In this document: piece after piece, positions 1 through 64,000 of the stretch
Layout: each line of letters begins with the position of its first letter
Position numbering within the stretch: position 1 is the stretch's first letter
DNA from: Thraustochytrium sp. TN22
Lineage: Eukaryota > Sar > Bigyra > Thraustochytrida > Thraustochytriidae
DNA length: 64,000 nt
NCBI GenBank assembly: GCA_013306675.1
Contig: JABLUY010000122.1
Coordinates: 44,419 to 108,418 of the forward strand
Reading direction: 5' to 3'
Program-made: the position numbers and the translations under genes
The notes under the pieces: model-generated
The model's input: the letters and a program-made list of their open reading frames with translations, nothing else
Databases searched by the model: none
What the model was told of the DNA's origin: nothing

Positions 1-3000
1 TCGGCGAAGGCTCGGAAGCTGTCTTGCTCGCTGGACTGCGCCTTGAGACGGTACTTGCCCACCTTCAGCATGTGCTTGAAGAGAACTTGCTCGCCCAACT
101 GATGCTCGTCCGCGCCGCTCCGTGTGAAGTGAAACGCTGAGGGGTTCTCTGCACCACCCGCTAGATGCAGGCTCGTAGGCGGTTTGTTTGAGTACTTGAC
201 CAGCCTCTGCGCCTTGTGCTTGGGCTCGTTCTCCTCGTCGTCCTCGCCGGCACGCTTTCGCCGCCGAACGCTGGCCAGGTGCGTCTGGTGCGTGGCGCGA
301 AGCTGATCCAGCAGAGCCTCGCCGTTGCGCCTCCGCGCATCGTCCTCAGTGGTCAACCCGCCGGCCCTCCGTTTGTGCAGAAAGGCCGCGAGGCTCGTCG
401 TCAGGGCGTACCATGTGAGCCCATGGTCTTCGGTGCTGGCAGCGCCAAACTCGCCTCGCTCGCCGCGCGCCGCTGTCGCGGCGGCGCTAATCGTCACGTA
501 GACAGCATCGAGACGCCCGAGGCTCCCCGCGCTCGCGCCCGCGCTTGCGCTCGCGCTCGTGCCCGCGTCCGCGCCCGCGCCCGAGGCTGAGTTGGGTCTC
601 TGCCTGTCTGGGACAGAACGATCAGGAAGAGTGGGCCGACCGTTGGCGACCGTTGGGACTGGACTCCGGGCGGTCGCCGGGTGGGTCAAAGCGCCGCCGC
701 TGCCACTCGTGGCGTTGCTAGTTGGCTTGGGCGGGATGTTGAGCGGGCCGCTGGGAAGTCTTACGCTGTACTTGCGCTGCTGCACGGGGCCGGTGGAGGG
801 CAAATGTGCCACGTAGAGTTTCAGGACCGAGCGGCGTCCGTCTGTCCTCTGGCTTGGATCCGCAGCTAGCCTCTGGACCGCGTAGGACGCACCGTCTCCG
901 TTGACACGAAGGACCTCCAGGGTCAATTTGTAGCCAGTGAGCCCAGCCAGGCAGGACAGGATCTCCTGCACGGTAAGCGAGGCGCTCTGGCGAAGGAGAC
1001 GCACGTCGGTCCAGAGCACAACAGCGAGCCGTGCGCCAAGTGGCCCGAGAAGCACGCGAGGTGGAGCAGCGGCAGGAAGAAGGTCCTCTTGTGGAAGCGC
1101 AGAGACGTGCGCTAACAGGTGTGCAACGTTCTTCTGGCGCTGATCACGAGGAAAGGCGAGCTCGAGCGCAGCCAGAATGACCCACGCTTGCTCTATGCCA
1201 GCGCGCAGGGCCGAATCCGAGGCGATGCCGCCCTCAATGCGCGGCAGCTGAAAGCTCGTACTGGAAGAAATGTCCGGCTCGTTCGCGGCGCTTTCTGCAG
1301 AGACGAGCGGCAGCAATGACACCCCAAGGCTCAGGTCCGCGGAGAGCGCAGCCGGGATCCTGATGTTGTACGGCATGGGCATGCCCAGCTTGCTCGCGAG
1401 GCTGTTGGCGCGCAACTGATGGTGCGCACTGCTGTGCCTAGCAACGCCACTTGTTGTGTTCTGGCCGTTGATGTCTGCAGCCCGGCTGCGATTGTGCGTG
1501 AACGCACAGTACAGGAGGATGATGTCGGCTCGCAGCAGGCCAACTACCCTACTGCCGATGACTGCATTGAGAAATCGATGAAAGTTCTCATTTGCGTTGG
1601 TGCCGCGCGCGGTGAGGATGGTCCCGTCCGCCTTCATCGTATGGAGGTCGACGCCGTCCTTGTCGCTGAGGCAGCCCTTGTTCACGTGCTTCATCATGTT
1701 CTCGATAAAGTCCCAGACGGTCTTGCGGTCGATGCTCGTCTTAAAAATGCGCACGGCCCGGCCACCCTCAATGCTCGCATGCATCACTCTCATGATTTGA
1801 TCCAAGAGGCCAGCGTTTGCCCGATCCTCTCGATCTGTCGCGCCGACGCCCTGATCCTCATTGCGGTCAATTCGGCAGGCCTGTGCGAGCTTAGCGGTGT
1901 TGTTCTGGAGGTCAGCATGGGAGTCGGCTTCCATGAAAGCGTGGAGGACGAGAAAGAGTCGCTGCCGCAACGTCTCGACGTCCTGAATCTTGCGAGGCAT
2001 GGTCGCGCGCTCCTTGCGTCCAATCGCGACGGGCCTGTCATGACCCGCGCGAGCTGCGACGAGGTGATCTTCGTCAGGCTGAAGCAGCGCGTTCGAGAGA
2101 GCCTCTTTGAAAAGGCGCACAAGAGCATGCGAGGAGTTCTGCGCGAGAATGGCGTCCCACCGGTGCAGCCAGTGCCAGGCGTCGAGCTTCACGTCCACGT
2201 CGGGCCAGATCCTCTGGATAGCGCGGCGCACGTGACAGCAGTTATCAGAGTAGACGACATCCGGCTTGTAGTCGATACCGTCGATAGCCTTCCGGACCTC
2301 GTTGAACGCACGCAGCGACCGCCAGATCTCGTTGCTGCTGTGTTCACCGTCGCGGAGACCTTGGTACCAGATAACCTGGTTGAGCTCGTTGCAGACAGTC
2401 ATGACAGCCTGAAACGGCTGATAGTAGTCCGCCACCTTCTTTTCGTTCACCTCACGCATCTGCACCTTTCGGGCAAAGTTGAAGGTGCAGTCGATGCGGA
2501 GGATCCGAGCTGGCGCGGACACGACCTCGCGAAGCATAAAGCGCGCCTTGTCGCGGAAGAGAGACCATGCAATTCCACCCAGGTACTTGCGGCCAATGCA
2601 AAAGCCGTTGAAGCCGTTTGGGTCCTCAAAGTCGCCGAACGGGTCAATCTTGCCCAAGCCGAGGAGCCGCTCAGCCTCGGCCTTGGCTCGTTCCGCAGCA
2701 GCGGCCTCGGCCCTCGCCTTGAGGGCGTCTTGATCCGCTTGCACCTGCGCCCGTGCCGCAGAATTGCGACGTTCACGGTCTTCGTGTCTGGCGACGAGCG
2801 TTTTCGCGCGTTCAAGAGGAAGGGGGGACAATTTTGCGCGTCGGCAGAGCGTGTCCCAGTGCTTGCTCACGTCCTTGTACACGCTGTTCATGGCCCTGCG
2901 GATGTGGTTGGGCTTGGGACGCTCCGCGGCAGCGTCGCCGTTCCTGATGAGCCCCGCGTATGGCGCGCAGTCACTTGAAGACGTGAGCCTCGCGCAGAAC

Positions 3001-4007
3001 TCCGGCGTCCACAGCATGGCGTCGAGCGGCGCCAACGGCCGTCCATCCGGTGTGACGCACATTTGCAGCTTCTTCAGCTTCTCGACCCTTGAGGGGATCA
3101 CGTCCTTGAACTGAAGCCTGACCAGCTTGAGTGCGAGCTCCTCCTCGCGCTTCTCGTCCGCTGACGGCTCCTCAATGTGCGCAGCATCGTTGAGCGCGTG
3201 CAGAGCAGCGAAATGGTCGTCGATGGTGCCCTTCTTTGTCGTCCCACCAGGCCCGGCTCCGAGTTCCCTGTCAGTGCAGTCCACCTTGTGCTCCTGCCCC
3301 CACTGCAGAAGATAGAGCTCGTGCAACTGCTCGTAGTAGGCGACATGCGCGCCGAGAGCTAGCTCGACGGGCCGCTGGCCACATTCCACCCAAAGCGAGG
3401 TGAGCATGCGCGCAAGCGGACGCTCGATCGCGAGCCGGTTGGTGACGATGATGTTGAAGCGATGCCGAGTGACCTCCGGACACCCGGCAAGAAAGGCATC
3501 TGTGGTATTGCGAAACGCCCTCTGGCACCTGCTGCACGTGTACTGCCGAGCGACGAGCAGCCAGGTGGACTCATAGGAGACCACCTCGCGCGACTCGCGA
3601 GCGGAAACCCAGGTGCCACGAGGATCTCTCATGACATGTTCGCACCAGGGGCACACGATGCCCTTGTCCATCATCTCAAAGAACATTGCAGAGGGCCACC
3701 AGCAGCCAACTGCGCGGCGCTGTATGAGCTGCGGGCTCGTCGCCTTGTCCATGGGCGGGTACACGACCCACGACTTGAAATTGGACGTACTGAAGCGCTT
3801 GCGAAAATTCTCAGGAGACTTTGCGCGCATCGACTCGAGCTCGCCTGTCGTCTGGTCGATGAAGGCCTCTTCCGCAGCTGTAATTTGCTTGCTCCGTGGC
3901 TTCGCTGTCGTCGACGCTGACGGTGCCTCGGGCGGCGCTGCCGCATCTTGCTCCTCTTCGAGCACGTGCGTTGTGGCTGGCAGCTCGTTCGCCGGGCCCT
4001 CCCTCAT
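1..4007 (-). CDS. DUF6729/DDE transposase-like protein, partial (C-terminus beyond left edge)
   Basis: Hand translation of the minus strand from an ATG at 4007 gives one open frame with no stop down to base 1, so at least 1,335 codons; an in-frame TGA lies just upstream of the ATG. Residues about 90-240 hold a Cys4 pattern, CPWC (119-122) and CSRC (158-161), in a context like DUF6729 regions of transposon proteins. An Ala/Glu/Arg-rich coiled coil (about 397-448) follows. The core then resembles an RNase-H-fold transposase: D505 in RIDCTF, D587 in YSDNCCH, an aromatic-rich DAWHWLHRW, and E807 in GTNANENFHRFLN, a possible DDE triad. An Ala/Ser/Gly repeat lies near residues 1140-1160. The likely role is DNA transposition, or a domesticated derivative. 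The intact frame suggests a young or conserved copy. Family assignment is from motif resemblance only, and no terminal inverted repeats were found. Confidence 0.75.
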   Translation of the reverse strand, partial: MREGPANELPATTHVLEEEQDAAAPPEAPSASTTAKPRSKQITAAEEAFIDQTTGELESMRAKSPENFRKRFSTSNFKSWVVYPPMDKATSPQLIQRRAVGCWWPSAMFFEMMDKGIVCPWCEHVMRDPRGTWVSARESREVVSYESTWLLVARQYTCSRCQRAFRNTTDAFLAGCPEVTRHRFNIIVTNRLAIERPLARMLTSLWVECGQRPVELALGAHVAYYEQLHELYLLQWGQEHKVDCTDRELGAGPGGTTKKGTIDDHFAALHALNDAAHIEEPSADEKREEELALKLVRLQFKDVIPSRVEKLKKLQMCVTPDGRPLAPLDAMLWTPEFCARLTSSSDCAPYAGLIRNGDAAAERPKPNHIRRAMNSVYKDVSKHWDTLCRRAKLSPLPLERAKTLVARHEDRERRNSAARAQVQADQDALKARAEAAAAERAKAEAERLLGLGKIDPFGDFEDPNGFNGFCIGRKYLGGIAWSLFRDKARFMLREVVSAPARILRIDCTFNFARKVQMREVNEKKVADYYQPFQAVMTVCNELNQVIWYQGLRDGEHSSNEIWRSLRAFNEVRKAIDGIDYKPDVVYSDNCCHVRRAIQRIWPDVDVKLDAWHWLHRWDAILAQNSSHALVRLFKEALSNALLQPDEDHLVAARAGHDRPVAIGRKERATMPRKIQDVETLRQRLFLVLHAFMEADSHADLQNNTAKLAQACRIDRNEDQGVGATDREDRANAGLLDQIMRVMHASIEGGRAVRIFKTSIDRKTVWDFIENMMKHVNKGCLSDKDGVDLHTMKADGTILTARGTNANENFHRFLNAVIGSRVVGLLRADIILLYCAFTHNRSRAADINGQNTTSGVARHSSAHHQLRANSLASKLGMPMPYNIRIPAALSADLSLGVSLLPLVSAESAANEPDISSSTSFQLPRIEGGIASDSALRAGIEQAWVILAALELAFPRDQRQKNVAHLLAHVSALPQEDLLPAAAPPRVLLGPLGARLAVVLWTDVRLLRQSASLTVQEILSCLAGLTGYKLTLEVLRVNGDGASYAVQRLAADPSQRTDGRRSVLKLYVAHLPSTGPVQQRKYSVRLPSGPLNIPPKPTSNATSGSGGALTHPATARSPVPTVANGRPTLPDRSVPDRQRPNSASGAGADAGTSASASAGASAGSLGRLDAVYVTISAAATAARGERGEFGAASTEDHGLTWYALTTSLAAFLHKRRAGGLTTEDDARRRNGEALLDQLRATHQTHLASVRRRKRAGEDDEENEPKHKAQRLVKYSNKPPTSLHLAGGAENPSAFHFTRSGADEHQLGEQVLFKHMLKVGKYRLKAQSSEQDSFRAFA

Positions 4008-5676
4008 CGTGAGCGCACAGCGATGGGCATCTGCTCACGCGCCAAGCCAGACGACCTGCGCTCGGCGCGCGCAGCTCGTGCGGCTGGCCGCGATTTGGTC
4101 GCTCGAAGCCAACGGAGCAGCCGGGGAGCTGCTTTCACCTGCGCGTCCCATGGGCAGAGTCCCACAACACGTGGTCTGGTGAACACATAACCACCCCCGA
4201 ATCACACCTTGAAATGGATTTCCGAAGCGTCAAGAAAAGCAGACACGGTGCTGAGCCTCGGCCGGGCCGGCAACCGCCGCCGTGCCACGGCGAGCCAAGA
4301 CCCCACTGCGAGTCTATCCCCATGGTAAACAGAAACTCCACCCAGTGTTCTTCCACTGCAAGTCATTCAAATTTTTTCACCACAGCGCACCTGCACCAGA
4401 GCAACCGAAGCGCCCTCAGCCCCCTCATTCCACTATCTCTGATCACGACAGTTGATGGAGGGGAAGCCTGAAGTGCAGCGAGGTCGGCCTCAGGGAGGCA
4501 CCAGCCCCGCAGCACCCGACGAGCTGCCCCGCCGACGAGGGCCTCCAGGCATGCGTCCCAGCCTACGAAGCTAATCGATCCACAGCAAAAATTTTCCATC
4601 CGCAGTGCCTCTACGGTCCTCTGGGCGTCAAGACTGCAACAGCCAAACTCAGCCGTGGCTGTGATCGCTTCTCCAAGTCTTTCTTTCCCGGCTCACCGCC
4701 TCAAGCGCATATATGCAGCAACCTGGCGAGAACGCGCTGCGGACTGCTTGAATCCATGTAAACCACGCCTTACTTTTCCACGTTCTCAAAAGTACACACA
4801 TTTAATGGGGGGAAAAAACTGGCCCATTTTGCAGAGTGCGCGCTCCGCGCGCCGGCTTGCGAGACCTGCACAGCGGTCGAGCTCGAGAACGAGGACGACC
4901 ACGAGTGTGTGTCAAGTGGAGCTAGTGCACGAGGACACGTCGTACCGTGCGTCAGGCAATACTTAACTTAGATCGCGCTTGGTGACGGGCCGGAGCGGTC
5001 TTGTTGCCGCGGCGATCGAGCGAAAACAAAAGATCCTGGGTCGGCGTCGCCAGGCGAAACCAGGCCGTGGAGGCCATGTTCAAGTTAAGCATCTGCAAGC
5101 TCCTGACCTTCCAGCATCCGGAACCAAGCTCCTTTTCCCCAGCCATGTGGTTGGAACCATGGATATTGTCTTCATCTCCAACATCATCATGTTCTCCGCC
5201 TGCCAGGCCCCTCACACGCGCTCTCTCGGAACCCCTCAGGCGCTCGCCTGTGCTCCGCTCAGCCACCAGCGTCATTGAGTCCATCAAGATCGTCGTCATC
5301 TCCAGCGTCGCTCGCTCGCGGCTCGCTCGAACCCAAGCTAACATAAACTCAGCTTAGATCTCCTCTTCCGCCATTGCGCAATTCCTCGCCCCTTCTCTCC
5401 AGCAACGACGGAGCGGGAGCCCGCTCAAGCTCTCGCCGACGCCGCCGCGCGCCGCGCCGACGCCGACCAGGTAGGTGCAGGTTCTGTATTGTACCCGGCG
5501 GAAGCGTCCGAAACAGACTGGGCCTCGCCGACTCGAGGAAAGCCATTCCGGCATTCCCGCGGCGCCCGAGCGCGCGCGGCAGGCGGCGGCGGCGGCGGCA
5601 GCGGCGGCGCGCGGCGGCGCAGCGCAGCGGCCCCGCCGAGCGGCCGCGAAAAGGCGGCGGCGCGGCGCGGCGCGGC
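4008..5676. other. Intergenic region between divergent genes
   Basis: This 1.67-kb interval separates the transposase-like gene (minus) from the peroxisomal protease (plus). It is less GC-rich than the flanking genes, with several A/T runs around 4368-4380, 4586-4600 and 4795-4820. Short open frames of about 100-130 codons occur on both strands between 4950 and 5360, but none shows a recognisable domain or clear coding composition. The last 150 bases are GGC-rich. It may include the right end of the putative transposon. Confidence 0.4.
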
Positions 5677-7629
5677 ATGATGGGGGCCGAGTCGGACCGG
5701 GGACCGGGCGAAGCAGGCGCAGGCGCAGGCGCAGACGCGCGCGCGGCGAGGCGCGACGCGGCGTGGACGCTGGCGTGCTGCCTCGTGCGCGTGACCGGGC
5801 CCGACCCGAAGGGGCTCAAGGCGGACGGCAGACAGTTCTACTCGATGGAGGCCGGACGAACGACGCTGTCCGGGTCCGGGTTTCTCGCGCCGTGCCGGGG
5901 CCTGGAGGAGGGCTGGGCGCTGGTGACGAGCGCCATGCTGCTGGCGCCCTTTTTGCGGCTGCACGAGGCGACACAGGAGCCGCTGGAGGAGCTCATGCCA
6001 GGGTGCAATGTGGAGGCGATTCTGGAGTCCGGCGAGACGCTGCGGTGCGAGCTGGCCGCCGTGGCGAGGTCCAGGGACGTGCGCCAGGCCGCCGACCGCC
6101 TCGTGGGTGGGCAGTGCAAGCGCGTGCGCGGCATGGACGTGAGCTGCGTGGCGCTGCTGCGCGTGCCGGGCGTGCGCGCCCCGCCCGCGCCGCTGCTGCG
6201 CGTGCCGTCCGACCCTGACGCCGCCGCGAACCTGGGCCGCGGCGCCGGCGTCGTCGTGGTGGCCTCGCCTTTTGGCCTCGTTTCGCCGGCGGTCTTCCGC
6301 AACAGTCTCACCACGGGCGTCGTGAGCAACCTGGTGCACTGGCCGGCGGTGCCGCGCGGCGCCAGCGGGACCTTCGCCTCCGCATCGGCCGACCTGCCCG
6401 CCCTGCTCCTGACGGACGCGCGCTGCCTGCCCGGCGCGGAGGGCGGGGCCGTCCTGGACGAGTCCGGCGTGGCCATTGGCATGGTGGCGCCCATCTTTCA
6501 GCGCTCCGACCAGACTCCGTTCGAGCTCGGCACCGTGCTGCCATGGCACGCCTTCGCGCACGCCTTGGGCCTTGCGCACCCGGATCGCGAGGCCGACCAC
6601 GAGGCCTCGCGCATCGTGGCCTGCGAGACGGCGGCCGCCGCGCTGCTGCCGGGCGCCGCGGCCGTGCCTCTGCCACCGCTGCCGTGCTCCAGGGCGCCGG
6701 CCGTCGCCGCGGGGCCGGCGCTGCGCTTGACCAGTGTGCACGAGGCCGTGCGCCGCAGCGCTGGCTCGGTGGTGCTCATCTCCATCAACTCGTCTTGGTG
6801 CTCGGGCGTGGTCGTCTCGGACGACGGCCACATCGTCACGTGCGCGCACGTTTTTCGGCCCTTCACCTCGGTGAATCCGCTCACGAACCGTCTCTCGCTT
6901 CGTCAACCGCGCACGCGCATCGCCGTCACCTTTCGCGACGACCGCGGCCGCGCCGAGTGCACGGCACAGCTGCTCTTTTGCTCGCGCGGTCCCACGGACG
7001 TGGCCCTCCTGCGCATCATCGGCCGCCTTCGCGGCCTCCCGCTGCGGCCCGTGGAGCTTCCGCCCATGGCCGGGCCGCGGCCGCAGCCCGGCGACCCCTG
7101 CGTCGCGCTCGGCCACGCCATCTTCGAGCCCTCGGCGCAGCTGCAGGCCACGGCCTCGGCAGGTGTCCTAGCGCGCGTTGTCCCGGACCCGACCTGCACT
7201 GAAGACGCCGCCATCCTCCAGACCTCCGCCTGCGTCTACCGTGGCCACAGCGGCGGCCTGCTCGCCGACCGCCACGGCCGCTTCATCGGCGTGCTCACTA
7301 GCAACGCGCGCCACTCCAACGGCAGCATCATCCCCGAGATCAACTTTTCCATCCCCATTGACGTGCTGCGCCCGCTCATTGCCAGCATCGGCCAGCCCCA
7401 GGCCCTGCAGGACGAGATCTTCGACTGCTACGACCGCCCCAACGACGAGTTGCTCTCGCTCTGGCGCCTCGAGGCCGCGCCCAAGTCTGACGCCCCGCTT
7501 GCGCTCGCGCCGCACTCTCCGCGCTTCTCTGAGTTCCTCGAGCAGCTCAAGAAGCAGCAGGATCAGCAGGATCCTCAGGATTCCCAGGACGGCGAGGTCG
7601 ACCATGGACCCATCAAGTCCAAGCTATGA
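5677..7629 (+). CDS. DEG15: Peroxisomal processing protease (DEG15/TYSND1 type)
   Basis: A 650-residue trypsin-fold protease. The C-terminal catalytic domain has H391 in TCAHV, D441 in TDVALL and S525 in GHSGG, followed by NFSIPI, a block typical of TYSND1/DEG15 proteins. The last three residues are SKL, a canonical PTS1 peroxisomal import signal. In this family the enzyme removes N-terminal PTS2 presequences from matrix proteins and can process PTS1 enzymes. The N-terminal half looks like a second, degenerate protease domain, with PGAEGGAV (E255) where an active enzyme would have GxSGG. The frame is open upstream to 5374, but that stretch is Arg-rich GC-repeat translation, so the ATG at 5677 (or 5680) is preferred. 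The end of the protein is Gln/Asp-rich before the SKL. Assignment is firm from motifs and targeting signal together. Confidence 0.9.
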   Translation: MMGAESDRGPGEAGAGAGADARAARRDAAWTLACCLVRVTGPDPKGLKADGRQFYSMEAGRTTLSGSGFLAPCRGLEEGWALVTSAMLLAPFLRLHEATQEPLEELMPGCNVEAILESGETLRCELAAVARSRDVRQAADRLVGGQCKRVRGMDVSCVALLRVPGVRAPPAPLLRVPSDPDAAANLGRGAGVVVVASPFGLVSPAVFRNSLTTGVVSNLVHWPAVPRGASGTFASASADLPALLLTDARCLPGAEGGAVLDESGVAIGMVAPIFQRSDQTPFELGTVLPWHAFAHALGLAHPDREADHEASRIVACETAAAALLPGAAAVPLPPLPCSRAPAVAAGPALRLTSVHEAVRRSAGSVVLISINSSWCSGVVVSDDGHIVTCAHVFRPFTSVNPLTNRLSLRQPRTRIAVTFRDDRGRAECTAQLLFCSRGPTDVALLRIIGRLRGLPLRPVELPPMAGPRPQPGDPCVALGHAIFEPSAQLQATASAGVLARVVPDPTCTEDAAILQTSACVYRGHSGGLLADRHGRFIGVLTSNARHSNGSIIPEINFSIPIDVLRPLIASIGQPQALQDEIFDCYDRPNDELLSLWRLEAAPKSDAPLALAPHSPRFSEFLEQLKKQQDQQDPQDSQDGEVDHGPIKSKL

Positions 7630-8330
7630 GTCGTCCAGCGATTCGTTCGATGCCGGGACCTGCGACCGAGCCCTGATTTATGCGCGCTGCATCGTTCGCG
7701 AGAGCAAGCCGCGCCGCTGCAGCCGCCGCAGCCGCTGGAGTAGCCGCAGGCGCATCAGGCGCCGCAGCTGCATCAGGCGCCGCAGCCGCCGCAGCCGCAG
7801 CAATCTATTTATCTACTTTCACAAATCACTGACTCGACCTGACTTCATTTCTACATGCGTGCCGACCGACCTACTGCCGCAGTATTGCGCATTCCACCCT
7901 CCGGCTGCGTTGCAGCGATCCTCCCAAAGAAACTGGGGCAAACCCCTCTTCAACGCGTCCATGTCTTTGCAATGAAGACACCCCCCCCCCGGAAGACCCG
8001 CAAGAAGCCCTCCATTCTCGCGTCTAACATGCAAATGCCAAGGACGGTGCCTGCAAACGCTACAGCTCCTCGAGCTCCGCCCCGACCCGGTCCTTTGTTG
8101 CAGCGCACGCTGTGCAGTTTTCGCAGCTTTGTGGAGACAGTGCGCAATTGTGCGCAACGCATTTTGGAGTTCTTGCGTTCCCGTACCGGTACACACGCCG
8201 AGCGCGTCCCACGAGCATGTCGTGGTCATGGGACTCGACTCCGCATTCAACGGCCGCGCCAGAGCGAGGCGATTGGTCGCACGCAAGGCAGAGCCCGATC
8301 GCCGGCGGCGCGGCCGAGGCCAGCGCGACG
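7630..8330. other. Intergenic region with GCAGCCGC-type repeat
   Basis: Between two plus-strand genes. Bases 7715-7803 are an imperfect trinucleotide/dodecanucleotide repeat built from cgccgcag and catcaggcgccgcag, and 7979-7990 is a short poly-C run. No gene is supported. Confidence 0.4.
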
Positions 8331-9161
8331 ATGCGGGCCCCCACAGCTTCGCCGACGCTAGTTCTGGCGCTGGCGCTGGCGCTGGTGCAGACGGCGCGGC
8401 GCGCGGCGGCGTGCGAGATCCAGGGCTACGACTCGGGCGAGTGCAGAGACCCGGAGGACTTCGGCTCGGAGATGAGCTTCTGCAAGGACCTGGTGACGTA
8501 CAGGGCGTGCATGCCGAGGTACCAGGGCACGACGGTGAGCAGGTGGAGCGGGCACTCGGTGCGCAGCAAGGACGCCTGGGTGGAGTCGACTTTCCAGGCG
8601 GAGTGGGACCTGCGCAAGACCGCGGAGACGAACCTGACGCTGCAGGAGCTGGGCGTGGACGAGTGGGGCGACGAGGGCGAGGTGGTGATGCGCTTCTACG
8701 CGGATGGCGAGGACGACCCCTGGAACTTCATCAACGACTGCACGCAGGCGTACAAGAACTTCTTCTGCTGGGTCAACTTTCCGCGCTGCGACGAGGAGGA
8801 CAAGAGCCTCATCATGTGCAAGTCGGTTTGCGAGAACTACTTTAAGGCCTGTGGCTACGAGGAGGACATGTGGCGCTGCAGCAGCTCCGCACTCATCAAC
8901 GGCATCGGCCTTGAGGAGCCGCTGCTATACAAGGAAGGCATTGAGCTCGACGTGGACGGCTACGACGAGAACGGCACCCAGTACTTTCTGCGCTCCTTCT
9001 TTCCCGGCCAGCCCTTTCGCGACAACCAGTTCGAGGAAGACGACGAGACGCCCATCGTTGTCTGCACGCCAAGTCTGAAAAACGACGCATCTGAGCTCCG
9101 TCTGCCCCTGGTCGGCCGACTCGTGCTGGCTCTGGCACTCACGCGTCTCGCAGTCGCTTGA
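8331..9161 (+). CDS. Secreted/GPI-type protein with Frizzled-like cysteine-rich domain
   Basis: A 276-residue protein with a hydrophobic N-terminal signal peptide (about 1-27, cut before CEIQGY) and a hydrophobic C-terminal tail (about 256-276) that fits a GPI-attachment signal. The middle is Cys-rich: the block with FFCWVNFPRC, then CKSVCENYF and CGY, matches the Cys spacing of Frizzled-type cysteine-rich domains, which bind Wnt-like or lipid ligands in animals. Two N-glycosylation sequons (NLT, NGT) support an extracellular location. The frame is open upstream to 8112, but the ATG at 8331 is the one that puts the signal peptide at the N-terminus. There is no seven-pass Frizzled membrane domain, so this is not a Frizzled receptor. 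The ligand and role are unknown. Confidence 0.75.
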   Translation: MRAPTASPTLVLALALALVQTARRAAACEIQGYDSGECRDPEDFGSEMSFCKDLVTYRACMPRYQGTTVSRWSGHSVRSKDAWVESTFQAEWDLRKTAETNLTLQELGVDEWGDEGEVVMRFYADGEDDPWNFINDCTQAYKNFFCWVNFPRCDEEDKSLIMCKSVCENYFKACGYEEDMWRCSSSALINGIGLEEPLLYKEGIELDVDGYDENGTQYFLRSFFPGQPFRDNQFEEDDETPIVVCTPSLKNDASELRLPLVGRLVLALALTRLAVA

Positions 9162-9704
9162 CTTGAAGTGCGGCGGCTGCGCCCAAGGCGGTGTAGGAGA
9201 CGCACGAAGTCTTGATGGCACCCCTTCCTCTCAGCATTGGCCGCTCGGACGAACGGGGTGCTTTGCATGTGTTCTTACATGTACATGCACTGCTGGCAGA
9301 CAAAGAAAGCCAACAAAGACCAAAGCACGATCTGCACTAGCTCCGCCTCGTACACGACCGGCTTGGGCGACTCCTCGTCCATCGTGCCCGCCACGCCGCG
9401 CCGCGCCGAGCCGAGCCGGATCTCTAACAGTGCGTTCATGAGCTGCTTCGTTTGTTGCTGCGCTCGCATGCGTGCTTACATGTTTACATGCACTGCCGGC
9501 CAACAAAGACTAGAGCACGATGTCTAACAGTAACGTCATGAGCTGCTTTGTTGGTTGCTACGAAGTTGGAGACAAGCAAAGAGTGAGCGCGCCAGGCACG
9601 TTTCCACACGGGACGCTCCCGCTCCACGCTCCGCGATGCCTTGCCCTTGGCAGTCGCGGGCTGGCCTGCATGTGGCAAGCAGTACGCATCGGCCATGCGC
9701 AGGC
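9162..9704. repeat. Intergenic region with imperfect tandem repeat
   Basis: This convergent interval between the Frizzled-like gene and VTC1 contains two related units. The first (about 9262-9460) and second (about 9463-9565) share cttacatgt, tacatgcactgc, ccaacaaagac, agcacgat, tctaacagt and atgagctgctt in the same order. The first unit carries extra sequence in its middle. No gene is supported here. Confidence 0.55.
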
Positions 9705-10070
9705 TTACGGGCGAATGGCGACACCCTTGGTAATGTACGTGGCGTAGACACCGCCGAGCGCGAGCACGAGCACGATGGAGAGCGCGACAGGGCCGACGCC
9801 ATCCTCGTAGCCAGTGCCAGAGAGCTTGCGCAGGAGCGCGCCACGTCGCCGGAACTGGTACATGGCGTTCATGGTGAAGAGGATGGAAAGCCCGAGCATG
9901 AGCAGGCCGATGATGCGCACGGCGTCGAAGGAGGTCTCCGAGCTCGCCGAAGCCATGCCGGAGAACCCGAGCAGCGCGCTGCCGATGCTGCCGATCGTCA
10001 CGCCCATGTTGAGCCAGTGCAGGTACGTGCGCTCATTGGAGAAGAAGACCTTGGGGTCGATGGCCGGCAT
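9705..10070 (-). CDS. VTC1: Vacuolar transporter chaperone 1 (DUF202 family)
   Basis: A 121-residue protein made almost entirely of a DUF202 domain: PKVFFSNERTYLHWLNMG at the start, then three membrane helices (about 22-42, 50-70 and 95-117). In yeast and protists Vtc1 is the small membrane subunit of the vacuolar transporter chaperone complex, which makes polyphosphate and moves it into acidocalcisomes or vacuoles. The length is normal for the family, and the basic loop between helices 2 and 3 (RRRG) is also typical. There is no SPX or polymerase domain here, so the catalytic subunit must be elsewhere in the genome. The ATG at 10070 gives the standard N-terminus. Confidence 0.93.
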   Translation of the reverse strand: MPAIDPKVFFSNERTYLHWLNMGVTIGSIGSALLGFSGMASASSETSFDAVRIIGLLMLGLSILFTMNAMYQFRRRGALLRKLSGTGYEDGVGPVALSIVLVLALGGVYATYITKGVAIRP

Positions 10071-10227
10071 GGTCTGCTTTGGTCCTCGCTGCGCGAGCGC
10101 CTGGCCGCCTGCCTGCCTGCCTGCCTCCGCCTGCCGACGGCGCGCGCGCGCGGGAGCGCGGGAGGGGCGAGGGCGCGCGGCGCGCGGGCCGGCCGGACGC
10201 GAGCTCCTGCGGCGGCGGCGGCGGCGG

Positions 10228-10258
<31 letters not shown>

Positions 10259-11063
10259 ATTCCGGCTATGCCGTCGCCGGCCACCCGCGGCGGCTCCACC
10301 CAGCAGCGGCGCCCGCGGCGCCCAAGCAGGGCAGGTCGAAGGCGCGCGACCTCGCCTGCGCGGCGCGGGGCGAGGGCGCGGGAGAGGCCGGGTGTCCTGC
10401 AGACGAGCCCGGGCTGCAGTTTGCGCCGAGTTTCGTGGCTAGAGGCGGTGGTCTCGACGAGCAATCGGAGAAGATGCGATTTGGCTTGCTTTCGGTAGCT
10501 TCTACTTTTTGCTTCTCAGGTGGTGAGCGGGGTGGTGGGTGGGTGGACGTCTTCTTGTACATGAGAGCGATGGTTGGCGCGCCGCGTGTACATCAGCGAA
10601 TGAATGATGAGAGCGACGGTTGGCTCGCCGCGTGTAGTAACCTACATCAGCGAATGAATGATGAGGCGTGGGTGAGATAAAGAACAAGGCGAGGTTGATT
10701 GAGGCGAGGTCGATGAGACAAGATTGAATCAGTGACCAGGCGAGACCTTGGAGGAAAGTGGTACGCCCGCCCGCCGCTGGCGCAGTACCCCACCTGCGGC
10801 CTCCCGACGCGTTCGTAGTCAGCTTGCAGCCCCAAAGCAAGCTGCGAGCACCAGATCTTGGCCAACATTTTGGAGCGCCGCCGACGTGACGCATGGCCGA
10901 GCCATGGGACGTGGCTGGACCTGTGAGTACGTGAGTACAAGTGGAGTGGAGAGGAAGATGTCATGGCTTGGTCTTCTCTCGATAATAATAATTGAGACGA
11001 TTGCAAAACTCTGCCGGCCCCACACGCGCGACTTGAGCCGGAAACAACTTGCTAGCTAACTAG
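10071..11063. other. Upstream region of VTC1 with GC repeats
   Basis: About 1 kb separates VTC1 from the next minus-strand gene. It holds a CCTG tetranucleotide run (10108-10126) just upstream of the VTC1 start, a GGC run passing into GCGGGC units (10209-10258, G-quadruplex prone), and an imperfect tandem duplication of about 46 bases (10561-10665) sharing gagcga, ggttggc and acatcagcgaatgaatgatga. Nothing in it looks coding. Confidence 0.45.
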
Positions 11064-11069
11064 CTAGCC
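11051..11069. repeat. GCTAGC-type run overlapping the HIT gene stop codon
   Basis: A short run of overlapping GCTA/CTAG units. The TAG stop codon of the minus-strand HIT gene (11064-11066) lies inside it. Similar runs recur at several gene borders in this window. Confidence 0.7.
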
Positions 11070-11567
11070 AGGAGGCCAAGTGAGCTGGCGACCGCCAATG
11101 ACGTGAAGGTGGAGGTGGTAGACGCTCTGGCAGCCGTCGGCGCCATCGTTGATGACAACGCGAAAGCCGGACTGATCGAGGCCCTCGAGCGCGGCGACCT
11201 TGCGCGCGGTCAGGAGAAGGTGGCCGAGCATGTCCTTGTCGGAGTCCTGCGCCTTGCTGAGCTGCGAGAGGTTGCCGCGCACCTTGGGGATGACCAGCAG
11301 GTGCGTGGGCGCCTGCGGGCTGACATCGCGAAAGGCCATGCAGAGGTCGTCCTCGAAGACGATCTTGGCGGGGATCTCCTTGGCGACGATCTTATCAAAG
11401 ATGGTGGGGCCTTGCTGGTTCTGCGCGCCGGCCTGCGCGGCCGCGCGCGCCTTGGCGGCCTCGCCGCTCGTGGCGTCGCTGGCGAGCCCGCGCGCCGCGA
11501 CCTCGCCGGCGGGCCCCAGGCCGCGCCGCACCATCTGCAGGCGCCGCACCGCCGCGGCAGCGCGCAT
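11064..11567 (-). CDS. HIT-domain nucleotide hydrolase (HINT1-like), organelle-targeted
   Basis: A 167-residue protein. After an Arg/Ala-rich N-terminus that reads like a mitochondrial presequence (about 1-35), the HIT domain begins at [19 protein letters not shown] and ends with the histidine triad HLHLHVIGG, followed by the usual QLTWPPG end. HINT-type enzymes hydrolyse phosphoramidates of AMP and related nucleotides. An in-frame ATG at 11708 would add 47 low-complexity residues; 11567 is preferred because it exposes the presequence. The gene is divergent from the membrane-protein gene starting at 11811, so about 240 bp would serve both promoters. Confidence 0.9.
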
Positions 11568-11810
11568 GGCGCCGTGCGGCCGCTTCCGGCGCTGGCGCTC
11601 GGTCTCCTCTCCCGCGCCCGCGAGCGCGCCGCCGCCCTGCCTCGCGCGCGAGCCGGGGCCGGGGTCGGGGCCGGAGTTGGAGTTCTGCTGCCCGCCATCC
11701 TGCGCCATGGCGGCGCGCCCGCGCCCAAACTCCGATCCCGCGCGCTCCCGAGCACGCGCGGCGGCGCGGCGGCGCGGCGGCGTGCGCAGGCGGAGGTGGC
11801 GGCCGCCCCG

Positions 11811-13142
11811 ATGCAGCAGGCCGCGGCGGCGACGGCGGCGGCGGCGGCGGCGGTGCCGCCTGCGCCGGACGGCGGCATGGCGGCCGCGAAGGACGGCAAC
11901 GGCGCGGCGCTGCGCAGGGACTCGCAGGCCATGACGCAGGCGCCGCTCGCGCAGGGCTCGCAGGGCAGCGCGGAGGGCGAGCAGGCGCCCCGCGGCGGGC
12001 CCGGGTTCCGCCGCCTGCGCGAGTACGAGGAGGCGCTGCAGCGCGAGCACAGCGGCGAGGTCCTGGGCAAGGAGCACACCGTCGGGGCGATGCGCGTGCT
12101 GAACGAGATCAAGACGACCGTGCAGGACGAGATCAGCGCGTTTTTCATCTACCTGCGGCTGACGTGCAGCGTGGAGTCGGCGCTGGTGCTCGCCAACGCG
12201 GTGGGCGCGACGGTGTTCTACCTAGAGTGGGACCCGCACGGCGACGGCGAGCTAATCGCGGCCAAGCTCGACATGAGCTTCCTGGCCTTCTCCGTGACCT
12301 TCCCACTCACGTACCTGCTGGGCCAGGCCTTCTCGCGCCGCGAGCAGGCGCTGCAGCACGCGGCCGACTACCGGTCGGTGCTCCTGTCCATTGTGTGCGC
12401 CACGCTGACCTGGGACTTTCCGAGCGCGACTAGCAAGAATTGGGGCGGCCGCGCCGAGCTGCCGGCCTCGCACAGCCGCCTCGTGCGCGACACGGCAGTG
12501 GAGATGTCGCAGCTGCTCTTCCAGTACCTGTCCATGCCGCTCGTAGGCAAGGCGCGCAACCACGTGTTCCGGCGCGACAGCAGGCGCGTCGACACGGTCG
12601 TCAATATCCGCGTCGACATCGAGCAGCGCCAGGCTGAGCTCTTCCGCCGCCTCTACGACAGCGTGGAGACGCTCAAGGCCACCGGCATGCCAGGCAACGA
12701 GTCCTCGCGCATCAACCAATACATTTGGTTCCTGCAGCAGCGCATCAACCTGCTGCGCAACCAAAAGGTCTACCGCACGCCGCAGGCCACGCGCTCCTTT
12801 GGCCGCGTCTACCTCTTTGTGCTCCCCTGGTTCCTCGGGCCTTACTTTGCCTGGGTGTACGAGCAGACCGAGGCGTACGGCATCGCGCTTGCCATCTCTT
12901 GCCTCACCTTCCTCGTCCTGCTCGGGCTCATCACGGCCGGCCGCGCACTGGAAGATCCCTTTTTGCAAGAGATGGGCTTCGACAACATCCGCCTCCAGCA
13001 TGACTTCGCCGTGCTCATCCAGATTATTGATTACCACTTTGACGCTGCCGAGCGCATACGCCTCGGCGCCATCTCCACCAACGACAAAGCGACAGCGACG
13101 GAGGATGTTGACCCGGTCGAGGCCGCAGACAAGGCCGTGTAG
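11811..13142 (+). CDS. Multi-pass membrane protein, bestrophin-like
   Basis: A 443-residue protein. The first 90 residues are Ala/Gln-rich and disordered. Membrane segments follow in two pairs: one pair within about 120-190 (including [18 protein letters not shown]) and another within about 335-390 ([14 protein letters not shown] and [17 protein letters not shown]). A long soluble part lies between them, with [14 protein letters not shown] before the second pair. The segment [20 protein letters not shown] after the last helix resembles the region following the last helix of bestrophin-type anion channels and related uncharacterised proteins. The two-plus-two helix layout fits, but I cannot confirm the family. 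The ATG at 11811 is chosen because upstream sequence in frame is antisense to the HIT gene. Confidence 0.7.
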
Positions 13143-13572
13143 CACAAAGGGGGGAAAAGGTGGCCGCGGGGAGTGATGTACAGACCGAGTGAGGAAGGAG
13201 CGAAAACGAGCAATGAGAGGAATGTGCGATGAGCGATCGAGAGCGATCGCGCACGAGGAGGGGCTGTGCGAAGCAGTGCAAGTCACACTCTCCTGATCTT
13301 AGAAAAGCCAAGAGATGCGCAGGTCTCCTGAGCGAAGAGATAGAGCCCTCGTCTCGACTATTAGCCTGTTAGGCAACGACGCATGCGTTGAAGCTAAGAG
13401 GTAAGCGTTTTAGAAGAAGGACAGGCTCTCGAGCAGGACAACAAGCCCAATGGAGCCCAGCGGACTAATAAGCCGTTGGGCCTCTTCTGCTTCCCAGCTC
13501 GAGGCGTCGTCGCCCATTCGTCACCAACTCCAATCACCAAGTCTGGGGCGTTTGCGCGTGCGCGCACTCGCA
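13143..13572. other. Intergenic region
   Basis: Between two plus-strand genes and lower in GC than the coding parts. The frame of the next gene is open from 13450, but that stretch would put 41 residues in front of an obvious signal peptide, so it is treated as untranslated. No other feature seen. Confidence 0.4.
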
Positions 13573-16500
13573 ATGTCAGCCGCCACGGCGCCCGTGCGCC
13601 GCCGCCGGCCTCGGCAGCTCGGCCTCGCGCCGCTTGCGCTCGCGGCCGTGGCCGTGGCAATGGTGGCGGTCGAAGCAGCCGAGGCCAGGGCGGCGGCCGC
13701 CACGTACTTGGAGGAAGGCTCGGGCGTGGAGCGCGTCTGCCCGCCAGGCCACTGGTGCGTGGACGGCGTCAAGACGCGCTGCGCGTCCGGCACGTACAAT
13801 CCGTCGCCCGGCCGGACTGCGTGCGAGACGTGTCCGAGCGGCGCGAGCTGTCCGGTGGGCTGCGTGCGGCCGCTGGCCTCGCAGTCGACGCAGCAGACGC
13901 AGCAGACGCAGCAGGCGCAGCAGGCGCAAGCAGAGAGCGGCGCAGCACAATCAGAGCCCCCAACGTGCGTGGCAACCTTGGGGTTTCTGTGCGCCGAAAA
14001 TGGGCGCCTCGAACTGTGCCCTCGCGGGTACTATTGCGAGGACGGCACGGCACTAGCATGCCCGACGGATGGCGTGAGCTTCTGCCCGGAGGGCTCCTCG
14101 TCGCCGCAAGTGATCGAGGAGGGCCGGTACGTGGACATGGAGGCGCAGGAGGAGCGCATCTGCGAGCGCGGGTACTTTTGCGCGGCTGGCGTTCGGACGG
14201 CGTGCCCGGCCGGGACGTACGGCGCAACGCGCGGGCTGCTGAACGCGTCCTGCACCGGGCTGTGCGCCCCCGGGTTCTTTTGCCCAGACGGCAGCGTGAG
14301 CGCGGAGCAGGAGCCGTGCGGCGGGCCGGAGTGGTACTGTCCGGAGGGGTCCGGGGCGCCCGTGGCGGCGGACCCGGGGTACTACACGCCGTCAAACCAG
14401 TCGATGCAGATCGTCTGTCCAGTGGGCGCCTTTTGCCATGACGGCATGGAGTTCCCGTGCCCTGCGGGCAGCGCGAACGAGGACAGCGAGGGTCTTTCGG
14501 CAAGGGCGCAATGCACAGCGTGCGCGGCGGGCTACGTCTGCTCCGCTGGCGACGTGCAGGCGTGCGGCGGGCCGGACGTGTACTGCCCGGCAGGCGACCC
14601 GAAGAACCCCCTGGCGGTGCCAACGGGGTACTACAGCGACACGGAGGGCGGCGCGGCGGCGCGCAAGTCGACGCGCAACCACTGCGAGCAGAGTCTCTCA
14701 GACACCTCGTGCGAGAGATTCCCGTACGATGCGCTCCTGTACGACAACGTAACGGTGGTGGGCGACCCTTGGCATCGCAGCGTGGCGACACTGTGCGAGC
14801 CGGGCCACTACTGCGTCGACGGGGACCGGTACGAATGCCCGCCGGGCCGTTTCGGGAGCGCCGGCGGCATGACGTCGCGCACGTGCACGGGCCCGTGCAG
14901 GGCCGGGTTCTACTGCCCGGCGGCGTCGACGAGCGCGACGCAGGTGGCGTGCCCAGAGCCGAGCTGGTACTGCCCGGCGGAGACGGGCAGCCCGTTCCCG
15001 GTGCAGGATGGGTACTACGTGACGGCGGACCGCGCGGAGGAGCGGGCGTGCGAGCTGGGGCACTACTGCATCAAGGGTGTGATGCACGCGTGCCCGGCCG
15101 GGACGTACGGGTCGAGGCGCGGGCTGTCGTACTCGCTGTGCTCCGCGCGGTGCCCGCCGGGGTACTACTGCCCGGAGGGCTCGGTGGAGGCGCGCGCGCA
15201 CGCGTGCGAGAGCGCTGCGGTGTTCTGTCCGATGGGGTCGGGCGAGCCGCGAACGACGCGGGCCGGGTACTACACGAACGTGGAGCGCTCGTGGGAGTAC
15301 GAGTGCGAGGAGGGCCACTTTTGCGAGGGTGGCGTGCGGCGGCCGTGTCCGGCGGGGACCTACGGCGACGCGGCGGGGCTGAGCTCTGCGGCGTGCTCGG
15401 GCGCGTGCCCAGCCGGGTACTTTTGCCCGGAGGGCACGGTGGAGGCGCGTACGTGGGCGTGCGGCACAGCGTTGGGGCTGACTGCGGACGGGCAGACGTT
15501 CCGCGCGAACAACGTGGCGGACACCTCGTGCGTGGTGCACCTGCTGGACGTGTACCCAGAGCAATTTTTCGAGTTCTCGGTGCTGGGTGCGCGGCAGGAG
15601 CGCGACCCAAGCCTGTGGAACCTGGCGGAGGCGCGTCAGGGCGTGTACAGCGTGTTCAACGCGATGGAGTGGAATGCGGAGGAGCTCGGGTTCCGCACGC
15701 GAAGCGCGACCGAGTACATGGAGACCGGGTGGCGGCCGGGGAGCGGACCCAAGACGGCGTGCTTCTGGAAAAAGTTTCTGACCGCGGACATTTACGGGCT
15801 GGACGGCCTGCAGAAGCAAGAGGACGACAACGACTTCTTCCTGATTGGCACGCACTGGAGCCACCGTGACCGGCTGTACGTGAGCTCGGGCCCGGAGATG
15901 GGCGGGTACGGCGACGAGGGCATCGTCGTGGCGCAGGACGAGTGGGTGTTTTACTGCCTGGCGTCGGGCGGCGCGGGCGGGTCGAGCGAGGCCTACGTGG
16001 GAAGCCCGACCGAGGCGCCGCGGCTGGTGTGGAGCCAGGCCGACAACGGCGCGGACCGCGGCATCGAGGCCGCGAGCACGCACGTGTCCATGAAGTACGG
16101 CGGCGCCGCGAGCGACGCGGTCCTGGGTGGCCTGCTGCACTGGGACGCGCAGCTGACCGCGGACCAGGTGCTCAATGCGCACGAGGTGACGCGGTACTTT
16201 TACCAGGACGGCCAGCGGCCCGTTCGCGAGCTGCACTGCGGCGCGTATCCGAGCTCGGAATGGGCGCAGGGCTTCTTGGCGCGGCATGTTGGCCCGCTGC
16301 CCTCGGTGCACTACGAGCAGGACGAGCAAGGCAACTACCAGCCGGTTTCGACGGTGCCGCGCAGCTTCCAGGACGAGGACTTCGTGGTGCCCCTACTTCC
16401 GCGCTCGCTGGACACAACAGAGTCGGCGCTGTATTGCCCGGCGGGCAGTGCCGTGCCGCGCATCGCGGAGCCCGGGTTCTTCACGGACGAGCTGCACTCG

Positions 16501-16764
16501 CTGCAGACCGTGTGCCCGGCGGGCGCGTACTGCAAGCAAGGCGTGCTGAGAGCGTGCCCGGCGGGCACGTATGGCGCAGAGGAGGGCTTGGCGACGGAGC
16601 GGTGCAGCGGGTACTGCCCGGCCGGGTTTGCGTGTCCAGAAGGCGTGGCGTCGCCGGAGGCGTGTGGGGATCTGCAGTACGCGCCGCCCGGATCTGCTGG
16701 GTGCGTGGCGTGCGGCACAGCGACGGCCTCGTGCAAGACGTCACGAGACTGCTGCGGAAAGTAA
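13573..16764 (+). CDS. Large secreted Cys-rich protein with ephrin-receptor-like repeats and LamG-like insert
   Basis: A 1,063-residue protein. A basic start followed by a hydrophobic stretch (about 10-38) forms a signal peptide. Residues about 45-640 are repeated Cys-rich units with CPAGTYG, GYYCPEGS and C..G.YC..G patterns, as in the ephrin-receptor-like (GCC2_GCC3) repeat. A Gln/Thr-rich linker lies near 103-120. Residues about 669-880 form a separate domain that reads like a concanavalin/LamG-type fold, with DEWVFYCLASGG and GGLLHWDAQLTADQVLNA near its end. Cys-rich units return from about 950 to the end (CKTSRDCCGK). There is no clear C-terminal membrane segment, so secretion or wall association is likely. 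Such repeat proteins are often expanded in protists; the ligand is unknown. Confidence 0.8.
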   Translation: MSAATAPVRRRRPRQLGLAPLALAAVAVAMVAVEAAEARAAAATYLEEGSGVERVCPPGHWCVDGVKTRCASGTYNPSPGRTACETCPSGASCPVGCVRPLASQSTQQTQQTQQAQQAQAESGAAQSEPPTCVATLGFLCAENGRLELCPRGYYCEDGTALACPTDGVSFCPEGSSSPQVIEEGRYVDMEAQEERICERGYFCAAGVRTACPAGTYGATRGLLNASCTGLCAPGFFCPDGSVSAEQEPCGGPEWYCPEGSGAPVAADPGYYTPSNQSMQIVCPVGAFCHDGMEFPCPAGSANEDSEGLSARAQCTACAAGYVCSAGDVQACGGPDVYCPAGDPKNPLAVPTGYYSDTEGGAAARKSTRNHCEQSLSDTSCERFPYDALLYDNVTVVGDPWHRSVATLCEPGHYCVDGDRYECPPGRFGSAGGMTSRTCTGPCRAGFYCPAASTSATQVACPEPSWYCPAETGSPFPVQDGYYVTADRAEERACELGHYCIKGVMHACPAGTYGSRRGLSYSLCSARCPPGYYCPEGSVEARAHACESAAVFCPMGSGEPRTTRAGYYTNVERSWEYECEEGHFCEGGVRRPCPAGTYGDAAGLSSAACSGACPAGYFCPEGTVEARTWACGTALGLTADGQTFRANNVADTSCVVHLLDVYPEQFFEFSVLGARQERDPSLWNLAEARQGVYSVFNAMEWNAEELGFRTRSATEYMETGWRPGSGPKTACFWKKFLTADIYGLDGLQKQEDDNDFFLIGTHWSHRDRLYVSSGPEMGGYGDEGIVVAQDEWVFYCLASGGAGGSSEAYVGSPTEAPRLVWSQADNGADRGIEAASTHVSMKYGGAASDAVLGGLLHWDAQLTADQVLNAHEVTRYFYQDGQRPVRELHCGAYPSSEWAQGFLARHVGPLPSVHYEQDEQGNYQPVSTVPRSFQDEDFVVPLLPRSLDTTESALYCPAGSAVPRIAEPGFFTDELHSLQTVCPAGAYCKQGVLRACPAGTYGAEEGLATERCSGYCPAGFACPEGVASPEACGDLQYAPPGSAGCVACGTATASCKTSRDCCGK

Positions 16765-17165
16765 CTTGGGTGTGGTGAGCGTCTCAAGCACTGCCAGCGA
16801 CCGAAAGAAAAATACCCCCCTGGTTTTACTCGTAAATGAAGCAAGCAAGTCTGTGCGGTGCGTGGTTCTGTGGACCGACGGTGCCCAGGATACGGCCGTA
16901 GTCGGAGAAGCATTGTGTTCTTCCAAGCCAAGGCAGATTCGGCGGCGGTACCAAGCCTGGAACCGGTACGGTATTTGCTTGACCATGAAAGAGTGGTAGT
17001 GAAAAAGCATGTGCATGTGGTCATGATTGATGAAAGGCAAAGAGAGAAAGAAAGGAGCGCGGCGATGTTTCTTGGAAATGGTCATCATGTTCCCGTGGGG
17101 GTGATGGTGATGATGGTGAAGATGGAAATGCTTGTCGTCAGGGCAGGCCGCAAGCGAGCTTCGTC
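16765..17165. other. Convergent 3' region
   Basis: About 400 bp between two gene ends facing each other. It is A/T-richer than the neighbours and contains a purine-rich gatggtgatgatggtgaagatgg stretch near 17101-17130. No gene or clear terminator signal seen. Confidence 0.4.
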
Positions 17166-18033
17166 TTACCACTTGATGCCAAAGTCGGTGTCGCGCTTCT
17201 TGCTGGCCTTGAGGCGGTTGGCCAGGGTCTTGATGAAGCCGGTACCGGCGGTGGGGTCGAAGCCACCGTGCTCGTCCATGGACACGAGGGCCTCGGAGTA
17301 GAGCGAGTTGGGGGAGGAGCGGCCGCGGCACATGATGTTGGCCTTGTGGAGGCGGACGTTGGCGGTGCCGGTGACAGTCTGCTGAACGTAGTCCATGGAG
17401 TTCTTGAGGTAGGCCATCTCGGGGGAGAACCAGTAGCCGTTGTAGACGCACTCAGCGTACTTGAGGGAGAGCTGGTCGCGGATGCGCATGACCTCGCGGT
17501 CGAGGGTGAGGAGCTCGAGGTCGTGGTGCGCAGCGTAGAGGATGGAGCCGCCGGGGGTCTCGTAGCAGCCGCGGGACTTGAGGCCGACGTAGCGGTTCTC
17601 GACGATGTCAATGCGGCCGACGCCGTGGATGCCGCCGATCTCGTTGAGGTACTGGAAGAGCTCGAGGGAGCCGGTGACCTCCTTGCCCTCGGTCTCGTTG
17701 ACGACCTTGGTGGGGATGCCCTTCTCGAAGGAGATGGTGAGGTCGACGTGCTCGTCCGGGGTGTCCTTGATCTCGCGCGACTTCTTCTTGAGCACGAGAC
17801 CCGGGTAGTCCTGGGTGCCCGGGAAGGACGGGTCCTCGAGCTCGCCGGACTCGTAGCTGATGTGGAGGATGTTCTCGTCCTCGGAGTAGGAGTGCTTCTT
17901 GGTCTGGGAGATGGGGATGTTGAACTGCGAGGCGTAGTCGATGAGGTCCTGGCGGCCCTGGAACTTCTCGCAGTACGAGGGCTCGCGCCAGAGCGTGACG
18001 CACTGGAGCTTGGGGTCCATGCCGAGGTAGCAG

Positions 18034-18070
<37 letters not shown>

Positions 18071-18551
18071 AGCCGTGGCTGATGTGCGTGGCGCCCTCGT
18101 TGTGGCAGATCTCCACCTGGCGCTTGCCGATGGCCGGGCGCGCGATGGAGGTGCCGAGCAGGTAGCGGCCCTCGTAGATGGCGTTGGCGGCCACCATGGG
18201 GAAGACGAAGTCCTCGACGAACTCGCGGCGCAGGTCCTCGCAGTAGAAGGCGTAGGCGCCGCTCAGCTCGGCCTTGCGCTTGATCTCCTCCTTGTTGGCC
18301 TCGGACTTGACGTCATCCTGGCCGAGGTCGGCGATGTACGCGGCCACCTCGAAGCCGAGCTCGTTCACCAGGTACGCCAGCTGCGTGCTCGTGTCGAGGC
18401 CGCCCGAGTACGCCAGCACCAGCTTGGGCTTGCTCTCGTCCGGCTTGCGGAACTCGGTGCGGTTGAAGGCCGGCGTCGACGTGGCCAGCCCGCGCGCCGC
18501 CGCGCGCCACGCGGGCAGCGCCGCCACCGCGCGTCCGCCTGCCGCCAGCAT
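17166..18551 (-). CDS. ASS1: Argininosuccinate synthase, organelle-targeted
   Basis: A 461-residue enzyme that joins citrulline and aspartate with ATP to give argininosuccinate (arginine synthesis, urea cycle). The ATP pyrophosphatase loop AYSGGLDTS is at residues 47-55, then QDDVKSEA, GSTGKGNDQVRFE and the ESRGCYETPG-like block. The C-terminal region has TGTANVRLHKANI and FDPTAGTGFIK. The first 30 residues are Ala/Arg-rich and lack acidic residues, so a mitochondrial (or plastid) presequence is likely. The frame is open upstream to 18797, but the ATG at 18551 gives the presequence. Five GCGCCAAA motifs lie about 200-260 bp upstream. Confidence 0.95.
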
Positions 18552-20553
18552 CCTCTTCTCGGCTCGCTGCTGCCGCTGCTCCCGCTGCTGCTGCCGCCGC
18601 TGCTGCTGCCTGCCGCTGCTCGCTCGCGCCGAATCCGCCTTCTGATTCTGCTTTGCACCTCTCGCGCGCCGCCCGCGCGAGCGTGGCTGGCTGCCGCCGC
18701 GCCGCGCTGCCGCAGCCGCGCCAACAGCGCAGCCTGGCCGCCACAGTGGCGCCAAAGCCGCGCCGCAAGTGCGCCAAACCGCGCCAAACCGCGCCAAAGC
18801 CGCGCCAAAGGGGCCGCGCAGCCCGGGCTTCCTGCGCCGCCGGCCGCTGCAGCGCCGCGCGGAAGATTACGCGCGCGATCGATGGTTGTGCAAGCTCGCG
18901 AGCTTGCAGACGCTGGTGATGGCATTGGACTCGACCCGACTCGACTGGAGGCAGCCTGGACCCAGCGACCTGGCTGCACGCCCCGGCGAGCGGGAGACCC
19001 AGGGCGAGCCCTGCACGGCGGCCTGGGACCTGCACGCGAGCGAGAGCCGCGCGAGCCGTGCCCGCCAGCGAGCGAGGCGAAGCGCAGCCAGTGGAAGGAA
19101 AGATCGAGGCGCCTGCATCATCCTGCAGCCAGATTGCTTGTGCACGGGACAGGACGGAGCCGTCCCCCCGAGGCGGTGGTGGACGGGAGTGGAGGAGGAG
19201 GAGGAGGAGGACCTGCAGGAGGACCGGAGGAGAGCGATCACGAGCAGGCTGGGGCGCGGAGGCGCAGGAGAACTCGGCAGAAGTCCAGAGGCCGGCCAGC
19301 CCAGGGGCTCGAGAGCCGAGGCCAAGACGCGAGCGAAGCTCGACGCGGCCTCGCGAGGATGCGAAGCCAGCGGCCGCCAGTGCAGTGCGGTGCAGTGCTG
19401 CGAGGGCTGGTCGGCAGATGTCGGCGCGTCGAGGAGTGCACGAGGACGAGTGGCTCGCAGAGATGCTCGCGCGGTGTGCGGAGGGGCTGGTGGAGAAGGC
19501 GGACGCGCACTGATTTCGCCTGTTTCTGCGGGACTGGAGCGAGCGGGAGCGAGCGGCGTGAGCGCTGCTTGCGAGCTTGCAATGCAAGCGCGTGCAAGCC
19601 GCGTGCGGAGCTGGGAGGACGCTGCGGCGGCGAGCAGCAAGCAGCGACGAGCAGCGAGATGGAACAGCGGCAACAGCCTCGTTTTTAGCCGCTCCGCGGG
19701 CCGGCCACTGGTGACGCTGGTGTCGCGTGCCATGTCAGCAGTGCTCACTGGAGCCACAGTGATGGTGACAGACGTGGGCATACGCCCTGCGGTGAGCTTT
19801 GGCAGGGTGGGCCACTAGGCTGGCCTCGGCCTCGCCGCTTCAGAGACCCCGGCGATGCGGCGGCCAGCTGTCTTTGCATGCCACACAAGGCGCGGCCATG
19901 CTTGCTTCGAGCACTTCGCCTGGAGAAGCCCATCGTGATGTGCGCAATCGCTTACGTCTGCGACTGCTTGCGGACACACAAGAGTTAGGAGGGCTGCTCA
20001 CTCGTGTTGTTCTCATGAGCTAGGCCTACTGATAGCCTGACAATGAAAGAGCCCGAAAGCCTGAAGACCGTGCTGTCTGCGCACACAAGAGTGAGAGAGG
20101 TCGCTCCCGTGCGAAAGGGAGCCCTCTCAACTCTGCGGCAGCACCGAGCAGTCGTCGCCAGAGGACCTCCTCCCTCGAGCTGACCGAGGACGTGGCTCGG
20201 ACCCAGGAACCCCAACACTGCCAACAGCACCTCGAAGATCCACCCAACGAGGACGAAGACTTGCCGCAGGCAGAGAGTGCGTTGACCTTGGCCTGACATT
20301 GTGGAGAAGTTGCCGCCCGGCGACTCGGAGTTGTTGCCTGATCAGACGCCGCTGATCATCTGACGCTGACGGTGGACACATGTCCTCGCAGGCCGCGGGT
20401 CCCAGGCCGAGTCGCGACCTCCGTCGCGATCAAAGATCAAACCAATCAAACCGAGCGGCAGCAAGCAGCCAGCGAGACCCGGACGCGGCGCGGCGACAGC
20501 GGCCGGCGGCACGCGAGACGCGAGACGCGAGGCGCGAGACGCGAGACGCGAGC
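18552..20553. other. Intergenic region between divergent ASS and epoxide hydrolase genes
   Basis: A 2-kb interval. Long open frames exist on both strands (a consequence of high GC), but their translations are Arg/Ala/Ser-rich with no domain. It contains the GCGCCAAA cluster (18749-18809), a GGA run (19189-19211), and an A/T-richer stretch from about 19,900 to 20,100. The final 60 bases before the next gene are a run of cgagacg/gcgagac repeats (20512-20552). Confidence 0.4.
18749..18809. promoter_or_regulatory. Cluster of five GCGCCAAA motifs (E2F/DP-like sites)
   Basis: GCGCCAAA occurs at 18749, 18771, 18781, 18791 and 18802; on the minus strand, the strand of the ASS gene, each reads TTTGGCGC, the consensus E2F/DP site. 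The cluster lies about 200-260 bp upstream of the chosen ASS start. Function is inferred from the motif alone. Confidence 0.45.
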
Positions 20554-21978
20554 ATGCGGCGCTTCGAGCTGCACGTGGAGGATGAGGTATTGGAGGACCT
20601 GCGAGCGCGGCTGCGCGCGAGGCACCGCGCGCTGGAGCGGCTGCGCGCGTTCAGACCGCCGGCGCGCGGCGAGCTGGCGCTGCGCGAGGACGAGCGGCTC
20701 GTGAGCTCGTACGCGGACGAGAAGGCCGGCGGCGCCGGGTCGCCAGCCGCGTGGAGGTACGGCGTGGACGCGGAGGTCCTGGAGCACGTGCTGGCGTACT
20801 TCGAGGGTGAATTCTTGGACTCGTGGCGCGAAAAGGAGCGCAGGCTGAACGAACTGCCGCAGTTTGTGGCAGAGGTGGAGCCCGGCGTGGAGCTGCACTA
20901 CATCTACGCGCGGTGCGGCCGCGAGGACGCGCTGCCCGTCTTTTTGCTGCACGGGTGGCCGTCGACCGTGTACGACCACCACAAGGTGGTGCCGCTGCTC
21001 ATGGAGGAGGGCTTCGACGTGGTGGTGCCGTCCATCCCGGGCTACGGGTACTCGACCGTGGACGTGGGCATCGCCGGCACGGTGGACGCGGTGCGCGCCG
21101 CCGACCTGTACGATAAGCTTGCACGCGAGGTGCTGCAGCTGCCGGTGTACGCGGTGCAGGGCGGCGACTGGGGCGCCTCCCTTGCGACAGCCATGGCGGC
21201 GCGGTCGGACCGGTGCGTGGCGCTGCACCTCAACATGCTGGTGCCCATCATCAAGAGGTCGTTCTCGGCCGTGAACGCGCTCAAGGTGGCCCGCACGCTG
21301 ACACATATGGCTGCGCCCTCGCTCACGCTCGACACGCGAGAGGCCGAGGCGGCGCGAGGGCTCAAGAACTTTGTGCGCACCAACTCGGCCTACTTTCTGC
21401 AGCACCTCACCAAGCCCGCGACGCTCGAGCAGGCGCTGCGCGAGTCGCCCGCCGGCCTCGTGGCCTGGATCCTCGAGAAGTTCTACATCTGCACGGACTT
21501 CCGCGCCTCCGGTCGCCTCTTCGACGCCGTCTCCATGGACGAGCTCCTCACCACCGTCATGATCTACTGGGCCACGGACTGCGTCGGTTCGGCCTCCGCC
21601 TTTTACCGCCACTCGCTGCGCTACGCGGACCAGCTCCCGGACTTTGTCGGCGTGCCCACGGCGCTCCTCGCCGCGCCTTGTGAGCCGCTCCAGATGCCGC
21701 GCGCACTCATGGAGCTGTCCTACGACGTGCGCCGCTTCACGGCCTTGCGCACCGGTGGCCACTTCTTGCCGCTGGAGCAGCCCGAGGCGCTGGCGCGTGA
21801 TCTCGTCGCCTTTCTCAAGCAGGACCTGCGTCTGCATGAGTTCCCGGCCTCCAAGATTGCCAAGCCTACGCGGCCATCCTCGCTGTCCCGCGCGCAGCTC
21901 GCCGCCGCGACCCTCCCCTTTGTCGCTGTGCCGACCATCGCTGCAGGCGCCCTTGCCATTCTGCGTAGCCGCCTTTGA
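20554..21978 (+). CDS. Microsomal-type epoxide hydrolase (alpha/beta hydrolase)
   Basis: A 474-residue protein of the EPHX1-like branch. The N-terminal region (about 1-110) carries the helical part typical of this branch. The oxyanion motif HGWPST is at 133-138, GYGYST follows, the nucleophile is D205 in GGDWG, the acid is probably E377 in APCEP, and the base is H403 in GGHFLPLEQP. These enzymes open epoxides to diols through an ester on the Asp. Animal microsomal enzymes have an N-terminal membrane anchor; here the N-terminus is soluble, while the last 30 residues (TLPFVAVPTIAAGALAIL then RSRL) form a hydrophobic C-terminal tail. The ATG at 20554 follows a GAGACGC repeat, so the longer frame from 20380 is not used. 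Confidence 0.9.
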   Translation: MRRFELHVEDEVLEDLRARLRARHRALERLRAFRPPARGELALREDERLVSSYADEKAGGAGSPAAWRYGVDAEVLEHVLAYFEGEFLDSWREKERRLNELPQFVAEVEPGVELHYIYARCGREDALPVFLLHGWPSTVYDHHKVVPLLMEEGFDVVVPSIPGYGYSTVDVGIAGTVDAVRAADLYDKLAREVLQLPVYAVQGGDWGASLATAMAARSDRCVALHLNMLVPIIKRSFSAVNALKVARTLTHMAAPSLTLDTREAEAARGLKNFVRTNSAYFLQHLTKPATLEQALRESPAGLVAWILEKFYICTDFRASGRLFDAVSMDELLTTVMIYWATDCVGSASAFYRHSLRYADQLPDFVGVPTALLAAPCEPLQMPRALMELSYDVRRFTALRTGGHFLPLEQPEALARDLVAFLKQDLRLHEFPASKIAKPTRPSSLSRAQLAAATLPFVAVPTIAAGALAILRSRL

Positions 21979-22343
21979 TCTTGACGTCTCCGAGTCGGAG
22001 CCCTGCGTCGTTACGCAAGAGAGCGACGACAGAGAAGGCTGCCGTGAGCCGTGAGCCGCGCCGCTGTGCCGCCGCACGATGGTGATCAATCCGATGATCC
22101 CGAGTCCGCGGGTCTCATCACGGTGCAACGATTGTCACGTGATCGTCCAAGTCCAACTCGCCTCGCCTCGCTTCGGCGATGCTGATCAGATTATCCCGAG
22201 TCCGGGTCTCACAGTGCTAGCTAGCTAGCTAGGTAGCTCAGGCTGACTTCTCCCCACAGACCCAGGGCTCAGGGTCGTCCAGAATGCAAGCCAACAGCAA
22301 GAGCAAACAGGAAATCATGGTCACTTGGTACCAAGCTTAGGAA
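21979..22343. other. Convergent 3' region
   Basis: Between the ends of the epoxide hydrolase gene and paralog 1. It holds a GCTA/CTAG run (22216-22237) and two near-copies of ccgagtccgggtctca / ccgagtccgcgggtctcatca (about 22098-22120 and 22196-22212). No gene. Confidence 0.4.
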
Positions 22344-25109
22344 TCAGTTGTTCTTCTTGGCGCGGTCGCGTCTGGTGTCATCGCCGCAGGAGAGGTAGGG
22401 GTTCTTGCTGTAGGTGGCCTTGACGTCGTGAATCCAGAGCCTGCGGTGGCGGCCGATTGCGGGACGCTTCTTGTCGATCATGCCCATGGAGGTGTGGCGC
22501 GGGTTGAGGATGACGCAGTCCGCGCAGTGCCAGTAGCCGGCATCGATGTGCTCGCCAAAGGACCAGGAGTGATTGCTCTGGCGGCCGGAGCGGACGGAGC
22601 TAATGGCAGCCCAGCGGTAGAGGCGCGCCGCGGAGCGTGCGCGACAGGTGACAGGGTACACGTCGAATCGGGGAGCGATCCAGTCGTAGAAGGCGTTGAG
22701 AGCCGCGAGGTAAATGTCGACGGGAAAGTAGAAGAAGAGGCAGAAGGAGACGAGCCAGGCCACGACGTACGGCGGCACGGCGTCGCGGGCAAACCTGTTG
22801 AGTTGTTTGATGATGACCACGAAGAAGAGCAAGATCGCGACGGGCAGGTCGAAGGCGATCGTGAGCAGGCCGCCAATGAGCGCGAGGAGCTGTTCGAGGA
22901 TGGCATACGGAAGATAGCGCAGAACCCGGTAGTTGCGGTAGACGACAACTTCGGCGGCGATTTTGCCACTGACGGGAGACGCGAGCCAATAGCAGAGAAA
23001 GCTGGACGGCGAGCCTGGCGCGCCAAGGTCAAGCCAGTGGGCGTTGGGCATGTAGGGCGTGTCGCGCGCGCCGCTTCTGTCGTAGTCCGGGTCCTTTCCA
23101 ACGTAGTACATTTGGCTCTCCGGATTGACGCGCTTCTCCCCTGGGGTGTTCATGAGCGCCTGCAGGCTAAAGTGGTTGAGCGGGCTGGCCACATAGCAAG
23201 ACTCCCGCACAGGCTGCAGGTCCATGAGGCGCTTGCGAAAGTAGCCGTGACGCTCCACCCAGATGCGCGGCCTCTGCTGAGGCCGTCTCGGGAAGGCAGA
23301 GTTGTTGAAGGACGTGTAGATGCCAGAGGAGGCGCTGTACATGAGCAGGATGATGTTGAGGAGGGCCGTGGCGGTGAGGACGCGGTCCTGCTGATTGAAG
23401 GAGCAGCAAAACTCACCCTGCGGGTACCAGAGGCCGTAGAAGCCGTTGTCCGAGGGCCGGCTCGTGTCAGTGGCGCAGTCGATGTATCTGCCGCCCACCG
23501 TGTGATTCTGGATGATGCAGCGTGCCACGCTGTCGCCGTTGCTGTCCGTGACATTTTCGGTGAAGAGGGTGGAGACCTCAGCCAGGGCGGCGATGAGGGA
23601 GATGAAGACGGACTTGGTGGACAGGTCGCGCTTGTTGCGGTAGTACATGCGCAGGCTGAGCGACTCGTTGCCGTAGAAGCGCGCGATGGCGCCCATGAAG
23701 AACGCCTGGACCGGCATCCACTCCTCGCTCGCGATGCCGGCCACCACGATACCGGCGACGATGCTAATCACCGGGCGGTTCAGCATGGTCGAGTACGACA
23801 GCGCGGTCGCCCCTACGATGACCAAGATGGCAATCACCGCGTCGGACCACTTGTCCTTGTGGCGCTCGTGCAGCCAGGTGTCCCACTCCTCCTTGTCGGC
23901 CCGCGGCAAATCGCGCACCAGGGCGTGCGTGATGTAGCGGTCCTTGCTGGTGTTGTCCTTCCAATTCACGTAAAAGTACACCTTTTGGTATACACTCGCC
24001 AGCTCCGCCATGCGCATCGCCTCGTTCGGGTACGCCTTGCGCGTCTCGCCGCGCAAAACCTGGTCCATCTCCCACACCAGCGAGAAGCGCGGCAAGAAGT
24101 CGCACGGGTCCGGCCGCCGGGACTGATTCGGGTTCGACAGGAACGCCTCGTCGATCTGCAGGTCCATGAAGTAGATGGGCACGTCCGCACCCGCCTCGTC
24201 CTTGGCGAAAATGTAGAGTGAGAACGCCTTGTCCGGCACCATGTTGATGAGCCGCGACCCGAGCAGCAGCCGCCAGAGCCACAGCTTCCTCCATGCCTTC
24301 GAGTCGGGTTCCTCCACGCTGTTGCGCGGACTCGACGAGCGATCCATGCCCTTCTCCGACTCCACATCGTACACCGAGACACGCTGCTCCTCGTCGTCAC
24401 GCGTCGCACACGAGGAGCAGGCCGAGCAAGTCAAGCACGACAGGCAGCTCGCGCAGCATCCCTCTTTCTTCTTGGCCTCCGCCTCCATATCCATATCCAG
24501 CTGGTCGCGCAGGTCGTCCATCGAGATGGGCTGGCCCAGAACGGCTTCGAAGCCCGCGTTCATCACTGTCACGCGGTACCGGAGCCCGTCGTCGTCGATT
24601 ATTTCGCGCCGCAGCATGTAGCGCCGCGCGTCGTCGTCGCGTGCCGGGTCGTGGTTCTTGTTGGACTCCGCAATCACCTTGCCGAGATCCTGGATGAACC
24701 GCGTGTGCCGCCACGGCCGCCGCCACGGCCTTTCCCAGCGGACCTTGCCGATCTCCTTCTCGATCTCCGCCATGTCGGGCTCCCCCCCGGGAAAGAGCTC
24801 CGGCTTTGTCTCCCTCAGCTCCTCGATCTTGCGCGCGTGCACGATCACGTCCGAGTGGCCCTCCTCCAGGAACTCATCCACCATTTCCTCCACGTCCTCC
24901 GGCGAGATGGCCGTGTAGTCGCGAATCTCGCCGCGCAGGGCAACGCCGGCCCGGTACTCCTCCTGGCTCTTCTCGCCGTCAATCAGCCTGTCCAGCAGGT
25001 GCTTGCGCAGTCGCCCGTAGTTCACGTCGCCATTCTCCGCGTCCTCATCCGTGTTCCTGCGCGCCGTGTTCTGGATGACATGGTACTTGGACGACGGCCC
25101 GTCCGACAT
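22344..25109 (-). CDS. Array paralog 1: multi-pass membrane protein of unrecognised family
   Basis: A 921-residue protein starting MSDGPSSKYHVIQN, the start shared with its neighbours; the frame is open 36 codons further but that is repeat translation. I recognise no known family. Layout: a soluble N-terminal region with PWRRPWRHTRFI (about 150) and YRVTVMNAGFEAVLGQ; an eight-Cys cluster (CCASCLSCLTCSACSSC, about 215-232); a conserved block SLYIFAKDEAGADVPIYFMD; then a hydrophobic pair (about 420-465); a loop with Cys residues and an NHT sequon; further hydrophobic segments; and the C-terminal signature FGEHIDAGYWHCADC, RHRRLWIHD, NPYLSCGDD. It ends KKNN, a dilysine ER-retrieval signal if the tail is cytosolic. 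It is the only member on the minus strand, head-to-head with paralog 2. The gene is certain, the function unknown. Confidence 0.9.
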   Translation of the reverse strand: MSDGPSSKYHVIQNTARRNTDEDAENGDVNYGRLRKHLLDRLIDGEKSQEEYRAGVALRGEIRDYTAISPEDVEEMVDEFLEEGHSDVIVHARKIEELRETKPELFPGGEPDMAEIEKEIGKVRWERPWRRPWRHTRFIQDLGKVIAESNKNHDPARDDDARRYMLRREIIDDDGLRYRVTVMNAGFEAVLGQPISMDDLRDQLDMDMEAEAKKKEGCCASCLSCLTCSACSSCATRDDEEQRVSVYDVESEKGMDRSSSPRNSVEEPDSKAWRKLWLWRLLLGSRLINMVPDKAFSLYIFAKDEAGADVPIYFMDLQIDEAFLSNPNQSRRPDPCDFLPRFSLVWEMDQVLRGETRKAYPNEAMRMAELASVYQKVYFYVNWKDNTSKDRYITHALVRDLPRADKEEWDTWLHERHKDKWSDAVIAILVIVGATALSYSTMLNRPVISIVAGIVVAGIASEEWMPVQAFFMGAIARFYGNESLSLRMYYRNKRDLSTKSVFISLIAALAEVSTLFTENVTDSNGDSVARCIIQNHTVGGRYIDCATDTSRPSDNGFYGLWYPQGEFCCSFNQQDRVLTATALLNIILLMYSASSGIYTSFNNSAFPRRPQQRPRIWVERHGYFRKRLMDLQPVRESCYVASPLNHFSLQALMNTPGEKRVNPESQMYYVGKDPDYDRSGARDTPYMPNAHWLDLGAPGSPSSFLCYWLASPVSGKIAAEVVVYRNYRVLRYLPYAILEQLLALIGGLLTIAFDLPVAILLFFVVIIKQLNRFARDAVPPYVVAWLVSFCLFFYFPVDIYLAALNAFYDWIAPRFDVYPVTCRARSAARLYRWAAISSVRSGRQSNHSWSFGEHIDAGYWHCADCVILNPRHTSMGMIDKKRPAIGRHRRLWIHDVKATYSKNPYLSCGDDTRRDRAKKNN

Positions 25110-26717
25110 GCTGCAGCCGCGCTGCGAGCGAGTTGCAGCCGCGCTGCGAGCGAGTTGCGAGCGAGCTGCCGCCGCGCTGCGAGCGAGCCCAGTTCCAGGT
25201 TTGCAGGCCTCACTCACTGTCAGCTGACTCAGCTCAGCCCTGCCGACGGTCGGCCGACCCGCGCTTGCCCGGCTTCCGTGCCCGCCGCCCCCCGGGCCGC
25301 CTCGCGACCCGGGTCCGAGTCACGTTCGACGCTGGAGTTCTCCTCCGCTCTCCGCCGTCTGCGGCCTCGGCACTGGCAGCCTGAGCAGTGAGCACTGCAG
25401 CCTGTGATGACAGCGACGTGTCCGCGGGCCGCGAGCAGCGCGCTCAGCTCAAGAGGCTGTTGATTGCATCAATGCGTGGCACGCGCGGCCCGGCAGGCAG
25501 GCTGCAGCGCGGTCGGAGCGTCTCCGGTCGCAGACTCGCAGGCCGGCCGAGTCACGTGGCCGAGTCGCTCGCGGCCAGCGGCGCCGCCGTACCTCGTCAC
25601 TTCTGTTGGCTTCTGTTGCTTTGACGGCGCGTGTAAATACGCCGCAAGCGCTGCCAGCGCCGCACACGGAGCCTGTGATGCCGGCGGCTTGCAGTAGCCT
25701 GCCTACTGCCGGCAGCGACACTTCCCTCGCCCGCGCTCGCGCTCATCGCCCGGGTACGCGGCACTGCGCAGTCTGCGCGGCCGGCGAGCACGCCGCGAGC
25801 GGCGCGTGCCGCGTGGAGACTGCAAGGCAAGTTCTGCAAGCGCTCTGGCTCAGTTCACGCGTCGCTGCCAGTGATTCGCCCAAGCTCCTTGCATTCATCA
25901 TTAGAGTTGTGCCACGATGTGGAAGTAGGCCTAGTACTTCCTGCCCTACCTCCAGTGCAGTGGCTGAGGCTGGTGTTGATCGTCCGCTGGCAGTCCATCC
26001 AGCGCCGCCAGCGCCGGAGCCGCCCGCGCGGCCGCTCCGGCGACCTCTCCGCTGGCCGCTGGCGAGACCGCGGCGGCGAGACCTCGGCGCCGCGCCGGGC
26101 AGCGCGGTCTGCAGCGGCAGGCAGTGCCGGACACGGAGAACGCCGCAGTCCGAGGCAGAGAGAGAGAGCGGCACGCGCGGCGCGAACTCGGAGCAGAGCT
26201 GCAGCAGCGAGCGCGGGCGCGACGACTCGCGAGGCGCGCGGCGTCAGGCTCGACGCGAGCCGGCAGAGTCCAGTCGACACGCGACGGGCCGAGAGCGCAG
26301 CGCCTCCGCGGGGCGCGGCGGCGGAGCGCGGCGAAGCGCGGCAGCAGGCAGCAGACGGGCTCCGGCAAGGAGCGCGGCGACGGCGACCTGGCCAGGCGCG
26401 AGCGCGGGCCCGCGGACGCGCAGAGGTCTCGCGGCGTGCAGGGCAAGTAGCCCGAAGAAGCGGGAGCGAGCGAGCGAGCGACGACGCGGACTCGGACTCG
26501 GAGCGGCACGGCAGCCTGAGCGGGCAGGGGAGGAGAGGAGAACGAGGGAGAACTTGAAGGCGCAGGGGTGGACGGGGCCCGAGGAGGCCGCCGAGTCGGC
26601 CGCCTGGCGCGACTCCGTGAGCGGCGGCGCCGTGAGCTGCAGAGGCGAGTCCGCGCTCGCTGCTGAGCTCGGCGAGTCCGCGCTCGCTGCTGAGCTCGGC
26701 GGCGTGCAGCCGACACC
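25110..26717. other. Shared upstream region of paralogs 1 and 2
   Basis: A 1.6-kb divergent interval. Next to paralog 1 is a repeat of gctgcgagcgag units (25119-25186). Next to paralog 2 is a 27-base direct repeat, two copies (26645-26698). The middle is Arg/Ala-coding GC-rich sequence with open frames on both strands but no domain. It probably carries both promoters. Confidence 0.45.
26645..26698. repeat. 27-bp tandem repeat, two copies
   Basis: Two identical copies of a unit beginning gcgagtccgcgctcgctgct, ending 19 bases before the start codon of paralog 2. It is probably in its promoter or leader. Confidence 0.8.
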
Positions 26718-29432
26718 ATGTCGGCCGGACCTTCGTCCAAGTACTACGTGATCCAGAACAGGAGCCCGGAAAATGGAGGGGCCCGGGACGAGAAGATGGC
26801 GAACTTCGGGCGGCTGCGCGAGCCGTTGCTGCAGAAGCTGCTGGATGTAGAGATGACGCCGGAGGAGTCCATGAGGAACGCGAACTCGGACATGAGGGGC
26901 AAGAGGCGCGACTTCACGGCGTTCAAGCCAAAGCACGTGCACGCGATGGTGGAGGAGTTCCTGAACGAAGGCCACCGGGACATGGAATTCGAGAACAGGC
27001 GGGAAGAGAGCCTCGCCAGGTACCACCACGGAGAGCCCTTCAAGAGCCGATGGAAGACGCCTTGGCAGCGGCCGTGGCGGCACACGCGCTTCATCCGGGA
27101 CCTGGCCAAGGTGATTGCCGATACGAACGAAGCGAGGAAGGTGGAGAAGGATGAGGACGCCCGGCGGTACATGCTGCGGCGCGAGGCGGTCGACGAGGAC
27201 GGCCTCCGGTACCGGGTGACGGTGCTCAATGCCGGTTTTGAGGCTGTCCTTGGGCAACCCAACCCAGACGAGACGGACTCGCAGGCGTTGTCGCCCGATT
27301 GGGTGGAGAGCAGAGACGGCGAGGGCGGCTGCACAAGCTGTCTGTGGAGCTGCAGCGGCGGGGGGGACGCGAGCGAGCTCAAAGATAGCCGCATTGACAT
27401 GAGCCGCGTTCAAGACGACGATAAGATGGACATGGAGGCCAAGTCGAACCGTGGCAGTGACGGCGACGAAGAGGAGGAATCGGACCAGAAGTGGGACAAG
27501 CTGTGGCTGTGGCGGCTCCTGCTGGAGTCGAACCTGATCAACATGGTGCCGGATAAGTCGTTCTCGCTCTACCTCTTCGCCAAGGACGAGGCAGGTGCCG
27601 ACGTGCCCATCTACTTCATGGACCTGCAAATCGACGAAGGCTACATCACGTCGGACAGCAAGAGGAAGCGGGACCCATGCAACCTGCTGCCGCGGTTCTC
27701 GCTGGTCTGGGAGATGGACCAGGTCCTGCGCAACGAGACGCGCGACGCGTACCCGAAAGAGGCGCTGCGCATGGCGGAGCTCGCCAGCGTGTACCAAAAG
27801 GTCTACTTTTATGTGAACTGGAAGGACAAGTTCAGCGACAAGCGCGAGATCACGCACGCGCTGGTGCGGGACCTGCCGCGCTCTCGCAAGGAGAACTGGG
27901 ACGAGTGGCTGCACGAGCGCCACAAGGACAGCTCCGGCGACGCCATCATTGCCATTTTGGTCATCATCGGCGCCGCCATTCTGTCGTTTTCGACGATGCT
28001 GGACCGCCCCGTCATCAGCATCGTGGCTGGTATCGTCGTGGCCGGCATCGCCTCCGAGGAGTGGCTCCCACCTCAAGCCTTTCTGCTTGGTGCGATCGCG
28101 CGATTCTACGGCAACGAGTCCCTCAGCCTGCGCATGTACTACCGGGCCGATCTGGAGCTCTCCACCAAGTCCGTGATCATTTCCGTCATCTCCTCGGCAG
28201 CCGAGGTCTCCACCCTCTTCACTCAGCAGGTCGAGGATGCCAACGGCAACCAGGTGTCGCGCTGCATCATCGCCAACCAGACCATCGACGGCACGCCCAT
28301 CGACTGCGCCAACGACACCGAGGGCTCCGGCGCCGGTTTCCTCGGCCTATTCTACCCGACCGGCAACAAGTGCTGCGCTTTCAACCAGCAGGATCTGGTG
28401 CTCTCCATCGCCGCCTGCATCAACATCGTGCTGCTCATGCACACCGCCTTCTCCGGCATCTACACGAGCTTCAGCAACTCCGACTTCCCGCGGCGGCCCT
28501 CGCAGATCCCGCGCATCTGGATTGAGCGTCACGGCTACTTTCGCAAGCGGATCATGGACTTGCAGCCGGTGCGCGAGTCCTGCTACGTCGCCAGCCCGCT
28601 CAACCACTTCAGCCTACAGGCAGAAATGAATTCCGACGTCGAAAGGGCGCGGAACCCCGACCGGCAAATGTACTACGTGGGCAAGCCCCTAAAGCACGAC
28701 ACGGTCAAGCAGCGCGGAATGCCGGGGGCCCACTGGGTCGACTTGGCGGCGCCCGGTGCCCCGTCCAGCCTTTTCTGCTACTGGCTCGCATCCCCCGTTT
28801 GCGCCAAGATTGCCGTGGACACGATGGTATACGGCAACTACTGGAGTTTGCTCTTGCTACCGCTAGCCATCTTCGAGCAGGCCCTCGCGCTCCTGGGTGG
28901 TCTGCTCACCATCGCCTTCGACGTGCCCGTGGCTCTCGCGCTTCTCTGCGTTGCCATTCTCAACCAGGTCAACTCGCTCGCCCGCGACCTGCTGCCTCAG
29001 GAGATGGTGACCGACCTCGTCGCTCTTTGCCTCCGGCTCTACGCGCCCGTCGACCTCTACCTGATGCTCGTCAACCGCTACTACGACCTGGTCTCCATGC
29101 TGTGCTTCGTCCGCTTGAGTCCCGTCACGTGCCGGGCGCGTTCCGCAGCTCGCCTGTACCGCTGGGCGGCCATCAGCGCCGTGCGCTCCGGCCGCGCCAG
29201 CAACCATTCTTGGTCCTTTGGTGAGCACATTGACTCCGGCTTTTGGCACTGCGCTGACTGCGTCATCGTCAACCCGCGCATGCTCTCCATGGGCATGATC
29301 GATCAGAAGCGCCCGGCCATCAAGCGCCACCGCAGGCTGTGGATCCACGATGTGGACGCCGTCACATACAAAAACCCCTACCTTTCCTGCGGAGACAACA
29401 CCACGCGCCACAAGCGGTCCAAGGAAGATTGA
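26718..29432 (+). CDS. Array paralog 2: multi-pass membrane protein of unrecognised family
   Basis: A 904-residue protein starting MSAGPSSKYYVIQN. PWQRPWRHTRFI is at about 114, the block SLYLFAKDEAGADVPIYFMD at about 278-297, and LVWEMDQVL near 328. Hydrophobic segments lie near 410-428, 431-449, 481-501, 560-586, 681-709, 711-751 and 763-796. The loop between the third and fourth has RCIIANQT, a Cys, then CCAFNQQD, so it is probably lumenal or extracellular. The Cys spacer is reduced (CTSCLWSC). The C-terminal block has FGEHIDSGFWHCADC and NPYLSCGDN, and the protein ends KRSKED. It is closest to paralog 6 in the membrane half, by eye (for example VSTLFTQQV and DTEGSG are shared). No intron is seen. 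Confidence 0.9.
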   Translation: MSAGPSSKYYVIQNRSPENGGARDEKMANFGRLREPLLQKLLDVEMTPEESMRNANSDMRGKRRDFTAFKPKHVHAMVEEFLNEGHRDMEFENRREESLARYHHGEPFKSRWKTPWQRPWRHTRFIRDLAKVIADTNEARKVEKDEDARRYMLRREAVDEDGLRYRVTVLNAGFEAVLGQPNPDETDSQALSPDWVESRDGEGGCTSCLWSCSGGGDASELKDSRIDMSRVQDDDKMDMEAKSNRGSDGDEEEESDQKWDKLWLWRLLLESNLINMVPDKSFSLYLFAKDEAGADVPIYFMDLQIDEGYITSDSKRKRDPCNLLPRFSLVWEMDQVLRNETRDAYPKEALRMAELASVYQKVYFYVNWKDKFSDKREITHALVRDLPRSRKENWDEWLHERHKDSSGDAIIAILVIIGAAILSFSTMLDRPVISIVAGIVVAGIASEEWLPPQAFLLGAIARFYGNESLSLRMYYRADLELSTKSVIISVISSAAEVSTLFTQQVEDANGNQVSRCIIANQTIDGTPIDCANDTEGSGAGFLGLFYPTGNKCCAFNQQDLVLSIAACINIVLLMHTAFSGIYTSFSNSDFPRRPSQIPRIWIERHGYFRKRIMDLQPVRESCYVASPLNHFSLQAEMNSDVERARNPDRQMYYVGKPLKHDTVKQRGMPGAHWVDLAAPGAPSSLFCYWLASPVCAKIAVDTMVYGNYWSLLLLPLAIFEQALALLGGLLTIAFDVPVALALLCVAILNQVNSLARDLLPQEMVTDLVALCLRLYAPVDLYLMLVNRYYDLVSMLCFVRLSPVTCRARSAARLYRWAAISAVRSGRASNHSWSFGEHIDSGFWHCADCVIVNPRMLSMGMIDQKRPAIKRHRRLWIHDVDAVTYKNPYLSCGDNTTRHKRSKED

Positions 29433-32276
29433 TGACCACTACACGCGGCCTAAGGATGATTGATGACATTTCTTTTCTTCTTCTCCGCCTCGGCCGTGTT
29501 TCTGAAAGTTTCAGGAACACATGGCCCGCGATCATGTTTCAGGAGCACGGCTGCAATGTCGCCGAGCAAACTTGCGCTCGAAATAGCCGGCGCGCCCGTG
29601 CGCCGCTCCCAACGAACGACACCTCTCGTCGCGTCACGGCGCGGCGCGGCGCGTTGCGGAGCCGGGGAGAGAATTGTGATGGTCTTTGAGAGGCCTACGA
29701 GTCTGTCGTTGAACCCAGCGGCGGCGCCACCTGAGCCGCCGGCCGCTCGGTGCCACCTGAGCCGCCGCTCAGCGGTGGTAGACCCTGGCCTTTGGCCCGT
29801 ATTCTCAGAAGTGCTTGAAATCCCGGCTGCAATGTGCAGTGTAGAGGAGTTTGATCGTCATGGTCCCAGCCATGGCTTGCGTTTTCTAGCTTGCCAGAGC
29901 GGCGCTGTTTCCGAGTTTTGGCCACGTCTCAGTCACGGCTGGGTTCTCATGCCGAAGCGCTTGTTGTACGTGCGCTGAGGCGCAGTAGCCTGAGCGGCAG
30001 AAGCGCGAACCCTCGAATGCACAAGAAGGAACTCGTGAATGCTCTGCGAAACGCTGCGAAACCTCTTGGCGAGACTTGCCAAGCCCATTCCCCCCGCACG
30101 TTCCGTTCCGCGTTCACCTGTCACAATTTGAGAACGCCGTGCAAGTGGTCGAACAAAACAGAGAGAACATTATTGTCCGAGTCACAACCAGCGCTAGCCT
30201 AGGCCGAGCCGGATGTCTAGGTCTTGCCCCGGCCACGGCCTGGCTGCGTAGGCGGCTCGAGAGCGCCAGGCCACCCGATCCATGTTTCAAGCAGCGTGCG
30301 ACCGTCCTCCTTGCGTGTGTACAAACAGGTCTCGCGCCGCCGATCGATCGGTGGTTCACGGCCGCGCGTGTCAGACTCGCGCGCGGTGGACCAGGCCAGG
30401 GCCGTGCAGTGGCTTGGACTGGCTTGGAGGCCGCAGAGAGTTCGCGGCGCGGACGACTTGAAGTGATGTGCGATTACTGCGGTACCATATACCAACGCCC
30501 GGGCACCCCCACGAAAACCACCAGAGCTTTCACCCGCGTGAAAGCTTTCTCGTTTGCCATTCTCGGAGCCGGCGGCGCAAGCTCCGCCCGCCACTCCTCC
30601 ACCGCATGCGCAAGCTCCAGTCCAGCTCGGGCGACTTGACGGCGGTCCGGCGTAAGGACGTGCGCCGGACGGCGACGGCCTGGGCTCGGAAGAACTTTGG
30701 GTCGGAGCGCCGCAACTTGCAAGTTGCCACGTGAGTTTTGCGCGACGGCGCGACAGTCTGTGCCCACCTGGCATGTGGAAGCTCTCGGGCACGCGCACGC
30801 GCGGCGCTGGAAGACGGAAGCGCTAAGTTGCTGCAGATCGCCGTTGCAAAATGCCGAGACCGCAGGAAATCATGCAGGCTGCAGAGGCCGGGCTGCAGTG
30901 CCAGCTCTCCACCGCACTGGGCGTAGCGAGCGGCCTCGCCGGCCCTCGCGCCAGGCGGTGTTCGGATCGCGCCTCTTCACGGCGCACCGTGGCGCAGCAA
31001 GCAGACGCAACTTGAAGCGCACTGCAGCAAGTTCAAGTTGAGCCGCAAGAGCGCAAGCGGGGCCGACTCGGACGCACACCCCGAAGTCTCCTTCACATAA
31101 GCAGGCCTTCCTTCAAGTTCTTCGCGGGCTGCTCCGGCTGGCGGTCGGCCCGCCTGGCCAGCCTGCGGCAGCCTGCGCCAGGCGCACGGCAGACCAGAGA
31201 ATTTCGGCACAAGGCAAAGACCCGTGGTGCAAAGTCCCGCCCAAAAGGCGGCTCGAGAGCTCTGTCCGAGCCACCCAATCGTTGTTTTGCAGAACTTGAC
31301 GCGCGCGGCCGTCCTCCTCGCTGTGCAAACCGGTCTCGCGCCGCCAATCAGTGGCTCGCGTGGCCTCGCGTGTCCGCAGCAGGTCCGAGTCTCGTGCGGT
31401 ACTCCCGGGCCCGTAGACCAGTGGCAGGCCCGGAGTCGCGGCTGGACCGCTTGGAGCTCGAGTGAAGTACCAGGCAGAGCATCCACGCGGTTGAAAGCTC
31501 TTTCATTTGCTGCTCCCGGAGCCGGGGCCGCAAGCTGCGCCCGCCACCTCGCGGCCTTACAACCACTGCCTGCGGCGCCTGCGCAAGGTCTGCAAGCCTG
31601 AGACTCAAGCACGAGGTCTGCGGTGGGGCCAGTCAGCTCCGGTCCAGCTCGGGCGACGGCGGTCCGGCCGCCGGCGCACGCTGAGCACGCGGCGCGGCCT
31701 GGGTCGGCGAGCTCGGCTCGACTCCAAGTCGGCACGCTGCAGCGAGTTTCAGAGTTTACTGGTTGACGTGACGGCCCGGGCCGGCGGCGCGACAGTCTGG
31801 GGGACTCTGTGCCCACCTGCGCACGCGCGGCGCTGGAAGAGGAAATCATAGGTTGCTGCGCTGCAGTTCGGCGACGCCAATGGCCCACACTCGCAGTGCG
31901 ACCAGCACCGCACGCAGCACTGCACTCATGAGGCTGGTCGTAGCGCGCGCGGCCTTACGCCGGCGGCCGGACGGGCCGGGACGGCGATGGGATCGCGCCG
32001 CTGACGGCGCAGGGTGGCGCACGTCAGTAAGCGGAAGCAACTCGAAGGGCACTGCAGCAAGTTTACTCGAGCCGCAAGCGAGCAGCCTGACTCGAGGCGG
32101 GCCGGCGCACACCCAGGCGTCTCCTTCAAGCTCAGATGATACGCTAGCTCGGGAGCAGGCTAACCTTCTTGGCAGGCTGCTCAGGCTGGAGCAGTCGGCC
32201 CGCCTCGCCACCCTGCGCCAGGTCGCCCGGCAGACCAGGAACTGCGGTTGGGCGGCACGGCGCAGGACGAAGGACG
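29433..32276. other. Long intergenic region with two copies of a paralog upstream segment
   Basis: A 2.8-kb interval. The first 700 bp is of mixed composition with no feature. From about 30240 two related segments follow: copy A (about 30240-31100) and copy B (about 31240-32276, directly upstream of paralog 3). Both share ggcggctcgagagc, tctcgcgccgcc, gaaagct.tt, gtccagctcgggcgac and gcgcggcgctggaaga in the same order. Short open frames here are not convincing. Copy A has no gene behind it. Confidence 0.55.
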
Positions 32277-35200
32277 ATGTCGGAGGGCCCGTCGGCGCAG
32301 TATCATGTGATAGAGAACATCCTGCCGAAGGAGAAGGAGGACGGGGCAGAGGACGGCAAGGCCGGCAATGACGGCAGGGACAAGAACGGCAAGGGCAAGA
32401 ACGGCAAGGACGGCAAGGACCAGAACGGCAAGGGCGGCAAGGACGGCAAGGACAAGCCCGGGGTAAAGTTCGACGAGAACGACATCTACTCAAACTATGG
32501 GCATCTGGATTACGACCTGCTAGACAACCTGCTCAATCTGCATGCGAAAATCGAGGAACATTCGGACGAGGCAGGCTGGGAGTATCTTCCGGACCTGAAG
32601 CAGTTTTCAGGAATGACTCCAGACGAAACATACAAACGCAATTTCTTCGTCTCCCCCGTAGACGTCGAGGACAGGGTCGAAGAGTTTCTGCGTGATGGTC
32701 ATATGGACAAGGATGAGCACGACTTTCAGCTTCAGAAGCTACGAGAGGAAAGACCAGAGCTCGACCAGTCTAAACTCGAGAAGGAGATCGGGAAGGTCCG
32801 CTGGTCGAAGCCCTGGCGGCGGCCGTGGCGGCACGAGCGCTTCATCAGGGACCTCAGCAAAGTCATCAAGGAAGCGAACAAAGATCACGTGCAGGATGAT
32901 GATGAAGCACACAAGTATGCGACGCAGTACATGCTGCGCCGTGAGGTCGTCAATGATGTCGGGCTCCGGTACAAAGTCACGGTGCTCAACGCCGGCTTCG
33001 AGTCCGTCCTGGGACAGCAACGGGCCGGTGATGACGTACACGAGGGTTTCCCCCAGTCTTCGGCCGGCGATCACCATGAGGGAGACGAGGGATTCACCAC
33101 GATGAGCTGCCGGAGCGGTGGTTGCTGCTCGCACGATGGGTGGGAGGAGGGCCGAAAGGGTTCGTGCCGTGGCGACCTCGAGGCCCACCCCGGACTGCAG
33201 CGCAGTGCGAGCCAGAAGAGCCAATGCAGCACCAGAAGTTTGGGAACGTGGAAAAAGTTCTGGCTCTGGCAAAAACTCCTCGGCTCTCGCTTGATCAATA
33301 TGGTGCCAGACAAGTCCTTCTCTCTCTACATCTTCGCCAAGGACGCGGCCGGGGCGGACGTGCCCATCTACTTTATGGACCTGCAAATCGACGAGGCCTT
33401 TCTCCACGATGAGGAGGAGAAACCACGTCGTGGTGAGAAGAAGAGAAAACCACGTCGTGATGCATGCGACTTCCTGCCGCGCCACACGCTGGTCTGGGAG
33501 ATGGACCAGGTCCTGCGCCGCGGTGAGAAGCGCAAAGCCTACCCAGACGAGGCGCTGCGCATGGCGGAGCTCGCCAGCGTGTACCAGAAGGTATACTTCT
33601 TCGTAAACTGGGACGCAGGTGAAGACGACTCCAATTCCGACTCCGACTCCAAAGAAGGCGAGATCACCTGCGGGGATGGCAAGCCCCCCCTCCGCGAGAT
33701 CACCCGCGCCATCGTTCGGGACCTGCCGCGCTCTAGAAAGGGCGCCTGGGACGAATGGCTGCACGAGCGCCACAAGGACAGCTGGGCAGATGCTGTCCTT
33801 GGCATTGTTGTTATCGTCAGTGCCACTCTCCTTTCATACTCGACCATGCTGGACCAGCCCGTCATCAGCATTGTGGCCGGCATCGTTGTGGCCGGCATCG
33901 CCTCCGAGGAGTGGATCCCGCCGCAGGCCATCATTCTTTGCGCTATTGCGCGCTTCTACGGCAACGAGTCGCTCAGCCTGCGAATGGCTTTCCGCGCCGA
34001 CCTCGAGCTGTCCACCAAGTCCGTGCTCATCTCCGTCATCGCCTCAGCGGCCGAGGTGTCCAACTTGTTCACTGAGCAGGTCAGCGACAACAACGGCGGT
34101 CTGGTGCCGCGCTGCGTGGTGGCCAACCAGACTCTCGGTGGCACGCCCGTCAACTGCATGAACGACGCCGACAGCTCCGGCAGTGGCTATCAAGGCCTCT
34201 TCTACCCGTCTGGCGACCTGTGCTGCGCCTTTAACCAGCAGGACGTCGTGCTCTCTGTGGCTGCCTGCATCAACATCACGATGCTCGTGCTCACCGCCTT
34301 TACCGGCATCTACACGAGCTTCAGCACCTCTGATTTCCCGGACCGGCCCATGCAGATCCCGCGCATTTGGGTCGAGCGCCACGGCTTTTTCCGCAAGCGT
34401 ATTATGGACTTGCAGCCTGTGCGTGAGCCCTGCTACGTTGCCAGCCCGCTTGGGCACTTTGGCTTGCAGGAGTTCATGAAGGATAAGGATGAGAAGACGC
34501 GCAACCCGGGGAATCAGATGTACTACATCGGCAAGAAGTGCAACTACGACGAGGTTGGCATGGGCGACCAGGCCAACCGCATGCCCCACTCTCACTGGGT
34601 CGACCTAGCTGCGCCGGGCTCGCCCTCAAGCCTCTTCTGCTTCTGCCTCGCGTCCCCGATCAGCGCGAAAATCGCTGTGGACGTGATGGTTTACGGCAAC
34701 CCCAGGACGCTGGTATGGCTGCCGCTCGCCATCTTCGAGCAGGTCTTGGCGCTCCTGGGCGGCCTGCTTACGCTCGTCTTTGACGTTCCTGTGGCTTTCG
34801 CTCTCTTCCTCGTGGCCGTCCTCAACAAGCTGAGCTCCTTCGGCCGCGATATCATTCCACAGAAGCTCGTGACCTTGCTGGTCTCCAGCAGTCTGCAGCT
34901 CTATGCTCCGGTCGACCTGTACCTGTGGCTGCTCACTCGCTATCACAACCTTACGGCCAAGCTCGTTGACGTGTACCCCATCACATGTCGGGCCCGCTCC
35001 GCGGCGCGCCTGTACCGCTGGGCTGCTATCAGCGCCGTGCGCTCAGGCCGGCACAGCAACCACGCCTGGTGCTTTGGAGAGCACATTGACAATGGCTACT
35101 GGCATTGTGCCGACTGCGTCATTCTTAACCCACGTCACAACTCCATGGGCATGATTGATAAGAAGCGCCCGGCCATTCGTCGCCACCGAAGGCTGTGGAA

Positions 35201-35330
35201 CAACGAGATCCACGCCAAGAACTACAAGAACCCCTACCTTTCCTGTGGCGACGACACCGTTCGCGATCCCAGAGGCAGAGACGTTGTTGAAGACAGTTCG
35301 GCCTCGTCATCATGGTGCGCCCTATCATAA
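32277..35330 (+). CDS. Array paralog 3: multi-pass membrane protein of unrecognised family, CaaX-type end
   Basis: A 1,017-residue protein, the longest of the array, starting MSEGPSAQYHVIEN (the frame opens 36 codons earlier in the upstream repeat). Residues about 24-61 are a Gly/Lys/Asn/Asp tract (units such as GKDGKD). PWRRPWRHERFI, a shorter Cys spacer (MSCRSGGCCSHD) and SLYIFAKDAAGADVPIYFMD follow. Two charged inserts set it apart: a Lys/Arg/Glu stretch after AFLHDEEE and an Asp/Ser stretch with DSNSDSDSKEG. The first hydrophobic pair is at about 506-550. The NQT loop and C-terminal signature FGEHIDNGYWHCADC are intact. It ends WCALS: CALS fits a farnesylation CaaX box. Its second half is nearly identical to paralog 4. 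Confidence 0.9.
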   Translation: MSEGPSAQYHVIENILPKEKEDGAEDGKAGNDGRDKNGKGKNGKDGKDQNGKGGKDGKDKPGVKFDENDIYSNYGHLDYDLLDNLLNLHAKIEEHSDEAGWEYLPDLKQFSGMTPDETYKRNFFVSPVDVEDRVEEFLRDGHMDKDEHDFQLQKLREERPELDQSKLEKEIGKVRWSKPWRRPWRHERFIRDLSKVIKEANKDHVQDDDEAHKYATQYMLRREVVNDVGLRYKVTVLNAGFESVLGQQRAGDDVHEGFPQSSAGDHHEGDEGFTTMSCRSGGCCSHDGWEEGRKGSCRGDLEAHPGLQRSASQKSQCSTRSLGTWKKFWLWQKLLGSRLINMVPDKSFSLYIFAKDAAGADVPIYFMDLQIDEAFLHDEEEKPRRGEKKRKPRRDACDFLPRHTLVWEMDQVLRRGEKRKAYPDEALRMAELASVYQKVYFFVNWDAGEDDSNSDSDSKEGEITCGDGKPPLREITRAIVRDLPRSRKGAWDEWLHERHKDSWADAVLGIVVIVSATLLSYSTMLDQPVISIVAGIVVAGIASEEWIPPQAIILCAIARFYGNESLSLRMAFRADLELSTKSVLISVIASAAEVSNLFTEQVSDNNGGLVPRCVVANQTLGGTPVNCMNDADSSGSGYQGLFYPSGDLCCAFNQQDVVLSVAACINITMLVLTAFTGIYTSFSTSDFPDRPMQIPRIWVERHGFFRKRIMDLQPVREPCYVASPLGHFGLQEFMKDKDEKTRNPGNQMYYIGKKCNYDEVGMGDQANRMPHSHWVDLAAPGSPSSLFCFCLASPISAKIAVDVMVYGNPRTLVWLPLAIFEQVLALLGGLLTLVFDVPVAFALFLVAVLNKLSSFGRDIIPQKLVTLLVSSSLQLYAPVDLYLWLLTRYHNLTAKLVDVYPITCRARSAARLYRWAAISAVRSGRHSNHAWCFGEHIDNGYWHCADCVILNPRHNSMGMIDKKRPAIRRHRRLWNNEIHAKNYKNPYLSCGDDTVRDPRGRDVVEDSSASSSWCALS
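32347..32458 (+). repeat. In-frame Gly-Lys/Asp minisatellite in paralog 3
   Basis: Imperfect 9-base-type units (ggcaagggc, ggcaaggac, aacggcaag) encode a Gly/Lys/Asp/Asn tract. The same tract is longer in paralog 4. Confidence 0.8.
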
Positions 35331-37138
35331 AAATGAATCTCTGCCTTTCGTTCAAATACTACATCCTGGCGCTCAAGTGTGATGCAGACGCAGTATAATT
35401 ACGTAGCGCTGGATGGCACCCGCTCTGTGAGGACGTGAGTAGGCTGTCTGTCTGGTGAGTCACGTCAAGAGACCAGTCCTTGCCCGACTTTCAGTTCTGA
35501 GACGAGATGACTCAACGTCGAGGTCTCGTACCAAATCACGAGCTGCTCTTTGTCACACGTTAGCCTTCGCCGTCACGCGCCGCGCGCCGCCGCGCGCGCC
35601 GCGCGCCACCGCGCGAACGAGCACAAGTTCGCAAGCCCGCGCAAGCCCGTCAGCTTTCGTTGTGCACTGCGGATCACGTGGTGATCCGAACTGCGCGCTG
35701 GCGAGGCGCGCCGTCGGCGTGGCCGCGAGCAGGCAAGCGCTAAGCTCAACAAGTGAGTGCTTGCCCTTGTCTGACTTCGCTTGCCAGCAGCCAGACCCGA
35801 GCTTCGCTTGCGACGCTTTGCGCGTGGCGAAGCAAGCAGACGCAACTTGAAGCTCCTTTGAAGCGCACTACAGCAAGTTCAAGTTGAGCCGCAAGAGCGC
35901 AAGCGGGCCGCTCAGGCTGGCGGTCGGCCCGCCCGGCCTGGCCCGCCTGCGGCAGCCTGCGCCAGGCGCCCGGCAGACCAGAGAATCTCGGTCCAAGGCA
36001 AAGAGACCCGTCGGTGCAAGGCGGTTCGAGAGCTCTGTCCGAGCCACCCAATCGTTGTTTCGCAAAAGCCTGCGGCCGTCCTCCTCGCGTGTGCTCGCTC
36101 ACCGGTCTCGCGCCGGCGGCGCCGCCAATCAGTGGCTCGGCGCTTGGCCTCGCGTGTCAGCAGCTGAGCAGCAGGTCTCGTGCGCGGTACTTCCGGGCCC
36201 CGTGGACCGTGGCAGGCCTGGAGTTGGCGGCGCGGACCGCTTGGAGCTCGAGTCAAGCACCAGGTAAACCTCCAGAGCATTCACGCGGGTGAAAGCTCTT
36301 TCGTTTGCTGCTCCCGGAGCCGGGGGTGCAGCTGCACCCGCCACCTCGCGGCCTTACAACCATGGCCACTGCCTGCGGCGCCTGCGCAAGGTCTGCAAGC
36401 CTGAGACGAGGTCTACGGCGGGGCCAGTCAGCTCCGGTCCAGCTCGGGCGTCGGCGGTCCGGCCGCCGGCGCACGCTAATCAGAGCACGCGGCGCGGCCT
36501 GGCTTGGCTCGGACTCCGAGTCGGCACGCTGCGGCGAGTTTCGGAGTTTACTGGTTGACGTGCGGGCCGGCGGCGCGACAGACTGTCTGGGGACTACGGC
36601 TTGCCCACCTGCGCGCGCGCGGCGCTGGAAGAGGAAAGCATAGGTTGCTGCGCTGCCGAGTCGCAGTGCGACCAGCACTGCTCTGCTGCACCGCACTCAC
36701 TCTCATGAGGCTGGTCGTAGCGCGGCCTTGCGCCGGCGGCCGGACGGGCCGGGACGGCGATGGGATCGCGATCATCGCGCCGCTACGCGCCGCTGACGGC
36801 GCAGTGTGGCGCCCTGCACTGCAGCAAGCGGAAGCAACTCGAAGCGCACTGCAGCAAGTGTCCTCGAGCCGCAAGCGCGCAGCCTGACTCCGCCTGACTC
36901 GAGGCGGGCCGGCGGGCCGGCGCACACACACCCAGACGTCTCCTTCAGCATCTGGCAGATGATGATACGCTAGCTCGGGAGCAGGCTAACTTATAACCTT
37001 CTCGGCAGGCTGCTCAGCTCAGGCTGCAGTGGCGGCGTCCTGCGAGGGTGCAGTCGGCCCGCCTCGCCAGCCTGCGCCAGGTCGCCCGGCAGACCAGGAA
37101 CTGCGGCGGGTTGGCGGCACGGCACAGGACGAAGGACG
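35331..37138. other. Intergenic region: duplicated 3' flank plus upstream copy C
   Basis: The first 490 bp (from about 35381) match the 3' flank of paralog 4 (from about 40189): gatgcagacgcagt, ccagtccttgcccgactttc and gaacgagcacaagttcgcaag recur. From about 35828 the sequence matches about 30985 onwards and continues as upstream copy C (about 36020-37138), like copy B. One duplication unit therefore ends and the next begins near 35,828. No gene inside. Confidence 0.6.
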
Positions 37139-40132
37139 ATGTCGGAGGGCCCGTCGGCGCAGTATCATGTGATCCAGAACATCCTGCCGCCGAAGGAGGA
37201 CGGGGCAACGGACGGCAAGGGCGGCAAGGGCGGCAAGGGCGGCAAGGGCGGCAAGGGCGGCAAGGGCGGCGAGGGCGGCAAGGGCGGCAAGGACAAGGAC
37301 GGCAAGGGCGGCAAGGACAAGGACGGCAAGGACGGCAAGGACAAGGACGGCAAGGACGGCAAGGGCAAGAACGGCAAGGACGACGAGGACGTGGCCGGGG
37401 TAAAGTTTGGCAGGAACGACATCTACTCAAACCATGGGCATCTGGATTACGACCTGCTGGATAATCTGCTCAGGCTCCATGCGGAAATCGAGGCATGTTC
37501 GGACGAGGAAGACTGGGAGCTTCGTCAGGACGCCGAAAAGGTGCATCGGTTTTCAGGAATGACTCCAGACGAGACAGCCAAACGCAATTTCTTCGCCTTA
37601 CACCCCAAAGACGTCGAGAAAAGGGTCGAAGAGTTTCTGCGTGATGGTCATATGGACAAGGATGAGCACGACTTTCAGCTTAAGAAGCTACGAGAGGAAA
37701 GACCAGAGCTCGACCAGTCTAAACTCGAGAAGGAGATCGGGGAGGTCCGCTGGTCGAAGCCCTGGCAGCGGCCGTGGCGGCACAAGCGCTTCATCATGGA
37801 CCTCAGCAAAGTCATCCAGGCAACGAACAACGAACACGAGAACGAGCATGTAGAACATAAGTATGCGACGCAGTACATGCTGCGACGTGAGGTTGTCAAT
37901 GAGCACGGGCTCCGGTACCAAGTCACGGTGCTCAACGCCGGCTTCGAGTCCATCCTGGGACAGCAACGGGCTGGTGATGGGGGAGACGGGGGAGACGAGG
38001 GATTCACCATGATGAGCTGCCTGAGTGGTGTTTGCCGCCCGCGCGATAATGAGGAGGGCCGAAACTTGTCGCAACATTTCGACGTCGAGGACAACCCCAG
38101 ACTGCAGCGGAAGAGTTTGGGATCGTGGGGAAAGCTCTGGCTCTGGCAAGAACTCCTCGGCTCTCGTTTGATCAACATGGTGCCAGACAAGTCCTTCTCT
38201 CTCTACATCTTCGCCAAGAACGCGGCCGGGGCGGACGTGCCCATCTACTTTATGGACCTGCAAATCGACGAGGCCTTTCTCCACGGTGATAAGGAGAGCA
38301 AACCACGTCGTGATGCATGCGACTTCCTGCCGCGTCACTCGCTGGTCTGGGAGATGGACCAGATCCTGCGCCTGCGCCGCGATCGGAAGCGTAAAGCCTA
38401 CCCAGACGAGGCGCTGCACATGGCGGAGCTCGCCAGCGTGTACCAGAAGGTATACTTCTTCGTGAACTGGGATGATGTCTCCGACTCCAAGGATCGCCAG
38501 ATCACCCGCGCCATCGTTCGGGACCTGCCGCGCTCCAGAAAGGGCGCTTGGGACGAATGGCTGCACGAGCGCCACAAGGACAGCTGGGCTGATGCTGTCC
38601 TTGGCATTATTGTTATCGTCACTGCCACCCTCCTTTCGTACTCAACCATGCTGAATCAGCCCGTCATCAGCATTGTGGCCGGCATCGTTGTGGCCGGCAT
38701 CGCATCCGAGGAGTGGATCCCGCCGCAGGCCATCATCCTGTGCGCTATTGCGCGCTTCTACGGCAACGAGTCGCTCAGCCTGCGAATGGCTTTCCGCGCC
38801 GACCTCGAGCTGTCCACCAAGTCCGTGCTCATCTCCGTCATCGCCTCAGCCGCCGAGGTGTCCAACCTGTTCACTGAGCAGGTCAGCGACAACAACGGCG
38901 GTCTGGTGCCGCGCTGCGTGGTGGCCAACCAGACTCTCGGTGGCACGCCCGTCAACTGCATGAACGACGCCGACAGCCCCGGCAGTGGCTATCAAGGCCT
39001 CTTCTACCCGTCTGGCGACCTGTGCTGCGCCTTTAACCAGCAGGACGTGGTGCTCTCCGTGGCTGCCTGCATCAACATCACGATGCTCGTGCTCACCGCC
39101 TTTACAGGCATCTACACGAGCTTCAGCGCCTCTGATTTCCCGAAACGGCCCATGCAGATCCCGCGCATTTGGGTCGAGCGCCACGGCTTCTTTCGCAAGC
39201 GTATTATGGACTTGCAGCCTGTGCGTGAGTCCTGCTACGTAGCCAGCCCGCTTGGGCATTTTGGCTTGCAGGAGTTCATGAACGATGAGAAGAGGCGCAA
39301 CCCGGCATATCAGATGTACTACATCGGCAAGAAGCGCAACTATGACGAGGTTGGCATGGGCGACCAGGCCAACCGCATGCCCCACTCTCACTGGGTCGAC
39401 CTAGCTGCGCCGGGCTCGCCCTCAAGCCTCTTCTGCTTCTGCCTCGCGTCCCCGATCAGTGCAAAGATCGCTGTGGACGTAATGGTGTACGGCAAACCCA
39501 GGACGCTGGTATGGCTGCCTCTCGCCATCTTCGAGCAGATCTTGGCGCTCCTGGGCGGCCTGCTTACGCTCGTCTTTGACGTTCCTGTGGCTTTCGCTCT
39601 CTTCCTCGTGGCCGTCCTCAACAAGCTGAGCTTCTTCGGCCGCGATATCATTCCACAGGAGCTCGTGACCTTGCTGGTCTCCAGGAGTCTGCAGCTTTAT
39701 GCTCCGGTGGACCTGTACCTGTACCTGCTCACTCGCTACTACAACATTACGGCCAAGCTCGTCCACGTGTACCCCATCACATGTCGGGCCCGCTCCGCGG
39801 CGCGCCTGTACCGCTGGGCTGCTATCAGCGCCGTGCGCTCAGGCCGGCACAGCAACCACGCCTGGTGCTTTGGAGAGCACATCGACAATGGCTACTGGCA
39901 TTGTGCCGACTGCGTCATCCTTAACCCACGTCACAACTCCATGGGCATGATTGATAGGAAGCGCGCGGCCATTCGTCGCCACCGCAGGCTGTGGAGCAAC
40001 GAGGTCGACGCCAGGACCTACAAGAACCCCTACCTTTCCTGTGGCGACGACACCGCTCGCGATCCCAGAAGTGTAGATTTTACCATTGAGCACAGCTCGG
40101 CATCATGCTCATCATGGTGCGCCCTATCATAA
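37139..40132 (+). CDS. Array paralog 4: multi-pass membrane protein of unrecognised family, CaaX-type end
   Basis: A 997-residue protein with the same start as paralog 3 (MSEGPSAQYHVIQN). The Gly/Lys/Asp tract is expanded to about residues 25-82. PWQRPWRHKRFI, the short spacer MSCLSGVCRPRD and SLYIFAKNAAGADVPIYFMD follow. The Lys/Arg and Asp/Ser inserts of paralog 3 are shorter or absent. From WLHERHKDSWADAVLG onwards it differs from paralog 3 at only scattered positions, at nucleotide level too, while the first half has diverged more. The NQT loop, CCAFNQQD and FGEHIDNGYWHCADC are intact. The end is again WCALS, with a slightly different preceding Ser stretch. It is the product of the 4.84-kb tandem duplication. 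Function unknown. Confidence 0.9.
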   Translation: MSEGPSAQYHVIQNILPPKEDGATDGKGGKGGKGGKGGKGGKGGEGGKGGKDKDGKGGKDKDGKDGKDKDGKDGKGKNGKDDEDVAGVKFGRNDIYSNHGHLDYDLLDNLLRLHAEIEACSDEEDWELRQDAEKVHRFSGMTPDETAKRNFFALHPKDVEKRVEEFLRDGHMDKDEHDFQLKKLREERPELDQSKLEKEIGEVRWSKPWQRPWRHKRFIMDLSKVIQATNNEHENEHVEHKYATQYMLRREVVNEHGLRYQVTVLNAGFESILGQQRAGDGGDGGDEGFTMMSCLSGVCRPRDNEEGRNLSQHFDVEDNPRLQRKSLGSWGKLWLWQELLGSRLINMVPDKSFSLYIFAKNAAGADVPIYFMDLQIDEAFLHGDKESKPRRDACDFLPRHSLVWEMDQILRLRRDRKRKAYPDEALHMAELASVYQKVYFFVNWDDVSDSKDRQITRAIVRDLPRSRKGAWDEWLHERHKDSWADAVLGIIVIVTATLLSYSTMLNQPVISIVAGIVVAGIASEEWIPPQAIILCAIARFYGNESLSLRMAFRADLELSTKSVLISVIASAAEVSNLFTEQVSDNNGGLVPRCVVANQTLGGTPVNCMNDADSPGSGYQGLFYPSGDLCCAFNQQDVVLSVAACINITMLVLTAFTGIYTSFSASDFPKRPMQIPRIWVERHGFFRKRIMDLQPVRESCYVASPLGHFGLQEFMNDEKRRNPAYQMYYIGKKRNYDEVGMGDQANRMPHSHWVDLAAPGSPSSLFCFCLASPISAKIAVDVMVYGKPRTLVWLPLAIFEQILALLGGLLTLVFDVPVAFALFLVAVLNKLSFFGRDIIPQELVTLLVSRSLQLYAPVDLYLYLLTRYYNITAKLVHVYPITCRARSAARLYRWAAISAVRSGRHSNHAWCFGEHIDNGYWHCADCVILNPRHNSMGMIDRKRAAIRRHRRLWSNEVDARTYKNPYLSCGDDTARDPRSVDFTIEHSSASCSSWCALS
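37211..37383 (+). repeat. In-frame Gly-Lys/Asp minisatellite in paralog 4
   Basis: A run of ggcaagggc units passes into ggcaaggac/aaggacggc units, about 170 bases, all in frame. The array is longer than in paralog 3, as expected from slippage. Confidence 0.85.
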
Positions 40133-42210
40133 AAATGAATCTCCGCCTTTCGTTCATGTAGCACCTACATCCTGGCGGGCTCAAGTGTGATGCAGACGCA
40201 GTCTAGTTACGTGCCGCTGGAAGGCACCTGCTCTGTGAGGACGAGAGTAGGCTGTTTGTCACGTCAAGAGGACGGCCGAGAACCAGTCCTTGCCCGACTT
40301 TCAGTTCTAAAGACGAGACAACTCAACGTCGAAGTGCTGCTCTTTGTCACACGTTGGACTTCGCCGCCACGCGCCGCGTGCCGCCGCGCGCCGCCGCGCG
40401 AACGAGCACAAGTTCGCAAGCACGCGCAAGCCCGTCACCAGCTTTCATTGTGCACTGCGGATCACATGTCCGAATTGTCGCGCTGGCGAGTTGCGCCGTC
40501 GGCGTGGCCACGAGCAGGCAAACGCTAAGCTCAACATGTGAGTGCTTGCCCTTGTCCGACGTCGCCTCCCAGCAGACCCGAGCTTCGCTCTCGACGCTTT
40601 GCGCTTGCACTCACATGGGCTGACGATGCGGCGGCGCTGGCGCGCGCTGGCGAGAAACTTTTGCGAAAGCACCTGGCGGGTGGCTGGCTGCACGTGGAGC
40701 AGCAGCCCAACAGCGGCCCTTGTCCATAAGCAACGGGTTCAAGTGCGGACGATGCCTGCGCTGATCTGCCTTTACGGACCTTGAAGGCTGTCGTCAATGG
40801 ATCAGGCGTGTCCTGCGGTGACTCGGACCCGCGCCGCGCTGCGCCTGAGCCAAAGGCGCACGACCGTGCCGCGTTGCTGCCGCCCAAGGCGCAGCCAGTG
40901 CCCACTGCCACAAAGCGCACCGCCTGTCGGCCCTGTCCGGGCCATGTTTTACTCTTAGTGCCAGCGACGCCGTGCCAGCGCGGCGCTGCAGCGCGTGCGG
41001 CGGCATGTCACGGTAGCAGCCGCAGCCCAGTCTTGTGAACTGCCGACCCGAGTCTACGCGGCACGCGGAGCTCGCCGGCGGAGCAGCCTCTGATTCTGGG
41101 AGACGACTTGGACGTTCTCGCTCCCGCTCTCGCCTCGCGGGAGCCTCTCCCACTAGCGGCAGGGAGTCTCCCTCCAATCGCCTCGCTCTCAACCATTCGA
41201 TCCCTCTCGGAGTCGGAGTCGCCCTCTCGCTCTCACTCTTGCTCCCGCTCTCGTTCTTGCTCTCCGTCCCAGCGTCGTCAATGGATCAGGCGTGTCCTGC
41301 GGTGACTCGGACCCGCGCCGCGCTGCGCCTGAGCCAAAGGCGCACGACCGTGCCGCGTTGCTGCCGCCCAAGGCGCAGCCAGTGCCCACTTCCACAAAGC
41401 GCACCGCCTGTCGGCCCTGTCCGGGCCATGTTTTACTGTTAGTGCCAGCGACGCCGTGCCAGCGCGGCGCTGCAGCGCGTGCGGCGGCATGTCACGGTAG
41501 CAGCCGCAGCCCAGTCTTGTGAACTGCCGACCCGAGTCTACGCGGCACGCGGAGCTCGCCGGCGGAGCAGCCTCAGATTCTGGGAGACGACTTGGACGTT
41601 CTCGCTCTCGCTCTCGCCTCGCGGGAGCCTCTCCCACTAGCGGCAGCCTCCAATCGCCTCGCTCTCAACCATTCGATCCCTCTCGGAGTCGAAGTCGCCC
41701 TCTCGCTCTCACTCTTGCTCCCGCTCTCGTTCTTGCTCTCCGTCCCAGCGGCCCTCGCCGGCCTCCGCGCAGTTGGAGCCGCAGCCGGCGGCGCTGACCA
41801 CGAGGAGGCGCCGAGACAACGCGCGGTGCAGCAGGCTGGGACGCGCAGAAGCCGCGGCCGGGCCCACCTGGGCTCGCAGCCCGGCTTGGAGAGCGCCTTG
41901 GAGCAAATTGGAGGCTCGGCGACCTCCAGGCTTTCGATCGGACGCCTGCACAGGCTGCACTGCCTCACATACATCAGGCCAGGCTGGCTGGTGGCCAAGG
42001 CAGTGTGCGGCGGCGCGGTGGCCACAGCCACAGGCTTGCTTGCAGTGCTGCAGTCGCTGCGGGAGGTTGCTGCGGCCGCCAAGGCTGTCAAAAAGGGGGG
42101 GACACCTTTTACAGGCAGCGTCCAATCGTGGACACCTTTTTCGAGTAAGCGGCCGCAGGGCCGGCTGACGCCGCGGCCGGCAAAGCCGAATCGCAAAGGA
42201 CGTCACCACG
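40133..42210. other. Intergenic region with duplicated flank and a 0.48-kb tandem duplication
   Basis: About 40189-40607 repeats the 3' flank of paralog 3. A direct tandem duplication follows (40791-41751). The last 450 bp before paralog 5 is unique, with ggacaccttt twice at about 42099 and 42129. Open frames inside the duplication do not resemble genes. Confidence 0.55.
40791..41751. repeat. Direct tandem duplication of about 0.48 kb
   Basis: Copy 1 (40791-41274) and copy 2 (41275-41751) both begin tcgtcaatggatcaggcgtg and run in parallel to ctctccgtcccagcg. Differences are a few single bases and a small deletion in copy 2, where copy 1 has cagggagtctccctcc. The near identity implies a recent event. 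Confidence 0.93.
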
Positions 42211-44682
42211 ATGGCCTCCCCACCCTTCGTCATCAACGTGGCTCATGACGGCAAGGACAAGACGGACCGGAACTATGGACGATTGAAGGACACCTTGCTA
42301 AAGACGTTGGTCGAGAATCCGGACGAGCTGGTGCACACGTCCAAGCCGGAGGAGCTGAAACAGATGGTCGAAGATCTTCTCCGCAGCGACTGCACGGGTG
42401 CTGAGCACAGCACGCCGAGGCGCCCTTGGCGGCACAAAAGATTCATCAAAGATTTGGCCAAGGCGGCCCTCAAGGTGAAGCGACCGGGGCACTACATGGA
42501 GCAGCGCACGGCCTCCGAAGGGGATTGCACGTACAAGATCACGGTCCTGAATGCCGGCTTTGATGGCATCCTAGGGCGCCCAAGCACGCAGCTAGCCTAC
42601 GGCCTGTCGAGGAGTGGAGATCAACATGGCACCGAACCCGCGGGGACCGATACGTCGCCAGACGACAGATTGGAGGAGGGCAATGCTGGCCTCTCCAACG
42701 ACGCCGCCGGGCAAAGGTGGCAAGACTTCTCGTTCTTGCAGCAGCTCTTCACAACCAGTTTGGTCCACCTGGTGCCAGACGAGTCCTTCTCGCTGTACGT
42801 GTTCGCCAAGGGCAATGGCGGAGCTGACGTTCCGGTTCTTTACTTGGACTTTCGCGTCAAGGACGAAGGACATCCCAATCTGGACCCTTCCTTGCCACGA
42901 TACTTGCTGGTCTGGGAGATGGACCAGGTGAACCACGACGCTGACCACAAAGGATTCCCAAACGAGGCGCTCCACATGGCTGAGTTCGCCAGCGCATACC
43001 AAAAGGTTCACCTCTACGTGAACTGGGAAGACTCCAGCCAGGACCGCCACATCACACACGCCATGGTGCGGGACCTTCCGTGCTCCAGAAAGGGCGACTG
43101 GGACGCCTGGCTGGCGGAGCGCAACCAGGACAGCCCTGGCGACGCGTTCTTCGCCATCGGCATCATCGTCATCGCGACGTTCCTATCGTACTCCACCGCA
43201 TTGAACGAACCCGTCATCAGCATCCTTGCTGGCGGCCTGGTTGCTGGCATCGCCTCCGAGGAGTGGCTCACGCCGCAAGCCTTCTTCATGGGTGCCATTG
43301 CGCGCTTCTATGGCAATGAGTCGCTCAGCCTGCGCCTGTACTACCGTGCCGACTTTCAGCTGTCCACCAAATCGGTGCTCATCGCTGCCATCGCCTCGGC
43401 GGCCGAGGTCTCCGGTCTCTTCACCACCCTGGTCAGCGATGGCCACGGCGGCACCGTGCCTCGCTGCATCGTGGCGAACCAGACCATCTTCGGCACGCCC
43501 GTTGACTGCGCCAACGACCCCCACGTCCCAAGCAACGTCTATGAGAGCCTCTTCTACCCTACGGGTGAGCTCTGCTGCATCTTCAACCAGCAGGACTTGG
43601 TCGTTACCGTGGCTGCCTGCATCAACATCACGCTGCTCCTGCACACCCTCTTCTCCGGCGTCATCACGTCGCTCAACACCGCAGACTTCCCGTGCCGCCC
43701 CAAGCAGGCTCCGCGTATCTGGGCTGAGCCCCATGGCTACCTTCGCGACCGCCTCTTGGACTTGCAGCCCGTGCGCGAGCCCTGCTACATGTCTGCCCCG
43801 CTTCAACACTTCAGTCTGGATGAGTCTGTGCGGAAGCTGACGGAAATGGAGAGAACGCCGGTGATGGGGGAAAACCGAAAGCTCCCAATATTCTTTGCCG
43901 GCGAGCCTCCCGAGGACGGAAAGGTCGCCACTTGCGATGGGACCTATCACGAAGACGTCGCTGCAAGTCATGAGGAGTCTCGCGCCGAAGACCATTGGGT
44001 CGACCTAGCAGGGCCGGGCTCCCCTCCCAGCCTCTTTTGCTATTGGCTCGCCTCCCCTGTCTCCGCAAAGATTGCCACGGACTATCTCATCTATCGCAGG
44101 CGCATCTCCCTCTGTCTGCTCCCGTTTGCAGTCGTGGAGCAGGTCCTGGCGCTCGTTGGCGGTCTACTCACGCTCGTCTGTGACGTCCCCGTCTCGCTTG
44201 GCTTTCTTTTCGTCGCAGCTCTGCACCACACCGCCAACTGGCTCTCGCGCGATTTGCTGCCGGACCGCCTCATCCCAATGCTCATCAAGGTCTGCTTCTG
44301 GTTCTACACGCCGGCTGACATCTACCTGTATCTGCTCAGCTCCTGCCACGATGTGATTGCCATTCGTGTTGGCGTCCAACCCATCACCTGCCGGGCTCGC
44401 TCCTCGGCGCGCCTCTACCGCTGGGCAGCCATCACCAGTGTGCGCTCCGGCCGCCAGAGCAACCACGCTTGGAGCTTCGGCGAGCACATTGAAGACCAGT
44501 ACTGGAATTGCGCTGACTGCATCATTGCCAACCCGCGCGTGGCCTCCATGGGCATGGTCGACTCCAAATACCACGCCATCGGCCGCCACCGCAGGCTGTG
44601 GATCTACAACGAGGAGGCCAAGTGCTACGCCAATCCTTTTCTTTCTTGCGGCGACAACACAACGCAAGTCTTCGCACCTTGA
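42211..44682 (+). CDS. Array paralog 5: multi-pass membrane protein of unrecognised family, short N-terminus
   Basis: An 823-residue protein, the shortest, starting MASPPFVINVAHDGK; FVIN corresponds to the YHVI of the others. The N-terminal region is about 100-190 residues shorter than in the other forms except paralog 7, has PRRPWRHKRFIKDL, and lacks the Cys spacer. SLYVFAKGNGGADVPVLYLD, LVWEMDQV and the hydrophobic pair (about 310-355) are present. The loop has RCIVANQT and CCIFNQQD. It carries its own insert between LDESVRKL and HWVDLAGPG (about 40 residues, acidic). The C-terminal signature is FGEHIEDQYWNCADC, where His of HCADC is replaced by Asn, and the protein ends FLSCGDNTTQVFAP with no sorting motif. 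It is one of the two most divergent members. Confidence 0.9.
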   Translation: MASPPFVINVAHDGKDKTDRNYGRLKDTLLKTLVENPDELVHTSKPEELKQMVEDLLRSDCTGAEHSTPRRPWRHKRFIKDLAKAALKVKRPGHYMEQRTASEGDCTYKITVLNAGFDGILGRPSTQLAYGLSRSGDQHGTEPAGTDTSPDDRLEEGNAGLSNDAAGQRWQDFSFLQQLFTTSLVHLVPDESFSLYVFAKGNGGADVPVLYLDFRVKDEGHPNLDPSLPRYLLVWEMDQVNHDADHKGFPNEALHMAEFASAYQKVHLYVNWEDSSQDRHITHAMVRDLPCSRKGDWDAWLAERNQDSPGDAFFAIGIIVIATFLSYSTALNEPVISILAGGLVAGIASEEWLTPQAFFMGAIARFYGNESLSLRLYYRADFQLSTKSVLIAAIASAAEVSGLFTTLVSDGHGGTVPRCIVANQTIFGTPVDCANDPHVPSNVYESLFYPTGELCCIFNQQDLVVTVAACINITLLLHTLFSGVITSLNTADFPCRPKQAPRIWAEPHGYLRDRLLDLQPVREPCYMSAPLQHFSLDESVRKLTEMERTPVMGENRKLPIFFAGEPPEDGKVATCDGTYHEDVAASHEESRAEDHWVDLAGPGSPPSLFCYWLASPVSAKIATDYLIYRRRISLCLLPFAVVEQVLALVGGLLTLVCDVPVSLGFLFVAALHHTANWLSRDLLPDRLIPMLIKVCFWFYTPADIYLYLLSSCHDVIAIRVGVQPITCRARSSARLYRWAAITSVRSGRQSNHAWSFGEHIEDQYWNCADCIIANPRVASMGMVDSKYHAIGRHRRLWIYNEEAKCYANPFLSCGDNTTQVFAP

Positions 44683-46019
44683 CTTGAAAATCAGAAATAA
44701 ATCATCTTGTTCGGATCATCGGATGCCGCACGGGCGGCAGGCACGGAACAAAAGTACAGTGCTCGCGATCTGGCTGCGCCAGAACCTGGCGCGCGCTAGC
44801 TAGCTGGCTAGCTAGCGAAACGCTTCGAACTTGTCTTGATCCTGCCGCTCTGCTGTTCTTGTTCTGGCATGCATCGTGCTGTTGTCCTGGCCGGAGGTCG
44901 CGGAGGCCGCCGCTTCCTCGCGTGAAGCGCGTGCTCCTCTCCTCTCCTCGCCTGACTGTCTCGCGAGCCTCGCTTCGTCTCCCCTTGAACCTCAGCCGCG
45001 TGGTGGGCTTCCATGGCGCTGCGTGCAGTGACTGCATAGCTCCGCTTCACCGGCAGCTCGCCCAGACACGACTCGAGCCGTGCCGCGTGCAGGGCAGTGC
45101 AGTGCCGCTCCCACGCCGCCGCGCGCGTCCGATGTCGCGCCTCCACGGCCGTCCAGTCCGGGTCGCCCGGGTCGCGGCGCGTGCAGTGGGAGTGGCCGCG
45201 CCACTGCGCGCCTCCGTCCTCAAGTTCCCGCAAGTTCTCTGCGATGCGTTGCAACTTGCAGCAGCTGGCCGAGCGCCGCATTCAATGTCAATGACTCGCG
45301 CGACCCGCCGACCCGGAGGAGTTCGCGGACGACGGGACCGCGGACGGCCCAGAGATGATAGATCCTCTGCACGGATGCTCCGAGTCGGCCCTCGGCGCGC
45401 GCCGGGCTAGAACCGAGACACGCCGGACGCCGGGAGACGCCGGCGACGCCGGACGACACTGCAGTGCAGTGCAGTGCAGCCTGCCAGGGTACTTGCGGCG
45501 ACGTGGCCGGCCTTCAGACTGTCAGTCACGCGTCAGTGGGAGCGGCGGGCGAGGAAGACACTGCATCGGCGCGCGCGCGCGAGGGAGACACTGCATCGGC
45601 GCGCGCGCGCGCGCCGCACGCGCAAGAGAGGAAGCGAGTTTCACGGCCAAAGCAGGCTAGCTCGCTAGCTAGATTGGCCTCTCGTCGTCGCTGCAGCCGG
45701 GCCTTCTTCCACTTGAACAAAGCAAGCAACCAACCATGGCAAGCCGGACCGGCCATCGCGGACAGCCGCTACTGCAGCCTGGCAGATCGACTCGAACTTG
45801 AAGAAGGTGAGGCGGTCCGAGTCCGAGTCACTGGCGGCGCCGAATGCGAGGGCGGCCCGGGCGTCCGCCCGCGAGCGAGGTAGACCCGGAACTGCTGGCC
45901 GGCCGCGGCCGAAGCCCGTGGCCTAGCTGTGCACGTGCCCCCCCCCCACGCTGGCCGGCCCGCCCACGGTGGTCAGCGCTCCGACGCAGGCCGACTCGCA
46001 CAGCGGCTCGTGCTCGACC
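44683..46019. other. Intergenic region with several short repeats
   Basis: It contains a GCTA/CTAG run (44795-44816), a gcagt run (45461-45479), a 30-base tandem repeat with alternating GC (45551-45610), a second CTAG run (45656-45672) and a poly-C run near 45941. Open frames on both strands lack domains. Confidence 0.5.
45551..45610. repeat. 30-bp tandem repeat with (GC)n, two copies
   Basis: Two copies of gaggaagacactgcatcggc followed by gcgcgcgcgc (one base differs), with the GC alternation extended at the end to 45614. The alternating purine-pyrimidine tract could adopt Z-DNA. Confidence 0.8.
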
Positions 46020-48857
46020 ATGTCGGAGGGCCCGTCGTCGAAATACCATGTGATCAAGACCTACCATGGCGAGGTCCCAGGCAAAGAGGCCGAGAACTAC
46101 GGGAATCTCAAGCCGCATCTCATTGAGCAGCTCTTCAATGCGGGCGAACGTGGGGAAGAGGAGCAAGGGGAGATGCGCAATTATATGGCGTACAAGCCGG
46201 AGGATGTGGAGGAGATGGTCGAGGAGTTCCTGCACGAGGGGCACATGGACGAGGCATACACGTACCTGCGGAAGGACCTCGAGAGGACGCGGCCGGAGCT
46301 TTTCGCGGACGGACGGCCCGACGAGGCGGAGATTGAGGCGGAGATCGGCAAGAACCGGTGGAAAGAGCCGTGGCAGCGTCCGTGGCGGCACACGCGCTTT
46401 ATCCGGGATGTGGCCAAAGTCATCGCAGAGACGAACACGGACGTTAGCGAAGGCACGGACGCCACTCGCTACATGCTGCGGCGCGAGGCCAGAGATCCAG
46501 ATACAGGCATCAAGTACAGGGTCACGGTCCTCAATGCCGGCTTCGAGGCCGTCCTTGGGCAGCCGAACCGGGGCAAGGAGGAAGATGACGACGATGGCCG
46601 CGGAGGAGTTGACAAAGTTTTCTGCCAGTCGTGCTTGGGCGGCTCCAGGTGCTCATGCGAGACGGTGATCAACACCTTTAAAGAGATGATGGGTGGGTGG
46701 TCGCCGCGCGAGCAGGCCGAATTTGACGAGTTTCGCCGCGCGCGTGAGAGAGAGGGCAGCGACTGCGAAGACGATTCGCAGGAGAGCGTTCAAAAGTGGG
46801 AGAATCTCTGGCTCTGGCGCAAGCTGCTCCGGTCTGACCTGGTCAACATGGTGCCGGACCGGGCGTTCTCGCTCTATATTTTTGCAAAGGACGAGGCTGG
46901 CGCGGACGTGCCCATCTACTTTTTGGACCTCCTGATCGACGATGGCCACCTCGTGAATACAGAGGAGTCATGGGCGGACCCGTGCCACCTCCTGCCGCGC
47001 TTCTCGCTGGTCTGGGAGATGGACCAGGTCCTGCGCAACGAGACTCGCAAGGCGTACCCCGACGAGGCGCTGCGCATGGCGGAGCTCTGCAGCGTGTATC
47101 AAAAGGTCTACTTTTACGTCAACTGGCGGGACAAGAGCAGCGACGAGCGCTACATCACGCACACGATCATCCGGGACCTGCCGCGCTCTGGCAAGGGCGC
47201 CTGGGACGAGTGGTTGCATGAGCGCCACAAGGACAGCTGGGGCGACGCCGTTCTCGGCATCTTCGTGATCGTCGGCGCCGCCATCTTGTCGTACTCCACC
47301 ATGCTGGATCAGCCTGTCATCAACATTGTGGCCGGTATTGTGGTGGCTGGCATCGCTTCGGAGGAGTGGATCCCGCCCCAGGCCATCCTCCTGAGCGCCA
47401 TTGCACGCTTCTACGGCAACGAGTCCCTCAGCCTGCGCATGTCCTTTCGCGCCGATCTGGAGCTCTCCACCAAGTCCGTGATCATCTCCGTCATCGCCTC
47501 GGCCGCCGAGGTCTCCACCCTCTTCACCCAGCAGGTCCAAGATGCCAATGGTGACCAGGTGTCGCGCTGCATCGTCGTGAACCAGACCGTCGGCGGCACG
47601 CCCGTCGACTGCGCCAACGACACCGAGGGCTCCGGCGGCGGCTTTCTCGGCCTCTTCTACCCGACCGGCGAGAGGTGCTGCGCTTTCAACCAGCAGGACC
47701 TGGTGCTCTCCATCGCAGCCTGCATCAACATCGTGCTGCTCATGCACACCGCCTTCTCCGGCATCTACACGAGCTTCAGCAACTCCGACTTCCCGCGGCG
47801 GCCCAGGCAGACTCCGCGCATCTGGGTCGAGCGGCACGGCTTCTTTCGCAGGCGCCTCATGGACTTGCAGCCGGTGCGCGAGTCGTGCTACGTGGCAAGC
47901 CCGCTCGGCCACTTCGGTCTGCAGGAGGCCATGAATGATCCCAAGGAGAAGGAGATCAACCCGGAACGTCAGATGTTCTTCGTTGGCAAGCCGCTCGACT
48001 ACCACAAGATCGGTGCGGAGGACCCTCACCAGACCAAGGCCCACTATATTGACCTCGCGGCGCCAGGGTCGCCCTCCAGCATATTCTGCTACTGGCTTGC
48101 GTCCCCGGTCAGTGCCAGGATCGCCGTGGACGTCATGGTGTACGGCAACTACTGGACGCTGCGGCTGCTGCCGCTCGCACTCGTGGAGCAGCTCCTCGCG
48201 CTCTTGGGCGGCCTCCTCACACTCGCCTTTGACCTCCCCGTGGCCCTCGCGCTCTTCTGCGTCGCTGCACTCAACAAGATCAACGTGGTCCACCGCAAAG
48301 CCGTGCCACAGTGGCTTGTGACCCGGCTGGTCTCCTGGAGCCTCGACCTCTACGCTCCGGTCGACCTCTACCTCGCGCTGCTCAACCTTTACTACGACCG
48401 GGTCGCACGGGTCGCTGGCGTCGACCCTGTCACGTGCCGATCGCGGTCCACCGCGCGCCTCTACCGCTGGGCGGCCATTAGCGCTGTGCGCACTGGCCGA
48501 CAGAGCAACCACGCCTGGTGCTTTGGCGAGCACATCGACTCGGGCTACTGGCACTGTGCCGACTGCGTTATTCTCAACCCGCGTCACAACTCCATGGGCA
48601 TGGTCGACTCGAAGCGCCCGGCCATCAAGCGCCACCGCAGGCTGTGGATCCACGATGTCGGCGCCAGGCTCTTCAGAAACCCCTACCTCTCCTGCGGCGA
48701 CAACACGAAGCGCCACTCCGCGCCTCCATCTCCGCCGAGCGGCACTGGACGTCGCGGTAGCAGCACTGCGAGTGGCACGTCTGCTCTGCGCCGATCTCTG
48801 GGCCTGAGCGATAGCTCGGCGTCCTCGAGTGGCGATCACACTCATGACGCCAAGTAG
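46020..48857 (+). CDS. Array paralog 6: multi-pass membrane protein of unrecognised family, Ser-rich tail
   Basis: A 945-residue protein starting MSEGPSSKYHVIKT (17 upstream codons are open but not used). PWQRPWRHTRFI, the Cys spacer VFCQSCLGGSRCSC and an acidic Arg/Glu stretch precede SLYIFAKDEAGADVPIYFLD. The hydrophobic pair (about 410-455), NQT loop, CCAFNQQD and the later membrane segments follow the family plan. The C-terminal signature FGEHIDSGYWHCADC and NPYLSCGDN is intact, then a unique extension of about 45 residues rich in Ser, Pro, Gly and Thr (for example SDSSASSSGDH), a possible phosphorylated tail. By eye it is most like paralog 2 in the membrane half. No intron. Confidence 0.9.
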   Translation: MSEGPSSKYHVIKTYHGEVPGKEAENYGNLKPHLIEQLFNAGERGEEEQGEMRNYMAYKPEDVEEMVEEFLHEGHMDEAYTYLRKDLERTRPELFADGRPDEAEIEAEIGKNRWKEPWQRPWRHTRFIRDVAKVIAETNTDVSEGTDATRYMLRREARDPDTGIKYRVTVLNAGFEAVLGQPNRGKEEDDDDGRGGVDKVFCQSCLGGSRCSCETVINTFKEMMGGWSPREQAEFDEFRRAREREGSDCEDDSQESVQKWENLWLWRKLLRSDLVNMVPDRAFSLYIFAKDEAGADVPIYFLDLLIDDGHLVNTEESWADPCHLLPRFSLVWEMDQVLRNETRKAYPDEALRMAELCSVYQKVYFYVNWRDKSSDERYITHTIIRDLPRSGKGAWDEWLHERHKDSWGDAVLGIFVIVGAAILSYSTMLDQPVINIVAGIVVAGIASEEWIPPQAILLSAIARFYGNESLSLRMSFRADLELSTKSVIISVIASAAEVSTLFTQQVQDANGDQVSRCIVVNQTVGGTPVDCANDTEGSGGGFLGLFYPTGERCCAFNQQDLVLSIAACINIVLLMHTAFSGIYTSFSNSDFPRRPRQTPRIWVERHGFFRRRLMDLQPVRESCYVASPLGHFGLQEAMNDPKEKEINPERQMFFVGKPLDYHKIGAEDPHQTKAHYIDLAAPGSPSSIFCYWLASPVSARIAVDVMVYGNYWTLRLLPLALVEQLLALLGGLLTLAFDLPVALALFCVAALNKINVVHRKAVPQWLVTRLVSWSLDLYAPVDLYLALLNLYYDRVARVAGVDPVTCRSRSTARLYRWAAISAVRTGRQSNHAWCFGEHIDSGYWHCADCVILNPRHNSMGMVDSKRPAIKRHRRLWIHDVGARLFRNPYLSCGDNTKRHSAPPSPPSGTGRRGSSTASGTSALRRSLGLSDSSASSSGDHTHDAK

Positions 48858-49849
48858 TTTGGTGGCCACTCTTCCGATCAAAGAACTTGAACAAACTCTG
48901 ATGACAGTGAGGGTCTGAGTCCAAGTCCGAGCCCGAGGCCTAAAGTTAGTCCTCACTCAGGCTGGCACTCACACGTTGACCCGGGCCGCAGTAGATACTG
49001 TTCGTCACTGCACCAAGTTATGTCACGGCTCCAGCTTCGTTCACCACGAAAGGAAAGGGCCGCGAAAGGGGGGTCCGCGAAGATTCCACGGTCGTACCTT
49101 CTCTATGTCCGGCCGCCACTCGCACTGCCAGTGCAGCGCCGCCAGCACCGCGACTCCGAGCCGGAGAGCGCGAGTTCTCGCAGCGCTGAGCTTGCAGCTG
49201 CGCCGCAGCCTCGAGCTCGCAGCGCCGAGCCCGCGCGCTGTCGCAGCGTCGCAGCAGGCCGCGCGGCGCTCGCCCGCTCGCCCTCTGCGGGTCGGCCCTC
49301 CTCGCCTCCACTGCAGTGACCCTGGCGCGTGCCCCCGTGAGCCGCACGCGCCCCGCCGCCTGCGGCTGACTTGCGGCTCGCGCCGGCGCGCCCGCGCGAG
49401 CCCAGCCGCGCGGAGCCGCGGCGGCGCGCGCGCGCCCGCGCCCCTCGCGCCGGCCGCCGGCCGGGCCCGCGCCGCGGCCTCGAGCGCGGCGGCGGCGGCG
49501 GCGGCGGCCAGGAGAACGCGGCGGACGCGCCGCGGGACCCGCAAAACGCGCTGCCACGCGCGTGCGAACCGGTGATTCGGCGGCGAATGGAGCAGTGTAG
49601 AGCGCGCAGAGCAAGCTTGCGGAGGCTCGAGCCCGACTTGCAAGGCGACGACGCAAGGCGCGTCGAGCCGTGGCCGGCGTCGGAGTAGCTGGCTGAGGCA
49701 AAGCGCTGCACGGCCGCGTGCGAGGCCAAGGTCGGTCGCGCTGCAGGCGCGGCAAAAGCCGAACGCGCGACGCGCGCTGGACTGCACGGCACTGCGCCGC
49801 GCTGCAGCGGGGGCGACGCGGACGGCCTGAGGGCGGGACGCACGGAAGG
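48858..49849. other. Intergenic region upstream of paralog 7
   Basis: About 1 kb, extremely GC-rich, with a GGC run (49488-49506). Open frames on both strands are Ala/Arg/Pro-rich and not supported. The frame of paralog 7 is open from 49718, but that part reads as non-coding. Confidence 0.4.
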
Positions 49850-52339
49850 ATGCTGTCGCCGTCGCCGTACTTCGTGATCAACAACGAGCTGGAGGACAAC
49901 GAGGCGGAGGACGAGCCGGCGCGCAGCACCGGGCGGCTGGATGACGACCTGCTGCAGCAGCTGCTGAACAATGAGAATGGACCGCAGGAGGGCGTGGTGC
50001 GCGGGGCCGAGGCGGTGCAGAGGGAGGTGGACGACCTGCTGGGAAAGGACTGGCGGCGGCCATGGCGGCACCGGCGGTTCATCCTGGAGCTGGCGGACGC
50101 CATCAAGGACGAGAAGAGCCAGACGGAGCGCACCAAGAAGGGCATCTACATGCTGCACCGCGAGGCGACCAATGCCAAGGGCGACACGTACATGGTGACG
50201 GTGATGAACGCGGGCTTCGAGGGCGTGCTGGGCCGCGACGGCGTCATCTGGAGCCTGGACGACACGCGCGAGCACTTCGGGCTCGGTCCGGAGCAGGGCA
50301 ACAACGGCGTGCTGCGGCACTTGCGGTACGGCGACAAGCGCACCGCGCCGCACAGCCGCTTCCGCACGGTGCGCCGCGAGTCCGCCGGCCACTGGGACAG
50401 CCTCTGGCTCTGGCGCGTGCTGCTCAAGACCAACCTCATCAACGTGCTGCCGGACACCTCCTTCTCGCTGTACCTCTTCGCCAAGGACCAGGCCGGCGAC
50501 GACGTGCCCATCTACTTCATGGAGCTGGACATCCTTCCAGCCAACCTAGACGACCCGCGCCAGCGCGTGCCACGGCACTCGCTGGTCTGGGAGATGGACC
50601 AGGTGCTGCGCACCGAGCACCGCGTCGCGCACCCGGGCGAAGCGCTGCACATGGCCGAGATGGCCAGCGCGTACCAAAAGATCTACTTTTACGTCAACTG
50701 GGAGGACGTCGACAGCTCCGAGCGTTACGTCACGCATGCGCTCGTGCGCGACCTGCCGCGCTCCAACAAGGACACCTGGGACGACTGGCTCATGGAGCGC
50801 AACAAGGACGACTGGAGCGACGCCGTCGTCGCCATCATCGTCACCGCCTTCGCCACCATCCTCTCGTACTCGACCATGCTGGATCAGCCCGTCATTAGCA
50901 TCGTGGCCGGCGTCGTCGTGGCCGGCATCGCCTCCGAGGAGTGGCTCCCGCCCCAGGCCTTTTTGCTCGGCGCCGTTGCGCGGTTTTTCGGCAACGAGTC
51001 CCTCAGCTTGCGCATGTACTACCGCGCCGACCTCACGCTCTCGACCAAATCCGTGCTCATCTCCGTCGTCGCCTCGGCAGCTGAGGTCTCGGACCTCTTC
51101 ACGCGCCACACCTACGACGCAGCCGGCGAGATCGTTACCGGCTGCCTCGTGGCCAACCAGACCCTGGCCGGTACGCCCGTCGACTGCACTGTCGAGAAGC
51201 CCTCCAACGCCTACCTCGGACTCTTCCAGCCCACGGGCGACGCATGCTGCGCCTTCAACGACAAGGACCTCGTGCTCTCCATCGCCGCCTGCATCAACAT
51301 CGTCCTGCTCATGCACACCGCCTTTTCGGGCATCTACACGGCCTTTAGCACCTCCGAGTTCCCGCGCCGCGCCACGCAGTTCCCGCGCATCTTCGTCGAG
51401 CGCCACGGCTTCTTCCGCTTACTCATCAAGGACCTCCAGCCCGTGCGTGAGACCTGCTACGTCTACAGCCCGCTCAATCACTTCAGCCTGCAGGAGCAGC
51501 TCAAGGAGGAGAATGGAAACCAGATGTTCTATGTCGGCAAGCCCGTCGACAAGGCCACGCGCAAGAGAGATTTCTATCGCACCGCACACTACCTCGATCT
51601 GGGCGCGCCCGGCGCGCCCAGCAGCTACCTCTGCTATTGTTTGGCCTCCCCGGCCTCTGCCAAGATCGCTGTCGAGCTCCTTGTGTACCGCAACGTCTTC
51701 GCCCTCATCTGGCTCCCGCTCGCTCTCGTCGAGCAGTTCCTCGCGCTCTGGGGTGGCGTCCTCACCATCTTCTTCGACGTCCCGGTCGCCTTCGCGCTCT
51801 TTTGCGTGCTCTCGCTCAAGCAGCTCAACCGCATAGACCGCGACACTGTCTCGCCCACGGTCGTGCGCTGGCTCGTCGCCCTCAGCCTGCGCCTCTACAT
51901 GCCGGTCGACCTCTACCTCTTCCTCGTGGAGACCTTTCACACCTTCGTCGCCGCCATCGTTGGCCTCCAGCCCATCACCTGCCGGGTGCGCTCCTCCGCG
52001 CGCCTCTACCGCTGGGCCAACATCAAGGCCGTGCGCACCGGTCGCGCCAGCAACCACTCCTGGTCCTTTGGCGAGCACCTCGACTCCGACTTTTGGCACT
52101 GCTCCGACTGCGTCCTCGTCAACCCGCGCATGCTCAAGCTCGGCATGGTCGACAAGATGCGCCCCGCCATCGGCCGCCATCGCCGCCTCTGGATCCACAG
52201 TCCCAAGGTCAAGTACTACCAGAACCCCTACCTCTCCTGCGGCGACAACACCTCGCGCCTCCCGCGCGGCGTGACTCCGGAGGACGCCGCCGACCCCTCC
52301 AACCACGGTCTTGACCACCCGATCAATGACGATGTGTGA
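49850..52339 (+). CDS. Array paralog 7: multi-pass membrane protein of unrecognised family, short N-terminus
   Basis: An 829-residue protein starting MLSPSPYFVINNELEDNE, where YFVINN matches YHVIQN. Like paralog 5 it has a short N-terminal region and no Cys spacer; WRRPWRHRRFILEL, YMVTVMNAGFEGVLG, SLYLFAKDQAGDDVPIYFME and LVWEMDQVLR are present. The hydrophobic pair lies at about 320-365. The loop keeps CLVANQT and CCAF, but FNQQD is FNDKD. The later membrane segments and C-terminal signature FGEHLDSDFWHCSDC, NPYLSCGDN are conserved with small changes. The tail ends NHGLDHPINDDV. It is the last gene of the array; single-copy genes resume 365 bp downstream. Confidence 0.9.
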   Translation: MLSPSPYFVINNELEDNEAEDEPARSTGRLDDDLLQQLLNNENGPQEGVVRGAEAVQREVDDLLGKDWRRPWRHRRFILELADAIKDEKSQTERTKKGIYMLHREATNAKGDTYMVTVMNAGFEGVLGRDGVIWSLDDTREHFGLGPEQGNNGVLRHLRYGDKRTAPHSRFRTVRRESAGHWDSLWLWRVLLKTNLINVLPDTSFSLYLFAKDQAGDDVPIYFMELDILPANLDDPRQRVPRHSLVWEMDQVLRTEHRVAHPGEALHMAEMASAYQKIYFYVNWEDVDSSERYVTHALVRDLPRSNKDTWDDWLMERNKDDWSDAVVAIIVTAFATILSYSTMLDQPVISIVAGVVVAGIASEEWLPPQAFLLGAVARFFGNESLSLRMYYRADLTLSTKSVLISVVASAAEVSDLFTRHTYDAAGEIVTGCLVANQTLAGTPVDCTVEKPSNAYLGLFQPTGDACCAFNDKDLVLSIAACINIVLLMHTAFSGIYTAFSTSEFPRRATQFPRIFVERHGFFRLLIKDLQPVRETCYVYSPLNHFSLQEQLKEENGNQMFYVGKPVDKATRKRDFYRTAHYLDLGAPGAPSSYLCYCLASPASAKIAVELLVYRNVFALIWLPLALVEQFLALWGGVLTIFFDVPVAFALFCVLSLKQLNRIDRDTVSPTVVRWLVALSLRLYMPVDLYLFLVETFHTFVAAIVGLQPITCRVRSSARLYRWANIKAVRTGRASNHSWSFGEHLDSDFWHCSDCVLVNPRMLKLGMVDKMRPAIGRHRRLWIHSPKVKYYQNPYLSCGDNTSRLPRGVTPEDAADPSNHGLDHPINDDV

Positions 52340-52703
52340 GTGAGGCAGTGGAGCGGGCTGCACGCGCGCGACTCCACGTCTGCACGCAGCTCGCGAGTCT
52401 TCTTGAACACCCAAAGCTGTCGACCGACAAATAGGCAGGCGACAACGCGACCAACATTCTGTTTTCCTTTTCCTTCTTCAACTCTTTGTGCCTCGCGGCT
52501 GCCCCGGCCGGCCCGCCGCCGCGAAAGGCTTCAACTTCAACTTCAAGTTGCGCCCGGGAAAATCCTGCGACGGTTAGGTGCGGTGCGGCCAGCCCAGCAA
52601 ACCTCGATCGGCCGGCGCTGTCGCGCGGCGGAAGGCTCGCCGCGCAGGGCAGCGGCCCGAGCTCCGCGCCCGGCTAGCTAGCTAGCTAGCCAGCAGCAGG
52701 CAC
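52340..52703. other. Intergenic region
   Basis: Between paralog 7 and the His/Cys repeat gene. It has cttcaacttcaacttcaagt near 52529 and a GCTAGCTA run (52673-52690) ending 13 bases before the next start codon. No gene. Confidence 0.4.
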
Positions 52704-53717
52704 ATGTCGGGCGGCAACGAGCTCCACGCGTCGCTGAGCGGCGGCAAACGCACGTCGCGGCGGCCATCGCCATGCCCAAAGCGCGGCGAGCAAGGTCTGG
52801 GGGCTCCGCACAGTCAGGGTGCTCAAGGCGCTTTCGTCGGAGCGCCTGCAGGCAAGCGCGCCCGGCGCGAGGAGAAGCCTCAGCCCGTGGAGGAGGTCTT
52901 GGTCAAGCTAGAGCGCCCATCGTCGTACGCACGCTTCATCGACGCCGAGGACCTCGACACCATGGGTGCCGTGAGCAACTTCGTCAAGGCGGAGGACATC
53001 GCTGAAGAGCTTGTCTTGGCAGACGCTCGCGAGCGGCAGGACGCAGCGCAGCGCGGTGCAACAAAACCCTCCAAGCGCAAGCGCTGCTCAGAGACCGGCT
53101 GTGAAACCTACGCAGTCCTGAAGGGACGCTGTAGGAAGCACGGTGGCAGGCAGCTTTGTGGTCACGGCGGTTGCCAAGGCTTCGTGATTGGAGGCGGTTT
53201 GCGCGGCCGGTGTTCTTCGCACGGCGGGGGCAAGCGCTGCGAGCACCAAGATTGCAGCAAGCATGCTCAGACCAAGGGACTTCCCTATTGCATTGCACAC
53301 GGTGGCGGCAAACGCTGTGAGTGGCCAGATGGCTGTCCCAAATCGGCATCCCCCGGCGGCCTTCCCCTCTGCATCGCGCACGGCGGCGGCAGACGCTGTG
53401 CGCATGTAGACTGCACCAGATCGGCGCGACCTACAAGCTTGCTTCACATGTGCCGAGCCCATGGCGGGTCCAAGAAGCGCTGCGAGGCGCAAGGCTGCGA
53501 GAGGGTGCTCTCTGGCGGCCGCTTCTGCTTCGCACACGGAGGTGCGAGGGCCTGCCAGTTTACAGGATGCGCTAAGAGGGCGCAGTCAGGGGGTGCTCCT
53601 GGCATGTGCAAAGCGCATGGCGGCGGGCCGCGTTGCCAACACGCCGGCTGCTCTAGGTCCAGGCGCCAGCGGGGCGTCAAGTACTGCACCTATCACGCTC
53701 GGCATCTTTCCGCCTGA
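52704..53717 (+). CDS. His/Cys repeat protein ('WRKY19-like' of stramenopiles)
   Basis: A 337-residue protein. The first 125 residues are of low complexity and Lys/Arg-rich. From about 127 to 335 there are eight repeats of about 24-27 residues with C-x4/5-C, then about 10-13 residues, then C-x2-H-G-G. Clear examples are CEHQDCSKHAQ followed by YCIAHGGGKRC, and CEAQGCERVL followed by FCFAHGG. The spacing suggests one zinc per repeat. Such proteins are widespread in oomycetes and other stramenopiles and are often named 'WRKY transcription factor 19-like' in databases, though no WRKY domain is present here. DNA or RNA binding is plausible but unproven. Confidence 0.8.
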   Translation: MSGGNELHASLSGGKRTSRRPSPCPKRGEQGLGAPHSQGAQGAFVGAPAGKRARREEKPQPVEEVLVKLERPSSYARFIDAEDLDTMGAVSNFVKAEDIAEELVLADARERQDAAQRGATKPSKRKRCSETGCETYAVLKGRCRKHGGRQLCGHGGCQGFVIGGGLRGRCSSHGGGKRCEHQDCSKHAQTKGLPYCIAHGGGKRCEWPDGCPKSASPGGLPLCIAHGGGRRCAHVDCTRSARPTSLLHMCRAHGGSKKRCEAQGCERVLSGGRFCFAHGGARACQFTGCAKRAQSGGAPGMCKAHGGGPRCQHAGCSRSRRQRGVKYCTYHARHLSA

Positions 53718-53751
53718 CGAAAGAGCTGGCAGGGCAGGGCAGGCGCGCCCA

Positions 53752-53783
53752 AGCTGTGCAGCGCTGTGCAGCGCTGTGCAGCG
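53752..53783. repeat. gctgtgcagc repeat, three copies
   Basis: Three copies of a 10-base unit in the 130-bp gap between two convergent genes, followed at 53830-53846 by ctcaa repeats. Confidence 0.7.
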
Positions 53784-53847
53784 ACGGGCTCCTCCTCTTC
53801 AAAGTCCACGCGTTTTTGTCACATTGCAAACTCAACTCAACTCAACC

Positions 53848-56221
53848 TTAAAAGAGCGGATCAAGGGAAGGCTGGGGCGGCCGGAGGGTGACGCCACGCT
53901 CATGGGCCGCGCGGAGGACGCTGCCCAAGAGCGGGCGCGGCAGATCGACGAAACCCTTGGTGCCGATGACCTCGCCAAAATGCTTGAGGATGAACTTGAA
54001 GCAGCGGCGCCGCAACGCGTGCGCCTGGCGCTGGTCCGCGGTTTTGAGCATCACGGCGACGTTCTCCACGGAGATGGACTTTTGGATCGCGATCTCGCAG
54101 AGGCTCTTGAGGCGGTCCACGAGGAACTGATCCGCCACGGCGAGCAGGTCGAGCGCGAAGTCCAGATCCACGCCTTCGTCGAGCTCCTGCACCTCGTCCG
54201 TGTAGAGAAACTCGAGAAGCGCAAGCACCACGTGGTACTGGAGGTCGCGCAGGTGCACTTCGCGCTGGTTGGCCTCGCGCATGGGCCCGTCCAGCATCGC
54301 TTCGAAGGGCTCGCAGCGCGCCATGATGATGGCGCGGTGCGCGTAGAGCGGGCGGCCCTCGACGATGAACGTCACGTCCGCGCGCGCCGGGTTGTTGAGC
54401 ATGCAGCGCAGGTCTGAGCTCAGCGTCGATGTGGGCAGCTTGGCGGAGCGGTCCGCTGGGCCCGTCAGGCACACCGAGTGATAAAAGCCGGCGGCAATCT
54501 TGATGACGTTGTAGCGCGCGAGCGCCTCGACGCGCACGGGCGATGCAAAGCTGTCGCCGTCCCCGTGGCCCAGCTGCGAGTGATTGTTGCGCCCGAACGC
54601 GTACACGCGGCCATCCTCCGAGAGCAGCAGCGTGTGATAGGCGCCGCACGCAGCGCTCGTGATGTTGTCTGGGACGCCCAGCACGCGCTGTGGCTGCGGC
54701 TGGTTCACGCGCGCGCCCAGGCCGAGCTGTCCGTAGTCGCCGCGCCCCCAGGCGTACACGGCGCCCTCCGAAGTGAGCGCCACCGTGTGGTAGTAGCCGC
54801 AGCTCAGGTGCACCACCTGCACCGGACTGGACCCGGCCGACGCCGCGCCACCGCCGCCCGCTGGCGTCGCCATCACGCCCGCGAGCCCGAAGCCGCCGCG
54901 CGTCGCCACCGCGCCCGCCGCCACCGGGCCCATCGGGTGCAGCACGTGCACCGGGAGAGCCTGAGGCTCGCCCACGGTCGTGGACATGCCGAGCTGGCCG
55001 TTGTCGTTCTTACCGCACGAGAAGACCCCCAGGCCGTCGATGGACACGACGCTGTGGTACTGGCCGGCGGCCAGGCTGAGTACGACGCCGCGCGGCAGCG
55101 CCGTCAGCGGCATGGGCACGTTGCGGTCCACGCGGTCGCCGAGCCCCAGCTGACCGAAGTCATTTCGCCCCATGGCGAAGACCTCGTCGTCGCTCGTTGC
55201 CAGGATCGTGTGGTGGTACGAGCAGCTCACCAAGACCACGCGCCGCCGCGCCAGGGCCTCCACCAGCCGCGGCCGCGACACGTGGGTCGTGGTTGCGTGC
55301 CCCAGCTGGCCGCGCGAGTTGTAGCCGAACGAGTAGAGCAGGCCCTGTGACGTGATGGCCAGAATGTGCTCGCACCCGTTCGCCGAGCACAGCGAGACAA
55401 CGCCTTTATCACGCAGTGCCACTACCTCCTGGAACGACGACACGCGGTTCGTGTGCCCGACGCCGCACTGGCCTGAGTCGTTGTACCCCACCGAGTACAC
55501 AGCGCCGGATTTCGTGAGGATGGCCGTGTGCTCATTGCCAGCGACGACCTGCTTCGCCTCCAGGTCATTCTCGCGCAAGAAGCTCACCACTTCCGGGATC
55601 GCGCGGGGCGTCACGTCGCCATGACCCAGCTCGCTGTAGCTGTTCTGTCCCCAGCTCAGGAGCGCGCGCTCGTTCCCCAGTTCCGCGTCCCCGTCCTCGT
55701 CTTCCTGCTGTTGGTGGCGCCGCCGGATCTTGCTGCTGCGCGGCATGCTCGCCTCGCCGCCGCGGCGAGTCCACGTCTCACGCGACGACAGTGAGCTCCC
55801 ACCGCCATTCCCTCCGCTCCACGAATATAAGCGCGGGCTCGCTTCGCCCGAAGCCTCCAGCTCCGCTGCGGTATCGCCACCCAGGTCCATGCTGCGGTCT
55901 GAGTCCATCATGCGGGCGGACGCGTGGTCCGCCCCGTCCTGGTCTTCGCCCTCGCCAGTCAAGCCGGCCAAGCCGCCGCTGCTCCCGCTCCCGCTGCCGT
56001 GCGCCAGCTCGAGGCGCTCCAGGCTCGCCTCCAGCTGCGCTTGCTGCTGCGCGAGCACCTCCGCCTCCTGCGAGCCAGCGCGCTCGGCCTCCTGCTGCCG
56101 CTCCGCGTGGTGGCCCAGCTCCTGCTGGTCCTGCTGCTCCCACTGCGTCGCGTCGTCGTGTCGTTCTTGTTGTGGTGGTTCTTGCTGTTGCTGCTGTTGT
56201 AGTTGTTGATGTTGCTGTTGC

Positions 56222-56256
<35 letters not shown>

Positions 56257-56382
56257 CTGGTCCTCCAGGTCTTGCTGCTGCCCGTCGCCCTCGTGCTCCT
56301 CGGCGCCCTCGCGGGCCTGCTCGCCGGCCTGCTCCCGGTCGCCCTGCTCGCGCCGCGCCGCGCCGCCTGCCGCGCCCTCCAT
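53848..56382 (-). CDS. RCC1-repeat and BTB/BACK protein (RCBTB-like) with polyglutamine
   Basis: An 844-residue protein. Residues about 1-240 are low complexity, with a long Gln tract (about 31-77, interrupted by a few His/Leu) and Ser/Gly-rich parts. Residues about 241-640 hold RCC1 repeats forming a seven-bladed propeller; typical blades read SWGQNSYSELGHGDV, GYNSRGQLGHATT, GRNDFGQLGLGD, GRGDYGQLGLGA and GRNNHSQLGHGD. A BTB domain (about 665-770) starts ADVTFIVEGRPLYAHRAI, followed by a BACK-like region. RCC1-BTB proteins are commonly adaptors for CUL3 ubiquitin ligases or regulators of small GTPases. The ATG at 56382 (MEGAAGG) is chosen; the frame is open to 56916 but upstream translation is Arg/Ala repeat-like. 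The order RCC1-BTB matches animal RCBTB1/2. Confidence 0.88.
56156..56275 (-). repeat. CAG/CAA repeat coding polyglutamine
   Basis: On the gene strand this is a run of CAG and CAA codons with a few CAC and CTA/CTC-type interruptions, inside the N-terminal part of the RCC1-BTB gene. Confidence 0.85.
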
Positions 56383-57798
56383 CGCGCGGCGCGCTGGCGC
56401 TGGCTGCGGCGGCGACGGCACGTGCGAGGGCCCTCGCGAGCGCGCGCGCAGGCCGTCCGTCGGAGAAGTCCGCCACGAAGCACGGGCAGGCGCAGCCGCC
56501 GAGGATGGAGGACTCCACGGAGCGAGCCCCGGATCCGCGGGATGCGCCGCCGCTCGCGCCGCCCCGAGACCGCTCGGCGCGGCGCGCGCGGGCCGGCCCT
56601 TGCGCGCACGCGCTGCCGCCTGTGCCCTGCCGCCTCGCGCGCGCGCCGCCGCCCGTGCAGCGGGCTGGCGGAGGCAGCGGGAGCCGAAGCGGGTCTGCGG
56701 AACGAGCACGGGGCCGGGACCAGGACGACGACCAGGACGACCAGGACGAGGACATCGAGGACATCGAGGACGAGGAAACTTGAGGATGGGGACAGGGACG
56801 ACGGAGAGGAACGCACGCTGCTTCTCGCGTGCAGTGCGTTCATTTCTCGGGACGGTCCACGCGAGCGCTCGGCGACGATGGCGAGCTCGGGACGAGGCAG
56901 AGAGGGAAAAGGCCAAATTCAGTGGCGTCCTCTCCAGCTAGCTAGCTAGCTCTAGAGAGGCAGGACCGCGAGCTGTGAGTTGAGATGGCCGAGGTGGTGA
57001 GATGGTGAAGGCGTCCGTGTGCTTGAGAAGTTGAAACCCCATGGGCAGGGAAGAGGTTGATGGCTGTCTTGGGCTGCGCGGCGCTGCTCGTGGATGGTGT
57101 CCATCTCGCATTGCTGTCGCGCGTGGACGATCCTTCCGCACTAAGTTGTCGAGCGTGTGCGGGCCGCCGTCAATCTGGCTCTTGAGCATGACGGTCTCTG
57201 AAATCGCGGCCACGGCCTATTTCGACGCCGTTGCCTCCCTTGAACACCAGAGAACACCGCCACTGCGGCAGACCGCTGGAGCCGCCGCACAAGCAAGACG
57301 CATAGCCAACCCAAGCTCGGTACAAGGTGTGTTCTAGCGAAGCTTTCAGAGCCTCCCGTGAGGTTTTTAGCTCTGGCACATGATGGGTTCCTTTGTAGGG
57401 CTGCAAGAGTCCGCTCTACACGCCCTCAACATGCCGTGTCCTCTCCGTGTCTTCTTCCTCTACGTGACGATCTCTTCATGACGTCTCATGACGTCTTCAT
57501 GACGACGTGACGACCGACACGACGGTCGACACGGCGGTCGACAGGACAAGACGACAACAAGACATCAACAAGACAGAATTTGCCTGGTTTGTTTGCGGGA
57601 AAAGGAGACGCGGAGGCAAAAGGCGCGCGCATAAAGACCGCTGCGGCGGACCCGACCTGCTCTGCCATCACGAGCCCGCTCGCGCAGAGCGCAGGCGGAG
57701 AGCATCAGCAGCGTCGGCAGCAGGCTCTGGTGCAAAACGCAATTGGCGGTGGCGCCGGGAGAGACCCAGACGCCAGCGGAACCCACGCCGGAGGCAAG
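56383..57798. other. Intergenic region between divergent genes
   Basis: About 1.4 kb between the RCC1-BTB gene and the B12D-type gene. It includes a GCTAGCTA run (56937-56950), CRE-like motifs (57479-57515) and a run of gacg/gacaagac repeats (57505-57575). The open frames are not supported. Confidence 0.4.
57479..57515. promoter_or_regulatory. CRE-like TGACGTC cluster
   Basis: TGACGTC occurs at 57479 and 57489, followed by TGACGACGTGACG at 57500. These are half to near-full bZIP (ATF/CREB-type) sites about 300 bp upstream of the B12D-type gene. Motif match only. Confidence 0.3.
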
Positions 57799-58294
57799 AT
57801 GGCCCCCAAGAGCGCGCGGAGCCCGTGGATTAGCGCGCACATGGTGAGTTCGTTCACTTGCTCTGCGCTAGCTAGAGCAGCTCTGCGTGTCGCTCGCGCG
57901 CGCGCTCGCTCTCGCGCGGGGCGAGAGCCTGGTTGCCAGCACACTGACGGCCAAGCGCACGCAGATCTTCCCGGTGGTCTGCGGCGCGGCGATGCTGGGC
58001 GGCGCGGCGCTGCTGACGTATCGCAAGGTGCTGTATGACCCGGAGCTGAGGCTAGACTCGCGCGAGCGCTACAGCCCGATCGTGGACAACAAGGAAAAGG
58101 GCATGCAGTTCCAGGCACATCGCAACTTCTTTGGATCTTTTGACACCTACGTGAAGAAGCCGCACAACTGGCACGACAAGCCGGTGCTCCCGGGGGCCAA
58201 GGCGAGCGAGGCGGCCGAGGGGGAGGCGGCGTCGACCGACTCCGAGACAGAGACCGCGAGCGCTGCACCGTCGCCGAGCGCGAGCTCATCCTAG
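57799..58294 (+). CDS. B12D/MLRQ (NDUFA4-like) mitochondrial protein, one intron
   Basis: Two exons are inferred: 57799-57843 (MAPKSARSPWISAHM) and 57926-58294, giving 137 residues. The 82-base intron begins GTGAGT and ends AG, phase 0. Without splicing the second-exon frame has no ATG upstream of its conserved part. A hydrophobic segment (IFPVVCGAAMLGGAALLTY) is followed by DPELRLDSRER and then VDNKEKG, matching the NPEVR...NR...DN..EG pattern of B12D/MLRQ proteins. These are single-span inner-membrane proteins of complex I or IV. The last 35 residues are Ala/Glu/Ser-rich. The stop lies 28 bp from the end of the convergent reductase gene. The first exon is supported only by frame and splice signals. 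Confidence 0.72.
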
Positions 58295-58322
58295 CTCCCT
58301 CATGGCGAAAAGGCCTGCTGCA

Positions 58323-59366
58323 TCATGCTGCAGGAGTCGCTGAGCTTTCCCCGGCCAGCTGCCGGTGGCGCTCCAGGCCCTGCACCGCCCTGTACAGACC
58401 CTCCATTGCCGGGACGTCGAGCCCGAGCTCTTGCGCGCGGCGCACCAAGTAGCCATTGATGGCCTCGATCTCCGTCTGCCGGCCGGCCTGGACGTCGGCG
58501 AGCATGGATGAGGTGTTGGTGCCCGTGCGCCGCGCCACTTCGAGCACAAAGTCCACAGCGGACGCATGCGGCTCCAGACGAAGCGAAATGCCATCTTCTC
58601 GACTCGCGATCTCTTGAAACTCGCGGCAGACGCTCTCCACGAGCGGCCGCACGCCAGCCCTGGCCACGCACGCGTTGGTCTCCCCGACCAGCGCGGTGAT
58701 GGGGTTGATGACGGCATTCGCCAGCAGCTTGGTCCAGACGCGCGAGTCCACGTCGTCGTCCAGGACAACCTCGGGTGCGTCGGCCGGCGCGCCCGCATTC
58801 ATGAGTTCAGCAATGCGCTGCAGCCGCGCGTCGCCCGCCGGGCCCAGAAACGTCTGGCCCGCGCCGTTCAGGCGCACGTGCAGATCGCCCAGCACGCTTG
58901 CGCCCAGGTACGTGAGCCCCTGGCAGACGCGCATCCCCGGCGGGAGCGCCGCGCGCAGCGCGTCGGCGTTGCCCATGCCGTTCTGCAGCGTGACCACGAC
59001 GCTCTGCGCCGGGTCCAGGAGCCCACGCTGGAGACCGCGTGCCAGCTCCTCGCCGACCTGCGCCGTGTCCTTGCTCTTGACCGTGACGAGAGTCACGGCA
59101 AAGGGGCCGGCGCCGGTCTCGATGGCTTCATCCGCCAGCCCGCGCGCAACGCACGTCGCCGTGGCCTCCAGCGCGCCGCCCGAGGGCAGGTCTACGCGCA
59201 GCTGCCGCCGGCCCGGCGCCGCATCTTGACCTGCCTGCTGCGCCGCCCCTTTACGCCGCACCACCGTGACGGCAGCCCGCTGCGACGCGAGCCGGGCCGC
59301 GAAGTACGTGCCTAGCGCGCCGCCGCCCACCACGCACACGCGCGTGGCGCCCGGGCGGCCCGTCAT
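58323..59366 (-). CDS. panE: 2-dehydropantoate 2-reductase-like protein (ketopantoate reductase family)
   Basis: A 347-residue ApbA/PanE-type reductase. The N-terminal NADPH-binding Rossmann fold has VCVVGGGALGTYFAARL (about 8-24) and VTVKSKDT; TLQNGMGN follows at the end of the domain. The C-terminal domain contains WTKLLANAVINPITALVG, with K213 as the likely catalytic lysine. The family reduces ketopantoate to pantoate for pantothenate and CoA synthesis, though related members use other 2-oxo acids. The ATG at 59366 starts directly before the Rossmann fold; the longer frame to 59690 adds Arg/Ser-rich sequence and is not used. It is convergent with the B12D-type gene (28 bp) and divergent from the coiled-coil gene. 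Confidence 0.88.
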   Translation of the reverse strand: MTGRPGATRVCVVGGGALGTYFAARLASQRAAVTVVRRKGAAQQAGQDAAPGRRQLRVDLPSGGALEATATCVARGLADEAIETGAGPFAVTLVTVKSKDTAQVGEELARGLQRGLLDPAQSVVVTLQNGMGNADALRAALPPGMRVCQGLTYLGASVLGDLHVRLNGAGQTFLGPAGDARLQRIAELMNAGAPADAPEVVLDDDVDSRVWTKLLANAVINPITALVGETNACVARAGVRPLVESVCREFQEIASREDGISLRLEPHASAVDFVLEVARRTGTNTSSMLADVQAGRQTEIEAINGYLVRRAQELGLDVPAMEGLYRAVQGLERHRQLAGESSATPAA

Positions 59367-59791
59367 GCTCCTGGGCTCTCGTGGCACTGCCTGTGACTGA
59401 CTTGAGGTTCTGCAGCAGCATGGCGTGGCATCGCCTCGTGCTCGTGTCCGTTCGCAGCCGACAGGTCGTGCAAGCCCTGGCTCGCCTCGACTCGGAGGCA
59501 AGCTCGACTCCGCGCCGTGCCTTCCTTGCATTGCGTTCAAGTTGTCGCTTGCCGCCGCCGCCGCCGCCCACGATGACGACATCTCCCCGTTCTGATCACA
59601 CGGCGTCGTGCTCGTGGGGGGACTTTGGGAATATCGACCCATGTCGCATACGCCGGCGCGGAAGGCTTGGCAACGGCTTTGCGCGCGCATGTCATCGTGC
59701 TTTGCGCGCGCATGTCATCGTGCTTTGCGCGCGCATGTCACCGTGCACCAGATAGGCTGCGCTGAGCTGGCTGAGCTCAAGCGCCTCGGCG
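59367..59791. other. Divergent promoter region with 23-bp repeats
   Basis: The region lies between the reductase and coiled-coil genes. It contains three tandem 23-base units (59677-59745) and a short gccgccgcc run near 59551. No gene. Confidence 0.5.
59677..59745. repeat. 23-bp tandem repeat, three copies
   Basis: Units at 59677, 59700 and 59723 read ctttgcgcgcgcatgtcatc then gtg; the third differs by one base. Each holds the palindrome TGCGCGCGCA. They end 46 bases before the start codon of the coiled-coil gene. Confidence 0.92.
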
Positions 59792-60316
59792 ATGGAGGCG
59801 CTCAAGACGGCGCTGGCCGAGTCGTCCATCGATGCGGAGGTGGTGCGGTTGCTGCGAGAGCAGCCGAACTCGCACGTGGTGCCGTCGTGGCGGCGCGGCG
59901 GGGCCGGCGAGGACGAGCTGGACCTAGACAATCAAGACGCCGAGGACGACGGGCGATCGCAGCCGTTCGACAAGGACCGCGAGCAGCTGGAGGCCTGGGT
60001 TGGCTCGAACTATGCGGACGCCATCGAGGTGCCGGAGCTGCAGCGCAGGCTGGACGAGCTGCCGCGGGACGAGCTGCAGATGTTGAGCGTGCAGCTCATC
60101 CTGGAGCTGCGCAAGGTGCGCGAGGTTTTCAGGCAGGAGTTCAAGGAGGGCTTCGCGAGCCTGCGGCTGGAGAACCAGGAGCTGCGCGCCCAGCTGGAGG
60201 GCGCGCAGCAGGCGCGGCGCGACGTTCGCGGCGCGACAAGCGCCGTGACAAAGGAGCTCGAAGCGCTCATTCGGCAGAGCACGCGCGAGATGAGTCTGTG
60301 GCGCAGTCTCTCATGA
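59792..60316 (+). CDS. Small coiled-coil protein, unknown
   Basis: A 174-residue acidic protein starting MEALKTALAESSIDAEVV. I recognise no family. The N-terminal half is polar with an Asp/Glu-rich stretch (GEDELDLDNQDAEDDG). From about residue 65 on, the sequence has heptad spacing of Leu/Val (for example LPRDELQMLSVQLILELRKV) and ends with Gln/Arg/Glu-rich helices, so a coiled coil through to the C-terminus is likely. No signal peptide or membrane segment. The regular charge pattern, a good ATG context, and position between two confident genes support it as a real gene. Confidence 0.6.
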   Translation: MEALKTALAESSIDAEVVRLLREQPNSHVVPSWRRGGAGEDELDLDNQDAEDDGRSQPFDKDREQLEAWVGSNYADAIEVPELQRRLDELPRDELQMLSVQLILELRKVREVFRQEFKEGFASLRLENQELRAQLEGAQQARRDVRGATSAVTKELEALIRQSTREMSLWRSLS

Positions 60317-60436
60317 GAGTGCTGCGTGTGTGTGAAATCCCCTGTGTCGCCATTCCCATGTGGTGGTGTGTCTGTGTATCGTGTCCGAGATGAGAAAGTA
60401 GATTGGTTTGGAATGTCAGTCCAGTTGCCTTGCAGG

Positions 60437-60510
60437 GAGGAAAAGGGAGAGGGAGAGAGAGGGAGCGTGTGCGTGTGCGCGCGCGCGCGCGTGTATGCGA
60501 CGGTGTGCGT
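60437..60510. repeat. Polypurine tract followed by alternating GT/GC tract
   Basis: A purine run (about 60437-60468: ggagggaaaagggagaggga and onward) is followed by gtgtgcgtgtgcgcgcgcgc. It lies in the 240-bp gap between two convergent genes. Such sequence can form triplex or Z-DNA. Confidence 0.6.
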
Positions 60511-60556
60511 GCTAGCGCGGGACCGGCGTCAGCCTTGGCCTGGTTTCGAACAGCGT

Positions 60557-62143
60557 CTACCGCTGCGGGATTTGCTCGCGCAACATGCTGTCAAAGTAGT
60601 AAGCCTGACCAAAGCTGGGCCCCGGCTTGACGTCCATGCCTAGGACCTCGGGGCCAGGTCGTCTGGTCGTCTCCTCGTGGAAGGACGCCTTGGCAGCATC
60701 CGAGAGCGCGTGGCCAACGACCTCAAAGGATGGCTGCGGGTGTGGCGGCTGCTGGCGCGCCATCGAAGAATGCTGGTAGTCCTCGCCCGGAACAGGCCTG
60801 CGCGGCGAGAGCTCGCTCTTGAGAAAGCCGCCAGTAAAGAAATTGCCAAAGGAGGCCGACGAAGGCGAGCTCAGGCTGCTGTTGTTGCTGCTCATGCCAC
60901 CGCTCCCGCCGAATTGTCCGGAGGGTGGGCGCATCAGCTCCTTGGGCGAGGACGGGGAGAACTGGTGGCCGCGCTGCGCGGACTGCGAGTTCAACGGCGA
61001 GAAGCGCGCAAAGGGGTTGGACGCGCTGAAGAAGTCGAAGTCGTTTGACAGCGGCGGCGACAGCGACGAGAGACCGTTGCCGCCCGCGTATGGCATCGGC
61101 GGCGGGGGCGGCTGGAACAGGCTCTGTGGGAACCCGGAAAAGCCCAGCGACGGGTTGTACCCATTCTGGAACTCGGGCGGCGGTGGCGGCGCGGAGTTCG
61201 ACACGCACGGCGGCGGCGGCACGCCGCTCAGATTGCCCAGTGGCGAGCTCTCCATAGGGCCGCCAAAGCCATAGCCTACCATGTTCGTCGAGCCGCTGCT
61301 GCTTCCGTTGCTGCTGCTGTTGCTGCTGTTGCTGCTGCTACTGGACGAGCCTGAAAGTACGGACTGCGGCGGGCGCATCGTGGGCCCACCCATTTCGTCC
61401 GGATCGACCTTGACGGAACGCGGACCGGCGCGCTTCGTGCTGGCGCGCTTGGCCATCTTGGCGCCGCGCTTGGCGCCGCCCTTGGATGAGGAGGAGGTCT
61501 TGCCGCCGTCGGCGCCCTCCTTGCCAGCCTCGGCCATGGCGGCCTCGGAGCGCTTGCGCTTGCGACGCGCGGAGTTCCAGCGGTTCTTGACGGAATTCTC
61601 CGAGCGGCCCGGAAGATGCTCAGCGATCTCACGCCACTTGTTCCCAAGACGTGCCTGCTGCTCAAGCAGGATGCGATCCTCCTCCTCGCTCCACGGGTCC
61701 TTGCGCAGGTCCGGATCGAGATGGTTCACCCAGCGCTCGCGGCACTGCTTGCCGAGTCGCCCTGGCAGCGAGGCGGCGATCTCGCTCCACTTGATGTTGC
61801 CCAGGCCGTGCGTGTTGATGAGGTCGATGATGACGCGGTCCTCCGACTCCAGCCACGGGCCCTTGACCAGCCCCGGCCGCAGCACCTTTTGCCACCGGTG
61901 CAGACACTGCACGTCGCTGCGCGACCCGTTAAACGCGACCTTGCTGATCACCTTCCAGTTCTTCGGGCCCAGCTCCTTCACCACCGCCTTGAGCCGCTCG
62001 TCCTCGTCCGGGTTCCACTTGCCGCCCGCGTGGCCCTTCTTGCCCTTGTCGCAGCCCAGCACCTGCGCCGCGCCATTCTGCAGGCTCTTGTCCACCAGGT
62101 TGCTCGTGTCCGCGAGCGGCCCCAGCCCGCTCGACGAGCTCAT
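60557..62143 (-). CDS. R1R2R3-type MYB transcription factor
   Basis: A 528-residue protein with three MYB repeats near the N-terminus: R1 about 42-91 (GGKWNPDEDERL, ending CLHRWQKVL), R2 about 94-143 (KGPWLESEDRVI, ending CRERWVNHL) and R3 about 146-194 (KDPWSEEEDRIL, ending VKNRWNSARR). The regularly spaced Trp residues and the order fit animal c-MYB and plant MYB3R proteins, which control cell-cycle (G2/M) genes. A basic region (RRKRKR) follows R3 as a likely nuclear signal. The rest is Ser/Asn/Gly/Pro-rich, probably activating or regulatory. The ATG at 62143 is chosen; the longer frame to 62731 is Arg-rich antisense-like sequence. Confidence 0.93.
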   Translation of the reverse strand: MSSSSGLGPLADTSNLVDKSLQNGAAQVLGCDKGKKGHAGGKWNPDEDERLKAVVKELGPKNWKVISKVAFNGSRSDVQCLHRWQKVLRPGLVKGPWLESEDRVIIDLINTHGLGNIKWSEIAASLPGRLGKQCRERWVNHLDPDLRKDPWSEEEDRILLEQQARLGNKWREIAEHLPGRSENSVKNRWNSARRKRKRSEAAMAEAGKEGADGGKTSSSSKGGAKRGAKMAKRASTKRAGPRSVKVDPDEMGGPTMRPPQSVLSGSSSSSSNSSNSSSNGSSSGSTNMVGYGFGGPMESSPLGNLSGVPPPPCVSNSAPPPPPEFQNGYNPSLGFSGFPQSLFQPPPPPMPYAGGNGLSSLSPPLSNDFDFFSASNPFARFSPLNSQSAQRGHQFSPSSPKELMRPPSGQFGGSGGMSSNNSSLSSPSSASFGNFFTGGFLKSELSPRRPVPGEDYQHSSMARQQPPHPQPSFEVVGHALSDAAKASFHEETTRRPGPEVLGMDVKPGPSFGQAYYFDSMLREQIPQR

Positions 62144-64000
62144 CCTCTGCACGTCCCCTTTCCTCGCCGCAGTGCCCCGCGCCAAGCGTCTGCCGCGCTT
62201 TGACGCGCTCCGCGTGCTCGCTCCACCTGCCCGCCTGCCTGCCTGCCTGCCTCTGTCGCCCGAAACCCCGCCGACCGCGCCGAGACCGGGGCGAGGCCGC
62301 GGCGCGCGGAGCGCGGACCCGCACGCAGCGCCGCCGCCGCCGCCGCCCGCACGCCCGCCCGCGCCGCGCCGGAGCCTGCCGCGACGGAGTCTGCCGCGCC
62401 CGCCGTGGCGCGCGGCAGCGAGAGCCCGCCCGCCCGCCGCGCCGCCCGCACGGGACCCGGCGCGGCGCCCGCCCGGGCCCCGCCCCCGCGCCGGGTCCGG
62501 TGGGCGCGCAGCCACGCCGCAACGGTCCGTAGCGGCAGAACGAGGGGAACTGGGACGATTGGGCCAGGTTCTCGTGTCAACTTCGTCACCCCGGCGAGCG
62601 GGAGGCAACCTTGCGCCCTGCCAGAGATTGCACGGCAGACGCAGACGAGGGGTTGCGTACCTGGAGCTGAGCAGGGGGAATGCTGTTGACTTTGGACGGA
62701 CGATCGGAAGAGAGAGCGTCGAGCGAGGCACGTGGGGAGAGCGAAGGAGGCCACGCGATGGAGCGCCGTGGTGCCTGGTGCCGATTTCTTATTTGAAGAA
62801 GGCGGTGGTAGATCGAACGTGGGGAGAAGGGTGATTTGGAGTTGACACGGGCGGCTGTGTGGGCCGTTGCTGTGGTTAGGCAAGGCGCCAGGCGTGCCCG
62901 ACGAAAACTTCGACCTTGTGACGCACGCCATGCGTGTTCGTATCGACCTCGTGACGAACGCCATTCATGTTCGTCGCGCTAGCCTAGTGGCGTTCGTCGC
63001 GCTAGTTGCAACGCATCCTTGTGCTTCGGTGTCGCGTATACCTTGCGGACGAGGGCGTCTTGAAGCACGCGGAGCTCGGCTCGCTCGCAAAGCTGGCTTG
63101 TGCCGGAGACGAATCGCTCTCGACCTCGACTCGTCGCTGGGATCCGCGCTGCGCTTGCGCCGCGCTGGCCGCGCCGACTCCGCTTTTGCTTGCCGGGCAG
63201 GACAGCGTTGCGACCGCGCTGCGGAGGCGTATCGATCGGTATGCTTGGTGCTGGCCTGGCTGCCCGCGACGTCGCAGGAGAGCTTGAGGTCGCCCAGGGC
63301 CTGCTTCGCTGTATAGTCAAGGGAACGCGCTGCGCCGCATTGCGCCGACTCCGCTTGCGAGCTCAAAACTACGCGGAGGGCGCCGCGGCAGACATGGCTG
63401 CGGCCGCCTCGTCGAGGGGCGTCCATTGGTGCGCTTGGCGTGTCTCTGGCTGCTCGCGGTGTCGCAAAAGAGGAGCCCAAGGTCCGCCGGGCGTCCCTGC
63501 CCAAGTTGCGCGCGCTCTGATCTGATTGCCGCGCGAAGCCAAGGTGCGTCCGCGTTGCGCTCGCGGCGTGCTTGCACGTGCTCGCCACGGCCGGCACGAT
63601 TTTGCCCCAGAAGTCTCGACGTCAACCCCAACGTCATGACCTCGTCGATCGTGTCCAAGACCAACGCGGCTCTTGCGCGCAACAAGGCGGACGGTGCGCC
63701 TGCTGAGCCCGACGATGCGCCGGCGTGGGCGAGCGCGGCGCGGCCGCCGCGGCCTGGCTTGTCGCGTGGTCAGCCATGATCAGCGGCAGGCAGCTGCAGT
63801 GCAGGTAAGTTTCCATGTTGCAGGCCAAGTGAACTTGAATCGTTCTCCACGCGCTCGCTCGCTTGGCCAAAGTCGGAGCACGCACGACGCGCAAGTCGAG
63901 CAAACACCGCGCGTGCCGCCGGGGTGGACGCGCGGAAGGACGGGCAGCAGAGCAGAGCAGAGCAGAGCAGAGCAGAGCAGAGCAGAGCAGAGCAGAGCAG
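62144..64000. other. Upstream region of MYB gene and unassigned right end
   Basis: A CCTG run lies at 62233-62252, upstream of the MYB start. From about 62,900 onward, short open frames overlap on both strands. One stretch (63039-63120, plus strand) reads YLADEGVLKHAELGSLAKLA, which looks coding, but the frame breaks, and two partly similar segments (around 63240 and 63430) sit in different frames. A decayed or spliced gene is possible. The window ends in a pentanucleotide repeat. Confidence 0.35.
63946..64000. repeat. (AGAGC)n pentanucleotide repeat at window edge
   Basis: At least ten perfect agagc units run to the last base, so the array continues beyond the window. Confidence 0.95.

Follow-up and report, generated by a model that had tools for sequence, protein, structure and literature searches.

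A seven-gene tandem array encoding predicted multi-pass membrane proteins of a probably lineage-restricted family in Thraustochytrium sp. TN22

The window, a 64,000-nucleotide stretch of Thraustochytrium sp. TN22 DNA (C25:44419-108418, in a genome of 37.9 Mb and 453 contigs), has a G+C content of 60 to 70% in 2-kb steps. The genome size falls within the 30 to 60 Mb described as typical of thraustochytrids (PMC12258536). Between positions 22344 and 52339 of the window, seven single-frame, uninterrupted open reading frames (ORFs) were detected, with gene 1 on the minus strand and genes 2 to 7 on the plus strand, so that genes 1 and 2 lie head to head. Gene 1 (22344 to 25109, minus strand; 921 amino acids [aa]) was identified as an ORF with an ATG start and as a member of the family. 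The plus-strand genes are gene 2 (26718 to 29432; 904 aa), gene 3 (32277 to 35330; 1017 aa; in-frame ORF from 32169), gene 4 (37139 to 40132; 997 aa), gene 5 (42211 to 44682; 823 aa), gene 6 (46020 to 48857; 945 aa; in-frame ORF from 45969) and gene 7 (49850 to 52339; 829 aa; in-frame ORF from 49718), all lengths being counted from ATGs placed in the analysis. No intron was needed in any of the seven. An earlier note on this DNA had described seven intronless paralogs of one family that fill 30 kb. The genes were found as described and do span this interval, but "fill" was loose wording, as coding sequence accounts for 19,329 of the 29,996 bases (64%) and the intergenic gaps range from 992 to 2,844 bases. 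The gap between genes 4 and 5 contains two 300-base direct repeats (40790 to 41089 and 41274 to 41573), which are 99% identical, lie 484 bases apart and reflect the recent duplication of a small piece of intergenic DNA.

Protein identity to gene 2 was 53 to 69% across the other six genes, with gene 5 being the most distant (53%). Five of the seven proteins (genes 1, 2, 3, 4 and 6) begin with MS.GPS, while gene 5 begins with MASPPF and gene 7 with MLSPSP. The shared motif blocks reported previously were present in all seven proteins with small variants, namely, LVWEMDQI in gene 4, TPRRPWRH and DWRRPWRH in place of PW.RPWRH in genes 5 and 7, respectively, and NPFLSCGD in gene 5; the spacing from FGEH to W was five residues as opposed to the four given in the earlier note. 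Ratios of dN/dS were between 0.30 and 0.65 in all 21 pairs of array genes. The levels of identity, the dN/dS ratios, the uninterrupted frames and the existence of homologues elsewhere indicated that the array ORFs are real genes under constraint and not chance ORFs.

The surroundings of the array were examined with Pfam. Ordinary neighbours were found at 5374 to 7629, 17166 to 21978 and 52704 to 62731, and these included a trypsin-like protease, argininosuccinate synthase, an epoxide hydrolase, a WRKY19-type zinc finger, an RCC1-BTB protein, a ketopantoate reductase and a Myb factor. A 1,335-aa ORF running off the window (3 to 4007, minus strand) matched DUF6729 just over the cut-off (29 versus 27 bits; E value of 9.6e-7), and an ORF at 8112 to 9161 (plus strand) had a weak, below-cut-off match to a Frizzled (Fz) domain (E value of 1.1e-5). 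A HIT-domain protein (E value of 8e-28) is encoded on the minus strand at 11064 to 13142. Within the same interval, a membrane-like ORF starts on the plus strand at about 11832 and has no Pfam match at an E value of ≤10; it carries an EDPF motif, which we take to be reminiscent of bestrophin-like proteins. The 1,104-aa ORF at 13450 to 16764 (plus strand) contains many Cys-rich repeats (CPAGTYG and similar) and gave no Pfam match over the cut-off (best E value of 0.094).

Synonymous divergence was used to examine the history of the array. A dS of 0.11 was detected between genes 3 and 4, and values of 0.64 to 1.02 were obtained for the remaining 20 of the 21 pairs; genes 3 and 4 are the only recent duplicates and the other pairs are old. 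The duplication of genes 3 and 4 took in both flanks, with approximately 1.3 kb upstream at 78% identity and approximately 0.5 kb downstream at 82% identity. The only other flank matches were 117 bases upstream of genes 6 and 7 (75%) and 23 bases downstream of genes 1 and 7. Between genes 2 and 6, the synonymous difference fell to 0.14 to 0.29 in four windows located within the conserved core versus 0.34 to 0.71 in all other windows, and this dip hints at possible gene conversion. Selection for dosage, which had been suggested for the array, was rejected as the main driver because the dS values leave it unsupported for most copies.

Relatives were sought in the TN22 genome and in protein databases. 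Genome searches with gene 2 and with two homologues (P0005 and P0007) all returned the same loci, of which there are at least 11: the seven array genes and one each on contigs C171, C407, C147 and C251. Three protein-database searches returned 8, 9 and 3 proteins, giving 12 distinct homologues once overlaps were removed; scoring was confined to the approximately 8,000 candidates with the most words in common, so that relatives may have been missed. Of the 9 proteins in the second search, 4 were new and one was the query itself, while the 3 in the third, a profile search with gene 2, were all already known. Four of the 12 homologues are named, these being three hypothetical proteins of Hondaea fermentalgiana and a transcript protein of Thraustochytrium sp. 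LLF1b, and the other eight are unnamed. Pattern scans detected 3 matches in a viral contig collection and 105 in a prokaryotic genome contig collection, with no confirmed relatives in either; the degenerate motif pattern had one match in the TN22 genome itself, on contig C88, and none in the array. On the eukaryotic side, the homologue search covered one protein database and the TN22 genome.

A tree of 23 proteins, midpoint rooted for drawing only, placed the seven array genes, the C171 and C407 genes and Hondaea P0001 in a ten-member clade with 100/100 support. The pairing of the C171 gene with P0001 was weaker (89/85), and several forks inside this clade were below the starred support level. 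The C147 gene grouped with P0002 of Hondaea and also with P0003, and the C251 gene with P0011 of Hondaea and also with P0012. As C147, C251 and the array clade each group with a Hondaea protein, three subfamilies are probably older than the split from Hondaea, with the array having expanded on the TN22 side. The array clade includes nine genes of this genome versus one Hondaea gene among the proteins returned by the database searches, and the array therefore looks like a lineage-specific expansion. The family as a whole is likely restricted to thraustochytrids or labyrinthulomycetes, judging from the sequences recovered. This restriction is less than proven because eight homologues are unnamed and two of these (P0007 and P0008) are placed on a very long branch (3.87).

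None of the seven array proteins had a Pfam match over the cut-off, and the best E value for the 19 alignment members was 0.004, again with none over the cut-off. The same search applied as a yardstick to neighbouring ORFs placed 7 of 10 over the cut-off and one more below it. No match over the cut-off was obtained with NCBIfam for three tested proteins, and there was no significant match to PDB sequences. Three fold searches with the AlphaFold2 models each gave no match at an E value of ≤0.001. The view that the proteins contain no known domain thus holds at the sensitivity of these Pfam, NCBIfam, PDB sequence and fold searches. With regard to a new fold, the fold searches yielded nothing significant, but the models were of medium quality and full-length only, and novelty falls short of established. 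Furthermore, a description of the family was not found in the open-access literature, including under three FCC1311 tags. Overall, the view of the array as an unrecognised multi-pass family expanded in tandem was upheld, with no curated profile over the cut-off and with all four named homologues being from thraustochytrids. It is very probable that this is a lineage-restricted orphan membrane family.

The prediction that these are multi-pass membrane proteins was backed by family-averaged hydropathy and two AlphaFold2 models. Residues are numbered here by the 830-residue modelled row of gene 7, which starts one residue before the ATG. In the model, residues 1 to 182 form a short strand and helices together with a pair of strands; the linker at 125 to 182 is of low identity. 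A predicted cytosolic domain of five beta strands follows (residues 183 to 322; 50393 to 50812, plus strand), as assigned from model secondary structure, and contains the SLY.FAK and LVWEMDQV blocks. Hydropathy, the model and identity define the next region (residues 323 to 500; 50813 to 51346, plus strand), in which predicted TM1 (323 to 341) and TM2 (349 to 362, followed by EEW) precede short helices at 369 to 380 and 384 to 393 that carry invariant A, R, NE and R residues. Predicted TM3 (398 to 418) and TM4 (465 to 497) enclose a putative luminal loop (approximately 421 to 474) with four Cys residues and an NQT sequon. Beyond TM4, a cytosolic loop extends to about residue 600. The model then places a helix at 602 to 613 and a helix pair at 617 to 658 and 670 to 705 (TM5 and TM6), with E629 and D644, in residues 601 to 706 (51647 to 51964, plus strand). 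A basic C-terminal block (residues 707 to 802; 51965 to 52252, plus strand) contains CR.RS.ARLYRW, VR.GR.SNH.W, W.C.DC and NPYLSCGD and was mostly of low model confidence. Identity within the array was high in the core (0.67 in the beta domain, 0.76 in TM1-2, 0.79 in the following loop plus TM3, and 0.75 in the C-terminal block) and lower in the variable parts (0.41 in the N-tail, 0.28 in the linker, 0.45 in TM6 and 0.27 in the C-tail).

The loop between TM3 and TM4 is 53 to 61 residues long in array-clade members, and all 10 have four Cys residues and an NxT sequon (NQT; NHT in gene 1). Its mean net charge was -3.6 versus +1.3 for the TM2-3 loop, +2.0 for the TM4-5 loop and +9.1 for the C-terminus. 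The negative charge, sequon and Cys residues suggested that this loop is probably luminal, Cys-rich and glycosylated. In the other 13 proteins, the loop had 7 to 63 residues and 0 to 6 Cys residues; as it is short or Cys-poor in several of these, it is not essential to the core. Among the seven array members, no strongly hydrophobic 12-residue stretch was present within the first 70 residues (highest value of 0.88), and the same check on homologue P0004 detected a hydrophobic N-terminal stretch (2.49). Family hydropathy peaked at only 1.35 for TM3 and 1.44 for TM6 versus 1.72 to 2.44 for the other helices, the segment just before TM1 was negative (mean of -1.8), and the TM5-TM6 turn was positive (+2.1). 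For these reasons, it is uncertain whether there are four, five or six membrane helices and on which side each loop lies.

Conservation extends over most of the length of the family, with shared motif blocks and, in an alignment of 19 sequences, 50 invariant columns; the N-terminal part is missing from P0007 and P0008. All 23 proteins keep D at the start of TM1, EE at the end of TM2, E413 in TM3 and E629 and D644 in TM5, and the TM4 Asn is kept in 21 of 23. The earlier note had listed a receptor, channel or surface protein as possible and held that nothing in the sequence decides between them. That is still fair, but the invariant carboxylates and the absence of a large ectodomain tilt the choice towards a channel or transporter, which is favoured because the carboxylates in predicted membrane helices are invariant, whereas several members can do without the luminal loop. 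In such a mechanism, both protein ends would be in the cytosol, and the protein would reside in an endomembrane or the plasma membrane. E413, E629 and D644 would serve the passage of ions or protons, with gating by the cytosolic beta domain and the conserved loops on the cytosolic side. The tandem copies, which differ mostly in their cytosolic tails and linkers, would be tuned in regulation or partners and not in the transport core. This assignment has to be set against the lack of any transporter or channel profile over the cut-off or significant fold match, against the weak points of the topology (TM3 and TM6 hydropathy and flank charges) and against the fact that the invariant carboxylates may also be catalytic or structural. 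A constrained orphan family with the predicted topology, acting as a channel or transporter, was the best explanation overall, and we hold it tentatively; the regulated mechanism taken by itself is possible and is advanced with rather more reserve.

The main rival is a membrane-bound enzyme, for example, one that modifies lipids or glycans, and this is unlikely but a serious contender. Its active site would lie at the membrane face and be formed by the invariant H545, D584 and DL..PG.P of the cytosolic loop together with the likewise invariant C712, R713, R722, R730, N736, H737, D754 and N759 of the C-terminal block. Many of the invariant columns are polar and outside the membrane segments, which would also suit an enzyme, and identity in the C-terminal block is 75% within the array and 54% across the family. 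Thraustochytrids, moreover, have an unusual lipid metabolism. Against an enzyme are the absence of Pfam or NCBIfam enzyme profiles over the cut-off, the low model confidence for most of the C-terminal block and the W.C.DC cysteines, which are not invariant and are missing from P0007 and P0009.

A role in structure or trafficking at the bothrosome or ectoplasmic net, with the cytosolic domains recruiting partners and no transport taking place, seems rather unlikely. To our knowledge, this membrane structure is unique to labyrinthulomycetes, and a family confined to the group, as the thraustochytrid origin of all the named members suggests, would match a structure confined to the group. A scaffold would not need invariant intramembrane carboxylates. 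A proteomics study has sought such proteins among lineage-divergent ones and names three unannotatable membrane candidates that are called likely highly disordered (PMC12221091). The core of the array family is not disordered, unlike those candidates as described there, and no link between the two was found in the available part of that source. Localisation to the net is attractive but unsupported. The compound proposal of a labyrinthulomycete-specific channel or transporter with a fold absent from the PDB, tied to the bothrosome or ectoplasmic net and tandem-expanded here to tune it, is improbable.

A family of surface receptors or antigens that expanded to gain diversity is highly improbable. 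Tandem expansion and the Cys-rich, sequon-bearing luminal or extracellular loop of all 10 clade members would be in keeping with it, but the exposed loop is short, at 50 to 53 residues in all seven proteins, and 57% identical within the array, the lowest identities belong to the N-tail, linker and C-tail, all predicted to be cytosolic, and the array members have no strongly hydrophobic N-terminus. In genes 3 and 4, dN/dS was 1.21 in the N-terminal part (272 codons, after removal of a low-complexity repeat) versus 0.33 in the core (659 codons). This contrast was significant (P = 1.6e-5), but pN was not significantly greater than pS in the N-terminal part (Fisher P = 0.53); positive selection there is unproven and the divergence fits relaxed constraint. 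The suggestion of selection for diversity of an exposed surface was therefore not sustained, and retention of paralogues with altered regulation fits the pattern of divergence better than dosage or variation of an exposed surface does.

For an orphan family, tandem expansion is an ordinary and familiar evolutionary pattern; this family is real and probably lineage-restricted, with no description found in the open-access literature. If restriction to labyrinthulomycetes is true, the 11 genes here and the three Hondaea proteins form a compact candidate set for membrane functions specific to this lineage, with the ectoplasmic net and lipid export as examples. Structure determination would also be worthwhile, given that the family is polytopic, keeps its intramembrane carboxylates invariant and lacks recognised relatives. 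Some thraustochytrids are transformable, so knock-out and tagging are feasible.

Among known systems, the pentameric ligand-gated ion channels are no more than a weak lead in fold, through a domain of beta strands that in the predicted anatomy likewise precedes four membrane helices. Their beta domain is extracellular, whereas that of the array family is predicted to be cytosolic, with five strands before TM1, and the array family has an extra long helix pair and a C-terminal block and lacks a profile match. The Neur_chan_LBD and Neur_chan_memb profiles were absent from the Pfam matches of the array proteins and alignment members, and the single place in the whole genome with a match to PF02931, the ligand-binding domain profile, lies outside the array (C8:114440-114628) and scored 22.8 bits versus a 26-bit cut-off. 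That the family belongs, highly diverged and below the detection limit, to a known superfamily of channels, whether pentameric ligand-gated or TRP-like, is the least probable of the readings. The closest comparisons are within thraustochytrids. Hondaea FCC1311_085632 belongs to the array clade and is 45% identical over 99% of gene 2, while FCC1311_073702 (47% identity over 71% of gene 2) and FCC1311_092732 differ in being members of two other thraustochytrid subfamilies; all three are annotated only as hypothetical proteins. The Thraustochytrium sp. LLF1b transcript protein (MMETSP0199, P0006) is 36% identical over 72% of gene 2 but falls outside the array clade and has a TM3-TM4 loop of 27 residues with one Cys, and, judging from its transcriptome label, a member of the family is transcribed in LLF1b.
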